Shown: piece by piece, positions 1-64,000 of the stretch | Position numbering within the stretch: the stretch's first letter is position 1 | How the letters are laid out: each line of letters begins with the position of its first letter | DNA from: Petrotoga mexicana DSM 14811 | Lineage (GTDB): Bacteria > Thermotogota > Thermotogae > Petrotogales > Petrotogaceae | DNA: 64,000 bases | Assembly (NCBI RefSeq): GCF_002895565.1 | Contig: NZ_AZRN01000005.1 | Span: 1-64,000, forward strand | Reading direction: 5' to 3' | The notes under the pieces: model-generated | The model's database searches: none | What the model was told of the DNA's origin: nothing | The model's input: only the letters and a program-made list of their open reading frames with translations | Translations under genes and position numbers: made by a program

Positions 1-205
1 CAAGGAAGTTTTGAGATATACCAAAAAAGTTCTATTAGGAGTGATGCCAGAAAGATTCATAAAACTACCAAATTTCATCACAGAAGGAACAACATATTGT
101 AAACAGTTATCCTTTCTGAGCTGAAATTACTCAACAAAAAATCTTTGTAATACCTTTTTCATCATCTCTTCAGTCTATTCTATCAACCATATTTGACAAG
201 GAGCC
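1..205. mobile_element. End of an insertion element (partial) inside hydA
   Basis: Similarity of the hydrogenase reading frame to HydA stops exactly at base 205/206. Read from 205 downward, the sequence starts GGCTCCTTGTCAAAT, which resembles the terminal inverted repeats of ISL3-family elements as I remember them. On the plus strand a 41-codon open frame runs from the window edge to a stop at 122-124 and could be the tail of a transposase, but I do not recognise it. The element continues beyond the window start, so its family, length and target duplication cannot be confirmed. Confidence 0.5.
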
Positions 206-1153
206 GTCAGGGAATTGATGTTCAATAAATTTGACCCACCCTGGACAACAAGAAGTTAACATGGGTAAAAAACCACCATTTTCTAACCTTTCTTTGAACT
301 CTGTAGCTTCCTCCATTATGGTTAAATCTGCTCCAAAATTGGTATCAAAGACCTTATCAAAACCCATTAATTTTAATGCACCAACCAACTTCCCGGTAGA
401 GATAGTTCCAGGCTCGTAACCAAATTCTTCCGCTAAAGCGACCCTCACCGCAGGAGCGGTTTGAACTACAACGTGCTTCTCTTCATTTTCCAATTCTTTC
501 CATACTTCGTCTATGTAAGATCTTTCAACTAGAGCCCCTGTAGGACAGACTGCCACGCATTGACCACAGAACGTACAGGTTGTTTCTTCTAAAGGCATAT
601 CAAAAGAAGGCTTAACGACAGCACCAAAACCTCTATCTATCGCTGAAAGAACCCCAACGGTTTGAAATTCGTTACACATGGTTTCGCATCTTCTGCACAT
701 AATACATTTGTTCGGATCCCTGATTATTGCAGCAGATATATCAAGGTCGTAATTGGATGTTTTACCCAAATAAGGATTGTTCACAATGTTTAGTTCAGAG
801 GCGATTTTTTGTAGTTCGCAATCACCATTTTTTGGACATTTTAAACAATCTTGTGGATGATCGGATAACAATAACTGAACAGCGGTTCTTCGAGCTTCTA
901 CTGCCATCCTGGAATGTGTTTTTACTTTCATTCCTTCAAATACGGGCGTTGTACAAGCTGGGGCTAAAGTTCTTCTACCTTCTATTTCAACCATACATAC
1001 TCTACATGAAGAAGGCTTATTTTCGATATTAATATCCTTTAAGTTCATATAACAAAGTGTTGGTATATAACCCCCAAATTTTTGAACAGCCGTTAAAACG
1101 GTATCTTTTTCGGAAGCTTCAAATTCATGGTCATTTATATATACTTTTGGCAT
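170..1153 (-). pseudogene. hydA: [FeFe]-hydrogenase subunit HydA, truncated by element
   Basis: N-terminal half of the catalytic subunit of a cytoplasmic [FeFe] hydrogenase, which makes H2 from reduced ferredoxin and NADH in the Thermotoga-type bifurcating complex. Seen in order: a 2Fe-2S plant-ferredoxin-like domain (residues about 1-80, SSCRVCMVEIEG), a His-Cys cluster region (HPQDCLKCPKNGDCEL), two 4Fe-4S motifs (CIMCRRCETMC and CTFCGQCVAVCP), then the start of the H-cluster domain with TSCCPGW. Real similarity ends at ...EHQFPD; the last 11 or so codons (170-205) are element sequence. The family is usually about 600-650 residues, so two of the three H-cluster cysteine motifs are missing here. 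The intact remainder may lie beyond the element or be lost. Last gene of the hyd operon. Confidence 0.85.
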
Positions 1154-1205
1154 TTATTATTTTTCCCTCCTAACCAAAAATTTTTCCCTCTTGAAAAATT
1201 TGATT

Positions 1206-1330
1206 TAGCGCCCCTTCACCCGATCGTTAAGGGGTAAACCCCTTAAAAACCCCAAATTCAAGGTCAAAATCATTTAAAAACATGGTTTGCATACTGCAGC
1301 AAACGATCCACATCCTGAAGGATAGAGGAA
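1206..1330 (-). repeat. Dispersed GC-rich repeat copy in hydB-hydA gap
   Basis: The gap between hydB and hydA carries the TAGCGCCCCTT core (1206 onward, plus-strand reading), then a perfect hairpin TTAAGGGG-TAAA-CCCCTTAA and a second small hairpin GTTTGC...GCAAAC near 1285-1305. The same two modules recur upstream of metY (13050-13260). It lies inside a co-transcribed operon and separates hydA from its neighbour by 190 bases. Confidence 0.8.
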
Positions 1331-1343
1331 TTTTTAGCTATAT

Positions 1344-2801
1344 TTATACTATTCTTATAGCGTTAAACCTGCATGTTGAGTAACAAGACCCACATTTTAT
1401 ACACTTTTCTTGATCTATTGTATGAGGTTTTCTTAATTCACCTTGTATCGCTTCAGTAGGACATACCCTTGCACAGGCCGTACAACCTGTACAATTTTCT
1501 GGAATTATTTCGTACCTAATTAAATTCTTACATACACCAGCTCGACAGTTTCTATCCAATATATGTTCTTTATATTCATCCGCAAAATACCTATAAGTAG
1601 AGAGGATCGGATTTGGGGCAGTTTGTCCTAAACCACATAAGGAGCCATTTTTTACGACATTAGCCAAAGTTAACATATGATCGAGATCTTCCAATTGGGC
1701 ATTCCCAGAAGTTATTTTTTCCAAAATTTCTAAAAGTCTTACGTTTCCCACACGGCATGTAGTACACTTACCACAGGATTCATCAACTGTAAATTGAAGA
1801 TAGAATTTTGCAACATCTACCATACAAGTATCTTCATCCATTACAATCATTCCACCAGAACCCATCATCGAGCCTAGTGTTTGAAGGCTGTCGTAGTCTA
1901 TAGGGGTATCGAGGTATTCTTCGGGAATGCACCCTCCCGAAGGACCTCCCGTTTGAACAGCTTTGAACTTTTTATCCCCCTTGATCCCTCCACCTATATC
2001 AAAGATTATCTCTCTTAAAGTTGTCCCCATTGGAACCTCAACGAGACCAACCTTTTTAACGTCTCCAGCAAGTGCAAACACTTTTGTTCCTGGAGAATTT
2101 TCTGTTCCGTATTGTTTGAACCAATCGGCTCCATTGAGTATTATAGGTGCTATATTTGCAAGTGTTTCAACGTTGTTTATCACGGTCGGCTTTTTCCATA
2201 GGCCACTATTGGCAGGAAAAGGCGGTTTGTTGGTTGGCTCCCCACGAAGACCTTCTATCGAATGGATCAAAGCGGTCTCTTCACCACAGACAAAAGCCCC
2301 GGCTCCCAGTCTGATCTCTATATCAAAAGAAAAATTACTCCCTAAAATATTTTCTCCCAGCAATCCATAATTTTTAGCTTGTGAAATAGCAACTTTTAAC
2401 CTAGCAACAGCCAAAGGATACTCTGCTCTTATGTAAATAATCCCTTTTTGAGCACCAATTGCGTACCCAGCTATAGCCATACCTTCTAACACAGAGTGGG
2501 GATCACCCTCTAATACTGATCTATCCATAAATGCGCCAGGATCACCTTCATCTGCATTACATATTACGTATTTTTCGTCTCCTTTAGCTTGCATAGCGAA
2601 TTTCCATTTCAAACCGGTTGGAAACCCACCACCACCTCTACCTCTCAAATTTGAATCTAAAACTGTTTGAACTACCTCTTCTCTTTTTGAGTTAAGCGCT
2701 TTTGCTAGGGCTAAATAACCGTTATTTTTTAAATAATCTTCAATGTTTTCAGGATCAATATTTCCAGCGTTTCTTAAAACGATTCTCACTTGTTCAGGCA
2801 T
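1344..2801 (-). CDS. hydB: Hydrogenase/NADH-binding subunit HydB (NuoF-like)
   Basis: Flavoprotein subunit of the multimeric [FeFe] hydrogenase: binds FMN and NAD(H) and passes electrons to iron-sulfur clusters. 485 residues. The glycine-rich FMN/NADH site is visible ([15 protein letters not shown] about 52-66, [10 protein letters not shown] about 83-92, [13 protein letters not shown]), then the NuoF 4Fe-4S motif [10 protein letters not shown], and two C-terminal ferredoxin 4Fe-4S motifs ([24 protein letters not shown]). The Thermotoga HydB is longer because it carries an N-terminal thioredoxin-like 2Fe-2S domain; here that domain is a separate upstream gene 13 bases away. Ribosome binding site GGGAGG before ATG. 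Confidence 0.92.
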
Positions 2802-2814
2802 CGTTTTACCTCCC

Positions 2815-3189
2815 TCAAATTGCTTTTTTGTGGGTTTCCTCTATCAACAATTCTTCTGCGATTTTTCCTTCCACTAAATGGGTTTTTACAAGATCTTTTA
2901 CTTTCGATTTCGTAACGTTACCATACAATACTGGTTCTTTGCCAGGTTCATTAACTTCTACTGTTGGCTCAGCATAGCAGTACCCTAAACATCCTGTCTT
3001 AATAACTTCAATATTTTCTAATTTTTCTTCTTCTACCTCTTTTAGAAGCTCTTCATAAGTTTCATCAGCTCCTGCTGAGATACCACAAGTTCCCAAAGCA
3101 ACTTTTAATACAATTTTATTCTTATTTTCTTTTTCTTTGAGTTCATTTATCAACGATTCTAATTGCTCTAAACTATTTAATTTAGGCAT
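2815..3189 (-). CDS. Stand-alone thioredoxin-like 2Fe-2S protein of hydrogenase
   Basis: 124-residue (2Fe-2S) ferredoxin of the thioredoxin-fold type. Four cysteines are in the expected order: one in [10 protein letters not shown], and the pair in [13 protein letters not shown], with the first segment contributing the remaining position. The charged, helical N terminus (residues 1-28) looks like a lead helix. It sits between the NuoE-like and NuoF-like genes, where in related operons the same domain is fused to the N terminus of HydB. Probable role: an electron-relay subunit of the complex. The C-terminal tail about 25 residues is lysine/glutamate-rich. Start chosen from the GGAGG site just upstream of ATG at 3189. 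Confidence 0.85.
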
Positions 3190-3203
3190 GGAAAAACCTC
3201 CTA

Positions 3204-3713
3204 TTAACTATTTTTCTCTTTGGCTCTATACTCTCTAATTATTTTTCTTACATCGTTTCTTTTAAGTCTCCCATGTACTTTTTCCCCTATTTTTACCACC
3301 GGTGCCAAACCACAAGCACCTAAACACCTAACCGGATGAATGGAAAATAATCCATCCTCGGTTACCTCTTCTTCCTCAACATTTAAAATCTTTTTGAATT
3401 CGTCTAAGATTTCATTTGCTCCTCCCACGTAACAAGCTGTTCCTAAGCACACGCTTATAGGATACTTACCTTTAGGTTTTGTGGAGAAAAAATTATAGAA
3501 AGTCACAACACCATAAACTTGAGAAGAAGGGATCTTCAGTTTTTTGGCCACTAATTTTTGCACTTCATTTGGGATATATCCTAGATTTTCTTGAACTTTA
3601 TGCAAAACTTCAATCAGAAAACTTCTTCTTTCTTCTTCGGTTTTGTTCGTCAAATCGAGTGAATTAAGATAAGTTTCAACGTCTTTTAATTTACTCTCAA
3701 GAAGTCCATCCAT
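3204..3713 (-). CDS. hydC: Hydrogenase subunit HydC (NuoE-like, 2Fe-2S)
   Basis: 169-residue NuoE-family subunit carrying a thioredoxin-fold 2Fe-2S cluster. The C-terminal half shows the four ligand cysteines in CLGTACYVGGA and RCLGACGLAP, with VVTFYNFFSTKPKG before them, as in NADH:quinone oxidoreductase 24 kDa subunits and bifurcating hydrogenases. First gene of the hyd operon; 14 bases separate it from the next gene. Upstream is a leader of about 230 bases containing a G-rich repeat, preceded by an extended -10 promoter near 3950. Start ATG at 3713 has GAGGAGG six bases upstream. Confidence 0.92.
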   Translation of the reverse strand: MDGLLESKLKDVETYLNSLDLTNKTEEERRSFLIEVLHKVQENLGYIPNEVQKLVAKKLKIPSSQVYGVVTFYNFFSTKPKGKYPISVCLGTACYVGGANEILDEFKKILNVEEEEVTEDGLFSIHPVRCLGACGLAPVVKIGEKVHGRLKRNDVRKIIREYRAKEKNS

Positions 3714-3754
3714 TCATTTCTTCCTCCTCGTATAATTAGGTTTTATTACACATA

Positions 3755-3900
3755 TAGCGCCCCTTTTGCCCCGCTCCCCACCCAGAAGGATGAAGAAACT
3801 TTACCCCTTTCGCCCCACTGCCCACCCTTCTATGGAAGGGACCTTCGGTCCCTTAAATCCTGTATCCTACGCATAAAGAAGGGGAAAGTTTCTGACCACA
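3755..3900 (-). repeat. G-rich dispersed repeat in hyd operon leader
   Basis: The 317-base gap upstream of hydC holds a full copy of the repeat. On the sense (minus) strand the core reads GGGTGGGGAGCGGGGC followed by an AAAAGGGGCGC arm: four runs of three or more G with loops of 1, 3 and 5. Nearby is the satellite hairpin GGGACC-TTC-GGTCCC (3838-3852) seen in other copies. It lies downstream of the likely promoter, so it would be transcribed as 5' leader. Confidence 0.85.
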
Positions 3901-3947
3901 CACATAAGGAAACAAGTTAAAAAATTCACTAATAATATACCTGATTA

Positions 3948-3956
3948 ATTATACCA
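3948..3956 (-). promoter_or_regulatory. Extended -10 promoter for hyd operon
   Basis: On the minus strand TGGTATAAT fits an extended -10 (TGn plus TATAAT). The -35 position is poor, as often with extended -10 promoters. Same TGGTA(T/A)AAT form occurs before the SDR gene and the aminopeptidase. Confidence 0.55.
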
Positions 3957-4029
3957 TTTTTTATCTTTTGGTAATTTAATAAAATTTAAACCACTTATTA
4001 CTTTTTTCAGAAATCGAAACAAAATAATC

Positions 4030-5175
4030 TTAAAATTCTACCCAACTAAAGCCTTTTTCTGAACTTTCTACACACCTTTCTATAAACCGCATTCCCTCCA
4101 CTCCGTCTTCTACAGTGGGGAAATCTAAGTCTCTTTGTTCTAAAAGTTCTCCTTTTTTCTTTTTTGTAATTGCGCTTATAAACTTATCGTATACCCTTGC
4201 AAATGCTTCAACGTAACCTTCCTGATGCCCACCAGGAGTCACATAATCGTTTTTAATAAAATCATCAACCTCTTCGCTTCCCCTTGATAAAGTTATAAAA
4301 GGGTGGTTAACTTTTGAGATCTTTAAATAATTTGCGTGCTCTTGTGACCATTCTATAGATCCTTTTGTTCCATATATACCGATATCTAAAGTATTTTCAT
4401 GGCCCATAGCAATTTGAGATGTCCAGTATATGCCTTCTGCCCCATTATCATAATTTATTAGTATAGATGCATTATCATCTAGCCTATCTGGCTCAACAAA
4501 CTTGTCCATTCTGGCATTTAAGGACTTTATCTTCAACCCTGTTAAAAAAGAAACTACGCTTTCCACATGTACCCCTATATCAGCGACACAGTTGGATACA
4601 CCCGAAACTTTTGGATCCGATCTCCACTCGTGACGAGGATTTTTACCGGCAAAGGGGACCTTTGCCATCCACTCGCTTAAGTATCGAGCATTGATAAATC
4701 TAATCTCACCTATTTCCCCTCTTTTAATTAACTCTCTGGCGTATCTTAACATTGAATAACCTGTAAAGGTGTAAGCAACCGCAAAAAGTAGATTGTTTTT
4801 TCTTGCTAACTGTTTTAGTTCTTCAGCTTCTTTTAGAGTTATGGTTAACGGCTTTTCACACATCACATTTATTCCAGATTCTAAAAATTTTTTTGCCACT
4901 TCATAATGTGAACTGTTGGGGGTGACAATGGATACAAAATCTATTTTATCGGGTCTTTTAGACTCCTCCTCAGCCATTTCTTCATAATTTTTATACAATC
5001 TTTTCTCATCTATTTTTAACTCTTTGCCTGTTGCCAAAGTGTTTTTGAAGTTTCTAGAAAAGCTTCCACAGACTAATTCTGCCTTCCCGTGTAGATTTAT
5101 AGCTTTTCTGTGGACTATACCTATTTGAGAGTCTTTACTTCCACCTACCATTCCATAAGTCAATCTTTTGAACAT
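4030..5175 (-). CDS. Gfo/Idh/MocA family oxidoreductase (copy 1)
   Basis: 381-residue NAD(P)-dependent sugar or cyclitol dehydrogenase-like protein. The N-terminal Rossmann fold has a GMVGGS start (residues 8-13) and the family lysine motif CEKPLT at about 110; the C-terminal half is the alpha/beta substrate domain (DIGVHVESVV). The fold is clear, the substrate is not. It lies 139 bases downstream of a paralogue with the same motifs, presumably one operon, so the pair may act on successive or related sugars. The spacer holds a repeat copy. GAGGGG ribosome site before ATG. Confidence 0.85.
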   Translation of the reverse strand: MFKRLTYGMVGGSKDSQIGIVHRKAINLHGKAELVCGSFSRNFKNTLATGKELKIDEKRLYKNYEEMAEEESKRPDKIDFVSIVTPNSSHYEVAKKFLESGINVMCEKPLTITLKEAEELKQLARKNNLLFAVAYTFTGYSMLRYARELIKRGEIGEIRFINARYLSEWMAKVPFAGKNPRHEWRSDPKVSGVSNCVADIGVHVESVVSFLTGLKIKSLNARMDKFVEPDRLDDNASILINYDNGAEGIYWTSQIAMGHENTLDIGIYGTKGSIEWSQEHANYLKISKVNHPFITLSRGSEEVDDFIKNDYVTPGGHQEGYVEAFARVYDKFISAITKKKKGELLEQRDLDFPTVEDGVEGMRFIERCVESSEKGFSWVEF

Positions 5176-5232
5176 ATTTTACCCCTCCTCTTATTTGAGT
5201 TTTTACTTTCTTTAGCATCTCTAACCTTTCTT

Positions 5233-5290
5233 TAGCGCCCTTTCACCCCGCTCCCCACCCATAAGGATAAAGGAGTATGGTTTTGCCCCG
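5233..5290 (-). repeat. G-rich dispersed repeat between paralogous oxidoreductase genes
   Basis: Core copy 5233-5267 (plus reading TAGCGCCC...CCCACCCATAAGGA). Sense strand shows GGGTGGGGAGCGGGG plus a further G-run, matching the four-G-run pattern. It is followed by a half-diverged second unit (GCCCCGAATTGCACCC). Located 58 bases upstream of the downstream gene's start. Confidence 0.85.
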
Positions 5291-5314
5291 AATTGCACCC
5301 TATCGAGTTTGGTT

Positions 5315-6409
5315 TTAAAACTTTACCCAAACGCTCCCATTTTTTGAACTTTCTACACATTTTTCAATAAAACTCATCCCTCTTAATCCCGCATTTACAC
5401 TTTGAAAATGGGCATTATCGTTGGTTATAATTTCACCGTTCTTTTTATTTATTAAATCGGTGATAAACATGGAATAAGTATTTTTGAAACCTATGTTCGT
5501 TCCAGGAATTTCATTCACATTTTGAACTATCTCTTCTTTTTGGTCTTCACGCAAAATCGTTAATTTGTTTGCTTGATTAAAACTCCATTTCAATGTAGCT
5601 TCTGAACCAAACACAGAAAGACTAAAATTGTTGTTCTCTCCAACAGCAATTTGAGACATAAAAAGTAATCCCTTACTTTTATCTTTGAAATTTATCATCA
5701 CGGTGGAATTATCTTCCAATTTTCTTGATTCACCGAAAGTATCAAGGCGTGCACACAAACTATCGATCTCTTTTCCAGTAAGATATGAAACCATGTTTTC
5801 CACATGACTGCCTATGTCGGCTGTAGTATTAGCCAAACCACTTTGGTTTGGATCCAACCTCCATTGAGCTTGTTTGTTTTCATCTTCGATCTTTTTTGCA
5901 AGCCATCCTTGAATATATTGTACATTAACGAATCTTATTTCACCTAACTTACCTTTTTCTATTTTGTTCCTCGCTAACGAGACCACCGGATATCCCACGT
6001 ATGAATACGTTACACACACCAAAAGATCGTTATCATCTGCTAACTGTTTTAGTTCTTCAGCTTCTTTTACTGTTGTTGTTAGTGGTTTATCGCAGACAAC
6101 ATTTATACCTTTTTCTAAGAAGGCTTTAGCTATTTCATAGTGGAAAGCATTCGGAGTAGCAATAACGACAAAATCAATTTTATTTTTCTTTTTGCTCTCC
6201 TCTTCGGCCATTTCCAAGTAATTTTCATACAATCTATCTTTCTTTATACCCCATTTTTTGCCTGTTTTTAATGTTTTTTTATAATCCCTTGAAAAACAGC
6301 CACTAACTATGCTTGCCCTTCCATCTGATAATATTGCGTTTCTATGTGCTTCGCCTATCATAGAATCTATGGATCCACCAACCATTCCGTAGGTTATTTT
6401 TTTTGACAT
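5315..6409 (-). CDS. Gfo/Idh/MocA family oxidoreductase (copy 2)
   Basis: 364-residue paralogue of the gene at 4030-5175, with the same opening (GMVGGSIDSMIGEAHR) and blocks LKQLADD, DIGSHVENMVSYLTGKEID. The catalytic EKP motif is CDKPLT here, a common variant. Cofactor and substrate unknown; a cytoplasmic NAD(P)-dependent dehydrogenase of a sugar or inositol is a reasonable guess. First gene of the pair, with its own promoter (6443-6451) divergent from the SDR gene. GGAGGTG site seven bases before ATG. Confidence 0.85.
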   Translation of the reverse strand: MSKKITYGMVGGSIDSMIGEAHRNAILSDGRASIVSGCFSRDYKKTLKTGKKWGIKKDRLYENYLEMAEEESKKKNKIDFVVIATPNAFHYEIAKAFLEKGINVVCDKPLTTTVKEAEELKQLADDNDLLVCVTYSYVGYPVVSLARNKIEKGKLGEIRFVNVQYIQGWLAKKIEDENKQAQWRLDPNQSGLANTTADIGSHVENMVSYLTGKEIDSLCARLDTFGESRKLEDNSTVMINFKDKSKGLLFMSQIAVGENNNFSLSVFGSEATLKWSFNQANKLTILREDQKEEIVQNVNEIPGTNIGFKNTYSMFITDLINKKNGEIITNDNAHFQSVNAGLRGMSFIEKCVESSKNGSVWVKF

Positions 6410-6442
6410 AACACACCTCCATTAAAAGATTCCTTTTTATTT

Positions 6443-6451
6443 ATTTTAACA
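6443..6451 (-). promoter_or_regulatory. Extended -10 promoter for oxidoreductase pair
   Basis: Minus strand TGTTAAAAT about 35 bases before the start codon at 6409. Divergent from the plus-strand promoter at 6478. Confidence 0.4.
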
Positions 6452-6477
6452 TAAATGTTTTTTCTTTTAAAAAAATA

Positions 6478-6486
6478 TGGTATAAT
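6478..6486 (+). promoter_or_regulatory. Extended -10 promoter for SDR gene
   Basis: TGGTATAAT, a perfect extended -10, about 80 bases before the start at 6565. The -35 position is only a T-run. Confidence 0.55.
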
Positions 6487-6564
6487 TTAAATACGGCAAA
6501 TTTAGTCTGTTTTTTCACCAGTTATCATTAAAAATGTTTGATTCAAAAAGGAGGGATCTATAGC

Positions 6565-7320
6565 ATGGCAGGAAGATTGGAAGGGAAAGTTGCTATTATT
6601 ACAGGAGCCGCAAGAGGAATGGGAAGAGCTGAAGCTGAACTCTTTGCAAAAGAAGGGGCAAAGGTCGTTGTTGCAGATATTTTAGAGAACGAAGCAAAAG
6701 AGGTAGCAGATAAAATCAACAAAGATGGATTTGAAGCAATGGCTGTAAAACTTGATGTTACAAAAGCTGATGAATGGAAAAAAGTTGTTGAACAGGTAAC
6801 AGAGAAATGGGGTAAGGTAGATGTTTTAGTAAACAATGCCGGTATTTTAAGCATGAATGGAGTAGAAAACGCCTCAGAAGAAGAATGGGATCGTGTAATG
6901 AACATAAACGCAAAGAGCCAATTTTTAGGTATAAAGTACGTGTTACCCGCAATGAAGAAAGTAACAAAGGGTTCTATAATCAATATTTCTTCTATTTATG
7001 GACTCATAGGTAGTGGAGCTGCTGTGGCGTACCATGCTTCAAAAGGTGCTTCAAGATTGTTAACAAAAACAGTTGCTGCTGAACTTGCTAAATACAACAT
7101 TAGAGTAAATTCTATACATCCTGGTGTAATAAGAACACCGATGACTGACGAACTGTTAAAAGATGAACAATCCGCTAAAGAACTCCTTGGAACTACCGTA
7201 TTGGGTAGACCTGCTGAACCTGAAGAAGTTGCCAATGGAGCATTATTCTTAGCTTCCGATGAATCCTCGTTCATGACAGGTTCTGAATTGGTTATTGATG
7301 GAGGATATACTGCATTATAA
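6565..7320 (+). CDS. Short-chain dehydrogenase/reductase
   Basis: 251-residue classical SDR, NAD(P)-dependent. Motifs: TGAARGMG cofactor loop (about residues 13-20), NNAG (about 88-91), catalytic Ser in NISSIYG, YHASKGA with the Tyr-Lys pair, PG at the end of strand 6, and the C-terminal GSELVIDGGYTAL. Closest in character to FabG-like or glucose/alcohol dehydrogenases; substrate uncertain. An upstream in-frame ATG at 6538 is rejected because the AAAGGAGGGA ribosome site lies between it and the ATG at 6565. Single gene with its own promoter and terminator. Confidence 0.9.
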   Translation: MAGRLEGKVAIITGAARGMGRAEAELFAKEGAKVVVADILENEAKEVADKINKDGFEAMAVKLDVTKADEWKKVVEQVTEKWGKVDVLVNNAGILSMNGVENASEEEWDRVMNINAKSQFLGIKYVLPAMKKVTKGSIINISSIYGLIGSGAAVAYHASKGASRLLTKTVAAELAKYNIRVNSIHPGVIRTPMTDELLKDEQSAKELLGTTVLGRPAEPEEVANGALFLASDESSFMTGSELVIDGGYTAL

Positions 7321-7340
7321 TTATGAACCGTAGTATAAAA

Positions 7341-7366
7341 ACATCCGCGTGAAGCGGATGTTTTTT
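7341..7366 (+). terminator. Intrinsic terminator of SDR gene
   Basis: Perfect 8-bp stem ACATCCGC / GCGGATGT with a GTGAA loop, followed directly by TTTTTT. Confidence 0.9.
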
Positions 7367-7368
7367 AT

Positions 7369-7575
7369 GTGCGCCCAGCATAGATGCACATATATAGGTT
7401 TGCTCACAGCAGACCTTTTATATCTTCGGGTGGAAAACTGAACCGGAGCTTGGGGTTGTCTTTCAAAAGCTTAAAAATTTATTCAGTATTCAAAAACTGC
7501 TAAATAACATGTGCTACGACGGGTTCTTTGTGCAACAACCTGCTAACGAAATCTGTGACACGGCTTGCCAATTTC
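7369..7575 (+). mobile_element. Group II intron 5' fragment (class C-like)
   Basis: Immediately behind the terminator's T-run the sequence starts GTGCGCCCAGCATAGATGCA, which matches the conserved 5' end of bacterial group II introns, followed by domain I-like segments (TATAGG, GGTGGAAAACTGAACCGG). Class C introns characteristically insert just after intrinsic terminators, which is exactly this position. I see no reverse transcriptase frame and no domain V hairpin, so this is a roughly 200-base dead remnant. The 3' limit is approximate. Confidence 0.65.
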
Positions 7576-7586
7576 ATTCATCTTTT

Positions 7587-7931
7587 TCATGACCTAACTT
7601 TTTGAAGAATCTCCACTATCTCTTCTGTTTTTAAAACTTTACCATAAGAAACCACTTTCCCATCCACAACGAGAGCAGGGGTTGCCATAACACCATAAGC
7701 CGCAATTTCCGAAAAATCTGTTACATGGTCAATCGTCGTATCCATACCAAGCTTCTGGAGAGCCCCTTTTGTTGCCGCTTCAAGTTGATTGCATTTCGGA
7801 CATCCGCTTCCAAGTATTTTAACGCTAGCACTCCCAGTTTTAGCATGTTGTGGCTTTGCCATGCCTCCTGTATCATGGTTTTCTCCGTAGCAGGATGTTG
7901 TTTCTTTCTTTTTCTTTTCAAATAGTGACAT
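7587..7931 (-). CDS. Small thioredoxin-like redox protein
   Basis: 114 residues: a charged, Cys/His-containing N-terminal extension (about 1-36) then a small thioredoxin/glutaredoxin-like domain with the active site GSGCPKCNQLE and the cis-Pro loop MATPALVVDGK. This family of small CxxC thioredoxins is often found next to DUF318/ArsP-like permeases, as here (permease upstream on the same strand, 197 bases away). Likely a cytoplasmic thiol reductant linked to metal(loid) handling; the substrate is inferred only. AAGGAGTG site before the start. Confidence 0.8.
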   Translation of the reverse strand: MSLFEKKKKETTSCYGENHDTGGMAKPQHAKTGSASVKILGSGCPKCNQLEAATKGALQKLGMDTTIDHVTDFSEIAAYGVMATPALVVDGKVVSYGKVLKTEEIVEILQKVRS

Positions 7932-8128
7932 TTTTATTACACTCCTTTTTATTCATTTTTTGTTGTTTAATTGATAACAACTATTTGGAATCTTTTCCAA
8001 CATATAATTGGATTATAGACACAATTGAACCTTGTGTGGTACAACACCTTGTGATGTAAATGCCACATTCCATACAGATCGTATAATCAATAGCTGGACA
8101 CTAAGTTTTTTACTTATATTTTTTTCTA
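7932..8128 (-). other. Spacer between permease and thioredoxin-like gene
   Basis: 197 bases with no supported gene. A start-less 39-codon minus-strand frame contains CMECGIYITRCC, perhaps a fragment of a cysteine-rich gene, but it has no ribosome site. Confidence 0.3.
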
Positions 8129-9142
8129 CTATAGGATCAATCCTTGAATAGCGTTAAAAAAATAACCTACAATAATGATACCCATGGTGCAGATTGCGAT
8201 AAATAGTGCCAAGAGCTCCGTTTTGACAGCTTTGCGCAACATAATCATAGATGGTATAGACAGCGTTGTGACCGCCATCATAAACGAAAGAACGGTGCCG
8301 AGATCAGCACCTTTAGATAATAGAGCTTCTGCAATTGGGATGACACCAAAGATGTCAGCATACATCGGTATACCGACAAGTGCGGCTAAAACGACTCCAA
8401 ACGGATTTTTACTACCGAGCACGGCGTTAATCCATTCCCCGGGAATCCAGTTGTGAATAATGGCGCCAATGCCTACACCGATCAGAATATATGGAAACAC
8501 CTTTTTAAAGGTGGACAGTATTTGGTCCTTAGAGTAAACCAGTCTATCCTTTCTCGTCAGGTTGGGTGCTTCTATATCTACATTTCCAGCCATCATAATA
8601 AAGCTTTCAACGTACTTTCCCATTCGTAACTTTTCTATAACCGTACCACCTACTACCGCGATAATCAATCCGAGTATTACATACACGACCGCGACTTTTG
8701 CTCCGAAAATACTCATAAGCAGAAGCAGTGAACCTAGGTCGACCATGGGGGAAGAGATAAGAAACGAGAAAGTTACCCCCACAGGAAGCCCTGCAGATGT
8801 AAATCCGATAAACAAAGGAATGGATGAACAAGAACAAAAAGGCGTTACCGTGCCTAGTAAAGCCGCGACAGAGTTAGCGCCAACACCTTGGAATCGACCT
8901 AATATTTTCTTACTCCGTTCTGGTGGAAAAAAGCTCTGAATGTAACTGATAAAGAAAATCAGTAAACACAGCAGTATGATTATCTTAATGACATCATATA
9001 GGAAAAACTCGATGCTACCACCTATGCGGGTAGATGTATCTACTCCTAGACCTGAAAGGATATTTTCAATCAAGGTATTAAGCCATTTCATGCCAAGAAG
9101 CTGATATTGAATAAATTCCCAAATCTCTTTTAATATTTGCAT
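8129..9142 (-). CDS. DUF318/UPF0718 family permease (ArsP-like)
   Basis: 337-residue integral membrane protein with about eight hydrophobic segments and the family motif GTVTPFCSCSSIPLFIGF (around 97-114), repeated in the second half by VGIPMYADIFGVIPIAEALL. Members have been linked to export of organoarsenicals and other metal(loid)s; the substrate cannot be told from sequence. The CSC cysteines are present. Preceded by a large palindromic operator 16 bases before the start, so probably repressor-controlled. Cysteine-rich and less AT-biased than its neighbours and beside an intron remnant, so possibly acquired. Confidence 0.85.
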   Translation of the reverse strand: MQILKEIWEFIQYQLLGMKWLNTLIENILSGLGVDTSTRIGGSIEFFLYDVIKIIILLCLLIFFISYIQSFFPPERSKKILGRFQGVGANSVAALLGTVTPFCSCSSIPLFIGFTSAGLPVGVTFSFLISSPMVDLGSLLLLMSIFGAKVAVVYVILGLIIAVVGGTVIEKLRMGKYVESFIMMAGNVDIEAPNLTRKDRLVYSKDQILSTFKKVFPYILIGVGIGAIIHNWIPGEWINAVLGSKNPFGVVLAALVGIPMYADIFGVIPIAEALLSKGADLGTVLSFMMAVTTLSIPSMIMLRKAVKTELLALFIAICTMGIIIVGYFFNAIQGLIL

Positions 9143-9157
9143 TCTAGGAAAACCTCA

Positions 9158-9205
9158 CATATAATAATAACATATCAAAAATATTTGATGTGTTATTATT
9201 ATATG
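9158..9205 (-). promoter_or_regulatory. Long palindromic operator upstream of permease
   Basis: Two 22-base arms (9158-9179 and 9184-9205) match at 21 of 22 positions around a 4-base centre; the middle reads ATCAAAAATATTTGAT. Such AT-rich imperfect palindromes with ATCAAA/TTTGAT half-sites resemble ArsR/SmtB operators. No regulator gene is adjacent, so the repressor must be encoded elsewhere. Confidence 0.75.
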
Positions 9206-9371
9206 AGTAAAATCAAAATTTGTCAATATGTTATGATTATAATCTTCAACTAGGACTTATAGCACAGGTGTTACACACTGTCCAGAAAGAGAATGTTTTT
9301 TATATGTCAGATCATAATTAGCTGCTATCAAAATAAATTATTGCAATTTATTATTCTTGAATACTTTTTAT

Positions 9372-9400
9372 TTGAAATTTTTCCCACATTGTTGTATAAT
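9372..9400 (+). promoter_or_regulatory. Sigma-70 promoter of ackA
   Basis: TTGAAA (9372-9377), 17-base spacer, TATAAT (9395-9400), 38 bases before the start codon. Near-consensus housekeeping promoter. Confidence 0.8.
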
Positions 9401-9438
9401 TTAACGGTTAAAAAATCGTCTAGGTTAGGAGGAAAAAC

Positions 9439-10644
9439 ATGAAGGTTTTAGTGATCAACTCAGGTAGTTCTTCAATTAAATATCAACTTCTTGAAATGGA
9501 TACAGAAAAAGTTTTAGCTAAAGGATTAGTCGAAAGAATAGGTATAGAAGGATCAAGAATCATCCACAGAAAAAACGAAGAAAAATATGTTATAGAGAAG
9601 GTTATAAAAAATCATGAAGAAGGATTAAAAGAAGTTTTAGATCTCTTAACTTCTGAAGATTACAAGGTCATTTCGTCTCTAAACGAAATAGATGCGGTTG
9701 GACACAGAGTGGTGCACGGGGGCGAACGATTTTCTTCTTCTGTTATTATTGATAAGGAGTCTTTGGATGCAATTGAAATGATGTCATTTTTGGCACCTTT
9801 GCACAATCCAGCAAATGTCATGGGAATAAAGGCGGCGATGGAGCTTTTACCCAATGTTCCACAAATCGCGGTATTTGATACTTCTTTCCACCAAACTATG
9901 CCAAAAACATCTTTCTTGTATGCAATTCCTTATGAGTACTACGAAAAATACAAGATACGACGTTATGGGTTCCACGGGACAAGTCATAAATATGTTTCAA
10001 GAAGGGCAGCTGAGATATTGGGAAAAGATATAAAAACACTTAAAATCATAACCTCACACATTGGAAATGGAGCATCCATTGCCGCTGTAAAAAATGGTGA
10101 ATCTTTCGACACTTCAATGGGATTCACTCCTTTAGAGGGTTTGGTTATGGGAACAAGAAGTGGGGATATAGATCCTGCTATTGTTTCATTTCTGGCTCAA
10201 GAAGAGGGATTAACAGCAAAAGAAGTAGTAGAAATATTGAACAATAAAAGTGGAGTCTATGGAATAACGAAAGGTTTCTCAAGTGATATGAGGGATATTG
10301 AAGATAAAGCATTAGAAGGAGACAAAGTTTGTCGGCTTGCACTTGATATTTATGAGTATAGGATAGCCAAGTATATTGGAGCTTATGCGGCAGCGATGAA
10401 CGGGGTAGATGTTATCGTGTTTACCGCTGGTGTAGGAGAGAATTCTCCAGTAACAAGGGAAGAAATATGTGAAAAGTATTTAACTTATCTTGGTGTAAAG
10501 ATAGATAAAGAGAAAAATAATTTTAAAGGCTTAGAAAGGGTTATAAGTACTCCTGATTCTAAGGTAACAGTGTTGGTAGTTCCTACAAACGAAGAGCTTA
10601 TGATAGCAAGAGAGACAAAAGAATTAGTTTCAACAAAAAATTAA
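9439..10644 (+). CDS. ackA: Acetate kinase
   Basis: 401 residues, the usual length. Interconverts acetyl phosphate plus ADP with acetate plus ATP, the final substrate-level phosphorylation step of fermentation. Diagnostic ASKHA blocks: [15 protein letters not shown] at the N terminus, [10 protein letters not shown] (about 86-95), [28 protein letters not shown], and [10 protein letters not shown] near the C terminus. Stand-alone gene with a strong promoter 38 bases upstream, TTAGGAGGAAAAAC ribosome site, and a terminator after the stop. It fits with the hydrogenase: acetate and H2 are coupled fermentation products. Confidence 0.97.
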
Positions 10645-10671
10645 ATTCTAAAATATTGTATTAAATTAATG

Positions 10672-10712
10672 AAACTGTAGAGCAACTAATAAGTTAGCTC
10701 TACAGTTTTTTT
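10672..10712 (+). terminator. Intrinsic terminator between ackA and metA
   Basis: 12-bp perfect stem AAACTGTAGAGC / GCTCTACAGTTT, loop of 13, then T-run. Because the stem ends in AAA/TTT it could also work for metA from the other side. Confidence 0.88.
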
Positions 10713-10723
10713 AGAACTGATTA

Positions 10724-11662
10724 TCAAAAAATTGCTTCGTCAATATTATCAAGATTGTATGGGGTTTGTTGATAAACATAGTAATTTAACCAATTGTTGA
10801 ATAAAATATAAGCATGACTTCGCCATCTTACTACGGGACGTTTTTCTGGATCATCATGTGGGAAGTAGTTTACAGGGATATCAATGTCCATACCTTTTTC
10901 TAAATCACGATAGTATTCTTTTTTTAAAACCTCTGGATCGTATTCCGGGTGTCCTGTAACAAAAACTTGCCTACCATCTTTTCTTTCAACTAAATAAACA
11001 CCAGCTTTTTTAGATTCAGCTAGGATTATTAGTTCTTTTATAGGTTCAATATCTTCCCTTTTAATCTGGGTATGTCTAGAATGAGGAACCCAAAACGTAT
11101 CATCAAACCCTCTAACCAATGGCGAGTCTTCACAACTTACCGAATGCTCGAATACACCGAATATCTTCTTTGAGACATGATATTTGTTTATACCATAATG
11201 ATAGTACAACCCCGCTTGAGCACCCCAACAAATATGAAGAGTAGAGAACACATTTTTCTTTGACCATTCCATCACTTCTTTCAGCTCTTCCCAATAATCC
11301 ACTTGTTCAAAATCAAGAGTTTCAACAGGGGCTCCTGTAATGATTAATCCGTCAAACTTTCTGTGATTTATCTGATCAAAAGATTTATAAAAGGTGTCTA
11401 AGTACTCTTGCGATACGTTTTTGTGGCTATGTGATACCATCTTTAAAAGCACTACATTTACTTGCAAAGGGGTGTTTCCTAACAAGCGCAATAATTGAGT
11501 TTCGGCAACTATCTTGTTCGGCATTAGATTCAAAATAACAATCTCTAAAGGTCTTATATCTTGATGTATCGCCCTCTCTTCAGTCATTAGAAATATGTTT
11601 TCTTTTCTCAATACATCTGCAGCAGGTAAGTTTTCAGGTATTTTTATAGGCACTTTTAACAC
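10724..11662 (-). CDS. metAA: Homoserine O-acyltransferase, probably acetyl-specific
   Basis: 312-residue MetA family enzyme activating homoserine for methionine synthesis. Catalytic Cys lies in [12 protein letters not shown] (about 144), the His in FVTGHPEYD. The residue equivalent to E. coli Gly111, which sets acyl-CoA preference, is Glu114 here (TGAPVE), as in acetyl-CoA-using members; so homoserine O-acetyltransferase is predicted. That agrees with the gene directly upstream in the same operon, an O-acetylhomoserine sulfhydrylase. Ribosome site AAAGGAG before the GTG/ATG start region; spacing to metY is 39 bases. Confidence 0.9.
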
Positions 11663-11701
11663 TCCTTTCGTTCTGTCCCGGATGAACTTAAAAAATGGTT
11701 A

Positions 11702-12991
11702 TTAATTACTAGTTGCTTTAGTTAGAGCTGAATCAATATCCTCGATCAAATCTTCTATGTCTTCTATCCCAATGGATAGTCTAATCATATCAGGACTTAC
11801 CCCAGAAGCCAACTGTTCTTCTTCACTTAACTGCCCATGCGTAGTACTAGCCGGATGAACGGCGAGTGATCGAACATCCCCAACATTAGCAACATGGGAA
11901 AATATTCTTAACCCTTCAATAAACCTTTTTCCTGCTTCTACTCCACCTTTTACTCCAAAGGAAAGCATGCCTCCAAAACCATGTTTTAGATATTTAATTG
12001 CATTTTTATGAGTTTTATGATTTATCAATCCCGGATAATTTACCCAACTCACCCTCGAATCCCCGGATAGAAATTCTGCAATTTTCATTGCGTTAGAACA
12101 ATGTCTTTCCATTCTCAAACTCAATGTTTCAATGCCCTGCAATATTAAAAAAGAATTGAAAGGACTTATTGAAGTACCTAGATCTCTTAACCATTGGGAA
12201 CGAGCTTTCGAGATATAGGCAGAGTTGCCAAATCTTTTATAAAAGCTTATCCCATGAAAAGCAGGGTCTTCTTCAGTTAACATACCGAATTTACCATTGT
12301 TCCAGTCGAAATTTCCACTATCAACGATAATTCCACCAATTGAATTACCGTGCCCGTTCAAATATTTGGTTAAAGAGTGAACAACGATATCAGCACCAAA
12401 TTCGAAAGGTTTGCACAGGTAAGGTGTGGCGAAGGTGTTATCTACGATCAAAGGAATACCATTCTCATGAGCTATCTTAGAAATCCGCTCAAAATCAGGT
12501 ACAGAAAGTTCGGGATTCCCGATAGTTTCCACATAAACCGCCTTTGTCCGATTATTTATATTATTTTTCAAGCTATCCATATCGTCAATATCAAAGAAGT
12601 TGGGCTTTATTCCAAATTTACTCAAAGAATTTTTGAATAATGTGAATGTTCCACCATACAAAGAGCTTGCTGTAAGTATTTCATCCCCTTCTTCCATAAT
12701 GTTTAACACCGCTATCGCTTCTGCAGCTTGCCCCGAGGAAGTGGCTAAAGCACCTACACCACCTTCCAAAGCAGCAACTCTTTTCTCCAACACATCGGTC
12801 GTTGGGTTCATTATACGTGTATATATATTCCCGGATTCTTCCATGTTGAAAAGCCTAAGGGCATGAGCTGAGTCTTCAAAGGTATAAGATGAAGTCTGGT
12901 AAATTGGTACTACGTTAGCCCCGGTGGTTGGCTCTTTTTCAAAACCCGCATGAACCATTAAAGTATCAAAGTTGTGATTTCTTTCTTCCAT
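11702..12991 (-). CDS. metY: O-acetylhomoserine sulfhydrylase
   Basis: 429-residue PLP enzyme of the Cys/Met metabolism family; makes homocysteine from O-acetylhomoserine and sulfide. Seen: substrate region YTRIMNPT (about 61), [11 protein letters not shown] phosphate loop, [12 protein letters not shown], and the PLP lysine in [13 protein letters not shown] (about 210). ATG at 12991 chosen over an in-frame one at 13006, because AGGAGG lies between the two. First gene of metY-metA. The leader contains a long array of repeats and small hairpins; I could not recognise a SAM riboswitch in it. Confidence 0.93.
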
Positions 12992-13039
12992 GTTTTTCCT
13001 CCTCATTTGTTTAAAATTATAGTGATTTGAGAAACTCTA

Positions 13040-13345
13040 AAACTTGTGTTAGCGCCCCTTTGCCGAATCGTTAAGGGGTAAACCCCTTAAGATCCCCGTG
13101 CATCATTTGCTTCGCAAATGAGAATTTGGATATTACTTCTAAAGCATTATGAAAATGCTTTTTGCATAAAACGGCAAAAGCTTCGCAAAGGTATTATAAA
13201 GAACCATTTTGCACAAAGCTGCAAAAAAACATAGTTTGCACAATACAGCAAACTCTCCTCACCCAGAAGGATGAAAGAGTTTCAACCTCTTTACCCTACT
13301 TCCCACCCATAAGGAAGGAGGACTAAGGCTCCATTCCCACAAGGT
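13040..13345 (-). repeat. Composite repeat block upstream of metY
   Basis: Most of the 13.0-13.47 kb gap. It holds the TAGCGCCCCTTTGCC core (13050 on), the TTAAGGGG-TAAA-CCCCTTAA hairpin (13071-13090), three to four small stem-loops built on TTTGC...GCAAA (TTTGCTTCGCAAA near 13110, others near 13190-13255), and a diverged second unit with CCCACCCATAAGGA (around 13300). Same modules as upstream of hydA, hydC and infA. Confidence 0.8.
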
Positions 13346-13418
13346 TGAAGTAAGGCTTCTGTCAACAGCCAGATTAATGAGATTTTTAACGGTAAAGTGG
13401 CAATTTTTACCTCTAAAG

Positions 13419-13427
13419 TGTTATAAT
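13419..13427 (+). promoter_or_regulatory. Extended -10 promoter for lspA operon
   Basis: TGTTATAAT, 41 bases before the lspA start, in extended -10 form; -35 weak. Confidence 0.5.
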
Positions 13428-13468
13428 CAATAACAGCTGTAATAAAGTAAAAAGAAGGGATTAAGTAA

Positions 13469-13912
13469 ATGAATTGGGTTATACCTATTATTATCTTTTT
13501 TGACCAATTAACTAAAAAACTTTCAGAAACGTTTCTTCTAGAAAATACCATTAAAATTGGATTTTTTCAATTGACTTATGTTGAAAACACAGGCATTGCC
13601 TTTGGACTTTTTAAAGGCATGGCTTTGTTTCATGGAATCTTCTCTACACTAATAGTAATTTTTCTTTTTATCTTAAAAGAAAAATATAAGTTTTTTAATA
13701 CTTCATTTGACTTGGGTATCACTTTTATCATAGGAGGAGCTTTAGGTAATATCTTTGATAGAATCAGGTTAGGATACGTTGTAGATATGATATATTGGCC
13801 AAACTTTTCTATATTCAACGTAGCTGATATATTCGTGACTTTTGGTGGCGTGATTTTATTATACCATTTTTTTAAAAGGAGCAAATATGGAAAAAAGAAT
13901 GTACAAAGTTGA
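13469..13912 (+). CDS. lspA: Lipoprotein signal peptidase (signal peptidase II)
   Basis: 147-residue inner-membrane aspartyl protease that removes signal peptides from diacylglyceryl prolipoproteins. Four hydrophobic segments. Family motifs: FDQLTK near the N terminus, YVENTGIAFG (about 36-45), GGALGNIFDRIRLGYVVDM with one catalytic Asp, and FNVADI with the other. First gene of a tightly packed operon; its last 26 bases overlap the next gene. Ribosome site GAAGGGA. Basic C-terminal tail as usual. Confidence 0.93.
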   Translation: MNWVIPIIIFFDQLTKKLSETFLLENTIKIGFFQLTYVENTGIAFGLFKGMALFHGIFSTLIVIFLFILKEKYKFFNTSFDLGITFIIGGALGNIFDRIRLGYVVDMIYWPNFSIFNVADIFVTFGGVILLYHFFKRSKYGKKNVQS

Positions 13913-14846
13913 AAAAGAAGATGAACAAAAAAGGCTCGACGTATACATCGTCGAAAAAATGCCTATTGAAATTTCTAGGAATCTCATCCAAAACGCAATA
14001 ATTAAAGGACAAATTACCGTCAACGGATCTCAAAAGAAACCTCATTACAAAGTTAAACAAGGCGACGAAATTCAAATAGATTTTCATGAAGTGGTAGAAG
14101 AAACCAAAGAAGAGGAAATCTTACCAGAAAATATACCATTGAATATACTGTATGAAGATGAGGAATTAATCGTCATTAACAAACCTGCTGGTTTGATAGT
14201 ACATCCAACACCGAGTATTAAAACTGGTACTTTGGTTAACGCCCTAATGTACCATGTAAAGGATCTTGACAAAAAGATGCAAGATCCTACTAGATTAGGA
14301 ATTGTTCATAGATTGGACAAAGAAACCTCTGGTGTGTTAGTCGTAGCAAAAAATGCTTTTTCACATCACTTACTTTCAAAAGAATTCAAGGAAAGAAAGA
14401 CAATGAAATACTATTTAGCCCTAATTGAAGGAACACTGAAAGAAAAAGAAGGAGAAATAAACTTACCTTTGGGAAGACATCCTATTTTAAGGCACAAAAG
14501 GGCTGTTGTGTACAACGGAAGAGAAGCGTTAACTGAATACAAAGTGTTAAAAGAATTTGAAGATCTTGCCACGTTGGTTTGGATAAGGCTTAAAACAGGA
14601 AGAACCCATCAAATCAGAGTGCATTTCAAATACATCGGTAATCCAGTAATCGGGGATTCTTTGTATGGAAAAAATAAAATAGAAAAGAATCTTCAAATAC
14701 CTGTAGACAGACAAATGCTCCATGCATTGAAATTAGGTTTTTACCACCCAAAAAGTAACGAATGGATGGAATTTTTGGCTCCCTTACCCGATGATTTTAA
14801 AAATCTGTTGATCTCTCTAACAAACCTAAAAGGGCGAAATTCTTGA
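13887..14846 (+). CDS. rluD: RluD-family pseudouridine synthase
   Basis: 319 residues. N-terminal S4-like RNA-binding domain (about 8-70: KRLDVYIVEK...VNG) then the catalytic RluA/RluD domain with the hallmark GIVHRLDKETSGVLVVAK (Asp about 138) and GRTHQIRVHF. Modifies uridines in large-subunit rRNA; which ones is not decidable here. Start at 13887 has AAAGGAG seven bases upstream, inside lspA. The lspA-rluD pairing is common in bacteria. Confidence 0.9.
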   Translation: MEKRMYKVEKEDEQKRLDVYIVEKMPIEISRNLIQNAIIKGQITVNGSQKKPHYKVKQGDEIQIDFHEVVEETKEEEILPENIPLNILYEDEELIVINKPAGLIVHPTPSIKTGTLVNALMYHVKDLDKKMQDPTRLGIVHRLDKETSGVLVVAKNAFSHHLLSKEFKERKTMKYYLALIEGTLKEKEGEINLPLGRHPILRHKRAVVYNGREALTEYKVLKEFEDLATLVWIRLKTGRTHQIRVHFKYIGNPVIGDSLYGKNKIEKNLQIPVDRQMLHALKLGFYHPKSNEWMEFLAPLPDDFKNLLISLTNLKGRNS

Positions 14847-14860
14847 CGGAGGACCTGCTA

Positions 14861-17269
14861 GTGAAGATCTTAGGACCCGTGGTAACTTCAAAAAGTATTG
14901 GTAAATCCTATCTTCAGCTAAGGGACCTTTTTCCCATAGCAAAAAGGTATGGGTTCAATTGCATAGTCCTATCAGAACCGCACCCAAGATCATGGGTGAG
15001 TTTTATCGCTCATGCCCAAAAGTACAGAATTAAGCCAATAATCCTATATGAAACGGTAGACGGCAAGTACTTATTGCAAACAAACAATGATATTAGATCA
15101 GCTATAATGCATTACAACGGATTAGGAAACAACCTAAGATTGAAAAAAATCGAAATGGATCTTCCCTACGTGAAGTATCCAACTGCCGTTTTAAAAGATA
15201 TATTTAAAGATGAAGAATCTCTTTGTATCAAAGACGGTTTAAAATATCAAAATGAACTATCTATTTTCTCAAATATAGAAACTTATTACAATATAGGAAA
15301 CTATAGATTTGATGAATACAAAGTCGCTGACTATAATTTAACGGATATTATTTCACAAAAAGACCTAACCTTAGAAGAAAAAAGACGATTATCCTACGAG
15401 TTGGAAATAATAAAAAAGCTAGGGGTAAAAAATTATATTTTAACGGTAAAAAAAGTCGTTGACACCGCTAAAAAAAATGGCATCTCTGTTGGACCCGGAA
15501 GAGGCTCCGCTGTAGGTTCTTTCTTAGTTTATAAATTGGGAATAACTAAGGTGAATCCTATTGAATACGATCTCCTGTTCGAAAGATTTCTAAACGAATA
15601 CAGGCATGAATTACCCGATATAGACCTGGATATCGATGCGGAAAAAAGAGTTGATCTAATAAAGGCTTTGCAAAAAGAAGTGGGAGAATATAAGATCTCT
15701 CAAATCAGGACCTACTCCACCATGAAAATCAAATCTGCTTTAAAAAAGACAGAAGAACTACTTGGATACAATTTAGAAGCTAAAATAAACGCTCCAATAA
15801 GAAGTAAAGAGAACATCGATAAATTCAAATCTTTATCAAAAAAAGATAAAACCTTTTTTTATGTCGCTTACTATCTTGAAGGAATAGAAGTGGCAGAGTC
15901 TGTTCATGCAGCGGGTTTGATAATTTCCCAAAATGACCTTAGAACCTTTTCTCCCATTGAAAAAAAGGAAATACCCATAATAGAATGGGAAATGTCTGAT
16001 TTAAAATATTTAGGAGTGGAAAAGTTCGACATTTTAGCTTTGGACACGTTGACCTTCTTAAAAAAATTACAGATAGAAGAAAAATACCGAGAACTTAGCG
16101 ATTCAAAAACTTTCCATTACCTATCCAAAGGATTGACAAAAGGTATCTTCCAATTGGACTCAACATTAGGGCAAAAATTAACCCAAAGAATAAAACCTAA
16201 AGATTTTGAAGAGCTAATCTTACTCTTAGCCATCAACAGACCCGGACCCCTTGAATCCGGGATGATAGATCAATACGTTAATGAAGACTCACCAGAATAT
16301 TTGAAAAAAATCTTCCCCGAGACAAAGGGCGTCTTAGTTTACCAAGAACAGATAATGAAAATTGCTCAAATCTTAGGAGGATTTTCTCCACAAGAATCAG
16401 ATTTGTTGAGAAAGGCAGTATCTAAAAAAGAAAAAGACAAAATCACAACCTTCAAAACCAAATTTATTACCAACGCCTCAAAAAAGATAGGCGAAAAAGA
16501 AGCAACCTTGTTGTTTTCTCAGATAGAAAACTTTGCTCAGTATGCCTTTAATAAATCTCATGCGGTAGCTTATGCTCACATCACATACTGGTTATCAGAA
16601 AAAAAATTCAAAGATCCTTCACATTTCTTCTTAGAATATGTTAAAATAAAAGGCATTGATATTGATATAATAAATGAAGCATCGCTTTTAGGAATAAAAA
16701 TAAAGTTACCAGACATTAGATATCCATTTGGTTTGGCTAGTAAAACAGATCTAATACTGCCTTTGTATATAATTAAAGGAATAGGTAAAAATATTTCTCA
16801 TATATTTGAAGAAGCGAAATTCTCAAGCTTAGAAGATTTTTTTAATTTCATAATTAACAAAAATATCAATAGAAATATTGTGGAATTAATAATCAAATCC
16901 GGCGCATTAGATTATTTCAACAACAACCGTAAAAATCTACTAAGAGAAACCACTCAACGGATGAAAGGAAAAGTTCAACAGTTAGAAGATATAAAAAGTA
17001 CGTTATTTGGAGAGAGAGAACAAAAATCAACTAAAAAGGTTGAAACAACCTTACAAGACTACGCGCAATACGAAATAGAATGTATAGGATTTCCATTGAG
17101 TTTAATGTCCCAAAAAGGGCTATCTAATACGTTGATAGATAAATATCTAAATAGACAAAAGGTATACCTTGATGGTTATGTCTACAGAGATTTTATAGTA
17201 GATAACTCTGCTATGATCTATTCAAGAGTTTATAACAAAAACTTAAAAAGGCTTATAAAACACATTTAA
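14861..17269 (+). CDS. dnaE: DNA polymerase III alpha subunit, short DnaE type
   Basis: About 802 residues, much shorter than the usual 1100-1200 of DnaE but similar to the short Thermotoga DnaE. The polymerase core is intact: GPGRGSAVGSFLVYKLG, then LPDIDLDID with two catalytic Asp, KFDILALDTLT with the third, HAAGLIIS, AFNKSHAVAYA. The N-terminal PHP domain is degenerate: no HxHS-type metal motif. The C terminus ends soon after the helix-hairpin-helix region, so OB-fold and tau-binding parts seem missing or minimal. GTG at 14861 is preferred to TTG at 14843 because GGAGGA lies just before it. Probably an auxiliary polymerase beside PolC (inference). Confidence 0.88.
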   Translation: MKILGPVVTSKSIGKSYLQLRDLFPIAKRYGFNCIVLSEPHPRSWVSFIAHAQKYRIKPIILYETVDGKYLLQTNNDIRSAIMHYNGLGNNLRLKKIEMDLPYVKYPTAVLKDIFKDEESLCIKDGLKYQNELSIFSNIETYYNIGNYRFDEYKVADYNLTDIISQKDLTLEEKRRLSYELEIIKKLGVKNYILTVKKVVDTAKKNGISVGPGRGSAVGSFLVYKLGITKVNPIEYDLLFERFLNEYRHELPDIDLDIDAEKRVDLIKALQKEVGEYKISQIRTYSTMKIKSALKKTEELLGYNLEAKINAPIRSKENIDKFKSLSKKDKTFFYVAYYLEGIEVAESVHAAGLIISQNDLRTFSPIEKKEIPIIEWEMSDLKYLGVEKFDILALDTLTFLKKLQIEEKYRELSDSKTFHYLSKGLTKGIFQLDSTLGQKLTQRIKPKDFEELILLLAINRPGPLESGMIDQYVNEDSPEYLKKIFPETKGVLVYQEQIMKIAQILGGFSPQESDLLRKAVSKKEKDKITTFKTKFITNASKKIGEKEATLLFSQIENFAQYAFNKSHAVAYAHITYWLSEKKFKDPSHFFLEYVKIKGIDIDIINEASLLGIKIKLPDIRYPFGLASKTDLILPLYIIKGIGKNISHIFEEAKFSSLEDFFNFIINKNINRNIVELIIKSGALDYFNNNRKNLLRETTQRMKGKVQQLEDIKSTLFGEREQKSTKKVETTLQDYAQYEIECIGFPLSLMSQKGLSNTLIDKYLNRQKVYLDGYVYRDFIVDNSAMIYSRVYNKNLKRLIKHI

Positions 17270-17293
17270 ATTCCGATTTTGAGAAGGGAAAAA

Positions 17294-18355
17294 ATGAAAA
17301 TCAATATTTTATCAATAGCTGAGAAATACCCTGGTCAAGGGGTATATTCTGCTACCTTAGATCACAAATACATTTTAAAAAAATATAGTGATTACACGAT
17401 ATATGAGAACAAAATTTTAGGGAATTATGATGTTTTACATATCCATACTCTCAACATAAAAAGCTTCTTATCGTTGCTAAAGAATAAGAAAAAATCTTTT
17501 TGTGTGATTTCCGCTCACATAGTTCCTAATTCATTGAAAGGAAGTATAAAATTCAATAAACTATGGTTACCTTTTTTCAATAGATATTTAAAATATTTCT
17601 ATAACTCTTCTGACTGCATTTTAGCCGTTAGTGAAGAGACCAAAAATGAATTGATTAAGGATCTCCAGATAAATCCAAATAAAATTGTGGTCTTCAGAAA
17701 CTTTGTCATAAAAGAATTATTTTTCACAAAGCCGGAGGAAAAATACAACAAAAAATCTTATTTAAGAAAAAAACACGGGTATAATGATGATGATTTCATA
17801 ATTTTGGGTGCCGGACAAATACAACCCAGAAAAGGTATAACAGATTTTGTGGAAACCGCTAAACGATTACAGAACATGAAGTTCATTTGGACCGGTGGAA
17901 TGCCTTTTAAACAGTTCACCGAGGGTTATGAAGAAATGAACATATTGATAAAAAAGGCTCCTAATAATGTTAATTTTACCGGAACCATAAACAGAGAAAA
18001 AATGATCGATTATTATTCTTTATCCGACATTTTCTTCTCTCCTTCCTTTCATGAAACCTTTGGCTTGGTTGTAATTGAAGCAGCTGGAAGTGGTTTACCT
18101 TTAGTTCTTAGAGATTTACCAGTTTACAAACAAATATTTTCTCCTAACTATTTATCTGGTAATTCAGTGGAAGATTTTGTTGAGATTATCAAAAAACTTA
18201 ATATTAACAAAAAGCTATATGCTGAATACGAGAAAAAATCTTACCAATTATTTGAAAATTATAGTGATGAAAAGGCCTTTATAAAATTAAAAAATATCTA
18301 TGAAGAAGGTATAAAGCAAAAAATCCATACAGGAGGAAAAAATGTCCGAAGATAA
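17294..18355 (+). CDS. Glycosyltransferase family 4
   Basis: 353-residue GT-B fold retaining glycosyltransferase. C-terminal donor domain: LGAGQIQPRKGITDFVE (about 166-182), and FFSPSFHETFGLVVIEAAGSGLP, the E-x7-E family motif. The acceptor is unknown; family members transfer sugars to diacylglycerol or polyprenyl lipids. It overlaps the following flippase-like gene by 14 bases, which suggests joint action on a glycolipid or phospholipid in the membrane. ATG 17294 chosen over TTG 17279 because GAGAAGGG falls between them. Confidence 0.88.
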   Translation: MKINILSIAEKYPGQGVYSATLDHKYILKKYSDYTIYENKILGNYDVLHIHTLNIKSFLSLLKNKKKSFCVISAHIVPNSLKGSIKFNKLWLPFFNRYLKYFYNSSDCILAVSEETKNELIKDLQINPNKIVVFRNFVIKELFFTKPEEKYNKKSYLRKKHGYNDDDFIILGAGQIQPRKGITDFVETAKRLQNMKFIWTGGMPFKQFTEGYEEMNILIKKAPNNVNFTGTINREKMIDYYSLSDIFFSPSFHETFGLVVIEAAGSGLPLVLRDLPVYKQIFSPNYLSGNSVEDFVEIIKKLNINKKLYAEYEKKSYQLFENYSDEKAFIKLKNIYEEGIKQKIHTGGKNVRR

Positions 18356-19397
18356 AGGCAAGGAAAATGAAAGCACACTTAGTAGAAAAAAAATAATCAT
18401 TAATCTAATCGTAGTTTTAATTATTGGTTTAGTCATCAACATTGTGATCTCATTTTTTGCAGATTTCCAAGAAACCTTCGATACTCTTAAAACTGTCAAT
18501 CTATTTTTTATTGTGAAGGTATTCGTAGTTTTCTCTATGGCTTATTTGATAGATTTAATAAGATTGTACATAGTAACATTAAGTTTCCACAAAAAAATAA
18601 AGTTTAAGGATGCCATTTATAATACCATTTCATACTATTTTATGTCAAATATCACCCCAATGGCTAGTGGTGGTCAACCATATCAAATATACCATCTTAC
18701 AAAATTAGGAATAGAATCCACTTTGGCTACAAATATAGTGTTGTCTAGGCTTGTAGAAAATTTACTGTTCTCTTCTGCCGTTATCTTAATTTTCATAAGA
18801 AGAGTAATGAGTATTTTAGGCAGAATAGGGACTGGAAAATATATACTTATCATTGGTATTATAGCCGCTTTAGGGTTCTCAGCCTTGTTAATTTTACTAT
18901 TTTTAAACCCAAAATTGATATATAAGTTGTTTAATTTTTTACTAAAGATATTTCCATTAAAAAACAAATCGAAATTCGAACAAAGATTACAAAAGTTAGA
19001 AAATTGGTTAGAAGAGCTAAAGTTAAGTATTAAAACACTATGGGTCGAAAAGGCACATATAGTTACGTTTGACTTTATACTGGGAGGCTTCATCGTTTTT
19101 TTTCATTCTTTGGGTTTGTACATTGCCCTGACATCAATTACATCAAGAAGCTACAGCATTCTTGAAATATTCATACTTTTTATAATAATGAATTTTGTTA
19201 TCTATTATATACCTACCCCTGGTTCCACAGGTGGAGTAGAGACATTATATGGTATTGTCCTTGCCAGTTTTATGCCTGGAAGATTCGTTTCTACAACTAT
19301 ACTGTTGTGGAGATTCGCAACTTATTATTTACAAATAGCTTTTGAAGGGGTAATCTTACTTATGACAAGGACAAAAGAAAAAGGATTTTCAACTTAA
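18342..19397 (+). CDS. Flippase-like membrane protein (UPF0104/LPG synthase TM domain)
   Basis: 351 residues with seven to eight hydrophobic segments. The family signature is visible as SNITPMASGGQPYQIYHLTK in the middle and YIPTPGSTGGVETLYG near the C terminus; related domains form the transmembrane part of MprF and the YbhN group, thought to flip lipids. No lysyltransferase domain is present. Partner of the overlapping glycosyltransferase; last gene of the lspA operon. Its 3' end overlaps the convergent GlpX-like gene by 4 bases, with no terminator between. AGGAGG site before ATG. Confidence 0.82.
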   Translation: MSEDKGKENESTLSRKKIIINLIVVLIIGLVINIVISFFADFQETFDTLKTVNLFFIVKVFVVFSMAYLIDLIRLYIVTLSFHKKIKFKDAIYNTISYYFMSNITPMASGGQPYQIYHLTKLGIESTLATNIVLSRLVENLLFSSAVILIFIRRVMSILGRIGTGKYILIIGIIAALGFSALLILLFLNPKLIYKLFNFLLKIFPLKNKSKFEQRLQKLENWLEELKLSIKTLWVEKAHIVTFDFILGGFIVFFHSLGLYIALTSITSRSYSILEIFILFIIMNFVIYYIPTPGSTGGVETLYGIVLASFMPGRFVSTTILLWRFATYYLQIAFEGVILLMTRTKEKGFST

Positions 19398-20422
19398 TTA
19401 ATATACTCGTTTCTCAAATCGATTAATTTTTTATCCTCTCCCAAAGATTTTAGCCTTATAGTTTTATTTTTCAAATTATGCATAGACTCGATTTTTCTTA
19501 TAGTAGCACTCTTACTTCTCATCGTAAGTGTATGAGTGTAAGCAAAACCTTTTACAAATTTAACCCCTTTTAAAAGATCTCCATCGGTTATACCCGTTGC
19601 AGAAAATATTACATCTTCCCCACCAACTATTTCATCGGTATAAAAGATTTTTTCAAGATCCCAACCTTCTTCCTTGATCGATTGTTCTTCAATTCTATCC
19701 CTTGTCCATAATTTCATTTGAATTTCTCCACCTAACGTTTTTAAAGCAGCAGCCGAGAGTATCCCTTCAAGAGTCCCTCCAATACCAACATAGATATCCA
19801 CCCCACTATCGGGAACGGCGGTGGCTATGGCAGCTGTGATATCCCCATCACTTATCAATTTTATTCTTGAACCAGCTTCTTTAATCTCTTCTATAATCTC
19901 TTCATGCCTTTGCCTATTCAAAATAACAAAAGTTAGTTCCGTAGGTGCAATTCCCAAAACCTCACTTGCAATTTTTATATTCTCTTTCATAGGTTTTCTC
20001 AAATCCAATTTACCTTTTAATTCACGACCTACAGCAAGCTTATAAGAATAAAAAGTCGGCAGTAATTTAATACCTCCCGACACCGTGGCAGCAACGCAAC
20101 TTATGGCATTAGGCAGACCAAAAGCAGCCAATTTCACTCCGTCTATAGCATCAACAGCTAAATCCATTTCGGAAGTGTTATCTTGCCAACTACCCACTTT
20201 TTCACCAACGTACAACATATTTGAATTTTCTTTATCGTATTTACTCATTACTATATTCCCTTTAAAGTCTATGTAGTCAAACATACCTCTCATAGCATCG
20301 ATGGAACTATGCTTAATCATTTCCAGATTACCACAACCCAAGTATAAACTACTCATCAAAGCAGATGCTTCTGTAACCCTTACAAAATCCATAGTCAACT
20401 CTGGATAAATCTTCTTTTCCAT
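19394..20422 (-). CDS. GlpX-like protein (divergent class II fructose-1,6-bisphosphatase)
   Basis: 342 residues with full-length similarity to GlpX: DFVRVTEASAL, LYVGEKVGSWQ, DLAVDAIDGVKLAAFGLPNAI, YVGIGGTLEGILSAAALK, IFSATGITDGDLLKGV. Class II FBPases hydrolyse fructose-1,6-bisphosphate in gluconeogenesis. However, two of the metal ligands known for E. coli GlpX are changed: the Asp33 position is Lys37 (MIKHSSIDAMR) and Glu57 of the GEGE loop is Lys61 (VMSKYDKEN). The Asp85 and Glu213 equivalents remain. So activity as an FBPase is doubtful; it may act on another phosphate ester or be regulatory. Own promoter with a repeat-bearing leader. Confidence 0.8.
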   Translation of the reverse strand: MEKKIYPELTMDFVRVTEASALMSSLYLGCGNLEMIKHSSIDAMRGMFDYIDFKGNIVMSKYDKENSNMLYVGEKVGSWQDNTSEMDLAVDAIDGVKLAAFGLPNAISCVAATVSGGIKLLPTFYSYKLAVGRELKGKLDLRKPMKENIKIASEVLGIAPTELTFVILNRQRHEEIIEEIKEAGSRIKLISDGDITAAIATAVPDSGVDIYVGIGGTLEGILSAAALKTLGGEIQMKLWTRDRIEEQSIKEEGWDLEKIFYTDEIVGGEDVIFSATGITDGDLLKGVKFVKGFAYTHTLTMRSKSATIRKIESMHNLKNKTIRLKSLGEDKKLIDLRNEYIN

Positions 20423-20478
20423 AAAAGTCCCTCCTCACAAAAATTTTTAATTGTCTTTAAGAACTTTAAAACTTGTGT

Positions 20479-20595
20479 TAGCGCCCTTCCCCCGCTCCCC
20501 ACCCCATAAGGAAGTGAAATCAGTGTTTTACCCCGCAGCCCACCCTTTTTTGAAAATCTGTTTATTTCCAAAAGCTTGTGTTAGCGACCCTTTGC
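20479..20595 (-). repeat. G-rich dispersed repeat in glpX-like leader
   Basis: Core 20479-20512; sense strand GGGGTGGGGAGCGGGGG then AAGGGCGC: four G-runs. A degraded second unit (CCCGCAGCCCACCC) follows and a partial third copy (TTAGCGACCCTTTGC) at 20580. All lie between the promoter at 20626-20654 and the start at 20422. The rest of the 411-base gap up to 20800 is AT-rich with nothing else recognised. Confidence 0.85.
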
Positions 20596-20625
20596 ATTTT
20601 AACCTTATCTTCCTTAAGCATATCT

Positions 20626-20654
20626 ATTATAATATTTTTATACAGTTTAAACAA
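20626..20654 (-). promoter_or_regulatory. Promoter for glpX-like gene
   Basis: Minus strand TTGTTT, 17-base spacer, TATAAT. Leader of about 200 bases to the start codon includes the repeat. Confidence 0.5.
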
Positions 20655-20806
20655 ATAATAAAATTCAAGAAAATTAAAGTTTAAACATCGTAATCAACTC
20701 TATTGACGAATATTTCTTCCTAATCATATATAAACGGATTATTTGAGTATACATAAACCAAGACTTCATAAAAAATTATTTAACTATGCTTATTTTTAAA
20801 AAAATA

Positions 20807-20815
20807 TGGTAAAAT
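20807..20815 (+). promoter_or_regulatory. Extended -10 promoter for aminopeptidase operon
   Basis: TGGTAAAAT, extended -10 form, only 18 bases before the start codon, giving a very short leader with TTGGAGGTGA as ribosome site. Confidence 0.45.
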
Positions 20816-20833
20816 TTTATTGGAGGTGATCTA

Positions 20834-22252
20834 ATGGACCTAACAGAGTTGGAAAAAAGTTTAACTTTTCAAAAGAAAAGTGTATGGAGCAAAAGAAACA
20901 GGGAAGATATCGATAGGTATTCTTCGCAGTACAAGGATTTTATCAACTTTTCTAAAACTGAAAGAAAGGCCGCTTCATACTCAGTGGAGCTCCTTGAAAA
21001 AAACGGTTTCAAACCTCTTTCTTATTATGTGAACTCTGGAAAGATAGAGAAAGGGGATAAAGTTTACTTTGTAAACAGAGACAAAGCAATATTTGCTTTG
21101 AAGTACAACAATCCTTTAAAGGATGGTATCAACATAGTAGGTGCACACATAGATTCGCCAAGGTTTGATTTAAAACCCGAACCAATAGTGGAAGATGAGA
21201 ATATTGCGATGGCAAAGACTCATTATTATGGTGGAGTGAAGAAGTATCACTGGTTCAACATACCGCTTGAATTACATGGCGTAGTAATAAAAAACGACGG
21301 TAGTAAAATAGAAGTTTCCATAGGACAAGACGAAAACGATCCAGTATTTGTAATATCAGATTTACTGCCTCATTTGGATAGAGATTTAGCTAATAAAAAG
21401 GTTTCGGAAGCATTTGAAGCTGAAAAGATGAATTTGCTAGTTGGTACTACTGCAATCTCCTACGATGAAACCGATAAAATTAAAAATCCGGTTAAGTTAA
21501 ATATCTTGAAAATCTTGAACGATAAATATGGAATCGTTGAAGAAGATTTAGTCAGTGCTGAATTGGAAATCGTTCCTGCACTTCCTGCCAGAGATGTAGG
21601 CCTAGATAAAAGCCTTTTAGCTTCCTACGGACACGACGATAGGGTCTGTGCCTACACAGGATTAACCGCTTTAATTGATGCACAAACTTCTGTAAAGAAC
21701 CCGGCAGTTTTACTAGTCGATAAAGAAGAAATAGGTAGCGATGGAAATACAGGTGCCAAAAATCATTTCTGGATCTACGTTTTGAAGAAAATTGCCGCTT
21801 TAGCAAAAGAAGAAGAACTACTTCAAAATATAGAAGAAATCCTCACCAATTCCACTTTGCTTTCAGCTGATGTATCAGCTGCTGTTGATCCAAATTACAA
21901 AGAAGCTCACGATTTATCCAATGCTCCAAAATTGGGTTACGGTATAACTCTTATGAAATACACAGGTTCAGGGGGCAAAGGAAGAACAAACGATGCAAAT
22001 GCTGAATTAGTAGGAAAAATTAGAAATCTTTTCAATAAAGAAGGTGTATCTTGGCAAATAGGAGAATTGGGAAAAGTAGATAGAGGCGGAGGAGGAACCA
22101 TAGCCCTTTTCTTTTCCGAGAAAGGTTTAGACGTTTTGGATGCTGGCGTTCCGCTTTTGGGGATGCATTCTCCGTATGAGGTAGCATCAAAAGCGGATAT
22201 ATACGAGACTTATTTGGCGTATAAAACTTTTTACGAAAAATTTGGAAAATGA
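20834..22252 (+). CDS. apeA: M18 family aminopeptidase
   Basis: 472-residue dinuclear zinc aminopeptidase (aspartyl aminopeptidase/aminopeptidase I group). Metal and catalytic blocks: GAHIDSPRFDLKP (His-x-Asp), SYGHDDRVCAYTG with bridging Asp, DKEEIGSDGNTGA with the catalytic and ligand Glu, SADVSAAVDP, and the C-terminal MHSPYEVASKAD with the last ligand His. No signal peptide, so cytoplasmic, presumably in peptide use. First of three genes: the stop overlaps the next start (ATGA). Confidence 0.93.
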   Translation: MDLTELEKSLTFQKKSVWSKRNREDIDRYSSQYKDFINFSKTERKAASYSVELLEKNGFKPLSYYVNSGKIEKGDKVYFVNRDKAIFALKYNNPLKDGINIVGAHIDSPRFDLKPEPIVEDENIAMAKTHYYGGVKKYHWFNIPLELHGVVIKNDGSKIEVSIGQDENDPVFVISDLLPHLDRDLANKKVSEAFEAEKMNLLVGTTAISYDETDKIKNPVKLNILKILNDKYGIVEEDLVSAELEIVPALPARDVGLDKSLLASYGHDDRVCAYTGLTALIDAQTSVKNPAVLLVDKEEIGSDGNTGAKNHFWIYVLKKIAALAKEEELLQNIEEILTNSTLLSADVSAAVDPNYKEAHDLSNAPKLGYGITLMKYTGSGGKGRTNDANAELVGKIRNLFNKEGVSWQIGELGKVDRGGGGTIALFFSEKGLDVLDAGVPLLGMHSPYEVASKADIYETYLAYKTFYEKFGK

Positions 22253-22812
22253 GAATTTTTGTAGGAAACTCAGCAAATGCGATGGAATTTTTTGATTTTG
22301 ATTTAATATTATCAACCTCAGGTTGGTCTTTAAACGACCAATCTGAGGTTATTGCTATCAATAACAAAGAGTATGTAGAATGTCATATAAACAGGAACAA
22401 AACATATTTAAACAAAGATAATAGGTTCATAACGGAAAAAGATATTTTATTATCTTTCGGGTTTACCAACGATGCTCTAAATTTTGAATTTTATTTCTTG
22501 AATCTTTTGTATCAAGTGGATTTAATCGTTCTATCATTGAACTTTTCTGAAAGTTTAGAAAGAAAAGTACTTTTACATATACAGTCAAATTTGAGAAGTG
22601 TAAAAATCCCGGCGATAATTATCAACACAGCGAAAAACGAAACTACGGTATCCTACATCGTTCCCAATTACAAAAACGAATTCGTGATCAAAAACGCTAT
22701 TTATTTCACACTTGATTTTAAAAAGAGTAAAAATTATATATATTCTTTTGGGAAGTATTTATCAGATTTGAAAGAAACGATTCACACCTATGATGTCAAG
22801 GTGCTGAGATAG
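22249..22812 (+). CDS. Hypothetical protein, 187 aa
   Basis: I do not recognise this protein. It is probably a real gene because it starts by ATGA overlap with the aminopeptidase and is followed after one base by another frame on the same strand. Features: MRIFVGNSANAMEFF start, mixed alpha/beta character with hydrophobic strands (YQVDLIVLSLNF about 92-103, KIPAIIINTA about 122-131), no signal peptide or membrane segment, no cysteine motif. The segment IIINT followed by a Lys has a nucleotide-binding-fold feel, but no P-loop is present. A 15-bp inverted repeat lies in its first 100 bases. Confidence 0.6.
   Translation: MRIFVGNSANAMEFFDFDLILSTSGWSLNDQSEVIAINNKEYVECHINRNKTYLNKDNRFITEKDILLSFGFTNDALNFEFYFLNLLYQVDLIVLSLNFSESLERKVLLHIQSNLRSVKIPAIIINTAKNETTVSYIVPNYKNEFVIKNAIYFTLDFKKSKNYIYSFGKYLSDLKETIHTYDVKVLR
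22314..22350 (+). promoter_or_regulatory. Stable hairpin inside coding sequence
   Basis: AACCTCAGGTTGGTC (22314-22328) and GACCAATCTGAGGTT (22336-22350) pair over 15 positions with one G-T wobble, loop TTTAAAC. No T-run follows, so it is not an obvious terminator. It falls 65 bases into the gene and could act on mRNA processing or translation of this second cistron. Confidence 0.7.
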
Positions 22813-22813
22813 A

Positions 22814-23521
22814 ATGAGGGCGCGCGATCTGTTCTTAAAGTTACATTATAACTTTCTCAAAAAAGAATTGTTTGAGTCTTTAAAAACAATCAATGAAGAA
22901 CCAAAAAGTTATAACAAGAACAGTTTAGGTATATACCTAATAAAAAAATTATCTTCAAAAAACTTAATAAAACAGCTTGCTGATGGTATTAACCAAGGCT
23001 TTTATATCTTTTTCTTCTCCTCTAACAAAAATATCCCCTATCGCAAATTACACTTAATTTCTGAAATTGTCAATATTTACGGAATTCATTTGATTCTATT
23101 TTTAAAAAACGATATTCTCAAACTTTTCAACAATCAAGTTATCTTCATAAACCAGGAAAAAAGTTTACCTTATAGATTATTCTCAATAAACTCTTATAAA
23201 ATCTCTTTTATCCTTCCCGAAGAAATGAGAAATCCAGCTGTTATAACCACTTTGAAGATTCAAGAAGTCGACCTAGTATTCAGTAAAAGTTCTGTGGTTG
23301 GCAACAATCAAGACTTAGCTAATAATTTGCTTGCGTACGTTCTAACAGATCAAAAAATATTTTCCCCTTCTATTCTAGAGGAAGATAAAACCTCATTGAA
23401 AGAAAGGGGAAGAATTTGGCTCAACTTAGGCTATTTAAAGACTATTAAAAACAATTATTTAGAAAAAAATTACAACGATTTACAAAGGATAAAAACTAAA
23501 ATAGACCTCATTCAAAGATAG
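22814..23521 (+). CDS. Hypothetical protein, 235 aa
   Basis: Unrecognised. Basic, lysine/asparagine/leucine-rich, no signal peptide; hydrophobic strands around GFYIFFFSSN and IYGIHLILFLKND suggest an alpha/beta fold, and a helical, basic C terminus (about 195-235) suggests coiled-coil or nucleic-acid contact. It follows the 187-aa gene by one base, so the two are co-translated and may form a pair. It ends 13 bases from the convergent atpC. Confidence 0.55.
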   Translation: MRARDLFLKLHYNFLKKELFESLKTINEEPKSYNKNSLGIYLIKKLSSKNLIKQLADGINQGFYIFFFSSNKNIPYRKLHLISEIVNIYGIHLILFLKNDILKLFNNQVIFINQEKSLPYRLFSINSYKISFILPEEMRNPAVITTLKIQEVDLVFSKSSVVGNNQDLANNLLAYVLTDQKIFSPSILEEDKTSLKERGRIWLNLGYLKTIKNNYLEKNYNDLQRIKTKIDLIQR

Positions 23522-23534
23522 ATTAACAATCCTT

Positions 23535-23933
23535 TTATTTTCTTTTTGACATATTGACCCTTAAAAGATTCTTTTCAATTCTAGTTTGTAATTTGATTTT
23601 TTTAAACTGATCTTCCGTTGCTTTAATCTGTTCTTGAGCACTTTCCATAGCTTTCTTCGCAGCTTCAATATCTATATCTTCGGATCTTTCAGCAGCTGTG
23701 GTAACAATAGTCATTTCTTCACCGGTCATCTCCAAAATACCTCCATGGATCGCAAAACTATCAACTGAGTTATCTGCTTTTTTTATCGATACCGGGGCAA
23801 TCCTCAAAGATGTCACAATCGGCAACCGTTGAGTTAAGGTTCCCATAGATCCCTCTTTTGTTTTAAATTCTACATACTGAACATCTTCTTCATATTTTAC
23901 CCCTTCTGGGGTAACAACTTTGAATTTAAATAT
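23535..23933 (-). CDS. atpC: F-ATP synthase epsilon subunit, apparent AUA start
   Basis: Epsilon subunit of the F1 central stalk (rotor, inhibitory). The frame starting at ATG 23846 would give only 103 residues and lack the first beta strands. Extending in frame gives IFKFKVVTPEGVKYEEDV..., the normal epsilon N terminus, 132 residues in all. The only initiation-like site before an in-frame TAA is ATA at 23933-23931, five bases behind AGGTGG. There is no ATG, GTG, TTG or CTG in that extension. So either AUA is the start codon or the sequence has an error there. Motifs: IHGGILEM, helical C-terminal hairpin. Last gene of the atp operon. Confidence 0.85.
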   Translation of the reverse strand: MFKFKVVTPEGVKYEEDVQYVEFKTKEGSMGTLTQRLPIVTSLRIAPVSIKKADNSVDSFAIHGGILEMTGEEMTIVTTAAERSEDIDIEAAKKAMESAQEQIKATEDQFKKIKLQTRIEKNLLRVNMSKRK

Positions 23934-23958
23934 TTATACCACCTGCCTTACAAACACT

Positions 23959-26201
<2,243 letters not shown>

Positions 26202-26216
26202 TTAAAATCACCCCAA

Positions 26217-27731
26217 TCATCTAAACACATTCAAAAATTTTGAGATTGCCTCATTCAGTTCTTTCTTTATCTCATCCGTTATGTCCTTACTCTCTCTTAT
26301 CTTATTTAAAGTATCAATATAATTTTCTTTAAGATAGGCCAAAAATTGTCTTTCAAAATCACCTATTCTATCGGTAGGGATCTGATCCAAATAGCCTTCA
26401 TTGGCAGCGTAAATAACGGCAACTTGTTCTTCTATCTCCATAGGTGAATACTGTGGTTGTTTCATCAATTCAGTGAGTTTTTCACCTTTTGTTAGCTGTT
26501 TCTTTGTTGCCTCATCAAGATCCGCAGCAAACTGAGTGAAGGATTCTAACTCTCTGTACTGTGCTAAGTCTAATTTTAAAGATCCAGCTACTCTTTTCAT
26601 CGCCTTGGTCTGAGCATCTCCACCGACCCTTGAAACAGATAAACCTATGTTAACAGCAGGTCTTATCCCCGCGTTAAACAACCCTGTTTCTAAATAGATC
26701 TGACCATCCGTTATTGAAATAACGTTGGTTGGAATATATGCAGAAATATCGTTCGCCTGCGTCTCGATTATTGGCAAAGCTGTCAAAGAACCATTTCCAT
26801 AATTTTCGTTCAACCTAGACGCCCTTTCCAACAATCTCGAATGCAAATAAAAAATATCTCCAGGATAAGCTTCCCTTCCAGGCGGCCTTCTAAGCAGTAG
26901 CGATATTTCTCTGTAAGCAGCGGCGTGTTTGGTTAGATCGTCGTATATTACCAACGCATCTTTACCGTTAAACATAAAATATTCTCCAATTGCCGCACCA
27001 GCATATGGAGCTATATACTGTAAAGATGCAGGATCAGAAGCATCTGCTGCCACCACTACAGTGTAGTCCATTGCACCGTACTTTTCTAAATTATCGATCG
27101 TTCTTGCCAAACCCGATGACTTTTGCCCAATCGAAACATAAATACAAAAAACATTTTTCCCTTTCTGATTTATTATCGTATCGATAGCTATAGCGGTTTT
27201 GCCAGTTTGTCTATCTCCGATTATAAGTTCTCTTTGACCTCTTCCTATAGGAATCAAGGCATCCAAGACTTTCAATCCTGTTTGAAGAGGCGTATCAACA
27301 GGTTTTCTTGTTACAACCCCCATCGCCTTTCTTTCGATAGGATAAAAATCATTAGTGCTTATTTCACCCTTTCCATCCAATGGCATACCTAAAGGATTAA
27401 CCACTCTACCTAGCATATTTTCTCCAACAGGTACTTCTATTATTCTGTTGGTTCTAACTAATTTGTCCCCTTCTTTTATTCCTTTGTAATCTCCCAAGGT
27501 AATTATACCAACATTATCTTCTTCTAAATTCATAGCTATACCGTAGATCTTTTCACCTTCAGATGTTTCTATTTCAACCAATTCGTTGGTCATAACATCC
27601 TTCAAACCGTAAGCCCTAACGATTCCATCGCTTACCTGCATTACCCAACCTATTTCTTTTATCTCTCCACTTTCATAACTTTTAATACGCTCTTCTATTA
27701 CTTTTGTCAACTCATCTGGATTAACTCTCAA
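26217..27731 (-). CDS. atpA: F-ATP synthase alpha subunit
   Basis: 504 residues when begun at TTG 27731, the usual size. P-loop [18 protein letters not shown], and [10 protein letters not shown] are present. A longer frame from ATG 27758 is disfavoured because GGAGGTG lies six bases before the TTG and the extra residues have no counterpart. The start lies inside the last 11 bases of atpH, giving translational coupling. Noncatalytic nucleotide-binding partner of beta. Confidence 0.96.
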
Positions 27732-28293
27732 ATATTTCACCTCCACCAACTGGTGCATAGGCAGATTGAATGTTCTCTAAAAATCCTTTTACGGAGTAAT
27801 CAAAAAACTTATCTCCTATGTATAACTGTAATCCACCTATAAGATCTTCGTTGAATTGTGTTATTAACTTTATTTTTCTTCCTGTTTTATTATGAATAGC
27901 TTGTTTAATCTGATTTATAATTGTATTAGTTACTTTATTGGGAAGTACAAGTCTCACTTCCACAACTTTTTCTCTTTCTAAACTCTCTTGATACAAAATA
28001 TGAGACATAAAAGGAATTAAATTTTGACGCCCTTTATCCACTAAAACTTCTAAAAATTGAACAAAAATAGTATCATCAAATTCTGAGACATCTTTCAATT
28101 TTGTAACTATATATTTTGGAGGAATCAACGGACTATAAGCCATATCCCTAAGAGTTTCACTGCTTTCAAGAGCTTTTTTTAACCTTTGAAACGCTTCTAC
28201 GTATTCATCTAATCTTGAAATTTCACCCTTTTCTTCTAAAGTACCCAAAATGGCTTGGGCATACTTTGAAGCCAAAAAATAAGAAGCTTTCAT
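27721..28293 (-). CDS. atpH: F-ATP synthase delta subunit
   Basis: 190-residue stator subunit linking the hexamer top to the b subunits. Six-helix N-terminal domain ([10 protein letters not shown]...) and C-terminal domain with the conserved [21 protein letters not shown]. The start codon overlaps the atpF stop as TAATG. Confidence 0.94.
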
Positions 28294-28784
28294 TATAATT
28301 CACCTTTGTCTTTCAGATTGTTTATAGCCCTTCTTATCAACTCTTCATTCTTCTTTTTATCGATCTGCTCCTTTAATATCATAGAGGAAATGGTAACAGC
28401 TAGAGAAACTATTCTCGATTGCAGTTCTCTTGCTGCACTTTCTTTAATCTCTTCAGCCTCTTTTTCTGCCTTTTCTAAAATAAATTTCCTCTGCTCTTGA
28501 GCCTCTTGTTGAGCAGCCTTGATTATAGATTTAGCTTGTTCATCAGCTTCAGTTAAAATTTCACGTCTTTTATCATCCACTTCAGCTAGTTGCTTATCCA
28601 ACTCTTCTTTCTTTGATTGGGCTTCTAATCTTAATTTTTCAGCCTCGTTCAAATTCTTCTCTACTTCTTTCTTTCTTTTATCTGTGATATCAAAATACGG
28701 TTTGTACAACAACTTGTACATAAGAAACATGAAAGCCAAAAAACCTACTAAATTGACTATGGAAGTTAAGTTAAAAGATATCAT
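28293..28784 (-). CDS. atpF: F-ATP synthase b subunit
   Basis: 163 residues: one N-terminal membrane helix (about 8-27, LVGFLAFMFLMYKLLY) followed by a long charged helix, Glu/Lys/Ala-rich (about 35-135), forming the peripheral stalk. Single b-type gene in the operon, so a b2 homodimer is expected. AAAGAGGTGAT ribosome site. Confidence 0.95.
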   Translation of the reverse strand: MISFNLTSIVNLVGFLAFMFLMYKLLYKPYFDITDKRKKEVEKNLNEAEKLRLEAQSKKEELDKQLAEVDDKRREILTEADEQAKSIIKAAQQEAQEQRKFILEKAEKEAEEIKESAARELQSRIVSLAVTISSMILKEQIDKKKNEELIRRAINNLKDKGEL

Positions 28785-28834
28785 ACAATCACCTCTTTGG
28801 GGGAAAAACTAATAAAACTCAACAAAATAAACAC

Positions 28835-29125
28835 TCATGGAAGAACAAACAACAAGATCAAGGCAACAACCAAAGAATAAAGACCGGTTGACTCTGTAAC
28901 CGCCATTGCCAATAACATCCTCGTTGTTAAATTTCCGCTCATCTCTGGTTGCCTTGCCATAGCATCCATTGCGTGTGCACCAACGTTACCTTCTCCAACA
29001 CCAGGACCTATAGCTCCTATTCCCATTGCAACTCCTGCTCCCAATAACTTTCCTAAATAATATAAGCCCCATCCAATGGAACCACCTTCAGTAATTAAAT
29101 TTTGAAGCATAGTAGATAAATCCAT
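28835..29125 (-). CDS. atpE: F-ATP synthase c subunit, Na+-type signature
   Basis: 96-residue rotor-ring subunit, two membrane helices joined by the polar loop MARQPE; the N terminus is about 15 residues longer than common c subunits. Helix 2 has E78-S79-T80...Y83 (AVTESTGLYSLV), the Na+-binding pattern of Ilyobacter-type rings. In helix 1 the usual Gln is Glu45 (GPGVGEGNVG), giving a two-carboxylate site as described for Fusobacterium. The membrane ring is therefore predicted to be Na+-coupled. Confidence 0.95.
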   Translation of the reverse strand: MDLSTMLQNLITEGGSIGWGLYYLGKLLGAGVAMGIGAIGPGVGEGNVGAHAMDAMARQPEMSGNLTTRMLLAMAVTESTGLYSLVVALILLFVLP

Positions 29126-29174
29126 CTTTTTCTCCTCCTTAAACTAGTTTTTTCTGATTTGATAAGTTTTGCTT

Positions 29175-29993
29175 TTATTCCAATAAAGAACCAATATACG
29201 CAATAGTTAACAAAGAAAAAACAAAGGCCTGAATGAGCCCAATAAACCAACCAAAAAAGCCCCATAAGAACACAGGTAAAACGAAATATTTCAACATGTA
29301 ACTAATAATCAACACTAATATTCCCCCACCCATGACGTTACCAAATAACCTTAGAGAATGGGAGATTGGTTTAGCCAATTCACTGATTATGTTGATAGGA
29401 AACAACAATGGATTTGGTTCAAAAAAAGATTTAAGCCATTTGAGTACACCTTTAGCCCTTGCCGCAAAAAAGTGGCTGACAACTAAAACCATCAAGGCAT
29501 ACGTTAGATTCACATTTAAATCGGAGGTAGGTGTGTACCAGGTATCCGTGAATAACTGAACATTCAATCCATTTTCAACTGGTACAACGTTTATTCCAGG
29601 CATCCCACCAAGTACATTTGAAACACCTATATACAGGAAAAAACTCATAGCTATTACAAAAGTTTGTTTCCTATACTTAGGATTTGGAACGGAATCTTCC
29701 ACCATTTCCCAAAAATAATCAAAAAAAGTTTCTACAGCAGCCTGGAACCTTCCAGGGATCCTCTCAAAATGTATGTTCCTGGCAACTAAAATCAACAGAA
29801 ACATAACAGCAAAAGACATTATCAACGTCATTGGGTTCAATTGACCAAAGAACCCGCCATCACCAAAATAAACAATCCATCTATCTCCAACACCCTCTAA
29901 ACTCATATCGAAAACAAAAAAGTTAATTAATCCCAAAACTACATAAGCTACAAAAAGAAAGATGGTAAATTTCTTTAATCTATCGTTCGTCAA
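29175..29993 (-). CDS. atpB: F-ATP synthase a subunit
   Basis: 272-residue stator channel. Essential Arg is in the helix ELAKPISHSLRLFGNVMGGGIL (about 207-228); C-terminal helix pair LWGFFGWFIGLIQAFVFSLLTIAYIG. Starts with TTG at 29993, five bases behind GGAGGTG. Co-transcribed with atpE, 49 bases away. Confidence 0.95.
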   Translation of the reverse strand: MTNDRLKKFTIFLFVAYVVLGLINFFVFDMSLEGVGDRWIVYFGDGGFFGQLNPMTLIMSFAVMFLLILVARNIHFERIPGRFQAAVETFFDYFWEMVEDSVPNPKYRKQTFVIAMSFFLYIGVSNVLGGMPGINVVPVENGLNVQLFTDTWYTPTSDLNVNLTYALMVLVVSHFFAARAKGVLKWLKSFFEPNPLLFPINIISELAKPISHSLRLFGNVMGGGILVLIISYMLKYFVLPVFLWGFFGWFIGLIQAFVFSLLTIAYIGSLLE

Positions 29994-30023
29994 AAGAACA
30001 CCTCCTCCAACTACTTAACATAC

Positions 30024-30362
30024 TTATTTATAGGATAAAAATGGAACTATTTTCAAATTTATTAAACCTAAAAAAGCCAACAAAAGGGCATATGCTGAAT
30101 TAAAGGCAGCGATTCCCAATATCACACCATACAAAAGGTATCTCATAAAAAAACCAGGTAAGATCTTTCTTGTCTTTGAACCAACCGTCATTTTTTTAAT
30201 CTCTTCTGCAAGTGAATAAAAACCTATAACTGCACCAATTCCTCCCCATAAAACCCAAAGAGCTTCTAAAGAAAAGAATAAAGAAAGAACTAAGGTCTCA
30301 ATCAGAACTATCGCTATTGTTTTCATTTCTATCTCTTTCAGCTTTTTTTTCAGCTCTTTCAT
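30024..30362 (-). CDS. atpI: Small membrane protein, ATP synthase subunit I-like
   Basis: 112 residues with about four hydrophobic segments and a basic loop (EEIKKMTVGSKTRK). Size and place just before atpB match AtpI, a chaperone for assembling the c ring, but similarity is weak by eye. ATG at 30362 has GAGGT nine bases upstream and makes a 65-base overlap with atpZ; a second ATG at 30326 would reduce the overlap but has a poor ribosome site. Confidence 0.7.
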   Translation of the reverse strand: MKELKKKLKEIEMKTIAIVLIETLVLSLFFSLEALWVLWGGIGAVIGFYSLAEEIKKMTVGSKTRKILPGFFMRYLLYGVILGIAAFNSAYALLLAFLGLINLKIVPFLSYK

Positions 30363-30576
30363 GTTTCTCTACCTCTTTCAAAAGCTCCCTTATACCCGAA
30401 TATAATCCAGAAATTATCCCTAAAAACATCAACAAAACCATCCATATCTGCTGGTCGGTAAACCTGTATATTAAATATCCTATCAAAAGACCAACAAATA
30501 TATTTGACAGAACTATTACAGCAAAATAAATGATCATGTTCAAATAACCCAGTGAACGTAGATCGTGCTTTTTCAA
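30298..30576 (-). CDS. atpZ: AtpZ/AtpI family membrane protein
   Basis: 92 residues when started at TTG 30576: two membrane helices (about 11-31 and 42-61), an RELL-type connection, then a charged Lys/Glu/Asn tail ending NNSDSSD. AtpZ proteins precede atp operons and have been linked to Mg2+/Ca2+ transport and assembly. The in-frame ATG at 30636 is rejected: a consensus promoter (30608-30636) overlaps that part and GGAGGT sits six bases before the TTG. Confidence 0.78.
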   Translation of the reverse strand: MKKHDLRSLGYLNMIIYFAVIVLSNIFVGLLIGYLIYRFTDQQIWMVLLMFLGIISGLYSGIRELLKEVEKHERAEKKAERDRNENNSDSSD

Positions 30577-30607
30577 AATAAAACCTCCAAAAAAACAACC
30601 ACAAACA

Positions 30608-30636
30608 ATTATACTATTTATTTGCCAAAATTTCAA
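30608..30636 (-). promoter_or_regulatory. Sigma-70 promoter of the atp operon
   Basis: Minus strand TTGAAA (30631-30636), 17-base spacer, TATAAT (30608-30613). Same hexamers and spacing as the ackA promoter. Leader is about 25-30 bases. Confidence 0.8.
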
Positions 30637-30684
30637 TTATTTTTAAAATACCTTTGGGGGGTGCTGGGCAAACTCAACTCCTTT

Positions 30685-30757
30685 TTCCTTATGGGTGGGG
30701 AGCGGGGTAAAGCAAACTCCTTTTTCCTTATGGGTGGGGAGCGGGGGAAGGGCGCTA
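30685..30757 (+). repeat. Tandem pair of G-rich repeats, inverted relative to others
   Basis: Two units, 30685-30712 and 30725-30757, each with TTATGGGTGGGGAGCGGGG on the plus strand and separated by a CAAACTCC spacer. Elsewhere in the window the G-rich strand is the minus (sense) strand; here it is the plus strand, upstream of and pointing away from the atp promoter. The 30637-30860 gap also holds the hairpin at 30795-30819. Confidence 0.88.
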
Positions 30758-30794
30758 TAACGACTTTTATAAAGACAATGAAAAATTATTGATA

Positions 30795-30819
30795 GGAGAC
30801 GACCAATTAGGGCGTCTCC
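30795..30819. terminator. Hairpin, probable terminator of broken upstream gene
   Basis: GGAGACGACC / GGGCGTCTCC stem with one A-G mismatch and loop AATTA. TTTTT follows four bases later on the plus side; on the minus side a T-run comes about 12 bases later. May end transcription from the PrcB-like remnant. Confidence 0.55.
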
Positions 30820-30860
30820 CAATTTTTGAAAATATAAAGCTAGATATTTGCTTAAAAATA

Positions 30861-31318
30861 TTAATTAGAAAATGTAAAACTCTTTCTCAGCAACAATGGT
30901 TCGCCATTCTTCTGGTCGACGGTTACAATCACTTCCCACTCACCTACATCCAAAACTTCGTTAATTTCTACCGCTATTGAAGGATACGTAAACGCTTGTG
31001 TGACCATCTCCCCTTTAGCTGGTACCTTTAAAAACAAATCTATAAAAATTTGAAAGTTATCTTTGTTTATACTGATATTATTCAAAGAAAGATCGTACCC
31101 TCCAGTTTTTCTTTCACCTGCACTAATACAAACAACAAAAGGAATATTAACACTACATAATAAAACTTTTTCATAATATTGCCTCTCCCCAATTTCGACG
31201 TTATCTATATTATCTTTAAAACTGACCTCAATCTTTTAATATTTATTTTCTTAAAACTTACAAAATCTAGTACAGCTAATTTAGGAGAAAAATAGGCTTT
31301 TTTCTTTAATAATATCAT
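30861..31318 (-). pseudogene. PrcB-like protein, frame-broken remnant
   Basis: The C-terminal part is clear: CISAGERKTGGYDL ... KVPAKGEMVTQAFTYPS, the signature of the PrcB (protease-complex inhibitor) C-terminal domain. Upstream, that frame stays open to about 31240 but has no ATG, GTG or TTG before a stop. ATG 31318, with AGGTGAT before it, opens a 37-codon frame that would have to shift into the PrcB frame; the total length, 458 bases, is not a multiple of three. An alternative ATG (MKKFYYVV..., near 31170) gives a signal-peptide-like frame ending early. Probably an exported protein gene inactivated by at least one indel. Confidence 0.65.
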
Positions 31319-31475
31319 TATATCACCTACAATCCAACACGAAAGTTTTACATTTTCATTGTTTTTTTATTGTAATTTTTAATGAAGCTTGAATTATTCG
31401 TTTTACTTGGTTTTATACTTTTTTCTTTTAAAAATCAACTCATAAACGATATTTTATAAAATTCGTGGAAGAAAA
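31319..31475. other. AT-rich spacer left of the TnpB element
   Basis: No gene supported. Contains the likely promoter (TATAAT within 31319-31330, minus strand) for the PrcB-like remnant and the left flank of the element. Confidence 0.4.
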
Positions 31476-32935
31476 CCATTGAGTCTTTAGCTTAATGGAT
31501 GAATTCCACCATTGTCCTTTTCAAAATATTAATCCTTACGAGCTTGAATCAAAAAAATGTTGTTAATTATATGTATGTATGGTACAATTGTATTATATCA
31601 TAGAGTTTTCGAATTAAGGTGATTGAATATGTTAAAAACATACAAGTTTCGTATATATCCATCAAACGAACAAATAGAGAAACTTAATCAGCATTTTGGA
31701 CATACTCGATTTGTATACAATCTTTTTCTAGAATTCTCCAGTAATGCATACAAGAATACCAAAACATCAACTAACTATTATATGTGGGCTAAAGTACTTA
31801 CGGTTCTTAAAAAAACTGAGAAGTATCAATGGCTAAACGATGTCAACTCTCAATCTTTGCAACAGTCCATAAAAGATTTAGAGACTGGGTATAAACGTTT
31901 CTTCAAGAAACAAGCTAAGCACCCTAAATTTAAAAAGAAATCAAGTAGGCAATCGTTTAGAGTTCCACAACATATACAACTGTATGAAAATGAGGGTAAT
32001 GATAAATATGGTACTCTTTTCGTACCAAAGTTTAAAGAAGGTATCAAAGTAAGAGTACATAGAAAAATCGATCCAAATGCAAAGATAAAAAATTGTACTT
32101 TCATTAAAACTACAACAGGTAAGTACTTTGTATCTATAACATTCGAAGTTGAAGGTTCTTTCCCCGATAGAGATATAGACTACGAGAACTCAATTGGTAT
32201 GGATATGGGATTGAAAGATTCTGTTGTATTATCCGATGGAACAAAGTATCCAGCTCCTAAAGTTTTGTCTAAGTACGAAAGGAAATTAAAACACGCATAT
32301 AAAAAGTTTTCAAGCAAAGAACAAGGTTCTAAGAATTGGGACAAGGCAAAATTAGAAGTTGCTAGAATACATGAGAAAATAAAAAATACCCGAGAGGATT
32401 TTCTACATAAACTAACGAAAGAAATCAGTGAGAACCAAGCTGATGTCTTCGTTGTGGAAACTCTCAATATAAGAGGCATGTTAAAGAATCATCACTTAGC
32501 TAAAAGTATTTCAGATTCAGGATGGTACCAATTCAAAACATTTCTAAAATACAAAGCAGAGAGATTAGGTAAAAAGGTAATCGAGATAGGAATGTTCGAA
32601 CCTTCGTCTAAGGTTTGTAGTGTATGTGGGTATAAGAACGAAGGTTTAAAACTCTCTGATAGGGAATGGGTATGTCCTGAATGTGGAACTAAACATGATA
32701 GAGATGTAAATGCTGCCGTTAATATTAGGCAGTTTGGATTAAAACAGGCATTTTCCACACAGCCTTATGGCACATAAGGAAACAGTTAGTCACTGTATAA
32801 ACTGACTCTACCCCAGGAACTGGGGGAAGTAAAGCCTTTGGAGACTGTGTAAGACGGGCATCCTTAGATCCCTTCTAGGGTGTTTTTCCGCAATGGTTGA
32901 TGAATTAGGAAGCTATTGAATCTTTAGCTCAATGG
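31476..32935 (+). mobile_element. IS605/IS1341-type element carrying only tnpB
   Basis: Near-identical hairpin-forming motifs in direct orientation bound the unit: CCATTGAGTCTTTAGCTTAA at 31476 (stem CCATTGAG/CTTAATGG) and CTATTGAATCTTTAGCTCAA at 32913 (stem CTATTGA/TCAATGG). Such subterminal hairpins without inverted repeats are typical of IS200/IS605 ends. There is no tnpA (Y1 transposase), so movement would need a helper in trans. Exact ends are not fixed. Confidence 0.75.
31629..32777 (+). CDS. tnpB: TnpB RNA-guided nuclease (IS605 OrfB)
   Basis: 382 residues, full length. N-terminal wedge part (MLKTYKFRIYPSNEQIEKLN), RuvC Asp in GMDMGLKD (about 194), RuvC Glu in VVETLNIRGM (about 278), zinc finger CSVCGYKN...CPECG (about 333-356), last RuvC Asp in HDRDVNAAVNI. 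All three catalytic acids and four cysteines are intact, so likely an active nuclease guided by an RNA from the element's right end. AAGGTGATT precedes ATG 31629; an in-frame TTG at 31623 is less likely. Confidence 0.93.
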   Translation: MLKTYKFRIYPSNEQIEKLNQHFGHTRFVYNLFLEFSSNAYKNTKTSTNYYMWAKVLTVLKKTEKYQWLNDVNSQSLQQSIKDLETGYKRFFKKQAKHPKFKKKSSRQSFRVPQHIQLYENEGNDKYGTLFVPKFKEGIKVRVHRKIDPNAKIKNCTFIKTTTGKYFVSITFEVEGSFPDRDIDYENSIGMDMGLKDSVVLSDGTKYPAPKVLSKYERKLKHAYKKFSSKEQGSKNWDKAKLEVARIHEKIKNTREDFLHKLTKEISENQADVFVVETLNIRGMLKNHHLAKSISDSGWYQFKTFLKYKAERLGKKVIEIGMFEPSSKVCSVCGYKNEGLKLSDREWVCPECGTKHDRDVNAAVNIRQFGLKQAFSTQPYGT

Positions 32936-32940
32936 TAGTT
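32764..32940 (+). ncRNA. Candidate omega (reRNA) guide RNA of TnpB
   Basis: The tnpB 3' end and following noncoding region form a row of hairpins: CCTTATG-GCA-CATAAGG overlapping the stop codon, CCCCAG-GAA-CTGGGG (32812-32826), and the terminal CTATTGA/TCAATGG stem. TnpB systems use an RNA from this position ending at the right end, with the guide read from flanking DNA, here the bases from about 32936. Boundaries are inferred. Confidence 0.6.
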
Positions 32941-32983
32941 CACAGTATAATATTCATTGAAAACAACCAAAGGAGTTGTAGAT

Positions 32984-34312
32984 ATGTCTAAAAAGCTTTT
33001 GAAGAATGCGTATGTTTTGATAAGTGCTGATGATGATGTAGAAAAATTTGATATATTAATAGACGGTGATGAGATCGAAGATTTACTTGCACCAGGTGAT
33101 TCAACCGAGATGGATTTGGGAGATGTGGACGAGTACGATCTAACTGGTAAGCTGATCGTCCCTGGATTTATTAACACCCATAGCCATTCAGTAATGTCTT
33201 ATTTTAGAGGTATAGCCGATGATTTATCGCTTAACGATTGGTTGTTCAAAGAGATGCTGCCAAGAGAGGATTTTTTGGAAAGTGAAATGGCTTACTACGG
33301 TGCCTTAGTTTCTATGTTAGAAATGATTTCCAACGGAATAACAACTTTTGTTGATATGTATATGTTTACTGATGAGATAGCTAAAGCTTCATACGATTTA
33401 GGAATTAGGGCATACATATCAAGAGGGCTCTCTTTTGATACAGATGAGGGTTGGAATAGAAGGATAAAAGAAAATATCGAAACGTATGAAAAATACAATG
33501 GCTTAGACAATAGAATTTATATAGGCTTTGGGCCTCATGCCCCTTACACCGTTCCAATGGATAAATTGCAAGAAGTAGCTGAGATCGCGAAAAAGTACAA
33601 CACTCACATTCAGATTCATTTGTTAGAATCAGCAAATGAAAGAAATCAGTACAATCTTTTAGATGTTGAAAATACGGGTTTGTTCGATCTTCCTACGATA
33701 GCGGCACACTGTGTCCATGTGGATGAAAAAGATATAGAGGTTCTTTCAAGGAAAGAAGTGAATGTGGCTTATAACCCGATTAGTAATATGAAGTTGGGCA
33801 ATGGGATAGCCCCCATAGTGGATATGTTCGATAAAAATATAAACATAACTTTTGGTACGGATGGTTGTGCAAGCAACAACTCTTTGAATTTTTTCAACGA
33901 GATGAAGTTTGGAGGTATATTGCAGAAATTCAAGTACGGTCCCGATAGATTTTCAGTCGAACAGATTTTAAGGATGAGCTGGGAAAACGGAGGTTTTGCC
34001 TTAGAAACAAACATTGGAAGGTTAGAACCTGAGTTCAAAGCAGATTTGATTGTTTTAGATATGGATTCTTTTGAGTTTTTCCCTAATGATTTGTCAAGGT
34101 TAAAGTCTCATATAGTTTATTCTGCAAATCCTAAGAACGTTTTTGCAACGATGGTAGCAGGCAAATTCTTGTACTACGATGGAGAATTTTTAACTTTAAA
34201 AGAAGAAAAGGAGCAAATATATGAGAAATTCCATAAATTTTACCAAAGAATCGAAGATAAGTACAATAATAGCGATCATTCTGATAGCTATAACGACGAT
34301 AGGGATATCTAA
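32984..34312 (+). CDS. mtaD: 5'-methylthioadenosine/S-adenosylhomocysteine deaminase
   Basis: 442-residue amidohydrolase. Metal/catalytic blocks: FINTHSHS (His-x-His), FVDMYM, FGPHAPYTVP, IQIHLLES, AAHCVHVDEKD, FGTDGCASNNSLN (Asp). It follows the Thermotoga MTA/SAH deaminase block by block, so the product is S-inosylhomocysteine or methylthioinosine, part of SAM by-product recycling. ATG 32984 is used because AAAGGAG lies between it and an in-frame TTG at 32957. The C terminus runs about 15 residues past the family end with a low-complexity tail (NNSDHSDSYNDD) that overlaps the next gene by 92 bases. Confidence 0.88.
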   Translation: MSKKLLKNAYVLISADDDVEKFDILIDGDEIEDLLAPGDSTEMDLGDVDEYDLTGKLIVPGFINTHSHSVMSYFRGIADDLSLNDWLFKEMLPREDFLESEMAYYGALVSMLEMISNGITTFVDMYMFTDEIAKASYDLGIRAYISRGLSFDTDEGWNRRIKENIETYEKYNGLDNRIYIGFGPHAPYTVPMDKLQEVAEIAKKYNTHIQIHLLESANERNQYNLLDVENTGLFDLPTIAAHCVHVDEKDIEVLSRKEVNVAYNPISNMKLGNGIAPIVDMFDKNINITFGTDGCASNNSLNFFNEMKFGGILQKFKYGPDRFSVEQILRMSWENGGFALETNIGRLEPEFKADLIVLDMDSFEFFPNDLSRLKSHIVYSANPKNVFATMVAGKFLYYDGEFLTLKEEKEQIYEKFHKFYQRIEDKYNNSDHSDSYNDDRDI

Positions 34313-34712
34313 ACCCATCGATGATTACATAGAGTTTTCTCCTACAGGCTATGAGGAGATAAGTAGGATAGTCACTAGAAACGGGACTATAATAAACACA
34401 ACGGTCCCAGACACTGGCGAACATTTGGAGATGAACTTCAAAAAGAATGGTGGTTTGTACGAAGTTCACGTTGTTCATTTCGATAATCCGTTCACTTTGT
34501 TGAATTTTTGGTATACCTTTGTGAGTGATTATTCCGATGGCTTAGCCGCTAGTTTTTCGGCTATTCCCTTTATATACGGTGAGTACAACGATGAATATAT
34601 GAAGATGCAAATCAGTGCATGGTATAGGGGAGTAAATAACCTATTTTTTGTTGTTTATGGCCCAAAAAGAAGCGTCATAAACGACTTGAAACTTCAATTG
34701 AATCGATGGTGA
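34221..34712 (+). CDS. Membrane-anchored or secreted unknown protein
   Basis: 163 residues, unrecognised. One N-terminal hydrophobic segment (about 14-30, ISTIIAIILIAITTIGI) after a basic start, either a signal peptide or an anchor; the rest is a soluble, mostly beta extracytoplasmic domain. AAAAGGAGCAAAT before the ATG is a strong ribosome site, supporting the start even though it lies 92 bases inside mtaD. The 3' end overlaps the radical SAM gene by 7 bases. Confidence 0.65.
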   Translation: MRNSINFTKESKISTIIAIILIAITTIGISKPIDDYIEFSPTGYEEISRIVTRNGTIINTTVPDTGEHLEMNFKKNGGLYEVHVVHFDNPFTLLNFWYTFVSDYSDGLAASFSAIPFIYGEYNDEYMKMQISAWYRGVNNLFFVVYGPKRSVINDLKLQLNRW

Positions 34713-35632
34713 TTTTGTTGGATTTGTATAATAGGTTAAGTGAGTATTTTAAGAATAGATACGGTGAGAGGGTGCAAAGGTTACCAATCAACGCTGGATT
34801 CACTTGCCCAAACAAAACAGGAGAAAGAGGTAAGGGTGGATGTATTTATTGCGATTTAACAGGTAGCGGTTTTGCAGCTTTTAAGCCTAAGGTAAGTATT
34901 GAAGAACAGGTTAAGGAAATGATTAATAGATACGAGAAAAAAGCTAATAAATTCCTTGCCTATTTTCAAGCAAACACTAATACTTACGCCCCTGTTGATG
35001 AATTGAAACAAAAGTATGAAAGTAGTTTAATAGACGATAGAATAGTAGGTTTAGATGTATCAACCCGCCCGGATTGTGTCCCAGATGAGGTAATAGCGCT
35101 TTTAAAAACTTTTAAAGATAGAGTTGATGTTTACGTTGAGCTCGGTGTTGAGAGTATTAACCCCAATACGTTAAAGTATATGAACAGAGGGCATTCTTTA
35201 GCAGAAGTTATAGATTCTGTAAATAGGTTAAAAAAAGCTGGATTAGAGGTTATCCTGCATTATATAATAGATTTTCCTTGTGATACATTAGAAGATGTGA
35301 AAGAGATGGCTAAGGTTAGTTCCGCCTTGAAGGTTGACGGTGTAAAATTGCATTCTTTGTATATCGTTGAGAATACAAAACTTGCCGATTTGTATAGAAG
35401 TGGAGAATTTGTACCTTTGACGCTGGATGATTTTGTAGAAAGGGTAATTACTTTCTTGGAATACTTGGATCCACAGGTCGTGATTCATAGGCTTGTTGCC
35501 GATCCTCCAAAAACCGGAACGTTACATGGAAATTGGGGAATTTCTAAAATAAAGATTTTAAACTTAATTGAAGATACGATGAGAGAGAGGGGTTCCTATC
35601 AGGGAAAATATTTTAACTATTTGAATAATTGA
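34706..35632 (+). CDS. Radical SAM protein, YhcC/TIGR01212 family
   Basis: 308 residues. N-terminal INAGFTCPNKTGERGKGGCIYCD carries the radical-SAM cysteines in the wide-spaced arrangement of this family (C-x-n-CxxC), followed by FQANTNTYAPVDEL, GLDVSTRPDCVPD and YVELGVESIN. Binds 4Fe-4S and SAM; the reaction is not known to me. No ribosome site is visible, so translation probably couples to the gene it overlaps. Its stop is directly followed by the RNase P RNA. Confidence 0.88.
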   Translation: MVILLDLYNRLSEYFKNRYGERVQRLPINAGFTCPNKTGERGKGGCIYCDLTGSGFAAFKPKVSIEEQVKEMINRYEKKANKFLAYFQANTNTYAPVDELKQKYESSLIDDRIVGLDVSTRPDCVPDEVIALLKTFKDRVDVYVELGVESINPNTLKYMNRGHSLAEVIDSVNRLKKAGLEVILHYIIDFPCDTLEDVKEMAKVSSALKVDGVKLHSLYIVENTKLADLYRSGEFVPLTLDDFVERVITFLEYLDPQVVIHRLVADPPKTGTLHGNWGISKIKILNLIEDTMRERGSYQGKYFNYLNN

Positions 35633-35955
35633 AGTAGGACGGTTGATCGCGAGTAGGCATACTTGGCCTATTTTGAGGAAAGTCCGGACTCTAAGGGCAA
35701 GATACTGGTTAACAACCAGAGGGAGTGATCCCTGAATAGGGCCATAGAAAAGAAGACCGCCGAAAGGCAAGGGTGGAACGGTGAGGTAAGAGCTCACCAG
35801 TGTCAGAGCGATCTGACAGCTTGGTAACCTCTATCTTGAGCAAGGTCAAGCAAGAAGGCCAGAGGTTTGCCCGCCGAGAGACTTGAGTGTCCGCCTTCTG
35901 GGTAGACCGCGTAGATTAATGGTCAACTTGACAGAATCCGGCTTATAGTCCTACT
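35633..35955 (+). ncRNA. rnpB: RNase P RNA (bacterial type A)
   Basis: The catalytic RNA that matures tRNA 5' ends. Recognised by GAGGAAAGTCCGGACTC near the 5' end, AGACCGCC in the middle and CAGAATCCGGCTTATAG near the 3' end (P4 partners). The closing P1 helix is AGTAGGAC (35633-35640) with GTCCTACT (35948-35955). About 323 nt. The 5' end starts right after the TGA of the radical SAM gene. Confidence 0.95.
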
Positions 35956-35961
35956 GATATA

Positions 35962-35998
35962 TTAAACAATGACGCCCGTTCTGGGCGTCATTGTTTAA
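35962..35998. terminator. Bidirectional terminator shared by rnpB and rplQ
   Basis: Perfect 16-bp stem TTAAACAATGACGCCC / GGGCGTCATTGTTTAA with loop GTTCT. Seven bases after rnpB and one base before the rplQ stop codon; T/A-rich stem bases give U-runs on both strands. Confidence 0.9.
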
Positions 35999-35999
35999 G

Positions 36000-36386
36000 T
36001 TATTCTTCTTTTGGGAGTAATTGGAGTATAGATAATTCTGAAGCGTCACCTTTTCTATAACCGATTTTTAATATTCTTGTGTAACCACCGTTTCTATTTT
36101 CGTATCGGGGTGCGATCTCATGTACTATTTTGTAGACTAGTTTTCTGTCGTTGAAGTGTTTGTTTATATCCCTGTTTAAAGCTACTCTCCTTTCTGGGAG
36201 ATCAGTCGAATTAGCTTCCTTGGCTTTGGTGATTATTCTTTCAACAAGGGGCCTTACGGCTTTTGCTTTTGCGGTAGTAGTGATTATACTTTCAGATTCA
36301 AATACACTTCTAGCCAAATTATTCAACAACGCTTTTCTATGGGAAGCATATCTATTTAATTTTTTAGTTTTGACTCTATGCCTCAT
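36000..36386 (-). CDS. rplQ: Ribosomal protein L17
   Basis: 128 residues; MRHRVKTKKLNRYASHRKALLNNLARS is the L17 N terminus, with YRKGDASELSILQLLP at the end. Last gene of the ribosomal cluster, overlapping rpoA by 11 bases; AAAGGGGG site inside rpoA. Confidence 0.97.
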   Translation of the reverse strand: MRHRVKTKKLNRYASHRKALLNNLARSVFESESIITTTAKAKAVRPLVERIITKAKEANSTDLPERRVALNRDINKHFNDRKLVYKIVHEIAPRYENRNGGYTRILKIGYRKGDASELSILQLLPKEE

Positions 36387-37440
36387 CGAAGGTGTTCCCC
36401 CTTTCTTCTTGGTGTAATTTTTCGTAATCTATATCAAATTTCTCACTTAGCTCTTTTTTTATCTCGTCTAAAGATTTTCTTCCAAAGTTTTTGATTTTAA
36501 GAAGGTCAGCAGGTCTTCTTTTTAATAGTTCTCCAATGGTGTCTATTTTTTCTCTTTTTAAACAGTTTTTAGCTCTTTTCGTTAAATCCAAAGAATCAAT
36601 CTGAGTTTCCACTAAATCTTTTGGCAACCCAAAAATATTTTCTTCCGCTTCTTCCTCTTCTTCTTCCTCTCTTTCAACTGAAACTTCCATTTGTTCTATA
36701 GCGCCCTCTTCTCCTTCTTTTTCCCAAAGTTTGGAAATGAAATCAAAATGTTCCATTAAAATTTTTGTTGCTTCTTTTAATGCTTCGGTGGGTGTTATGT
36801 TTTTTTTCGTCCAAATTTCAAGTATTAGCTTATCGTAGTCAGTTCTTCTTCCCACACGGATATTTTCGGTTAAATAGTTAACTTTAAGAACGGGACTGAA
36901 CACTCCATCGATGAATATATATTCGATGTCACTTTGAAATGTCAATTCTTGGGCAGGAATGAAACCTTTCCCTGCTTGAGCGTACAATTCAAAGTCTACT
37001 TCCATATCTTTATTTACATGGGCTATAACAAAATTTGGGTTGGCTATTTCTACTCCTGCCGGAGTTTTTATGTCCCCACTTTTTATGACTTGACCTGCTT
37101 TGTATTTCTTCCTCAAGCTTAATAAAATTGGGTAATCTATCTCGTTGAGACTTTCAATGTCGTCAACCTTTAATTGAACCTTTTTTAAGTTTAAAGTTAT
37201 TTCAATGATGTCTTCTTTTATACCCTCTATTGTGTCGTATTCATGTAATTTTCCTGGGATACGTAACCCGGTTATAGCCAAAGATGGAATGGACGATAAC
37301 AACACCCTTCTTAAAGCATTACCTAAAGTTATAGCATATCCTTTTTCCAGAGGAAACAATTCGTATTTTGAGTAGTTATATTCATCTTGCTCTTCCTTTT
37401 CAACTATCCTAAATTTTTCAGGTTTTATTAATATCTCCAT
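36376..37440 (-). CDS. rpoA: RNA polymerase alpha subunit
   Basis: 354 residues from ATG 37440 (MEILIKPEKF). N-terminal dimerisation domain with GYAITLGNALRRVLLSSIPSLAI; a very acidic linker (EREEEEEEEAEE, about 260-271); C-terminal DNA-contacting domain with LKREKIDTIGELLKRRPADLLKIKNFGRKSLDEIKKEL. The longer frame from GTG 37476 is rejected because GTG overlaps the Shine-Dalgarno itself and family members start at this ATG. The AAGGAGGT site is 34 bases from the ATG with a hairpin between (separate entry). Confidence 0.96.
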   Translation of the reverse strand: MEILIKPEKFRIVEKEEQDEYNYSKYELFPLEKGYAITLGNALRRVLLSSIPSLAITGLRIPGKLHEYDTIEGIKEDIIEITLNLKKVQLKVDDIESLNEIDYPILLSLRKKYKAGQVIKSGDIKTPAGVEIANPNFVIAHVNKDMEVDFELYAQAGKGFIPAQELTFQSDIEYIFIDGVFSPVLKVNYLTENIRVGRRTDYDKLILEIWTKKNITPTEALKEATKILMEHFDFISKLWEKEGEEGAIEQMEVSVEREEEEEEEAEENIFGLPKDLVETQIDSLDLTKRAKNCLKREKIDTIGELLKRRPADLLKIKNFGRKSLDEIKKELSEKFDIDYEKLHQEERGNTFDEA

Positions 37441-37445
37441 ATTTT

Positions 37446-37482
37446 CTCTGATCCTTATTGGGGAATCAGAGCACACCTCCTT
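37446..37482 (-). promoter_or_regulatory. Hairpin between Shine-Dalgarno and rpoA start
   Basis: Minus strand order: AAGGAGGT (37482-37475), GTG, stem CTCTGATTCC, loop CCAATAA, stem GGATCAGAG, AAAAT, ATG. The stem has nine pairs and one bulged T. If folded, the gap from Shine-Dalgarno to ATG shrinks from about 34 to 8 bases. No other ribosome site is seen near the ATG. Confidence 0.7.
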
Positions 37483-37535
37483 TCCTGCCCCTTATGAGCG
37501 AGGTGATATTTTGTGTTTCAAATAAATAATACTTT

Positions 37536-38171
37536 TTACTTAGAGTAAAGCTCTATGATGTTAATTAAAGGTACAGGAACATCCATTTCATCAATATTTG
37601 GTAGCCTTTCAAAAGTTCCTCTATAATTTTCAATTTCCACGTTTACCCAATTGGGAATATTTCTATATCCTTCTTGCACTAATTCTAATCCTTCTCGTAC
37701 TTGTTGTATGTTGCGACTCTTTTCTTTAACTTCTATTACATCCCCTACTTTAACTCTGTAAGATGGAATATTCACTTTTTTTCCGTTAACTAATATATGT
37801 CCATGAGTTACTATTTGCCTTGCCGTTCTTCTGTTTGGTGCGAAACCCATTTGATAAACTACAGAATCTAGCCTTCTTTCTAAGAGTTGCATCAAAACTT
37901 CTCCAGTTTCTCCGCTTGGGGATCTTTCTGCTTCTTCAAAAGTGTTTCTGAATTGTTTCTCCATTAAGCCGTACATTCTTTTTAAGGCTTGTTTTGATCT
38001 TAATTGCATAGCGTATTGAGTCAATTTTTGTTTTTGTCTTCCGTGTTGTCCCGGAATGTAATTTCTTTTTCTAAGGGCTGATTTCTCAGTGTAGCTTCTT
38101 TTCCCTTTTAAATAAAGGTTTATTCCTTCGCGTCGAGATAATTTTTCTAGTGGTCCTATGTACCTCGCCAT
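37536..38171 (-). CDS. rpsD: Ribosomal protein S4
   Basis: 211 residues; RYIGPLEKLSRREG start without the zinc cysteines of the C+ form, RPGQHG-like PGQHGRQKQKLTQYAMQLRSKQ, S4 RNA-binding domain RRLDSVVYQMGFAPNRRTARQIVTHGHILVNGKKVNIPS. 30S assembly protein and a likely autoregulator of the alpha operon. AAGGAGGG site. Confidence 0.97.
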   Translation of the reverse strand: MARYIGPLEKLSRREGINLYLKGKRSYTEKSALRKRNYIPGQHGRQKQKLTQYAMQLRSKQALKRMYGLMEKQFRNTFEEAERSPSGETGEVLMQLLERRLDSVVYQMGFAPNRRTARQIVTHGHILVNGKKVNIPSYRVKVGDVIEVKEKSRNIQQVREGLELVQEGYRNIPNWVNVEIENYRGTFERLPNIDEMDVPVPLINIIELYSK

Positions 38172-38190
38172 TAATTCTTTCCCTCCTTAA

Positions 38191-38580
38191 TTAGAATCTT
38201 TTCTTTTTTGGCCTACAACCGTTGTGAGGTATAGGGGTGACATCTTTTATACTTTCTACATTTAGACCTGCAGCCTGTAAAGCCCTAATAGCGGATTCTC
38301 TTCCAGAACCTGGCCCTTTAACATATACATCGACCCTTTTTACCCCCAGATTTAGAGCTTCTTTTGCAACTTTATCTGAGGCCATTTGAGCTGAGAATGG
38401 AGTCCCTTTTTTGGCTCCTTTAAATCCAACATTTCCGCCACTAGACCATATTATTGGCCTACCTTCAGTATCTGTTAATGTAACGATTGTGTTGTTGAAG
38501 GTTGAATGAATGTGTACAGCTGCTTTTTCGGGAGCAGCTTTCTTTTTTTTGGTTCTTTGCTTTACTCCTTTTTTTGCCAT
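38191..38580 (-). CDS. rpsK: Ribosomal protein S11
   Basis: 129 residues; [35 protein letters not shown] and the C-terminal [17 protein letters not shown] are diagnostic. Preceded by a repeat-bearing gap to rpsM, unusual for this normally tight pair. Confidence 0.97.
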
Positions 38581-38599
38581 TTATTTAAAAGCCTCCTTA

Positions 38600-38719
38600 A
38601 AAACTTGATTTTATGTGTTAGCGCTCCTTCGCCCCGCTCCCCACCCATGTGGAAGAGGGACCTGCGGTCCCTTAAACCCCACAACTTAGCCTTAAGGATG
38701 ATGAGAAGCTCAGTTAGCT
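38600..38719 (-). repeat. G-rich dispersed repeat in rpsM-rpsK gap
   Basis: Core 38619-38652; sense GGGTGGGGAGCGGGGC with the last G-run degraded (AAGGAGCGC). Satellite hairpin GGGACC-TGC-GGTCCC at 38657-38671. Fills most of a 139-base gap in the middle of the alpha operon. Confidence 0.85.
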
Positions 38720-39085
38720 TTATCTTTTTTTGATCTTGGTTAGTCTTGGTCCCTTTCTGGTTCTTGCGTTGGAGTGGGTTTTCTGACCTCTTACAGGTAA
38801 CCCCGCTTTATGTCTTTTCCCCCTGTAACTACCAATGTCTATCAAACGTCTGATATTTTTATTAACCTCTTGCCTTAGTTCACCTTCAACTTTATAATTT
38901 TCGTTTATGTAGTGAGTTAACTTTGAAATTTCATCGTCTGTTAGTTCTTTTGCTCTTTTGTTAGGGTCTATTTCTAAGTTATTTAATATATCAAGTGCTG
39001 TTTTTCTACCTATTCCATAAATATATGTTAATCCTACAAATAACGCTTTATTATCTGGTACTTCAACACCTAAAATACGCGCCAT
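38720..39085 (-). CDS. rpsM: Ribosomal protein S13
   Basis: 121 residues; [25 protein letters not shown] start, [28 protein letters not shown] basic tail. 30S head protein contacting tRNA and L5. GAGGAGG site. Confidence 0.97.
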
Positions 39086-39155
39086 CCTTTTGTCCTCCTC
39101 ATAAAGAAATTCTTATTATGTTATTATACTTTTATGTTATTATACTTTTATGGTA

Positions 39156-39272
39156 TTATCCTTGTCTTTGTTTGTGCTTTGGATTTTTTGAACATACAAC
39201 CCAAACTTTTCCGCCTCTTTTTACTATTTTACAGTGCTCACATCGTTTTTTTACAGAAGCCCTGACCTTCAT
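39156..39272 (-). CDS. rpmJ: Ribosomal protein L36, zinc form
   Basis: 38 residues, easily missed: [17 protein letters not shown], then [20 protein letters not shown]. The CxxC...C...H zinc ligands are complete. GGAGGAAATAAATT before ATG 39272. Correct place between infA and rpsM. Confidence 0.96.
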
Positions 39273-39320
39273 AATTTATTTCCTCCTTTTTGATTCTTGC
39301 CCTCTGTAGAGATCTATTTT

Positions 39321-39551
39321 TTAATTCTTGTTGACTTTTTCTCTTTTCACTATTCTTCCTTTGCTTAAATCGTAAACGGAGACTTCCACAGTAACTCGGT
39401 CTCCTGGAAGTATTTTTATAAAATTCTTTCTCATTCGCCCAGAAATGTGGGCTAATATTTCATGCCCATTATCTAATTTAACTTTAAAAGTAGCGTTAGG
39501 TAAAGCTTCAATTATATATCCTTGCATAACAACGACGTCTTTTTTAGCCAA
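39321..39551 (-). CDS. infA: Translation initiation factor IF-1
   Basis: 76 residues from TTG 39551: [51 protein letters not shown], the OB-fold IF-1. AAAGGAGGGATTGTA sits just before the TTG; the frame open further upstream runs into repeat sequence and is not coding. Confidence 0.95.
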
Positions 39552-39599
39552 TACAATCCCTCCTTTTTCAGGGATTTTTACTGTCATTAGAAACCGTAA

Positions 39600-39900
39600 C
39601 TGTAAAGTACGATTTAGCGCCCTTCCCCCGCTCCCCACCCATGTGGAAGGGGGACCTGCGGTCCCTTCTTAGACCCCTCAACTTACTCATAAGGATAAAA
39701 GAATCTTTATCCCTTTTTGAAGACGGGATCCCACCCTTAGGAAAAGGGTATGGAGGGCTTCGCCCTGTAACCTTTTTAAAACCAGATACTTAATTTTGGA
39801 TAATGATTTTTAGAACTTTTTATGTAAGCTGCGCTTAGTCATTATTTGCGCCCCTTCGCCCACAGCCCACCCACAAGGATAAAAGGGATAAAGTAAGGAT
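39600..39900 (-). repeat. Two repeat copies in map-infA gap
   Basis: The 382-base gap upstream of infA holds a full copy at 39615-39648 (sense GGGTGGGGAGCGGGGG, AAGGGCGC), the GGGACC-TGC-GGTCCC hairpin at 39651-39665, a diverged middle unit with GGGC-TTC-GCCC, and a second copy at 39846-39879 in which GCCCACAGCCCACCC replaces the usual core. No gene in the gap. Confidence 0.85.
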
Positions 39901-39933
39901 TCTCCCTGTTGACCACAAAAATAAACCCTTAAA

Positions 39934-40686
39934 TCATAGTTGTGTTAGTATTTCTGGACCATTTTCTGTCACGGCAATTGTATGCTCAAAATGTGCGGCT
40001 TTTGATCTATCCCTGGTTACCGCTGTCCAACCGTCTTCTAAAATATCTACTTCGTAACTGCCCATAGATACCATCGGTTCTATTGCGAGGGTCATGTTTT
40101 TTCTTATTTTTGGACCTCTACCCCGTCTTCCATAATTTGGAATTTGAGGATCTTCATGTAATTTCCTTCCTACGCCGTGACCTACGTATTCCCTTATTAC
40201 AGAAAAACCTTTACTTTCAATGTAAGTTTGAACTTCGTGTCCAATGTCACTAATGGTATTACCAACAACAGCTTTTTTTATACCCATGTACAAAGATTCT
40301 TTGGTCGCTTCAACCAATTCTTTTTCCCTTTCAGAAACTTGTCCTATTATGTAGGTTCTGGCGGAATCTGCTATGTACCCTTTGTAGGTTAAACCACAAT
40401 CTACGGATACAACATCGCCATTTTTTAAAACTTTACTTCTCAATGGAAATCCATGAACAACTTCTTCATTTACAGAAAAGTTGATCGCATATTTGTAACC
40501 GTTATATCCTTTGAAGGTGGGTATAGCATCTTCCTTTTCCATGTATTCTAAAACATATTTTTCAATACTTTCTCCGTTAACGCCTTCTTTTACTATTTCT
40601 GGAAGTAAAGCGTCAAGAAGACGGGCAAGCTTTTTTCCAGCCCGTCTCATCATTTCTATTTCTTGATCAGTCTTAATTATTATCAT
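39934..40686 (-). CDS. map: Methionine aminopeptidase type I
   Basis: 250 residues. Metal ligands in SVDCGLTYKGYIADSARTY (two Asp), YVGHGVGRKLHEDPQIPNYG (His), TLAIEPMVSMG and HFEHTIAVTENGPEIL (Glu). Removes N-terminal Met from nascent proteins. Start overlaps the adk stop. Confidence 0.97.
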   Translation of the reverse strand: MIIIKTDQEIEMMRRAGKKLARLLDALLPEIVKEGVNGESIEKYVLEYMEKEDAIPTFKGYNGYKYAINFSVNEEVVHGFPLRSKVLKNGDVVSVDCGLTYKGYIADSARTYIIGQVSEREKELVEATKESLYMGIKKAVVGNTISDIGHEVQTYIESKGFSVIREYVGHGVGRKLHEDPQIPNYGRRGRGPKIRKNMTLAIEPMVSMGSYEVDILEDGWTAVTRDRSKAAHFEHTIAVTENGPEILTQL

Positions 40687-41330
40687 TATTTATTAAAACT
40701 CCTTAGTATATTAAACAATTCTTTTGTAACGTCTTCAATATTTTGGACACCGTCTATTGTAATTATTTTGTTATTTTTTCTATAATATTCTATTACGGGC
40801 TCGGTATTTTTCTTATATACTTTATACCTTTCTCTGACTACTTCTTCTTTGTCATCGTCTCTTTGAATTAATTTTGTACCACATACATCACATTTTTCGT
40901 CTTCTTTTGGTTTAAGTGTAATTAAATTATATACTTTTCCACAGTTTGGGCAGACCCTTCTATTACTTATCCTTTTTACTATTTCCTCTTCGGAAACGTC
41001 GATTAGTACTGCCGCATCTATTTCTTTTTTTAACTCTTTTGTTGCTTGATCCAAAAATTTTGCTTGATCTAAAGTTCTAGGATAACCATCAAGAATAAAA
41101 GAATCTAATTCTTCCAATTTTTCTTTTACCAAACTATTCATTATTTCATCTGAAACTAATTCACCACGATCCATAATTGCTTTAGCCTTTTTACCTAATT
41201 CTGTACCTTTGCTAACAGCGTCTCTTAAAATATCTCCGGTGGATATATGTACAACATCAAACTCCTTGGCTACCCTTTTTGCTTGGGTTCCTTTACCTGC
41301 ACCAGGGGGTCCGAAAAATAAAAGTCTCAA
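40686..41330 (-). CDS. adk: Adenylate kinase
   Basis: 214 residues; P-loop FFGPPGAGKGTQAKR, FILDGYPRTLDQA, and a LID domain with four cysteines (VCPNCGKVY...CDVCG), the zinc-stabilised long form. Starts with TTG 41330 behind AAGGAGATGA, which overlaps the secY end. 2 ADP to ATP plus AMP. Confidence 0.97.
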   Translation of the reverse strand: MRLLFFGPPGAGKGTQAKRVAKEFDVVHISTGDILRDAVSKGTELGKKAKAIMDRGELVSDEIMNSLVKEKLEELDSFILDGYPRTLDQAKFLDQATKELKKEIDAAVLIDVSEEEIVKRISNRRVCPNCGKVYNLITLKPKEDEKCDVCGTKLIQRDDDKEEVVRERYKVYKKNTEPVIEYYRKNNKIITIDGVQNIEDVTKELFNILRSFNK

Positions 41331-41337
41331 TGAAAAT

Positions 41338-42618
41338 TCATCTCCTTCCTCGTAGCCTTCCTTTTTTCATAAAACCTTCATACTGTCTAACTATCATGTG
41401 TTGCTCCATCTGTTGAACTATGTCTAAAGCAACTCCTACTGCTATTAGGGTACTGGTACCACCTATCCAGATTTGCTGCATCCCTGAAGCACCTCTGATA
41501 AAGTAGGGAACCAAAGCGATTACAACCAAAAAGATAGCTCCTATGAACGTTACTCTGGTCATAACTGAAGTAATGTAATTAACAGTCGGCTTTCCTGGTC
41601 TTAAACCTGGTATGAACCCACCATAATTTCTTATATTATCAGCTACATCGTTTGGATCCATAACAACAGAACTGTAGAAGTATGTAAAAAAGAAAACCAA
41701 CAAACCATACAACACAAGGTAAAGTGGAGCACCTATGGCGAATAGTCTATCGTCTACCGTCGTGTTTGTCACTCCAGCAATCATACTGGGTAGAGTCATG
41801 ATAGCCGAAGCAAAGATTATTGGAATTACCCCTCCACCGTTTACCTTAATAGGTAAATATGTTGAGGAACCTCCATAAATTTTGGTGCCGACCACTCTTT
41901 TTGCATACTGAATATTAATTCTTCTTTCAGAGGTTTGAACCGCTACCACGGCTATTACTATAAATATGGCAACAGCCGCTAAGAGTATCCATTCTAACGG
42001 AGTTAAACCTATGAGAGCTTCTGCTGCATATGTAGGATACCTCGATACTATACCTGCAAATATTAAAACAGATACTCCGTTTCCTATTCCTTTTTCGGTG
42101 ATTAATTCACCTATCCATAGTAAAAACATCGTTCCTGCTGCTATAGAAACGGTTGCTAAAGTTACAAAGAGGACTGGTGATAGGTTGGGGGATCTGTAAT
42201 TGTTGGCAGCTATGGACATTAATAATCCTTGCCCAAAAGCTAACACTAACGTTAACATCCTGGTGTAATGAGCGAATTTTTTTCTCCCACTTTCACCTTC
42301 TCTCAACATTTCTTTTAAACTAGGTATTATAGAAGAGAGAAGTTGAAAAATGATCGAAGCTGTAATATAGGGTGTTACTGAGAGAACAAATATAGATAAA
42401 TTGCTTAATGCTCCCCCAGCAAAAACGTCAAAAAAACCGATGAATCCTCCAACCGCTCCTTGGGCTGCTCCACTTAAAGCAGATTGCCATGCCTCAATAT
42501 TTATTCCCGGAATGGGGATGTAAATACCTATCCTAAACCCTATCAACGCTAAAAAGGTGAATATAACCCTATCCCTTAATTCAGGAATCCTAAAAACGTT
42601 CCTAAAGGCTTTGAACAT
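41338..42618 (-). CDS. secY: Preprotein translocase SecY
   Basis: 426 residues, ten membrane helices. Recognised by FRIPELRDRVIFTFLALIGFR, GIYIPIPGI plug region, ITEKGIGNGVSVLIF, YAKRVVGTKIYGGSSTYLPIKVN, and the late cytoplasmic FIPGLRPGKPT loop. ATG 42618 favoured over TTG 42627 by GAGGTGAT spacing. Confidence 0.97.
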   Translation of the reverse strand: MFKAFRNVFRIPELRDRVIFTFLALIGFRIGIYIPIPGINIEAWQSALSGAAQGAVGGFIGFFDVFAGGALSNLSIFVLSVTPYITASIIFQLLSSIIPSLKEMLREGESGRKKFAHYTRMLTLVLAFGQGLLMSIAANNYRSPNLSPVLFVTLATVSIAAGTMFLLWIGELITEKGIGNGVSVLIFAGIVSRYPTYAAEALIGLTPLEWILLAAVAIFIVIAVVAVQTSERRINIQYAKRVVGTKIYGGSSTYLPIKVNGGGVIPIIFASAIMTLPSMIAGVTNTTVDDRLFAIGAPLYLVLYGLLVFFFTYFYSSVVMDPNDVADNIRNYGGFIPGLRPGKPTVNYITSVMTRVTFIGAIFLVVIALVPYFIRGASGMQQIWIGGTSTLIAVGVALDIVQQMEQHMIVRQYEGFMKKGRLRGRR

Positions 42619-42619
42619 G

Positions 42620-43075
42620 TTATTCAATCACCTCTATTTTCCCGCCAACAGCTTCAATTTTCTCTCTAGCAGTTTGAGAGAAAAAGTTAGCTTTGACAAC
42701 AAGAGGTTTTGATATTTCTCCTTTTCCTAATATTTTTACTCCATCGTTCAATTTTTTTATTACTTTCCTTTCTAGAAGTATATCTGGAGTTACTTCTTCA
42801 TTTTCTGAGAAATACTTTTCTAATGTTTCTACGTTTACAACAGAATATACTTTTTTGAATGGTTTATTAGAAAATCCAAATTTTGGAGTCCTTCTAATAA
42901 TGTTTGTTTGTCCACCTTCAAAGGCTTTACCGATTTTACCACTTCCTCTAGCCTTTTGACCTTTGTGCCCTTTTCCGGATGTTTTTCCTAATCCTGAGCC
43001 AATTCCTCTTCCTAACCTTTTTTTGGGTTTTCTTGATCCTGGTGTAGGTTTTAGATCTTCAATTTTAAGTGGCAT
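42620..43075 (-). CDS. rplO: Ribosomal protein L15
   Basis: 151 residues from ATG 43075 ([16 protein letters not shown]); [23 protein letters not shown] is diagnostic. AAGGAGG site directly precedes this ATG, so the longer in-frame extension is not coding. Stop abuts the secY start. Confidence 0.96.
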
Positions 43076-43107
43076 GTATATAGCCTCCTTATTTACAGTT
43101 TGTTTAA

Positions 43108-43293
43108 TTAAGAATCGATTTCTTCCCACTCAACTAAGTGATGTACAGTCCTTATCATTCCTCTAATTTGAGGATTGTCAGGTTTTATTACTACTTTATC
43201 TTTTCTAGTTAAATCTAAAGCATCGAGAGTAGCTAATTGTCTTTTGTTCTTCCCTGCTCTTCCTCTTACTAATTTTATTTTTAGGCTTGACAT
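43108..43293 (-). CDS. rpmD: Ribosomal protein L30
   Basis: 61 residues, [33 protein letters not shown], ending [19 protein letters not shown]. Three bases after the rpsE stop. Confidence 0.95.
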
Positions 43294-43296
43294 CGC

Positions 43297-43830
43297 TCAT
43301 ACCCCCTCGTGTGCACCAAAAAATACTTGTTTTACAGTTAAATCTCTCAACTTTGCAATTTCTTGAGGAGATCTTAGCTTTTTTAATCCATTGTAAGTGG
43401 CTTTAGCTAAATTTAATACGTTCGTTGAACTAATGGATTTACTTAGAATATTATCTATTCCTGCTAATTCAACAACGGCTCTTACAGCTGAACTAGCTAT
43501 AACACCGGTACCTGGCCCTGCTGGGAACAGTAATACGGTGGAAGCATCTTGTTCACCGATTGTTTCGTAAGGAATGGTTCCATTTCTAACGGGGACTTCT
43601 ATTATATTATTCTTTGCATTTTCAATTGATTTTCTGATGGCTTGTGGAACTTCCCGGGCATTCCCAACTCCTAATCCTACTTTTCCATTTCTATTACCTA
43701 CTACTGAAACAGCTCGAAATGAAATAGTTTTTCCACCTTTAGTTACTTTACTGACCCTTCGAATTTCAATTACTCTTTCTTCTAATTCATTTGCAGCATC
43801 AGTAGCTTTTACTTTCTGATCGCTCGGCAT
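43297..43830 (-). CDS. rpsE: Ribosomal protein S5
   Basis: 177 residues; dsRNA-binding N domain with [31 protein letters not shown] and [36 protein letters not shown] site. Confidence 0.97.
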
Positions 43831-43846
43831 AAATTACCAACACCTC

Positions 43847-44215
43847 CTAAAACTTTAAGCCCGTTTCTCTTGCTGCTTCAGCAAGAGCTTTTACTTTTCC
43901 ATGGTATTTGTAACCGCTTCTATCAAAAACTATTTCTGTTATACCTTTTTCTTTTGCTTTTTCAGCTATAAGTTTCCCTACTTCTTTTGCAGCGTTTTCA
44001 TCCCATGTTTTTTCTAATTTTTCTTTCAATTGTTTTTGGGTTGTTGAAGCAGACACCAATGTGACACCTTTGGTATCGTCTATTATTTGAGCGTATATAT
44101 GCTTTTGACTTTTAAAGACTGTTAGTCTTGGTTTTTCTGGTGTTCCTCTAACGTTTTTTCTCACTCTTAAATGCCTTTTTCGTCTAAGGGCTTTTTTGTC
44201 TAATTGTTTTATCAA
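43847..44215 (-). CDS. rplR: Ribosomal protein L18
   Basis: 122 residues; [36 protein letters not shown] and [29 protein letters not shown] start at 44215, 11 bases behind AAAGGAGG. Binds 5S rRNA with L5. Confidence 0.95.
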
Positions 44216-44245
44216 TTTAAAAGGGACCTCCTTTGCGGAAATGTT

Positions 44246-44806
44246 TTAAACTTTCTTTCCTTCTTTTCTTAAAACACTTTCTCCAACGTATTTTATACCT
44301 TTACCGCTGTATACGTTAACTTTTCTCAAACTTCTTATTCTTGCAGCGACTTCTCCAACTTTGTATTTATCTATACCTTTAACCACCACTCGTGTGGGTT
44401 GTGGAACCTCTATTGTTATTCCTTCAGGCACCGGAAATTCTACCGGCTTTGAATAACCAATATTCAAGACTAAATTTTTCCCTTGAAGTTGCGCTCTGTA
44501 CCCAATACCAGTAATCTCCAATTCTTTTTGGTATCCTTCAGTTACACCTTTAATCATGTTTCTCACATGAGATGTGAACGTGCCTCTGAGCGCTTTTAAT
44601 CGTTTTTCGTCGGAACTTCTTTTAACCACGCCTTCTTTTGACTTAATCATTAATTCGTTGTTATCTCTATTAATTTCTAAATATTCGGGTAAATTTAGAC
44701 TTAATTCACCGTTTTTACCTTTGATTTTTATTGTTTGTCCATCCACAGATAATTCTACACCATCAGGAATAATTGTTGGTTTATCAGCTATTCTCGATTG
44801 TGGCAT
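44246..44806 (-). CDS. rplF: Ribosomal protein L6
   Basis: 186 residues; SRIADKPTIIPDGVELSVDGQTIKIKG start and the C-terminal GIDKYKVGEVAARIRSLRKVNVYSGKGIKYVGE. GAGGAGGTG site. Confidence 0.97.
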   Translation of the reverse strand: MPQSRIADKPTIIPDGVELSVDGQTIKIKGKNGELSLNLPEYLEINRDNNELMIKSKEGVVKRSSDEKRLKALRGTFTSHVRNMIKGVTEGYQKELEITGIGYRAQLQGKNLVLNIGYSKPVEFPVPEGITIEVPQPTRVVVKGIDKYKVGEVAARIRSLRKVNVYSGKGIKYVGESVLRKEGKKV

Positions 44807-44818
44807 CTAGGCACCTCC

Positions 44819-45223
44819 TCACCATACATAACAGATTACTTCTCCACCAACTTTTTTATCTCTCGCTTCTTTATCGGTCATTACTCCTAAGGACGTTGAG
44901 AGTATAGCTATACCTAATCCACCTTTGACTTTTGGTATGTTACGGGTATTAACATATACTCTTCTTCCGCTTTTTGAAACCTTTATGATTCCTTCCATTA
45001 TAGGTTTTTTGTCTCTTCTAGTACCTTTGTACTTTAGATAGACTTTGAGTATTCCTTGCTTACCATCGTCTATAAATTTATAATCATTGATAAATCCTTC
45101 TTTTTTCATTATTTCTAAAATGTCTCTTTTTAAGTTCGAAGCGGGTATTTCAACACTTTCTTTGAACACCGAATTGGCATTCCTTATTCTGGTTAGCATA
45201 TCAGCTACCGGATCGCTCCACAT
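44819..45223 (-). CDS. rpsH: Ribosomal protein S8
   Basis: 134 residues; [14 protein letters not shown] start and [33 protein letters not shown] end. In other bacteria S8 represses the spc operon. AAGGAGGG site. Confidence 0.97.
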
Positions 45224-45237
45224 TCGTTTTTCCCTCC

Positions 45238-45423
45238 TTACCAGCTAGCCTTCTTAACTCCAGGAAGTTTACCTTCTAGAGCTTTTTCTCTGAAACATAT
45301 CCTACATAAACCAAATTCTCTATAAACAGCTCTTGGTCTACCACATACTTTACATCGTGAGTACTCTCTTGTTTTATACTTTGGAGTTCTTTTAGATTTT
45401 TCTATAAGTGCCTTTTTTGCCAT
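45238..45423 (-). CDS. rpsZ: Ribosomal protein S14, zinc type
   Basis: 61-residue short S14 with [20 protein letters not shown], i.e. two CxxC pairs binding zinc, and the [10 protein letters not shown] end. Confidence 0.97.
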
Positions 45424-45439
45424 TACTCACACCCTCCAT

Positions 45440-45997
45440 TTATTTTTTTTGTAACGGGAAACCAAAATATTCTAGTAATTTCCTGGCTTCTTCATCAGTT
45501 TTTGCTGTGGTAACGATTGTTATATCCATACCTTGAACTCTATTTATGTCATCAGGCCTAATTTCTGGAAAAATTAGTTGTTCGGGAATTCCAAAGGTAT
45601 AATTACCTCTTCCATCGAAAGAATCGGATGGTAATCCTCTAAAGTCCCTCAATTTTGGTAATACAACATGGTTTAATTTATACAAGAAATTATACATTTT
45701 CCATCCTCTCAAAGTTACTTTTACCCCTATTGGCATCCCTTCTCTAACCTTAAAATTGGCAACACTTTTCTTTGCCCTGGTTATTAAGGCTTTTTGCCCG
45801 ACTATCTTTGTTAACTCTTGAGCATGTTTTTCAACAACAGCTCTGTTCCTAGAGCCTTCTCCAACTCCCATATTAACAACTATCTTCACAAGTTTTGGGA
45901 CTTGTAATTCGTTTTTGTAGTTAAATTCTTTCATCATAGAGGGAATTACTACTTCTTTGTACCTGTCTTTCAGAGGTATATACTGAACTTTCTCCAT
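45440..45997 (-). CDS. rplE: Ribosomal protein L5
   Basis: 185 residues; [68 protein letters not shown]. Binds 5S rRNA. AAAGGAGGA site. Confidence 0.97.
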
Positions 45998-46065
45998 TGA
46001 TAGTCCTCCTTTTTGCTTCTTACCTTACCTACTTGATTTTTACAAGTTTTCAAAATTTGAATGAA

Positions 46066-46386
46066 TTAAGACTTCTCTACTATTTCACCACATTTTTTGC
46101 AATATCTTACTTTACTTCCATCTTCAAGAAATTTAAATCCCACTCTTGTTTTTTGATCACAATTTGGACAAACTAACATAACGTTTGAAATATCAATAGG
46201 ACTGGGTTGCTCGATAATTCCCCCTTCCCTCATCTTTTGAGTGGGCCTTTGATGTTTCTTGACGACGTTTACATTATCTACAATAACTTTTTTATCCTTT
46301 GGTATAACCCTTAAAACTTTGCTTCTTTTTCCTTTATCTTTTCCAGAAATTACTATTACAGTGTCATCTCTTTTTATTTTATACAT
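46066..46386 (-). CDS. rplX: Ribosomal protein L24
   Basis: 106 residues; KOW motif [38 protein letters not shown], and four Cys as CPNC...CKKC in the C-terminal half, a probable zinc knuckle. Confidence 0.96.
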
Positions 46387-46395
46387 ATTTTCACC

Positions 46396-46764
46396 TCACC
46401 AAACTTCTTTTGCTAACGATGCTATTTTCGCATAGCCTTTTTCCCGCACTTCTCTGGCTACTGGGCCAAAAACCCTCGTCCCTAAAGGTAATTTATTTTT
46501 ATCAACTAGTACTGCAGCATTGTCATCAAATCTAATATAGGTTCCATCTTTCCTTTTTATCTCTTTTTTCGTTCTGACAATAACGGCTTGAACTACTTGA
46601 CCTTTTTTCAAATCTGTGTGAGGTATGGCTTCCCTAACGGAGCAAACAACGGTGTCTCCAACGGTTCCTTTTGATTTATGAAATCCTCCGAGTACTTTAA
46701 TAACTCTTAAAACTTTTGCTCCAGAGTTATCAGCGACTCTAACTTTACTCTCTAGTTGTACCAT
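46396..46764 (-). CDS. rplN: Ribosomal protein L14
   Basis: 122 residues from ATG 46764 ([27 protein letters not shown]). GGAGGTGAGGTTG precedes it; the longer frame upstream is rpsQ in another phase. The start overlaps the rpsQ end by 20 bases. Confidence 0.97.
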
Positions 46765-47077
46765 CAACCTCACCTCCAAAGGCTTCTTGTACTTCTTCTT
46801 CAACTGACTCGGGTGTTTCAACTTCTTCCGATAAAATATTTTTTCTCACAATTCTTTTTAAAACAAAAGCCTTTGTTTTGGAAAGCTTTCTAGATTCTTC
46901 TATTTCAACAATATCACCGATCTCACATTCGTTATTTTCGTCATGTGCATGGTATCTTCTGGTTTTTTTAACAAATTTGTGGTATTTGGGATGTTTGGTA
47001 AGTCTGTCTGTTTCTACCGTTATCGTTTTGTCCATCGCATTGCTGACAACTTTTCCCGTTATTATCTTTTTAGACAT
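46745..47077 (-). CDS. rpsQ: Ribosomal protein S17
   Basis: 110 residues: S17 core [36 protein letters not shown]...[27 protein letters not shown], then an acidic 20-25 residue tail ([20 protein letters not shown]) beyond the usual end. The tail's DNA contains the ribosome site and start of rplN. Confidence 0.95.
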
Positions 47078-47082
47078 GAAAT

Positions 47083-47283
47083 TTACCTCCTTATTCCGAG
47101 TTCCCTTTCTTTGAGGATGGTCTTTATTCGAGCTATATCTTTCTTTACTTGCTTGATACTTGAAGAATTTTTTAGTTGTCCAAGTTCAAGTTGAAACCTC
47201 AATTGAAATAATTTTTCCTTTAAATTGTTTAATTCTTCATTGAGCTCTTCGTCTGTTAATTCTCTCATCTCAGTTATTCTCAT
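47083..47283 (-). CDS. rpmC: Ribosomal protein L29
   Basis: 66 residues, two helices: [35 protein letters not shown] and [17 protein letters not shown]. Start overlaps the rplP stop region by one base. Confidence 0.96.
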
Positions 47284-47708
47284 CAGAGCTCCCCTCCTAT
47301 TTCATATCTTTGAACTATCTTAGTCCTTATCGGTAGCTTGGAGGCGGCATACTCTAAGGCCCTTTTGGCAGTTGCTTCATCGACTCCACCTATCTCAAAC
47401 ATTACCCTTCCCTTCTTTACAACCGCTACCCAACCTTCTACATCACCTTTACCTTTTCCTTGCCTTGTTCCAATACCTTTGGAAGTTACTGGTTTATCTG
47501 GAAAAACGTTAATCCAAATATTTCCTGTTCTTTTTAAGGTTCTAACCATAGATAACCTACATGCTTCTATCTGTTGAGCGGTTATCCATGAACTTTCCAT
47601 CGCTTTTAATCCCCAGTCACCAAAATGTACCAAACTAGCACCTTTTGTCATTCCTTTGACTGTTCCGCGTTGTTGTTTTCTGTATTTCACTCTTTTAGGC
47701 ATTAACAT
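47283..47708 (-). CDS. rplP: Ribosomal protein L16
   Basis: 141 residues; [19 protein letters not shown] start, RRTG-type [46 protein letters not shown] site. A repeat-filled gap of 218 bases separates it from rpsC. Confidence 0.97.
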
Positions 47709-47749
47709 TTAGGATTTCCTCCTTTTTTACCATTTCTACGATCTTTAGC

Positions 47750-47926
47750 ATGCTTTAGCGCCCCTTTGCCCCGCTCCCCACCCTAAGGAAGAACACAATA
47801 TTTTGTCCCTTCATTTCGTAGCTCCATCCATAAGGATGGGGAAAGATATCTTCACTCCGCTCCTTACCTTTTAGGATGAGCAGAAGACTTTGCCTCTTCA
47901 TCTGGTAGCCCATCCATTTGGAAACA
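47750..47926 (-). repeat. G-rich dispersed repeat in rpsC-rplP gap
   Basis: Core 47756-47789; sense GGGTGGGGAGCGGGGC with AAAGGGGCGC, four intact G-runs. Two degraded units follow up to the rpsC stop (CCATCCATAAGGATGGGG, then CCGCTCC...CCCATCCAT). Sits in the S10 operon, where this junction is normally only a few bases. Confidence 0.85.
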
Positions 47927-48562
47927 TTATTGAATTATCGTATCTCCATGATAGACCCATACCTTTATTCCTATGGTGCCGTATTTAGTTTGAGAATGAA
48001 CGATAGCGTAATCTATGTTTGATCTTAAGGTTTGAAGAGGTAATCTTCCTTCCATATACCATTCTGTTCTTGCTATTTCAGCACCACCAAGCCTGCCAGA
48101 AACCATAATTTTCACGCCTTTAGCGCCTCTTCTCATGGCGTTGCTTATAGCTCTTTTCATGGCAACTTTGTGCGAAACCCTTCTTTGAAGTTGACCCGAT
48201 ACATCTTCAGCTATGAGTTGAGCATCAACGTAAGGATTTTTTACTTCTTGAGCGTAGACCTTAACATTTTTATCGCCCACTATGTTTTTCAAATCATCTC
48301 TAATTTTTTTTATCTCTGAACCTTTTCGTCCGATCAAAATCCCTAGTCTTGCACCATAGATATCTATTCTTATTAACGAATCGCTGGGTCTTTCAATTAA
48401 TATATCTGAAATTCCGGCAGCTTCGTAATTTGATTTTAGATAATTTCTTATCTTTTCATCTTCATGTAAATAATCAGAATAATTCTTTTCGTTAAACCAT
48501 ACAGATTTCCAATTTTTATTGTTTCCAAGCCTGAAGCCGTTTGGATGCACTTTTGATCCCAC
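47927..48562 (-). CDS. rpsC: Ribosomal protein S3
   Basis: 211 residues; MGSKVHPNGFRLGNNKNWKSVWF start, KH domain GARLGILIGRKGSEIKKIRDDL, and RAISNAMRRGAKGVKIMVSGRLGGAEIARTEWY. GTG start behind GAGGTGA. Confidence 0.97.
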   Translation of the reverse strand: MGSKVHPNGFRLGNNKNWKSVWFNEKNYSDYLHEDEKIRNYLKSNYEAAGISDILIERPSDSLIRIDIYGARLGILIGRKGSEIKKIRDDLKNIVGDKNVKVYAQEVKNPYVDAQLIAEDVSGQLQRRVSHKVAMKRAISNAMRRGAKGVKIMVSGRLGGAEIARTEWYMEGRLPLQTLRSNIDYAIVHSQTKYGTIGIKVWVYHGDTIIQ

Positions 48563-48577
48563 TTAATTCACCTCACT

Positions 48578-49024
48578 TTATTTATCGGCACTTTTGTCTC
48601 TCACGGTTATATAAATATGGCTCATTCTTTTTTGAAGAATATCTGCTCTTCCATGAGACCTTGGCCATAGTCTTTTTAGTCTAGGGCCTTCATTCACCAT
48701 TATTTCAGAAACATAAAGATTTTCAGCGTTCAACCCAAAATTATTCTCGGCGTTGGCTATCGCGGACATCAAAGTTTTGTATAGTATACGTGCTGATTTT
48801 TTTGGACTGAAAGTGAGTATTTGAAGTGCTTCACTTATATCTTTATTTCTTATTGAGTTGGCCATGGATCTAACTTTTTTTGGTGATATTCTTACATACT
48901 TTGTAACTGCCCTAGCTTCAACAATTGGTTCAGCAGCTTCTTTTTCTTTTCTCAATCTATGATAAACAGACCTTTTTACTTTTCTACCATCTTCTTGAAC
49001 TCTGGAAACATTATTAGTAGCCAT
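48578..49024 (-). CDS. rplV: Ribosomal protein L22
   Basis: 148 residues. L22 core [26 protein letters not shown] to [27 protein letters not shown]; an N-terminal extension of about 30 basic residues precedes it, seen in related thermophiles. Confidence 0.96.
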
Positions 49025-49036
49025 AAACTACCCTCC

Positions 49037-49330
49037 TCAACCTTGCTTTTCTAACTTTCCTTTAACCGCTTTTTTGTCCGGATGCCCTCCAAACCTTCTG
49101 GTTGGAGAAAATTCACCTAATCTATGACCGATCATTTGTTCAGTTATATAAACCGGTATGTGTTTCATTCCGTTATGAACTGCTATTGTGTGCCCAACCA
49201 TTTCTGGAAGGATCATTGAAGCTCTTGACCAAGTTTTAATGACTTTTTTTTCACCCTTTTCGTTCATCTCTCTAATTTTTTTAATAAGACTCGGATGAAC
49301 ATATGGACCTTTCTTTAAAGATCTTCCCAC
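49037..49330 (-). CDS. rpsS: Ribosomal protein S19
   Basis: 97 residues; [71 protein letters not shown] start behind AAGGAGGTG. Confidence 0.97.
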
Positions 49331-49364
49331 CTACTGCACCTCCTTGCTTTTCATGTTTTAGACA

Positions 49365-49423
49365 CTTTAGAAACTCTAAAGCTTCTGTTAGCGTCCCTTT
49401 GCCACGTTTCCCATCCAAAGTGT
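49365..49423 (-). repeat. Degenerate repeat copy in rplB-rpsS gap
   Basis: TTAGCGTCCCTTTGCCACG at 49389 and TTTCCCATCC after it: the core with several substitutions that destroy the G-runs. Preceded by the same ACTTTAGAAACTCTAAAGCT flank seen at metY and glpX-like copies. Confidence 0.7.
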
Positions 49424-50248
49424 CTACTTTACCCTTCTTCTTACAATAAATTTATCGGATTGTTTTTTTCCTCTTCTTGTTTTATATCCTTTAGCAGGGG
49501 TCCCCCATGGGGATTTAGGAATGTGACCTTTGCTCCTTCCTTCTCCACCACCCATTGGATGGTCTACTGGATTTTGTACCATACCTCTTACTTTAGGCCT
49601 TCTTCCTAACCATCTAGTTTTTCCTGCTTTACCGTAAACTTCATTGGAGTGTTCTTCGTTGCTTACTACACCGATGGTAGCCATACAACTCAAACGAACC
49701 CTTCTCAATTCTCCAGAAGGCATTTTTAAAAGTGCATATTTACCTTCTTTAGCCATTAACTGAGCATAGGTCCCTGCAGATTTTGCTATTTTTCCACCTC
49801 TGCCTGGTTCAAATTCTATGTTGTGCACAAGTGTACCCAAAGGAATGTTCTCCAAAGGTAAGCAGTTGCCAACTTTGATTTCAGCATTTGCACCACTCAT
49901 TACAGTTTCTCCAACTTTTAATCCTTTGGGAGATAATATATACCTTTTTTCCCCATCGGCGTATACCAATAAAGCTATCCTTGCACTTCTGTTGGGGTCG
50001 TATTCTATTGAAGCAACTTTTGCAGGAATATTCTCTTTATTCCTTTTAAAGTCGATTATTCTGTATTTTCTTTTATGTCCACCACCACGATGCCTCATTG
50101 TAACTCGACCGTAATGGTTCCTTCCTCCAGTTTTTTTCAAAGGTTCCAACAAACTTTTTTCGGGTTTGACTTTTGATAATTCGGAAAAATCAGAAGTCGT
50201 CATATATCTTCGCGTTGGTGTTACGGGTTTGTATTGTTTTAACGCCAT
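49424..50248 (-). CDS. rplB: Ribosomal protein L2
   Basis: 274 residues; [44 protein letters not shown], and [23 protein letters not shown] near the peptidyl-transferase contact. Highly conserved. Confidence 0.98.
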
Positions 50249-50264
50249 TATTTATTCACCTCTC

Positions 50265-50561
50265 TTACAAACTGCCTTGCAATTCTCTAATTACGTAACC
50301 TTCTCCTAATTTAACTATTGCTTTTTTCCATCCTCTTGTATATCCTTCACTTCTTCCTAATCTTTTCGGTTTCGGCTTCATATTCATTACGTACACTTTC
50401 TCTACTTTGACTTTGAATATTGTTTCGATGGCTTCCTTTATTTCTGGTTTGGTAGCATCTTTCGCAACTTCAAATGTATATTTTCGTTCTTGCATGAGAG
50501 AATAAGTTTTTTCTGTTAAGATCGGCCTAGTAATAATATCGTACGCTTTTTGAAGCTCCAT
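50265..50561 (-). CDS. rplW: Ribosomal protein L23
   Basis: 98 residues; [42 protein letters not shown]. Tunnel-exit protein. Start overlaps the rplD stop; GAGGAGGTGA site. Confidence 0.96.
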
Positions 50562-51226
50562 CAGCCGATCACCTCCTCGATTTTATTCACCATTTCTTTG
50601 GTAAGTACAATTTTCTCATTGTTTATTAAATCAAATACATTCAAACCATCCACATTTTTTTTATTTTGTCCAGGATTATCAGCAATAATTACTTTCACCT
50701 TTGGTAAATTTCTTGCAGACAATTTGAAGTTTTCGTATTGTTCTTGCTTATAAGGAAATAAAAATAAGACCTTTGTACCATCCATACCAAATTGGGTCAA
50801 AATATTTTTTACATCTTTTGTTCTAGGTTTTTCAAATTTAACATCATCCAAAACAATTAAGTTATTTTCTCTATACCTGACACTCAATGCAGATTTTAAT
50901 GCTAATCTTTTCATTTTTTTGTTGAGATCTTTGTGAAATTCCCTAGGTTTTGGTCCAAAAGCTACTCCACCGTGTCGGAAAATAGGAGATCTAATTGATC
51001 CGGCTCTTGCTCTACCTAAATGCTTTTGAGGCCACGGTTTTCGGCCTCCTCCCCTGACTTCACTTCTAGTTTTTGTCGAAGCTGTACCTGCCCTTTTGTT
51101 GGTTAATTGCATATCCACGTATCTATATAGTACATCCATATTTGGGTCGATATTAAAAATTTCATCTTTAATATCTAACGTTCCCACTTTTTCATTTTTA
51201 ATGTTGTATACATCTATCTGTGACAT
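50561..51226 (-). CDS. rplD: Ribosomal protein L4
   Basis: 221 residues; [46 protein letters not shown] loop reaching the exit tunnel. In enterobacteria L4 controls the S10 operon; no such leader element recognised here. Confidence 0.97.
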
Positions 51227-51242
51227 TTTTTAATTGACCTCC

Positions 51243-51884
51243 TTACTTCATTTTTGGGCGTTTAGCCTTAACGGCTTCTCTTATTGTTACTAATCCGCCC
51301 CTCGCTCCTGGGACTCCACCTTTGACCGCTATTAGATTGTTTTGTACATCAATGTAAACTACCTCTGAGTTTTGAATGGTTACCCTTTCATTTCCGTATT
51401 GACCAGCCATTTTTTTCCCTTTGAATACCTTAGAAGGATAGGATGCATTTCCTGTTGATCCTAGATCTCTATGAAATTTTGAACCGTGAGTTTTCTCTCC
51501 CCCTGAAAAGTTCCATCTTTTCATAACTCCTGAGTATCCTCGGCCTTTTGATTTACCTATTAAATCAATCTTTTCTCCTTCAGAAAAAATTGATACATCA
51601 ATTTTTTGACCGATTTCGTAATCATCGACATTGTCTACTCTAAATTCCCTTAAATATCTCATGGGTTGCACTTGTGCCTTTTTGAAGTGACCCATCAATG
51701 GTTTGTTTGCTTTTCTTTCCGGTATCTCTTCAAAACCTATCTGTATAGCGTTATATCCATCTGTTTCTACGGTTTTCTTTTGAACTACCACACATGGTCC
51801 AGCTTTGATAACTGTCACCGGGATGGCTTTATCGTCTTTAAAAATTCGTGTCATTGCAACTTTTTTACCTAAAATACTCTTCAT
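51243..51884 (-). CDS. rplC: Ribosomal protein L3
   Basis: 213 residues from ATG 51884 (MKSILGKKVAMTRIF), six bases behind GGAGGT; an in-frame GTG six bases earlier is too close to it. SKGRGYSGVMKRWNFSGGEKTHGSKFHRDLGS is diagnostic. Confidence 0.97.
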   Translation of the reverse strand: MKSILGKKVAMTRIFKDDKAIPVTVIKAGPCVVVQKKTVETDGYNAIQIGFEEIPERKANKPLMGHFKKAQVQPMRYLREFRVDNVDDYEIGQKIDVSIFSEGEKIDLIGKSKGRGYSGVMKRWNFSGGEKTHGSKFHRDLGSTGNASYPSKVFKGKKMAGQYGNERVTIQNSEVVYIDVQNNLIAVKGGVPGARGGLVTIREAVKAKRPKMK

Positions 51885-51943
51885 TTTCACACCTCCAGAG
51901 CCCGAATGATATCCGTCTTAATTTTTTTAGATTTACAATGGCA

Positions 51944-52255
51944 TTAAGCCTTTATGTCTACAGATACTCCTGCTGGAATATTGACTTTCAACAGTTTAGT
52001 AACCGTATCTGATGAAGCATTGTAGATATATATAACTCTTTTATGAACAACTTTTTCAAATTGTTCCATTGAATATGAATATTTGTGTGGGGATCTTATT
52101 ACCGAATATACAGTTCTCTTATTTGGTAATGGAATAGGACCAGAAACTTTAGCTTCGGTATCTTTTACGGCATCAATAATTTTTTTTGATGATTCATCTA
52201 GTAATCTATGGTCGTATCCTTTCAATCTAATTTTTATGTACTTATTATTGGCCAT
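51944..52255 (-). CDS. rpsJ: Ribosomal protein S10
   Basis: 103 residues; KIRLKGYDHRLLDESSKKIIDAVKDTEAKVSGPIPLPNKRTVYSVIRSPH. First S10-operon gene, following tuf after a 77-base gap with a strong hairpin. GGAGG is a rather distant 14 bases from ATG. Confidence 0.97.
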   Translation of the reverse strand: MANNKYIKIRLKGYDHRLLDESSKKIIDAVKDTEAKVSGPIPLPNKRTVYSVIRSPHKYSYSMEQFEKVVHKRVIYIYNASSDTVTKLLKVNIPAGVSVDIKA

Positions 52256-52291
52256 ATTTTTTTAAAAAGCCTCCTTTTAACTCATTAGTAA

Positions 52292-52309
52292 GGGGAGCTG
52301 AAGCTCCCC
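52292..52309 (-). promoter_or_regulatory. Strong hairpin between tuf and rpsJ
   Basis: Perfect 8-bp stem GGGGAGCT/AGCTCCCC with a 2-base loop. It lacks a clean T-run on the minus strand, so partial attenuation or an RNA-processing site between the str and S10 gene groups is more likely than full termination. Confidence 0.5.
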
Positions 52310-52332
52310 GTACAATAATACATTCAAATTGA

Positions 52333-53532
52333 TTATTCAATTATTTCTGTAACAACACCGGCTCCTACTGTCCTTCCACCCTCTCTTATAGCGAATCTCA
52401 TCCCTTCTTCAAGGGCTACAGGGTAAATCAGTTCTACTGTCATATTGATATTGTCACCAGGCATTACCATCTCTGCACCGCTGGAAAATTCTACAAGAGT
52501 TCCTGTAACGTCTGCTGTTCTAATATAAAACTGAGGTCTGTAACCTTTGGTAAAGGGTGTGTGTCTTCCTCCCTCTTCCTTTTTCAATACGTATACCTCA
52601 GCCTTGAATTTTTTGTGAGGAGTAATTGAACCTGGAGCGGCGAGGACTTGACCTCTTTTTACTTCATCTTTTTCTATACCTCTTAAAAGACATCCGACGT
52701 TGTCTCCAGCTTCACCTTCATCCAATATCTTTCTAAACATCTCAACACCGGTTACAACAGTCTTTTTTGTTTCATAGCTCAAACCAACTATTTCAACTTG
52801 ATCTCCAGTGTGAACAACACCTCTTTCGATTCTTCCAGTAACAACCGTTCCCCTTCCAGTAATGCTGAAAATATCTTCTATGGGCATTAAGAAAGGCTTA
52901 TCAGTTTCTCTGACTGGATCTGGAAAGTAATTATCAATCGCATCTAGAAGTTCGTATATCTTTTGTGTCCAAGGACCGTCTGGGCTGTCTTCTTCCAATG
53001 CTTTTAGGGCAGAACCTTTAACAACTGGGACTTCATCTCCAGGAAATTCGTAGCTACTTAGGAGATCTCTAACTTCCATTTCTACTAAGTCTATTAATTC
53101 TTCGTCATCAACCATGTCAACTTTGTTTATAAAAACAGCTATAGCAGGAACGTTAACCTGTCTTGCCAACAAAACATGTTCCCTTGTTTGTGGCATAACA
53201 CCATCAGTTGCGGCTACAACCAAAATAGCTCCATCCATTTGAGCTGCCCCAGTTATCATATTTTTTATGTAGTCCGCATGACCTGGACAATCTATATGTG
53301 CATAATGCCTTTTTTCTGTTTGATATTCAATGTGTGAAACGTTGATGGTGATTCCCCTTGCTTTTTCTTCAGGAGCTTTATCTATCATGTCAAAAGGTGT
53401 AAAATCTGCCCAGCCTTTGTAAGATAAAGCCTTGGATATAGCGGCGGTTAAAGTTGTTTTCCCGTGGTCAATATGACCGATAGTTCCTACGTTCATGTGT
53501 GTCTTTTCCCTAACAAACTTCTCTTTAGCCAT
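52333..53532 (-). CDS. tuf: Elongation factor Tu
   Basis: 399 residues; GTPase motifs [21 protein letters not shown] and SALKAL, with effector [11 protein letters not shown]. Delivers aminoacyl-tRNA to the ribosome. GAGGAGAT site; 34 bases after fusA. Confidence 0.98.
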
Positions 53533-53566
53533 TGTTCTATCTCCTCCTTATAAATTATTATTGAAC

Positions 53567-55654
53567 TTATTCTCTACTTAAGAGTTTTTGAGTTACTTGC
53601 TCCGGAACCTCCTCATAATGAGAAAATTGAATCGAACTGGTTGCTCTTCCTTGCGAAAGAGATCTCATTACTGTGGCGTATCCGAATAATTCTGATAATG
53701 GAACATGGGCATGTATTATTCTGGTATTCGTTCCTCCCACGTTTTCAAAACTCTCTACTCTTCCTCTTCTTGAGCTTAAATCGGCAATTATATCTCCCAT
53801 GTATTCTTCAGGAGTTGTAACGTCCACTTTCATGACAGGCTCTAACAAAACTGGTTTGGCTCTCTTTACTGCATCTTTAAAAGCCATAGATGCAGCTATT
53901 TTAAAGGCCATTTCTGAAGAGTCAACTTCATGGTATGAACCATCAAAAACTTCCACTTTAATAGCCACCATTGGATATCCCAATAAGACGCCATCTTGCA
54001 TACTTTCCTTAACACCATTCTCTATGGCTGGTATATATTCTTTTGGTATGACTCCTCCCACTATTTTATCAACAAATTCGAATTCTTTTTCGCTATTCAA
54101 AGGCAGCGGTTCAATTCTAAGTTTAACATGTCCGTACTGCCCACGACCTCCAGTTTGCCTTATATATTTACCTTCAGCTTCGGCTGGAAGTTTTATTGTT
54201 TCTTTATATGCTACACGCGGCTGACCTACTTTAACGTTCACCTTGTATTCTCTTTTAATTCTCTCAATGATAATTTCTAAGTGCAATTCTCCCATTCCAG
54301 ATAATATGGTTTCTCCAGTATCGTGGTCGACGTAGCTTCTTAAACTTGGGTCTTCTTCTGTTAATGCATTTAGGGCTTTACCCAATTTTGCTTCATCATC
54401 TTTGGTTTCAGGTTCTATGGAGACCGAAATAACAGGTTCTGGGAATTCAAGTTTTTCTAGAACTATATTACATTCTTTATCTGAGAGTGTATCCCCTGTA
54501 GAAGTATCCTTTAAGCCAATTAATCCAACAATGTCTCCAGCCCTTATGTAATCAACTTCTTCCCTTTTGTCAGCATGGAGAAAAACAAGTCTAGATACCC
54601 TTTCTGTCTTATTTTTAGTTGTATTGACCACGTAGCTGCCCTTATTTAAAGTACCGGAATAAACTCTAGCAAAAGTCAACTTACCAATAAAAGGGTCCGC
54701 CATTATTTTAAAAGCCAACGCAAAAAAATCTTCGTCTTTGGAAGGATGAATATCTTTTACATATTCCCCCGTCCTTTCATCAAACGCCTTAACAGGGGGC
54801 ATATCTAATGGCGACGGCAGATAATCGATAACTCCATCCAACACGGGTTGTATACCTTTGTTTTTAAAAGCACTTCCACAAAAAACAGGTACTATTTTGT
54901 TTTGAATAGTGGCTTTTCTTATCGCTTCTTTTAATTTAGCCAGGGGAATTTCTTCCTCTTCTATATAAAGTTCCATTATATCTTCATCAACCTCCGCAAT
55001 TGCGGCAATTAACTCTTCTCTCTTCGATTCACAAAAATCTATTAAATCATCTGGAATACTGGTTCTTTCGATTGTTTGGCCACTTTCATCTTTCCAATAA
55101 AGTGCTTCCATAGTTAGTAAATCAACTACACCTTCAAAATCCGACTCAGAACCTATTGGAACTTGCAAAGCAACAGGATTCGCACCCAACTTATCTTTCA
55201 TTGTTTGTATAGCGTTAAAAAAATTCGCTCCTATTTTATCCATTTTATTCATAAAAGCAATTCTCGGCACTCTGTACCTGTCAGCTTGCCGCCAAACAGT
55301 TTCAGATTGTGGTTCAACTCCAACTTGAGCGTCAAAAACGGCAACCGCCCCATCTAAAACACGTAATGATCTTTCCACCTCAACCGTAAAATCAACGTGG
55401 CCTGGTGTATCAATTATATTTATCCTATGATCCTTCCAAAAGGCGGACGTTGCAGCGGAGGTTATGGTAATCCCTCTCTCTTTTTCTTGATCCATCCAAT
55501 CTGTTTCAGTTGTACCTTCATCAACATTCCCTAATTTGTGTTTTGTCCCCGCATAAAACAAAATTCTTTCGGTAGTAGTTGTTTTCCCTGCATCTATATG
55601 CGCAACTATTCCTATATTTCTTATTTTTTCTATGGGGTATAATCTTTCTTTCAA
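53567..55654 (-). CDS. fusA: Elongation factor G
   Basis: 695 residues from TTG 55654. [23 protein letters not shown]-motifs; domain II-V blocks [31 protein letters not shown] and [22 protein letters not shown] precedes the TTG, inside the rpsG end; a longer frame from 55699 is not supported. Translocase. Confidence 0.97.
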
Positions 55655-55679
55655 AACAATCCCTCCTAAAACTGCTATA

Positions 55680-56147
55680 CTACCATCTGAAATGTGCAAA
55701 AGCTCTATTCGCTTCAGCCATCCTGTGAACGTCTTCTTTCTTTTTTACGGCAGGTCCCGTATTGTTGTACGCGTCTATCAGTTCTTGAGATAATTTACTA
55801 ATCATATCTCTTCCTTTTTTTGATTGTGCAGAAGTAACTATCCATCTTATAGCTAAAGATGTGGCTCTGTTTTCAGGTACTTCAAAAGGTACTTGATATG
55901 TTGAACCCCCAACCCTTCTTGATCTTACTTCTACCACAGGTTTAACATTATCTATCGCTTTATGAAAAGCCTCTATTGGATCTTCTTTTGTTGCTTCAGC
56001 CAATCTTTCCAAAGAAGAATACACTATTTTTTGAGCTAAAGATTTTTTCCCATCATACATTAACCTGTTTATAAATTTAGAAAGTAAAATATCTCCGTAA
56101 ACGGGATCTGGAACTATGTTTCTTTTCTCAGCAGTTCTTCTTCTCAT
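55680..56147 (-). CDS. rpsG: Ribosomal protein S7
   Basis: 155 residues; [35 protein letters not shown] and [21 protein letters not shown] site. Usual translational regulator of the str operon. Confidence 0.97.
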
Positions 56148-56166
56148 TCAGTAAAGAACCTCCTTA

Positions 56167-56541
56167 TTAAGCCTTTGGTTTTTTGGTACCATATTTACTT
56201 CTACTTTGTTTTCTACCTTCAACTCCAGCAGCATCCAAAGCTCCTCTGATTATCTTATACCTTACACCAGGTAAATCTTTTACCCTTCCACCTCTTACCA
56301 AAACGTTAGAATGTTCTTGTAGGTTATGACCTTCTCCAGGTATATAACAAGTTACTTCAATTCCATTCGATAGTTTAACCCTTGCAATCTTTCTTAAAGC
56401 TGAATTAGGTTTTTTCGGGGTCATAGTTGATACCCTTACACAAACACCTCGTTTTTGAGGGTTACCTCGTAATGCAGGAGATTTGGTCTTTTTCTTTACA
56501 GATTTTCTTCCATATCTTATTAATTGATTAATCGTTGGCAC
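56167..56541 (-). CDS. rpsL: Ribosomal protein S12
   Basis: 124 residues; [14 protein letters not shown] start, [15 protein letters not shown] with the lysine linked to streptomycin response, [10 protein letters not shown] and [17 protein letters not shown] start at 56541. The only strong ribosome site (AAGGAGGTGA) is about 58 bases upstream, beyond a hairpin. Confidence 0.97.
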
Positions 56542-56549
56542 TTAGATTT

Positions 56550-56608
56550 CTCTCATTTCAAGGGAAGCCACTAAATAAGTGCCCTCAAAAATGAGAGTTC
56601 ACCTCCTT
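56550..56608 (-). promoter_or_regulatory. Hairpin between Shine-Dalgarno and rpsL start
   Basis: Minus strand: AAGGAGGTGA (56608-56599), one base, stem CTCTCATTT (56597-56589), an inner arm with AGGG/CCCT and CACT-TATTT-AGTG, closing stem AAATGAGAG (56558-56550), eight bases, then GTG. Folded, the effective spacing becomes about 9 bases. Unfolded, only a weak GAGAG is near the start. Confidence 0.7.
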
Positions 56609-56747
56609 CTGCTTTATTTTAATTTATATTAGTAAAATATATATATTTTTCGTATATTTGAAAAAATAAGAAAACGCCAGTGGATATTTTACATTATTAG
56701 ACCTTAATTAAAAATTAATTAAATATAACAATTTAAATAATTTATCG
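56609..56747 (-). other. AT-rich gap upstream of rpsL
   Basis: Very AT-rich; probably holds the str-operon promoter (TATAAA-like hexamers around 56625) but none is convincing. No gene. Confidence 0.3.
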
Positions 56748-58745
56748 TTATTTATAATTGATTTTCAAACGGTTGACCATTCCCTCAGGAATTTTTTTGA
56801 TAAAATCGTTTTCCTTTTTTACAAAATAAAATGAATTCCTTAAATAAGGGTTGGTCGTTCCAGTCAGTTGTTTCAAAATGTATAATTCATTCTTTGCCCT
56901 TGTTATGGCAACATAGAAGAGCCTTTCTTCTTCATCTAATTTTTGTTCTTTAATTGCAAGTCCGTTGGGAAAATCTCCTGGATTCACCGATATGAGAATA
57001 ACTACTTTCCACTCCAACCCCTTTGCTCCATGAATCGTTGTGAGAGTTAACTTATTCTCATCATTGACCCCGTTCGTGGCGTTCTTTTTTTCATCGTTCG
57101 CGGGTATTACCCCTAGCTCTTCACTGAGCGTCAAATCTTCTATAAAAGCACCCACGGAATCGTATCGACTGGCAATTTCACTGAATCTTTCAATATCCAT
57201 GTTCCTTGATTTAGAATCAGTAAAAGTTAAGAAAGAATATTCTTGGTAGAAATCTTGATAAATGACATCTATCAACTCATCAGGACTACTTTCTTTCTTT
57301 TCAAAAAGTTTTGTCAATAATTCCAGGGGTGTTTTGAACTTTTTTATTTCAGTTTCCTTCAATATATTTGAGATGTTATCGTTTTCCTCATTTATTCGAG
57401 TTTCTATCTCTTCATAGATCTTTGATGCAGTTTTGTTACCAATCCCAGGAAATAATTTTAAAACTCTCATCCATGAAATCTTATCCAAAGGATTGTTTAA
57501 TACCTTTAAAAAAGCCAATATATCTTTAATATGTGCGGTTTCGATGAATCTCAATCCCGATAGTATTCTGTAAGGAATACCTTTTGAATCCAATTTTTGC
57601 TGTAATACCATAGATAGTGAATGTGATCTATATAGTACAGCGATATCTTTGTAATCTAAACCTTCTTTTAATTTATCTTTTATGATTTTGGTTACGGCAT
57701 CGGCTTGTTCCAAATCGTCAAAAGTTTCCACAACAAAAGGTTTTAAATAACTTTTTCTTATAGGCTTGAGGACTTTAGGTACAGAGTTAGAAGGTATTAA
57801 ATGATTAATAAAACCTACTATATCAGAGGTACTTCTGTAATTACTTTGTATTTTGAAAACTTTTGTTCTGTCATCTTCTATAAAATCTTTTACGTTTTTA
57901 AATAAAGCTCCTCTAAAAGAATATATGCTTTGAGAATCGTCTCCAACAACTATCAAATTTCCATGAACCGAGGATAAAGCCTCAACCAATTCAATTTGAA
58001 TTTTGTTCGTATCTTGAAATTCGTCAACTAAAACATATTTAAATTGGCTTGAACACTTGTTTAGTACTTCTGGATGAGTTTTGAATAAAACTAAAGTATT
58101 TACTAATAGATCGTCATAGTCCATGGCGTTCATATCTTTTTTTAATTGGGTATATATACCCCAGATTTGTTCAATATCTCTTTCAAAATTCAACAAATAG
58201 GGAGCTCTTTCAAGTATGGCTTCTCTTAAAGAGGTTAATGTATTACATGAATAGCTTATAATTTTCATTATTACTTCTTCTTTGGGAAGTTTGTAATTAT
58301 CACTGATTTCCTTGATGTACTCGCTTTTAGCCATTTTCAGTAAATCTTTTGAATCTTCTTTGTCGAGAATGCTGTAATTATTTTTGTAATCTAAAATCGT
58401 AGCATACCTTCTGAGAATAGAATTACATATATGATGAAAGGTACCTGCAAGCATTTTGTCCATGTTTCTGTTAGTTACATTCTTTACTCTTTCTATCATT
58501 TCCTTTGCTGCCGCTCTAGTGAAGGTAACTAGTAAAATATTCTCAGGTTTAACTCCATTATTCAACAAATAGGCAATTTTATAGGTTATTACTCTAGTTT
58601 TACCAGAGCCAGGACCCGCAACTATTATCGATCTTCCTTCTGATTTTATAACAGCTTCTTTTTGTTCCTCATCTAACTCATTTTCTAGAAAAGAGGGGAA
58701 CCTTTTTTCCAAAAAGAGGAAATCATTCCCCTTATTTTTCTCCAT
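56748..58745 (-). CDS. UvrD/PcrA/Rep family DNA helicase
   Basis: 665-residue superfamily 1 3'-5' helicase. Motifs in order: I AGPGSGKTRVITYK, Ia LLVTFTRAAAKEM, II VLVDEFQDTN, III VVGDDSQSIYSFRG, IV SNYRS, V LTTIHGAKGLEWKVV, VI ERLFYVAITRAKNELYI. Roles in repair or replication restart; which orthologue is unclear. Last before rpsL in the direction of transcription, behind rpoD. Confidence 0.93.
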   Translation of the reverse strand: MEKNKGNDFLFLEKRFPSFLENELDEEQKEAVIKSEGRSIIVAGPGSGKTRVITYKIAYLLNNGVKPENILLVTFTRAAAKEMIERVKNVTNRNMDKMLAGTFHHICNSILRRYATILDYKNNYSILDKEDSKDLLKMAKSEYIKEISDNYKLPKEEVIMKIISYSCNTLTSLREAILERAPYLLNFERDIEQIWGIYTQLKKDMNAMDYDDLLVNTLVLFKTHPEVLNKCSSQFKYVLVDEFQDTNKIQIELVEALSSVHGNLIVVGDDSQSIYSFRGALFKNVKDFIEDDRTKVFKIQSNYRSTSDIVGFINHLIPSNSVPKVLKPIRKSYLKPFVVETFDDLEQADAVTKIIKDKLKEGLDYKDIAVLYRSHSLSMVLQQKLDSKGIPYRILSGLRFIETAHIKDILAFLKVLNNPLDKISWMRVLKLFPGIGNKTASKIYEEIETRINEENDNISNILKETEIKKFKTPLELLTKLFEKKESSPDELIDVIYQDFYQEYSFLTFTDSKSRNMDIERFSEIASRYDSVGAFIEDLTLSEELGVIPANDEKKNATNGVNDENKLTLTTIHGAKGLEWKVVILISVNPGDFPNGLAIKEQKLDEEERLFYVAITRAKNELYILKQLTGTTNPYLRNSFYFVKKENDFIKKIPEGMVNRLKINYK

Positions 58746-58780
58746 GTATTTACACTCCTATTAAATATCATATTGTATAT

Positions 58781-58800
58781 TTGCACCCCTTCGCCCGTTA
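58781..58800 (-). repeat. Fragment of the dispersed repeat at rpoD stop
   Basis: TTGCACCCCTTCGCCCG directly abuts the rpoD stop codon: a 17-base stub of the repeat core, between rpoD and the helicase gene. Confidence 0.55.
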
Positions 58801-60042
58801 TATATCTTTCTTTTCTATCATATCGCTTATTTCTTTTAATTGCAAGCTTCTGGAGGGATGCCTTAACTTTCTTAAAGCTTTTACTTCAATCTGTCTTATC
58901 CTCTCTCTTGTGACATTGAAGAAGTTTCCAACCTCTTCGAGTGTTTTCATCTTGCCATCAAGCAAACCATACCTCATTTTTAACACCGTTGCTTCTTTGG
59001 GCCTTAAGGATTCTAAAACTTTTTCAATTTCTTCTTTAAGTATCATTCTTACCGCAATTTCCTCTGGTTGATCAGCTTCAGAGTCCTCTAAAAAATCCCC
59101 TATATAAGCTTCTTCATCATCTGAACCACTTATAGGCGCATCAACGGAAATGATTTCTTTAGTTGCCAATAAAATCTCATCCATCTTTTCCAACGGTTTA
59201 TCCAGTAATTCTGCTAATTTTTCGGTAGTGGGATATTCACCTGTTTCTTGGAGATGTTTTCTAATAACTATATTCATCCTATTTATAGTTTCAACCAAAT
59301 GAACAGGTATTCTAATTGTTCTCGCTTGATCGGCTATAGCTCTTGTTATTGCTTGCCTAACCCACCAAGTAGCGTAGGTTGAGAACTTAAAACCTCTTTT
59401 CCAATCAAATTTTTCTACAGCTCTAATTAAGCCAATGTTCCCTTCTTGAATCAAATCCAAAAAGGTTAATCCTCTTCCAGTATATCTTTTGGCTATACTT
59501 ATTACTAATCTTAAATTTGCCTTCACTAATTCGTCTTTGGCTTTTTTGTCACCTTTTTTAGCCCTTATCGCAAGTTGTCTTTCCCTGGAAGGGGTTAAGA
59601 GTTTGATCCCCCCTATTTCCCTCAAATAAATCTTTATGGGTTCATTTACGGCAGAGTTGTCAAATATCTGAGATTCCCTTTCTTGAAAAAGCTCTTCCAA
59701 ACCCTCGTTAAAAAATTCTTCTTCCTCCTGGGCTTGGTCCTCTGGAAAAGATTCCATAATTTCTATTCCTTCGGATTCTAGCTTTTCATGAATCTTTTCT
59801 AAAAAGTTACCATCAATTACATCTGATAAATTATGAGGTATGCATTCATCTATATCTTGATAAGTTATGGTATTATTTTTCTTTTTGGCTATTTCAATAA
59901 GGTTTTCCAAACCTTTTTCAAGTTCTTCTATATAACATTCTTTGTCTCTTTTAACCCTAATTTTATCTTGATCAACAATCTCTATTTTTTCAATTTCTTC
60001 TATTAATTCTGAAAAATCTATCTTTTTCTTAAGCTTTTCCAT
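58798..60042 (-). CDS. rpoD: Housekeeping sigma factor (sigma-70/RpoD)
   Basis: 414 residues. Acidic N-terminal part, region 1.2 ([22 protein letters not shown]), 2.1-2.4 ([34 protein letters not shown]), region 3, and 4.2 ([30 protein letters not shown]). Recognises the TTGAAA/TATAAT promoters seen here. GGAGGTAA site. Forms a macromolecular-synthesis style group with dnaG. Confidence 0.97.
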
Positions 60043-60128
60043 CGATTAGTTTACCTCCATAGGGAACGTTATTAGATCGCTTAATAAACAAATAAAATCC
60101 ATTTTTAAAATATTGTGTAATCTACTAT

Positions 60129-61868
60129 TCAATTTACTATTTTTAGTTTAGAATAAAGTTGTATGATTTGAGACGTAATATTCGTCTTTTCCGAAAGATC
60201 TTTTGTTTCATGAAGTTTTTTCTTCAACTCTTCTATTTGTTGATTTATTTTTGTTCTTCTAATACTCTCTTTTAAAGAAGAAAGAATCCTCTCCGGATTA
60301 AAGAAATATTCAATCTTCCAAACCTCTACTATCAATTCACTTAGTTCTTTTGAAGAATTTTCAAGTAGAAACCCGATATCTGAACTTTGTGAGGTTAAAG
60401 TAAAAAATTCTTTGAGCAATTGACTAGAGAAATCTTCTTCGCTGAAATAATTTTTGAGTATCTCTCTATAGTGAGGATATTTAATCCATAGGTATAAATA
60501 AGATTTTGCAATATCGTACCTTATATCCTTTTCTACGTAAAGAGTATCTTTCGTTTGAGAATTAGACTCATTTGAAGCAGAACTTTCAGGTATGAGCGCA
60601 GACGTTCTTTCTAATACTTTTTGAATGTATTCGGTGCCTTTTCCCGTTTTTTTTGAAATATTTTCTATAAAACTTTGTAAATAACTTATTCTTCCAACAT
60701 TTTCAAATTTTTTGTACCATCTTGACATTTCTTTCAAATATTTCTCTAAAGCGAATTCATTGCCTAAATCGTATTTTTCTGCATAATAATCAACAATGAA
60801 TTCATGAAATTTGTAGGAGCTTTTTAATATTTCGGCGATGTATTTGTTATCGTGCTTCTTGGTTAGTTCGTCGGGATCTTTAGCAGGATACTTCGAAACT
60901 GCTATTTGGAAATCTTTAGCAAATAAAGCATCTATAGTGGATAAAGTGGCTTTTTGACCAGATTCATCCATATCGTACATTGTAACTACTTTGTTAGTTG
61001 CTTTCAGTAATTCAAGGGCATGATCTTTTGTAAAGGCAGAACCTAAAATTCCTACAACATTTTTGAAACCTAATTTGTACATAGAAATTACATCAAAGTA
61101 CCCTTCGACCAATATTACAAAATCATTTTCTTTTATGAATTTTTTGTTTTTATAATACCTGTAAAGTATTTTAGACTTTTTAAAAAATTTATTCTCAGGA
61201 GTATTCAGATACTTAGGAGAATTCGTTTCTTCCTCTATTTGTCTACCAGCGAAGCCCACTAGTTCTCCAACATTGTTCCTGATTGGGATAATTAAACGAT
61301 TATAAAAAAACTCTTTGTCACCATTGATCAACAAACCAGCATTCTTTGCAATGTCTTTGTCAAAAAGATTTTCTTCGATCACTTTTTGGATTTCTGAGCC
61401 CGTGGCAAACCCTAATTCAAATTCTTCAGCTAACTCTCTGGTTATCTCTCTCTTTTTCAGATACTGCCACACTCTATGCTTCGAAGAAAGGTTGAGAAGA
61501 TTATAGTTATAAAGCTTGGAAACTTCCTCATTGAAAGTTACCTCAACAGGTTCTTCTTTTTGAGTAATATCTAGTTCAATTCCTGCATATGTAGCTATTT
61601 TTTTTAAGGCATCCAAAAAACTAATTTGTTCATACTTTTCCAAAAAAGTGATCACATCACCATGAGCTCCACATCCAAAGCAATGGAAGGTTTGAGTTTC
61701 AGGAAATATATAAAAAGATGGTGTATCTTCCGCGTGAAAAGGACATAGTGCTACGTAATTTTTTCCCCTTTTAGAAAGAGACAAATAAGAATTGACGAAA
61801 TCAACTATATCAACTTTATTTTTAATTTCGTCAATCGTTTTTTTCAGGTTATCGTAATTTCTGCTCAT
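60129..61868 (-). CDS. dnaG: DNA primase
   Basis: 579 residues. Zinc finger ligands C42, H45, C63, C66 (LCPFHAEDTPSFYIF...HCFGCG), RNA polymerase domain, Toprim motif VILVEGYFDVISMYKLG and MYDMDESGQKA; C-terminal helicase-binding part is helical. No strong Shine-Dalgarno before ATG 61868. Confidence 0.96.
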   Translation of the reverse strand: MSRNYDNLKKTIDEIKNKVDIVDFVNSYLSLSKRGKNYVALCPFHAEDTPSFYIFPETQTFHCFGCGAHGDVITFLEKYEQISFLDALKKIATYAGIELDITQKEEPVEVTFNEEVSKLYNYNLLNLSSKHRVWQYLKKREITRELAEEFELGFATGSEIQKVIEENLFDKDIAKNAGLLINGDKEFFYNRLIIPIRNNVGELVGFAGRQIEEETNSPKYLNTPENKFFKKSKILYRYYKNKKFIKENDFVILVEGYFDVISMYKLGFKNVVGILGSAFTKDHALELLKATNKVVTMYDMDESGQKATLSTIDALFAKDFQIAVSKYPAKDPDELTKKHDNKYIAEILKSSYKFHEFIVDYYAEKYDLGNEFALEKYLKEMSRWYKKFENVGRISYLQSFIENISKKTGKGTEYIQKVLERTSALIPESSASNESNSQTKDTLYVEKDIRYDIAKSYLYLWIKYPHYREILKNYFSEEDFSSQLLKEFFTLTSQSSDIGFLLENSSKELSELIVEVWKIEYFFNPERILSSLKESIRRTKINQQIEELKKKLHETKDLSEKTNITSQIIQLYSKLKIVN

Positions 61869-61913
61869 AATACTTCACTATTCCTTAAAAATACAAAGCA
61901 AATAATACAATAC

Positions 61914-62321
61914 TCATCTTTTTGAAAACTGAGCTCTTTTCCTAGCTTTTCTCAAACCATATTTCTTTCTTTCTACTTCTCTTGGATCTCTGGTTAATAG
62001 ACCTTCTTTTTTCAAAATGGGTCTCAAAGATTCATCATAAGAAAGCAAAGCCCTGGCAATTCCAAGCCTAATGGCACCAGCTTGGCCACTCAATCCTCCA
62101 CCATTAACCCTTATAACTAAATCAAACTGTCCATTCGTAGATGTAATGGTGAGTGGTTTTAAAGCTTCCATTTCCCATACCTCGTTGCCTCTTAAATATT
62201 CTACTAAACTTTTGTATTCTTTTCCGTTTATTTTAATCTTACCATTACCTGGTCTCAAATGTACCCTCGCAACAGCTGTTTTTCTTCTACCGGTTCCATA
62301 ATATTCGACAAGTTCTGCCAT
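61914..62321 (-). CDS. rpsI: Ribosomal protein S9
   Basis: 135 residues; [46 protein letters not shown], and the [14 protein letters not shown] tail that reaches the P-site. Pairs with rplM, 15 bases apart. Confidence 0.97.
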
Positions 62322-62336
62322 TCGAATACCTCCTGA

Positions 62337-62792
62337 TTAAATATTTTCTATTTTTATCTCTTTTGGTTTCTGAGCCTGGTGTGGATGATCAGGACCAACA
62401 TATACCTTTAATTTTTTCATCATATGTTTGGCTAAAATGGTCTTTGGCATCATTCCCTTCACAGCCAACTTAATTATCCTTTCAGGATGTTTATTGTACA
62501 TTTGTTCAAAAGAAATTTCCTTGAGCCCTCCAGGATAACCACTGTATCTTCTGTATACTTTGTTTTCTTTTTTGTCTTTCGAAAGTTTTATTTTTTCTGC
62601 ATTCACTACAACAACAAAATCTCCACAATCTATATGTGGTGTATAAGTTGGCTTGTGTTTCCCTTGTAGTATTTTTGCAATCCTTGATGCTAGTCTTCCT
62701 AGTGTGTAGTCTTTTGCATCAATTAAGAACCATTCCCTTTTTATATCCTCTTTTTTAGCGATATACGAAGGCTGCACTAATTTAGAATTCAT
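62337..62792 (-). CDS. rplM: Ribosomal protein L13
   Basis: 151 residues; [49 protein letters not shown] and [26 protein letters not shown]-type site. Confidence 0.97.
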
Positions 62793-62805
62793 TTCAAAAA
62801 CCTCC

Positions 62806-63366
62806 TCATTCTTCTCTTTTTGCTTGAGCGAAACTTGTTATTTTTGTTTTTTTCAATAAAAAATGCGAAATAGACGAATCCACAAAAAATTTGATGAAAT
62901 TAAACAATAGAACTAGTAAAAAAAACACTTGCAAACTTATCCCTATGTTAGTAACGAATTGTGATGTTGGTTGATTAGTATAAACTGGTATCGCTATAAA
63001 ATAATTCAACCCGTACGCTACAACCCCCGTCAGTAAAGAAGAAATTACGTAATTGATCCAGTTGTTCAACTTAACGAAATTTTTTAACAAATACAACGTG
63101 GTTATAAAAGCAGTCCCAGCTATAAAATTCATCAATATACCTATTAAACCACCATCACCAGCTCTGAAAATAAATAAAAAACTTTTTATTATAAGAGTAA
63201 AGAATCCAGGCAAAAAACCGTATCCCATTGTCACCAAAATGATCAAACTGTCGCTGGGATCAAATTTTAAAAAAGGTAACAAAGGTATTATTGGAAATTC
63301 TATAAAAGTTAAAAGAAAAGAGAGTGCCCCAAATATTCCAACAATCGCAACTCTTCTACCATGCAT
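62806..63366 (-). CDS. ECF transporter S component, RibU-like
   Basis: 186 residues, about six membrane helices. [31 protein letters not shown] resembles the riboflavin-binding RibU signature (PFLKxDPSD). Would deliver a vitamin, probably riboflavin, with a shared ECF energising module encoded elsewhere. Unusual neighbour: it sits between rpmA and rplM. No FMN riboswitch seen upstream. Confidence 0.8.
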
Positions 63367-63373
63367 AAACGGA

Positions 63374-63643
63374 TCAGTCCTTTAGGGCATAAACATCAAC
63401 GAACTTCCTGTTGTTTTTAGTTTTGAACTTAACAACGCCGTCTATTTTAGCAAATATCGTGAAGTCTCTTCCTATTCCAACGTTTTCCCCAGGATGAATC
63501 TTAGTGCCCCTTTGTCTAACAATTATAGTTCCAGCCTTAATTTTTTTGCCGTCAGAAGCCTTGACACCAAGATACTTGGGGTTGCTATCTTTTTTATTTA
63601 CATCAGAGCTTTTTTTAGCAAAAAGTTGTAAATCTATTTTCAT
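63374..63643 (-). CDS. rpmA: Ribosomal protein L27 with cleavable N terminus
   Basis: 89 residues from ATG 63643 ([13 protein letters not shown]). L27 core [43 protein letters not shown]. The LQLFA-KK start is the Firmicutes-type extension removed by the Prp protease, whose gene lies immediately upstream. GGAGG is 12 bases before ATG; the frame open upstream belongs to prp DNA. Confidence 0.95.
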
Positions 63644-63647
63644 ATTC

Positions 63648-63944
63648 TTATCTAACCTCCACTTTAAGATTTCTTGGGTAATCTTTAGATATAGCAACCA
63701 AACTTTTAAGCAAGTAATCTAATAACAATTGGGAGAGGTGAGTTTCTTGCTTGAGCGAAATCTTTAAATAGCCCTCTCTTTTCTCAATCTGACCTAAACT
63801 TTCATTTTTTAGAATTTCAGCAACAAATTGAGTTAAAACACTCACGGCACTACAAACTATATCGTTGCCAAAAGAAGAAAATTCGGCATGTCCGAAAATT
63901 TCTACACTGGGTCTTTCAGAATTGGTATAAACTGCGATAATCAT
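63648..63944 (-). CDS. prp: Ribosomal-processing cysteine protease Prp
   Basis: 98 residues; catalytic His19 in GHAEF and Cys31 in [10 protein letters not shown], the Prp (YsxB) arrangement. Cleaves the L27 N-terminal extension. Sits between rplU and rpmA as in many Gram-positive genomes. Confidence 0.92.
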
Positions 63945-63949
63945 CGGCG

Positions 63950-64000
63950 TTACCCTTCAATTTCTTTTATTTTTAGAGCGGTATATTCCTGTCTGTGACC
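63950..64000 (-). CDS. rplU: Ribosomal protein L21, C-terminal end (partial)
   Basis: The last 16 codons GHRQEYTALKIKEIEG and stop are in the window; this is the usual L21 tail, and the gene order rplU-prp-rpmA is standard. The rest lies beyond 64000. Confidence 0.88.
   Translation of the reverse strand, partial: GHRQEYTALKIKEIEG

Follow-up and report, generated by a model that had tools for sequence, protein, structure and literature searches.

A repeat with a core of four G-runs that recurs throughout the 64-kb window (the whole stretch of DNA analyzed) is best explained, with a probability of roughly 0.66, as a member of a small interspersed repeat family, modular and restricted to the genus, which expanded recently in Petrotoga and occupies transcribed leaders and intercistronic gaps directly 5' of the Shine-Dalgarno (SD) sequence, with the G-rich strand as the RNA. 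A search of the whole genome of Petrotoga mexicana DSM 14811 with the sense-strand motif, GGGTGGGGAGCGGGG...AAGGGGCGCTAA, retrieved 110 copies at ≤1 mismatch, whereas the reversed motif, used as a control, gave none. Within the window, CCCCGCTCCCCACCC at ≤3 mismatches gave 11 matches against 0.26 expected from shuffles, confirming that the originally predicted family is real. An open-access literature search found no account of these Petrotoga repeats.

Modules and copies in the window

The copies are many, dispersed and non-coding and are built of recombined modules, as is typical of small interspersed repeats. Besides the core, a module that occurs in tandem G units, the mosaic comprises fixed hairpins and a 3' tail. 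Hairpins H, P, and K show compensatory changes, and both tandem growth of the G units and swapping of modules are shown among the arrays. Covariation between tandem units was not significant (z = −0.8), and a tail RNA hairpin was rejected because its pairing did not rise above the independent-column expectation, though half-swapping gave a z of −3.1. Inspection also discounted a leader peptide with the ATG of CCTTATGGG as its start codon, since this ATG is missing from about half of the copies and the stop positions vary. No Rfam riboswitch or leader was found in the window, where RNase P RNA was the sole match at the gathering threshold, and viral contigs gave no match that would point to a phage origin.

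Thirteen coordinates had been listed for the window in the original prediction. Nine carry four G-runs (3769, 5246, 20490, 30693, 30732, 38632, 39626, 39848, and 47769) and four do not. Four G-runs are missing at 1206 and 13050, where the AAGGGGCGCTAA end is fused to another module, at 49389, which is degenerate (GGATGGGAAACGTGG), and at 58781, which is a stub. Second units at 3813 and 20531, as well as a unit at 13294, had been overlooked.

All copies described here lie on the minus strand unless stated otherwise. At 1205 to 1250, the AAGGGGCGCTAA end joins a P hairpin module (AAGGGGTTTACCCCTT) without a G core, 5' of the gene at 170 to 1153, which encodes the N-terminal part of an [FeFe] hydrogenase-like subunit. 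The array at 3753 to 3855, in the leader of a NuoE/HoxE-like subunit gene (3204 to 3713), consists of two tandem G units (cores at 3769 to 3783 and 3813 to 3827) and an H-type hairpin, with TGGTATAAT located upstream of it. One unit (core at 5246 to 5260) and a tail at 5231 to 5297 occupy the leader of an oxidoreductase gene (4030 to 5175). In the leader of the O-acetylhomoserine sulfhydrylase gene (11702 to 12991), the P hairpin comes after the tail and the AAGGGGCGCTAA end, again with no G core (13024 to 13064), and a degenerate G unit lies farther upstream in the same intergenic mosaic (13285 to 13322). The leader of glpX (19394 to 20422) contains two units, with cores at 20490 to 20504 and 20531 to 20545, and a tail (20453 to 20545).

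Within the ribosomal-protein operon, a unit with an H hairpin (GGGACCTGCGGTCCC on the plus strand) precedes rpsK (S11) at 38619 to 38673, and a similar combination precedes infA (IF-1) at 39600 to 39667. The called start of infA falls within the tail module; since the match to infA covers residue 15 onward, translation probably starts some 40 nt farther downstream. The same gap of about 350 bp holds an additional unit (GGGTGGGCTGTGGGCGAAGGGGCGC in sense) at 39840 to 39890. A unit at 47756 to 47797 lies 5' of rplP (L16), and a degenerate unit with a tail at 49363 to 49416 lies 5' of rpsS (S19). A stub (GGGCGAAGGGGTGCAAA in sense) at 58781 to 58798 precedes the gene of a UvrD/PcrA-like helicase (56748 to 58745). 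A plus-strand pair of tandem units with a 39-bp period at 30658 to 30760 is followed by an SD-like AGGAG and a terminator-like hairpin instead of a coding start.

Orientation and position relative to genes

Genome-wide, the predicted bias with respect to start codons was borne out: in P. mexicana, 95 of the 98 intergenic arrays that could be placed point toward the start codon of the following gene (binomial p ~1e-24), as do 70 of 73 in Petrotoga mobilis (p ~1e-17). Orientation to the gene is therefore about 97% one-sided, and the distance from array to start is usually 40 to 80 nt. Operonic positions predominate. Among 23 divergent cases, 15 have a TATAAT upstream of the array, and none has one separating the array from the start. 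Promoters that could be located are thus upstream of the array, which makes the G-rich strand the RNA and agrees with the earlier suggestion that the motif is transcribed. The fixed sequence and start distance would also suit operator sites for a global DNA-binding regulator near promoters, but copies occur within operons, in gaps separating ribosomal genes of the same direction, and on the downstream side of the promoter, the genes that follow them are a mixed set, and sites turn over rapidly, which makes this a most improbable reading.

The orientation bias could also come from selection alone, if insertion were random and in both orientations and copies with a C-rich RNA were then removed through Rho loading and polar effects. 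Rut sites for Rho are C-rich and G-poor, a composition that the C-rich strand of the repeat appears to share; the genome contains a rho gene, and the operonic positions that dominate are those where polarity would be most harmful. This account, however, predicts survivors in both orientations in convergent or untranscribed gaps, and these are nearly empty: convergent gaps contain 1 of 98 arrays in P. mexicana and 1 of 73 in P. mobilis (p = 0.02 and 0.004, respectively, against the expectation from gap length). The clustering of arrays near starts also argues against it, and we consider selection alone possible but not probable.

Turnover between species and modes of spread

The family is present in four of five congeners and absent from the most diverged, G003, which serves as the outgroup. 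It is absent from 55 genomes that are more distantly related within the class, bar one lone GC-rich match, and a scan of all GTDB, a collection from which near relatives may be missing, gave only eight isolated matches in unrelated taxa. Between P. mexicana and P. mobilis, a pair with a median protein identity of 95%, 36 orthologous leaders share the repeat, 36 have it only in P. mexicana and 15 only in P. mobilis. The differences are clean indels with junctions often 13 to 37 nt before the start, and some of them may reflect deletion between short repeats instead of insertion.

In a six-species comparison of one 14-kb region, ribosomal operon gaps measure 10 to 82 bp in G003 versus up to 513 bp elsewhere, the expanded gaps including those before rpsK, infA, rplP, and rpsS. 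The infA gap that holds two units in P. mexicana is 10 bp in the outgroup, and the gap upstream of rplP is 45 bp in G003, 105 bp in G002 and G004, 169 bp in G001 and 221 bp in G005. The rpsS site is occupied in P. mexicana and G001 and empty in G003 and in the closest relative, G005, showing that loss or repeated gain also occurs. At 5231 to 5297 the repeat belongs to a 102-bp block with AAACTC direct repeats on both flanks, which is present in G004, partial in G002, and missing from P. mobilis and G003. Of the two readings in the original prediction, a small site-selective mobile repeat and a structural regulator, the first is upheld by the genus-specific spread, the clean presence or absence among orthologous leaders, the empty outgroup, and the strict orientation and position.

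Under the favored reading of a modular mobile repeat, each block would insert whole, with a GTTTTAGAGTTTCTAAAGACAGTA tail at its end, and would later be altered by tandem duplication and by recombination at short homologies. Copies would persist at leader sites because promoter and SD remain intact. Their one-sided orientation would reflect targeting of the SD-proximal leader during insertion, reinforced by elimination of copies with a C-rich transcript, a possible loading site for the Rho that the genome encodes. Any effect on expression, through mRNA stability or ribosome access, would be a by-product. Junction repeats range from 0 to 16 bp and give no fixed-length target-site duplication, and a 5' end that forms an inverted repeat with the tail (CTTTAGAAAC / GTTTCTAAAG) is confined to about 10 of 163 arrays. 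No autonomous parent with matching ends was found in 1.2 Mb of P. mexicana and 1.6 Mb of P. mobilis.

Spread might instead be RNA templated: fragments of leader RNA would be reverse transcribed, for example by the enzyme of a resident group II intron, and become incorporated into other leaders, which would account for the sense orientation and for 5' ends that are ragged while the 3' end is conserved. The inserts tend to share the tail end and vary at the 5' end, the missing constant-length duplication would fit, and reverse transcriptases are present in the five carriers, in G005 as a broken copy only, and not in G003. This correlation, however, rests on six genomes, inserts without a tail exist, and we know of no mechanism that would aim RNA-templated insertion at SD-proximal sites. 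The group II introns lie in unrelated loci and are free of the modules at ≤4 mismatches, beyond chance-level matches, so that intron parts were rejected as the source. Overall, RNA-templated spread appears decidedly unlikely.

The four-G-run core and known repeat systems

Four runs of at least three Gs with short loops (G3+N1-7 ×4) are found in 139 of 165 copies. In the sampled genome the family supplies 118 of 124 intergenic G-quadruplex (G4) motifs and 123 of 129 overall; the figure for P. mobilis is 87 of 90. Bacterial G4 leader regulators carry four G-runs on the sense strand of the 5' leader. The repeat resembles them in this arrangement and in its fixed sense orientation in leaders, as expected if a G4 in the sense RNA or the non-template DNA controlled translation or transcription and selection retained the leader copies. 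Unlike in such regulators, its G-runs are not preferentially conserved: the loop bases G9 and C10 are equally conserved, and variation in the core is concentrated at positions 3, 7, and 8, as expected of subtypes. In orthologous cores the G-runs differ by 15% and the loops by 17%, compared with 8 to 10% in the rest of the leader, and sites turn over fast, half of them not being common to close species. With the G4 option of ViennaRNA at 60°C, where G4 energies are rough, the predicted minimum-energy fold includes a G4 in 1 of 103 leaders. The host is a thermophile that grows near 58 to 60°C. The G4-like pattern first predicted is hence present in most copies, with G-runs no better conserved than loops, and the structural regulator, the second of the two readings, seems unlikely on this modeling and comparison.

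REP/BIME elements are GC-rich hairpins in intergenic mosaics, features shared by the Petrotoga repeat, which differs in lying in 5' leaders, not 3' of genes. The Y1/RAYT transposase family (PF01797) is absent from all six Petrotoga genomes, and an origin of this kind was rejected. The modular mosaic, genus-limited occurrence, hairpins, and variability recall the BOX elements of Streptococcus pneumoniae, a likeness of architecture with no descent claimed. BOX elements are modular, with end modules and variable tandem middle modules, genus limited, under 650 bp and variable among strains, and form hairpins once transcribed (PMC3049150). They favor convergent gaps (16 of the 86 counted) and possess TIRs and TSDs (PMC3049150), whereas the Petrotoga repeat avoids convergent gaps (2 of 171), is almost entirely one-sided, shows no constant TSD, and has a four-G-run sequence as its middle module. 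Like MITEs, including Correia/NEMIS and ERIC, which are short, non-coding, multicopy, and intergenic, with palindromic parts and presence or absence among close relatives (PMC10969869), it combines all these traits, but the analysis turned up neither a consistent TIR or TSD nor a parent transposon.

Small bacterial repeats usually collect where they are least harmful, for example between convergent genes. The Petrotoga repeat is confined to leaders, where expression should be most sensitive, in a single orientation, even within ribosome operons, which points to either an insertion mechanism that recognizes leaders or a cost that removes other arrangements; both can be tested with close relatives, among which G003 lacks the family. 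It is a tentative and rather unlikely prospect that this is a new kind of self-spreading sequence inserting only into untranslated mRNA leaders, in sense and just 5' of the ribosome-binding site, by a leader-aimed mechanism (RNA templated or SD guided); if so, such insertion could load even ribosomal-protein operons. As the source of nearly all G4 motifs of the genome, placed in defined leaders, the family is a ready-made system for studying how G4s and hairpins act in the mRNA of a thermophile. With over a hundred copies in nearly uniform orientation before the ribosome-binding site, the placement of this family is exceptionally strict among small repeats of genomes.

Core copies and modular anatomy

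The window holds 11 matches to the 15-base core, the sense-strand motif with four G-runs, compared with 0.26 in shuffled sequence. The original prediction of a dispersed repeat family was borne out by a genome-wide motif search of the 2.13-Mb source genome of this Petrotoga species (Thermotogota; 36 contigs), which retrieved 110 copies with at most one mismatch and none for a reversed control. The core stands at the beginning or end of several assembly contigs, as expected of a repeat. Comparison with sister species, which the same prediction had proposed, found the core at two mismatches in Petrotoga mobilis (G001; 131 copies) and in the congeners G002 (74), G004 (76), and G005, the closest relative (153), and retrieved 0 copies from the most diverged congener, the outgroup G003. 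A lone match turned up in one of 55 further genomes of the class; a scan of GTDB genomes, a collection from which near relatives may be missing, yielded eight, each isolated and in an unrelated taxon, and the viral contigs searched gave no match. No description of the family was found in the open-access literature searched.

The tandem unit reads CCTTAT-GGGTGGGGAGCGGGG-YRAAGG on the sense strand, and arrays contain one to four units with a unit-to-unit spacing of 37 to 49 bp. Upstream of the units lie the modules H (AAGGGACCGCAGGTCCCTT), C (AGGGCGGAGCCCT), P (AAGGGGTTTACCCCTT), K, and L, and downstream, before the Shine-Dalgarno (SD) sequence, lies a tail (GTTTTAGAGTTTCTAAAGACAGTA; for instance at 13024-13043, 20453-20472, and 49363-49382 of the window). 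Pairing exceeds that of arm-swapped controls in H (z 4.5), P (z 3.6), and K (z 4.9), with some two-sided changes. The inter-unit stretch shows no such signal (z −0.8), and pairing in the tail does not exceed what independent columns would give. A second repeat set with compensatory changes (TTTTGCAGCTTTGTGCAAAATGG and CATTTGCTTCGCAAATG hairpins; window 13100-13260 and 1253-1300) occurs in the same intergenic mosaics.

The tail also recurs frequently in Petrotoga leaders that lack the rest of the array. A genome of a sister genus (G011), devoid of the G core, holds 164 copies, at one mismatch, of the motif TTTTAGAATTTCTAAAG, which corresponds to the palindromic tail form TTTTAGA(A/G)TTTCTAAAG, so the tail predates the G core. 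Several tail pairs in G011 lie on the same strand about 220 bp apart and may mark the two ends of a distinct short element.

Position relative to genes and promoters

Intergenic arrays (core copies joined when no more than 120 bp apart) were sampled over approximately 1.21 Mb of the source genome and, in P. mobilis, over the first 1.6 Mb, with genes called by a simple codon-score script whose individual starts can be off. The AAGGGGCGCTAA end points toward the start of the next gene in 95 of 98 arrays here and in 70 of 73 in P. mobilis, and the core-to-start distance peaks at 40 to 80 nt, upholding the claim of a constant orientation upstream of start codons. Several arrays that break this rule lie at miscalled starts or are followed by no coding start. 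Convergent gaps hold a single array in each species, fewer than their intergenic length would predict (p 0.02 here and 0.004 in P. mobilis). A GGAG or GAGG SD sequence precedes 93 of 105 genes with an array nearby versus 1750 of 2583 genes overall, the start caller favoring SD sequences in both sets.

At 30658-30830 of the window, a pair of tandem units with an SD-like AGGAG is followed by a terminator-like hairpin and no coding start; this is perhaps a leader that has lost its gene, or a small RNA. The called start of infA (window 39321-39587) falls within a tail module (TTTCTAATGACAGTA), and since the infA family match runs from residue 15 on, the annotated start is probably wrong. The window also encodes a class A bacterial RNase P RNA (35631-35961, plus strand; Rfam RF00010, 217.9 bits).

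Of 23 divergent arrays lying close to the start, 15 have TATAAT in the 150 bp that precede the array, and none has it between the array and the start. This arrangement agrees with the predicted upstream promoter and suggests that the arrays are transcribed as part of the leader, the G-rich strand being the RNA. Where a gene lacks the element, TGNTATAAT is most frequent 40 to 60 nt before its start; an independent study reported P. mobilis promoters, read on the reverse strand, as ATTATA(N)18GTCAA (PMC5217627).

Conservation of the G-runs

Four runs of at least three G, separated by loops of no more than seven bases, are present in 139 of 165 copies, and of all G-quadruplex motifs so defined, 123 of 129 in the sampled genome and 87 of 90 in P. 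mobilis come from this family. An alignment of 52 diverged copies, built without anchoring on the core, shows the consensus retained at 0.83 to 0.92 in the G-run positions, except for the fourth G in the second run (0.21); variation is concentrated at positions 3, 7, and 8. The predicted quadruplex-like motif is thus present, but its G-runs are no better conserved than the loop bases G9 (0.88) and C10 (0.85). Orthologous leaders differ at 15% of G-run, 17% of loop, and 8 to 10% of remaining positions, the core figure being partly due to replaced modules. In a rough test with ViennaRNA at 60°C, 1 of 103 leaders had a quadruplex in its minimum-energy fold. A quadruplex may therefore form, but the conservation pattern does not mark it as the feature retained.

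Turnover and spread

Leaders of 818 reciprocal best genes (median protein identity, 94.7%) carry the core in both the source genome and P. mobilis in 36 cases, only here in 36, and only in P. mobilis in 15. Many unshared leaders are clean indels, with a junction that often falls 13 to 37 nt upstream of the start codon and immediately precedes the SD sequence. A 102-bp block at window 5175-5315 lies between two AAACTC repeats; P. mobilis lacks the block and has a single AAACTC. The block is likewise missing from G003, partly present in G002, and present in G004. The comparison of four gaps in the ribosomal-protein operon covered up to six species. In G003, the gap before infA measures 10 bp (200 to 513 bp in the others), that before rplP 45 bp (105 to 221 bp), that before rpsS 30 bp (33 bp in G005 versus 146 bp in P. 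mobilis), and that before rpsK 82 bp without the motif (78 to 281 bp with it in the others).

The outgroup evidence supports insertion of the arrays over ancestral presence. The original suggestion of a mobile repeat with site preference therefore stands as to insertion and strict position; a plain MITE or REP is argued against, since searches found no target duplication of constant size at indel junctions, no Y1 transposase in the six Petrotoga genomes, and no autonomous copy of the repeat in 1.2 Mb of this genome and 1.6 Mb of P. mobilis. A 10-base end pair (CTTTAGAAAC/GTTTCTAAAG) in a minority of arrays nevertheless makes a MITE ancestry possible. Reverse transcriptases of group II introns occur in the repeat carriers (ends of contigs C34 and C32 here; contig C1 of P. 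mobilis at 460698, 1344329, and 1358843; in G005, just a broken fragment) and are absent from G003, a correlation over six genomes. P. mobilis also has six near-identical genes called from sequence as IS110-like transposases (G001:C1:574510-575772 and five more copies).

As the genome encodes Rho, it is plausible that selection removes copies oriented so as to put the C-rich strand into RNA, but this alone leaves the avoidance of convergent and untranscribed gaps unexplained. The best account would combine such selection with a preference for SD-proximal leaders. Pneumococcal BOX elements are nearest in architecture yet favor convergent gaps (16 of 86 counted; PMC3049150), the opposite of the Petrotoga repeat. 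Prokaryotic MITEs are typically intergenic, and Correia elements lie predominantly immediately upstream of genes, according to a review in which the word "orientation" is absent (PMC10969869).

The Petrotoga leader repeats are a genuine, strongly positioned, rapidly evolving, and modular family. Module order within the ribosomal-operon gaps differs in nearly every species and, together with the absence of the motif from G003, indicates that the family arose after the G003 split and is still moving.

Follow-up and report, generated by a model that had tools for sequence, protein, structure and literature searches.

How can translation of an essential gene start from a Shine-Dalgarno sequence (SD) whose distance from the start codon is too great? 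This question is raised by rpoA of Petrotoga mexicana DSM 14811, which we analysed in a window of 64,000 nt of contig NZ_AZRN01000005.1 (all coordinates are window positions). The rpoA gene occupies 36376–37440 on the minus strand, with the ATG at 37440–37438, and encodes a protein of 354 aa that was aligned with its relatives. According to the ORF list, it belongs to an alpha-type operon (rpsM-rpsK-rpsD-rpoA-rplQ), and the site in question is the gap between rpoA and the upstream rpsD (S4; 37536–38171, minus strand), whose stop codon is separated from the rpoA ATG by 95 nt.

A hairpin lies between a distant SD and the rpoA start codon

The mRNA reads, in order, GGAAAGGAGGTG TG CTCTGATTC CCCAATAA GGATCAGAG AAAAT ATG. 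The initial annotation of this locus had placed an SD, AAGGAGGT, too far from the rpoA ATG, with a stem in between that restores the spacing, and all of these elements are present on the minus strand. The core AAGGAGGT (37482–37475) is 34 nt from the ATG. After the spacer GTG (37474–37472) comes the hairpin H2 (37471–37446), which consists of the arm CTCTGATTC (37471–37463), the loop CCCAATAA (37462–37455), and the arm GGATCAGAG (37454–37446), and the spacer AAAAT (37445–37441) leads from H2 to the ATG. The 9-bp stem had been described correctly except that its 5′ arm was written one base too long, and collapsing it leaves spacers of 3 and 5 nt, that is, the 8 nt that had been calculated. The stem has nine pairs, one of them G-U, and an 8-nt loop; its predicted energy is −11.8 kcal/mol, and it is predicted to fold identically in a longer sequence context.

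Other repeats were seen around the operon. An almost perfect inverted repeat of 21 nt, its arms separated by 5 nt (35957–36003), directly follows rplQ and adjoins the 3′ end of the plus-strand RNase P RNA (RF00010; the match ended at 35900, the edge of the stretch searched). It resembles a shared terminator. In addition, a GC-rich repeat, GCGCCCTTCGCCCCGCTCCCCACCCATGTGGAAG...GGGACCTGCGGTCCCTT, occurs in the AT-rich region at 38613–38673, 39607–39667, 39840–39873, 47750–47783, and 49383–49416, with an inverted copy at 30679–30769; two of the copies lie between ribosomal protein genes.

The SD of rpoA is unusually long

The 16S rRNA tail of the same genome is GATCACCTCCTTTCT, read as GGATCACCTCCTTTCT. 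When it was compared with the leader, the SD proved longer than the annotated core: the 12-nt GGAAAGGAGGTG (37485–37474) forms 12 contiguous pairs with the tail, one of them G·U. Among 310 ORFs in a 464-kb sample of two genomes from the genus (the window and about one fifth of one genome), the best 16S match near any candidate start did not exceed 10 nt, a length reached in four, and the distal SD of rpoA was the longest match in the whole sample.

The same 464-kb sample was scanned for further bridged sites. A second candidate, L108 (minus strand, 2689), fell within the reading frame of prfA (RF1) and was a false hit; permuted SD words gave two similar matches. Thus, rpoA was the sole credible bridged case in this sample.

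The hairpin is conserved and covaries in five families

We searched 103 Thermotogota genomes, found rpoA in 101, and read its leader in 90. An SD, a hairpin, and the ATG followed each other in this order in all 42 leaders (31 distinct spacers) read from five families: Petrotogaceae, the family of P. mexicana, which here includes Marinitoga lauensis; Kosmotogaceae (Mesotoga); and f6, f8, and f9, which consist of metagenome genomes. The 16S pairing was 9–12 nt long in all 42 bridged leaders and 10–12 nt in 41. Their raw SD-to-ATG distance ranged from 21 to 39 nt, and with the predicted hairpin collapsed the residual spacing was 7–10 nt in 39 of the 42, 12 nt in one, and 14 nt in two. The stem began 3 nt downstream of the SD core in 32 leaders and ended 5–7 nt before the ATG in 41.

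The stem sequences vary between the families. The arms CTCTGATTC/GGATCAGAG of P. mexicana are replaced by CTCTAGATCC/GGATCGGAG in G011, TTCGATTC/GAATCGAA in G009, GGCTCGAG/CTCGAGCC in G043, CCTGGTC/GACCGGG in G047, and TGCCC/GGGCA in G023. In a 20-row alignment, two-sided changes were found at all nine pairs of H2, and 79% of the H2 cells were paired, compared with 64% in shuffles, a count that is lowered by the aligner, which is blind to structure and misplaced some of the arms. The covariation score was 0.41 against 0.21 ± 0.03, and none of 500 shuffles scored as high, a comparison that the relatedness of the sequences may inflate. When the register was slid as a control, the score fell from its peak at the true register. 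The check proposed in the initial annotation, covariation in relatives, therefore gave a strong signal that extends well beyond the genus. Because the stems differ in length and sequence, the alignment yields a weak consensus fold (−0.31 kcal/mol, four pairs). In dinucleotide shuffles of the 34-nt spacer, the stem energy had p = 0.001 for the own genome; the values were 0.0005–0.0145 in each of 17 genera, which are homologues, so that the combined p is no strict probability. The strongest bridge seen was in family f8 (L021, L023, and L024), where the stem GGCTCGAG/CTCGAGCC is near-palindromic and reaches −15.6 to −17.7 kcal/mol.

The remaining families are organized differently. In f4, f5, and f7, the hairpin is absent and the SD is 4–8 nt from the rpoA ATG, whereas in f3, f10, and f11 (Pseudothermotoga, Thermosipho, Fervidobacterium, and Thermotogaceae) rpoA begins directly at the stop codon of rpsD or beside it. 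Hence, within the phylum the long distance and the hairpin either occur together or are both absent. On a tree built from rpoA and partly rpsD (S4 for some rows only, without f5 and f7), the bridged label needs two changes, and two to three in bootstraps. This tree fits one or several origins, different orders of the families, and a bridge that may or may not be ancestral.

By eye, no bridged site was found in 44 rpoA leaders outside Thermotogota. Five leaders from Kiritimatiellae and Verrucomicrobia (L171, L179, L191, L196, and L203) have in common a CACCATACGRGCCGGTTAATGCCCGGTTCTGGGAGG-like hairpin sequence directly before the SD, which may represent a further conserved leader of rpoA.

An upstream hairpin can pair with the SD

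Two further elements had been overlooked in the initial annotation. The first is the predicted hairpin H1 (37505–37474), in which CACCTC (37505–37500) pairs with GAGGTG (37479–37474) of the SD; it has an inner stem, GCTC/GGGC, and an unpaired AGGAAAG. H1 occurs in most of the Petrotogaceae, and its exact pattern had a single occurrence in each of 10 genomes. Counterparts with other arms are GCGCC with GGGTGC in the Marinitoga group and ACCTTC with GGAGGT in most Kosmotogaceae. The predicted pair probability of H1 falls from 0.67 at 37 °C to 0.46 at 65 °C, so the SD would be hidden about half the time. Syntrophomonas-type rpoA leaders (L184, L187, L189, and L199) carry CCTCTA upstream of AAGGAGGGG, which could pair with their SD as in H1.

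That H1 is predicted to pair with the SD across Petrotogaceae and in most of the Kosmotogaceae suggests regulation, and for such control H1 is a better candidate than H2. A control point sensitive to temperature or protein binding had been suggested as a possibility for H2. Petrotoga and its relatives are heat-loving bacteria, and the predicted pair probability of H2 is 1.0 at 37 °C and still 0.98 at 65 °C; by this prediction the hairpin would be formed at that temperature, which lends no support to thermal control. Protein binding was not borne out either: the H2 sequence changes from family to family, which speaks against its recognition by a sequence-specific protein.

Tentatively, H1 and H2 could form a feedback-controlled leader, bound for example by S4, alpha, or free 30S subunits, that switches rpoA translation; such control is compatible with bridging and would be added to it. 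It would account for SD-pairing arms that differ by group and yet pair. The S4 target of the E. coli alpha operon is a pseudoknot at rpsM. That operon, which matches the present one in its content (uS13, uS11, uS4, RpoA, and bL17), is under translational control by S4 (PMC10931766). Here, however, the site is a different one, and the rpsD-rpoA gap gave no match at all in Rfam 15, with E up to 5, including to ribosomal protein leader families of the S4-binding type (alpha operon or rpsD). The lack of sequence conservation in H2 also speaks against a feedback leader, as do the absence or weakness of H1 in f6 and f8 and a fold energy that is ordinary in many genomes and unusual mainly in the Petrotoga-like group. 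Moreover, the conservation seen in H1 falls largely within the extended SD.

The residual spacing, not a proximal SD, is conserved

The second overlooked element is TAAGGA near the ATG, a weak SD-like sequence found in the own genus (−4.9 against −12.1 kcal/mol, at an aligned spacing of 8). Marinitoga and G006 carry an SD-like sequence (GGGGGT and GGAGGT, respectively) within the 3′ arm of H2 itself, 5 nt from the ATG, so that H2 could there also hide a proximal SD. Taken as a whole, these sequences, which are part of the 3′ arm or adjoin it, would fit a mainly inhibitory or regulated H2 that covers the proximal SD, with the distal SD as a standby or landing site. We consider this distinctly improbable as a general account, although a proximal SD is possible for Marinitoga and G006. 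The proximal SD-like matches, TAAGGA included, are 3–6 nt long and lack conservation, and in most bridged genomes of Kosmotogaceae, f8, and other families (e.g., G009, G015, G021, and G043) they reach only 3–5 nt; therefore, the conserved part is the residual spacing rather than a proximal SD.

No other start codon accounts for the distant SD

Could the SD serve another start? In the program-made ORF list, rpoA begins already at GTG 37476, but this codon overlaps the SD. An in-frame stop lies between the SD and the ATG in 18 of the 42 bridged leaders, excluding an upstream start there. A usable in-frame ATG, GTG, or TTG after the SD is absent in 37, and 36 have no start codon in any frame 3–14 nt after it. 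The preference of the initial annotation for the ATG over GTG 37476 thus holds, and a start at that GTG or in a small upstream reading frame is hardly credible, being already contradicted, as far as sequences can tell, by the comparison of leaders.

It is also highly improbable that H2, which does sit in a gap between operon genes, is a transcription attenuator, an RNA processing site, or a chance hairpin, as the RNA after it, AAAATATG, has no U run, the shuffles and covariation exclude chance, and no such role gives a reason for the fixed distances to the SD and the ATG.

A probable split ribosome binding site for rpoA

The comparison of leaders demonstrates, at the level of sequence, the anatomy of the site, its covariation, its constant residual spacing, and the absence of another start. 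In the bridged leaders the SD is too distant, a predicted hairpin restores the spacing, and neither an alternative start nor a conserved proximal SD is present, with Marinitoga and G006 as exceptions for the last point. We conclude, with a probability of roughly 0.8, that translation of rpoA starts at ATG 37440 and relies on a split ("accommodated") ribosome binding site like those of T4 genes 25 and 38. The proposal of structure-bridged initiation on an essential gene is in this respect supported by the strong covariation in relatives. Counting against it are the three leaders that leave 12–14 nt, TAAGGA in the own genus, the SD-like 3′ arms of Marinitoga and G006, the weak consensus fold, and H1, which is predicted to hide the SD roughly half the time.

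In the split-site mechanism, the 16S tail of the 30S subunit would land on the unpaired GGAAA beside H1 and displace the H1 arm, pairing with the unusually long SD (10–12 nt). The predicted SD-16S duplex (−19.2 kcal/mol) is stronger than H1, which makes the displacement plausible. H2 would remain folded on the ribosome between the SD and the ATG, shortening the RNA path to about 8–10 nt, bringing the ATG into the P site, and thereby probably raising translation. If the 16S tail itself displaces H1, rpoA would be expressed independently of ribosomes that terminate on rpsD and might be regulated.

To our knowledge, hairpin-bridged initiation is known mainly from two genes of phage T4. In gene 25, which has a hairpin conserved in close relatives, the SD-AUG distance is shortened from 27 to 11 nt, and in gene 38 from 22 to 5 nt (PMC3014915). 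The rpoA leader is like that of gene 25 in that an intervening hairpin makes a long distance workable, but the latter belongs to a phage gene and to T-even phages only, whereas the rpoA site belongs to an essential chromosomal gene in five families and has an SD of 10–12 nt and, upstream, a hairpin that pairs with the SD. The same differences apply to gene 38, whose residual spacing is 5 nt compared with 7–10 nt here. What is new is that the gene is essential and chromosomal, that the covariation runs deep, that the SD is over-long, and that H1 is added. In E. coli thrS, the hairpin is upstream of the SD and separates two single-stranded parts, and threonyl-tRNA synthetase exerts feedback; the rpoA leader does not have this layout, its H2 being between the SD and the ATG. 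The thrS split site indicates that the ribosome tolerates a folded hairpin within its binding region (PMC3936740). Our literature search, with most subscription papers outside its reach, found no report of chromosomal hairpin-bridged initiation and nothing on this rpoA leader.

A bridge that persists on an essential chromosomal gene in five families while its stem sequences change would demonstrate that bacteria make stable, long-term use of folded spacers, and the SD-distance rules of gene finding would be incomplete. With their many natural variants, the leaders also lend themselves to tests of how a hairpin between the SD and the start codon is held by the 30S subunit. A more specific idea, which we regard as rather unlikely, is that in Petrotogaceae and Kosmotogaceae the two hairpins make the rpoA leader a translation switch. 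In H1, a sequence that mimics the 16S tail, AUCACCUC, would hide the over-long SD while GGAAA stays free as a toehold, and H2 would hold the start codon in register after the 16S tail has displaced H1, so that rpoA translation would read out free 30S subunits (or S4/alpha). If this were true, the supply of RNA polymerase in these bacteria would be tied to the supply of ribosomes.
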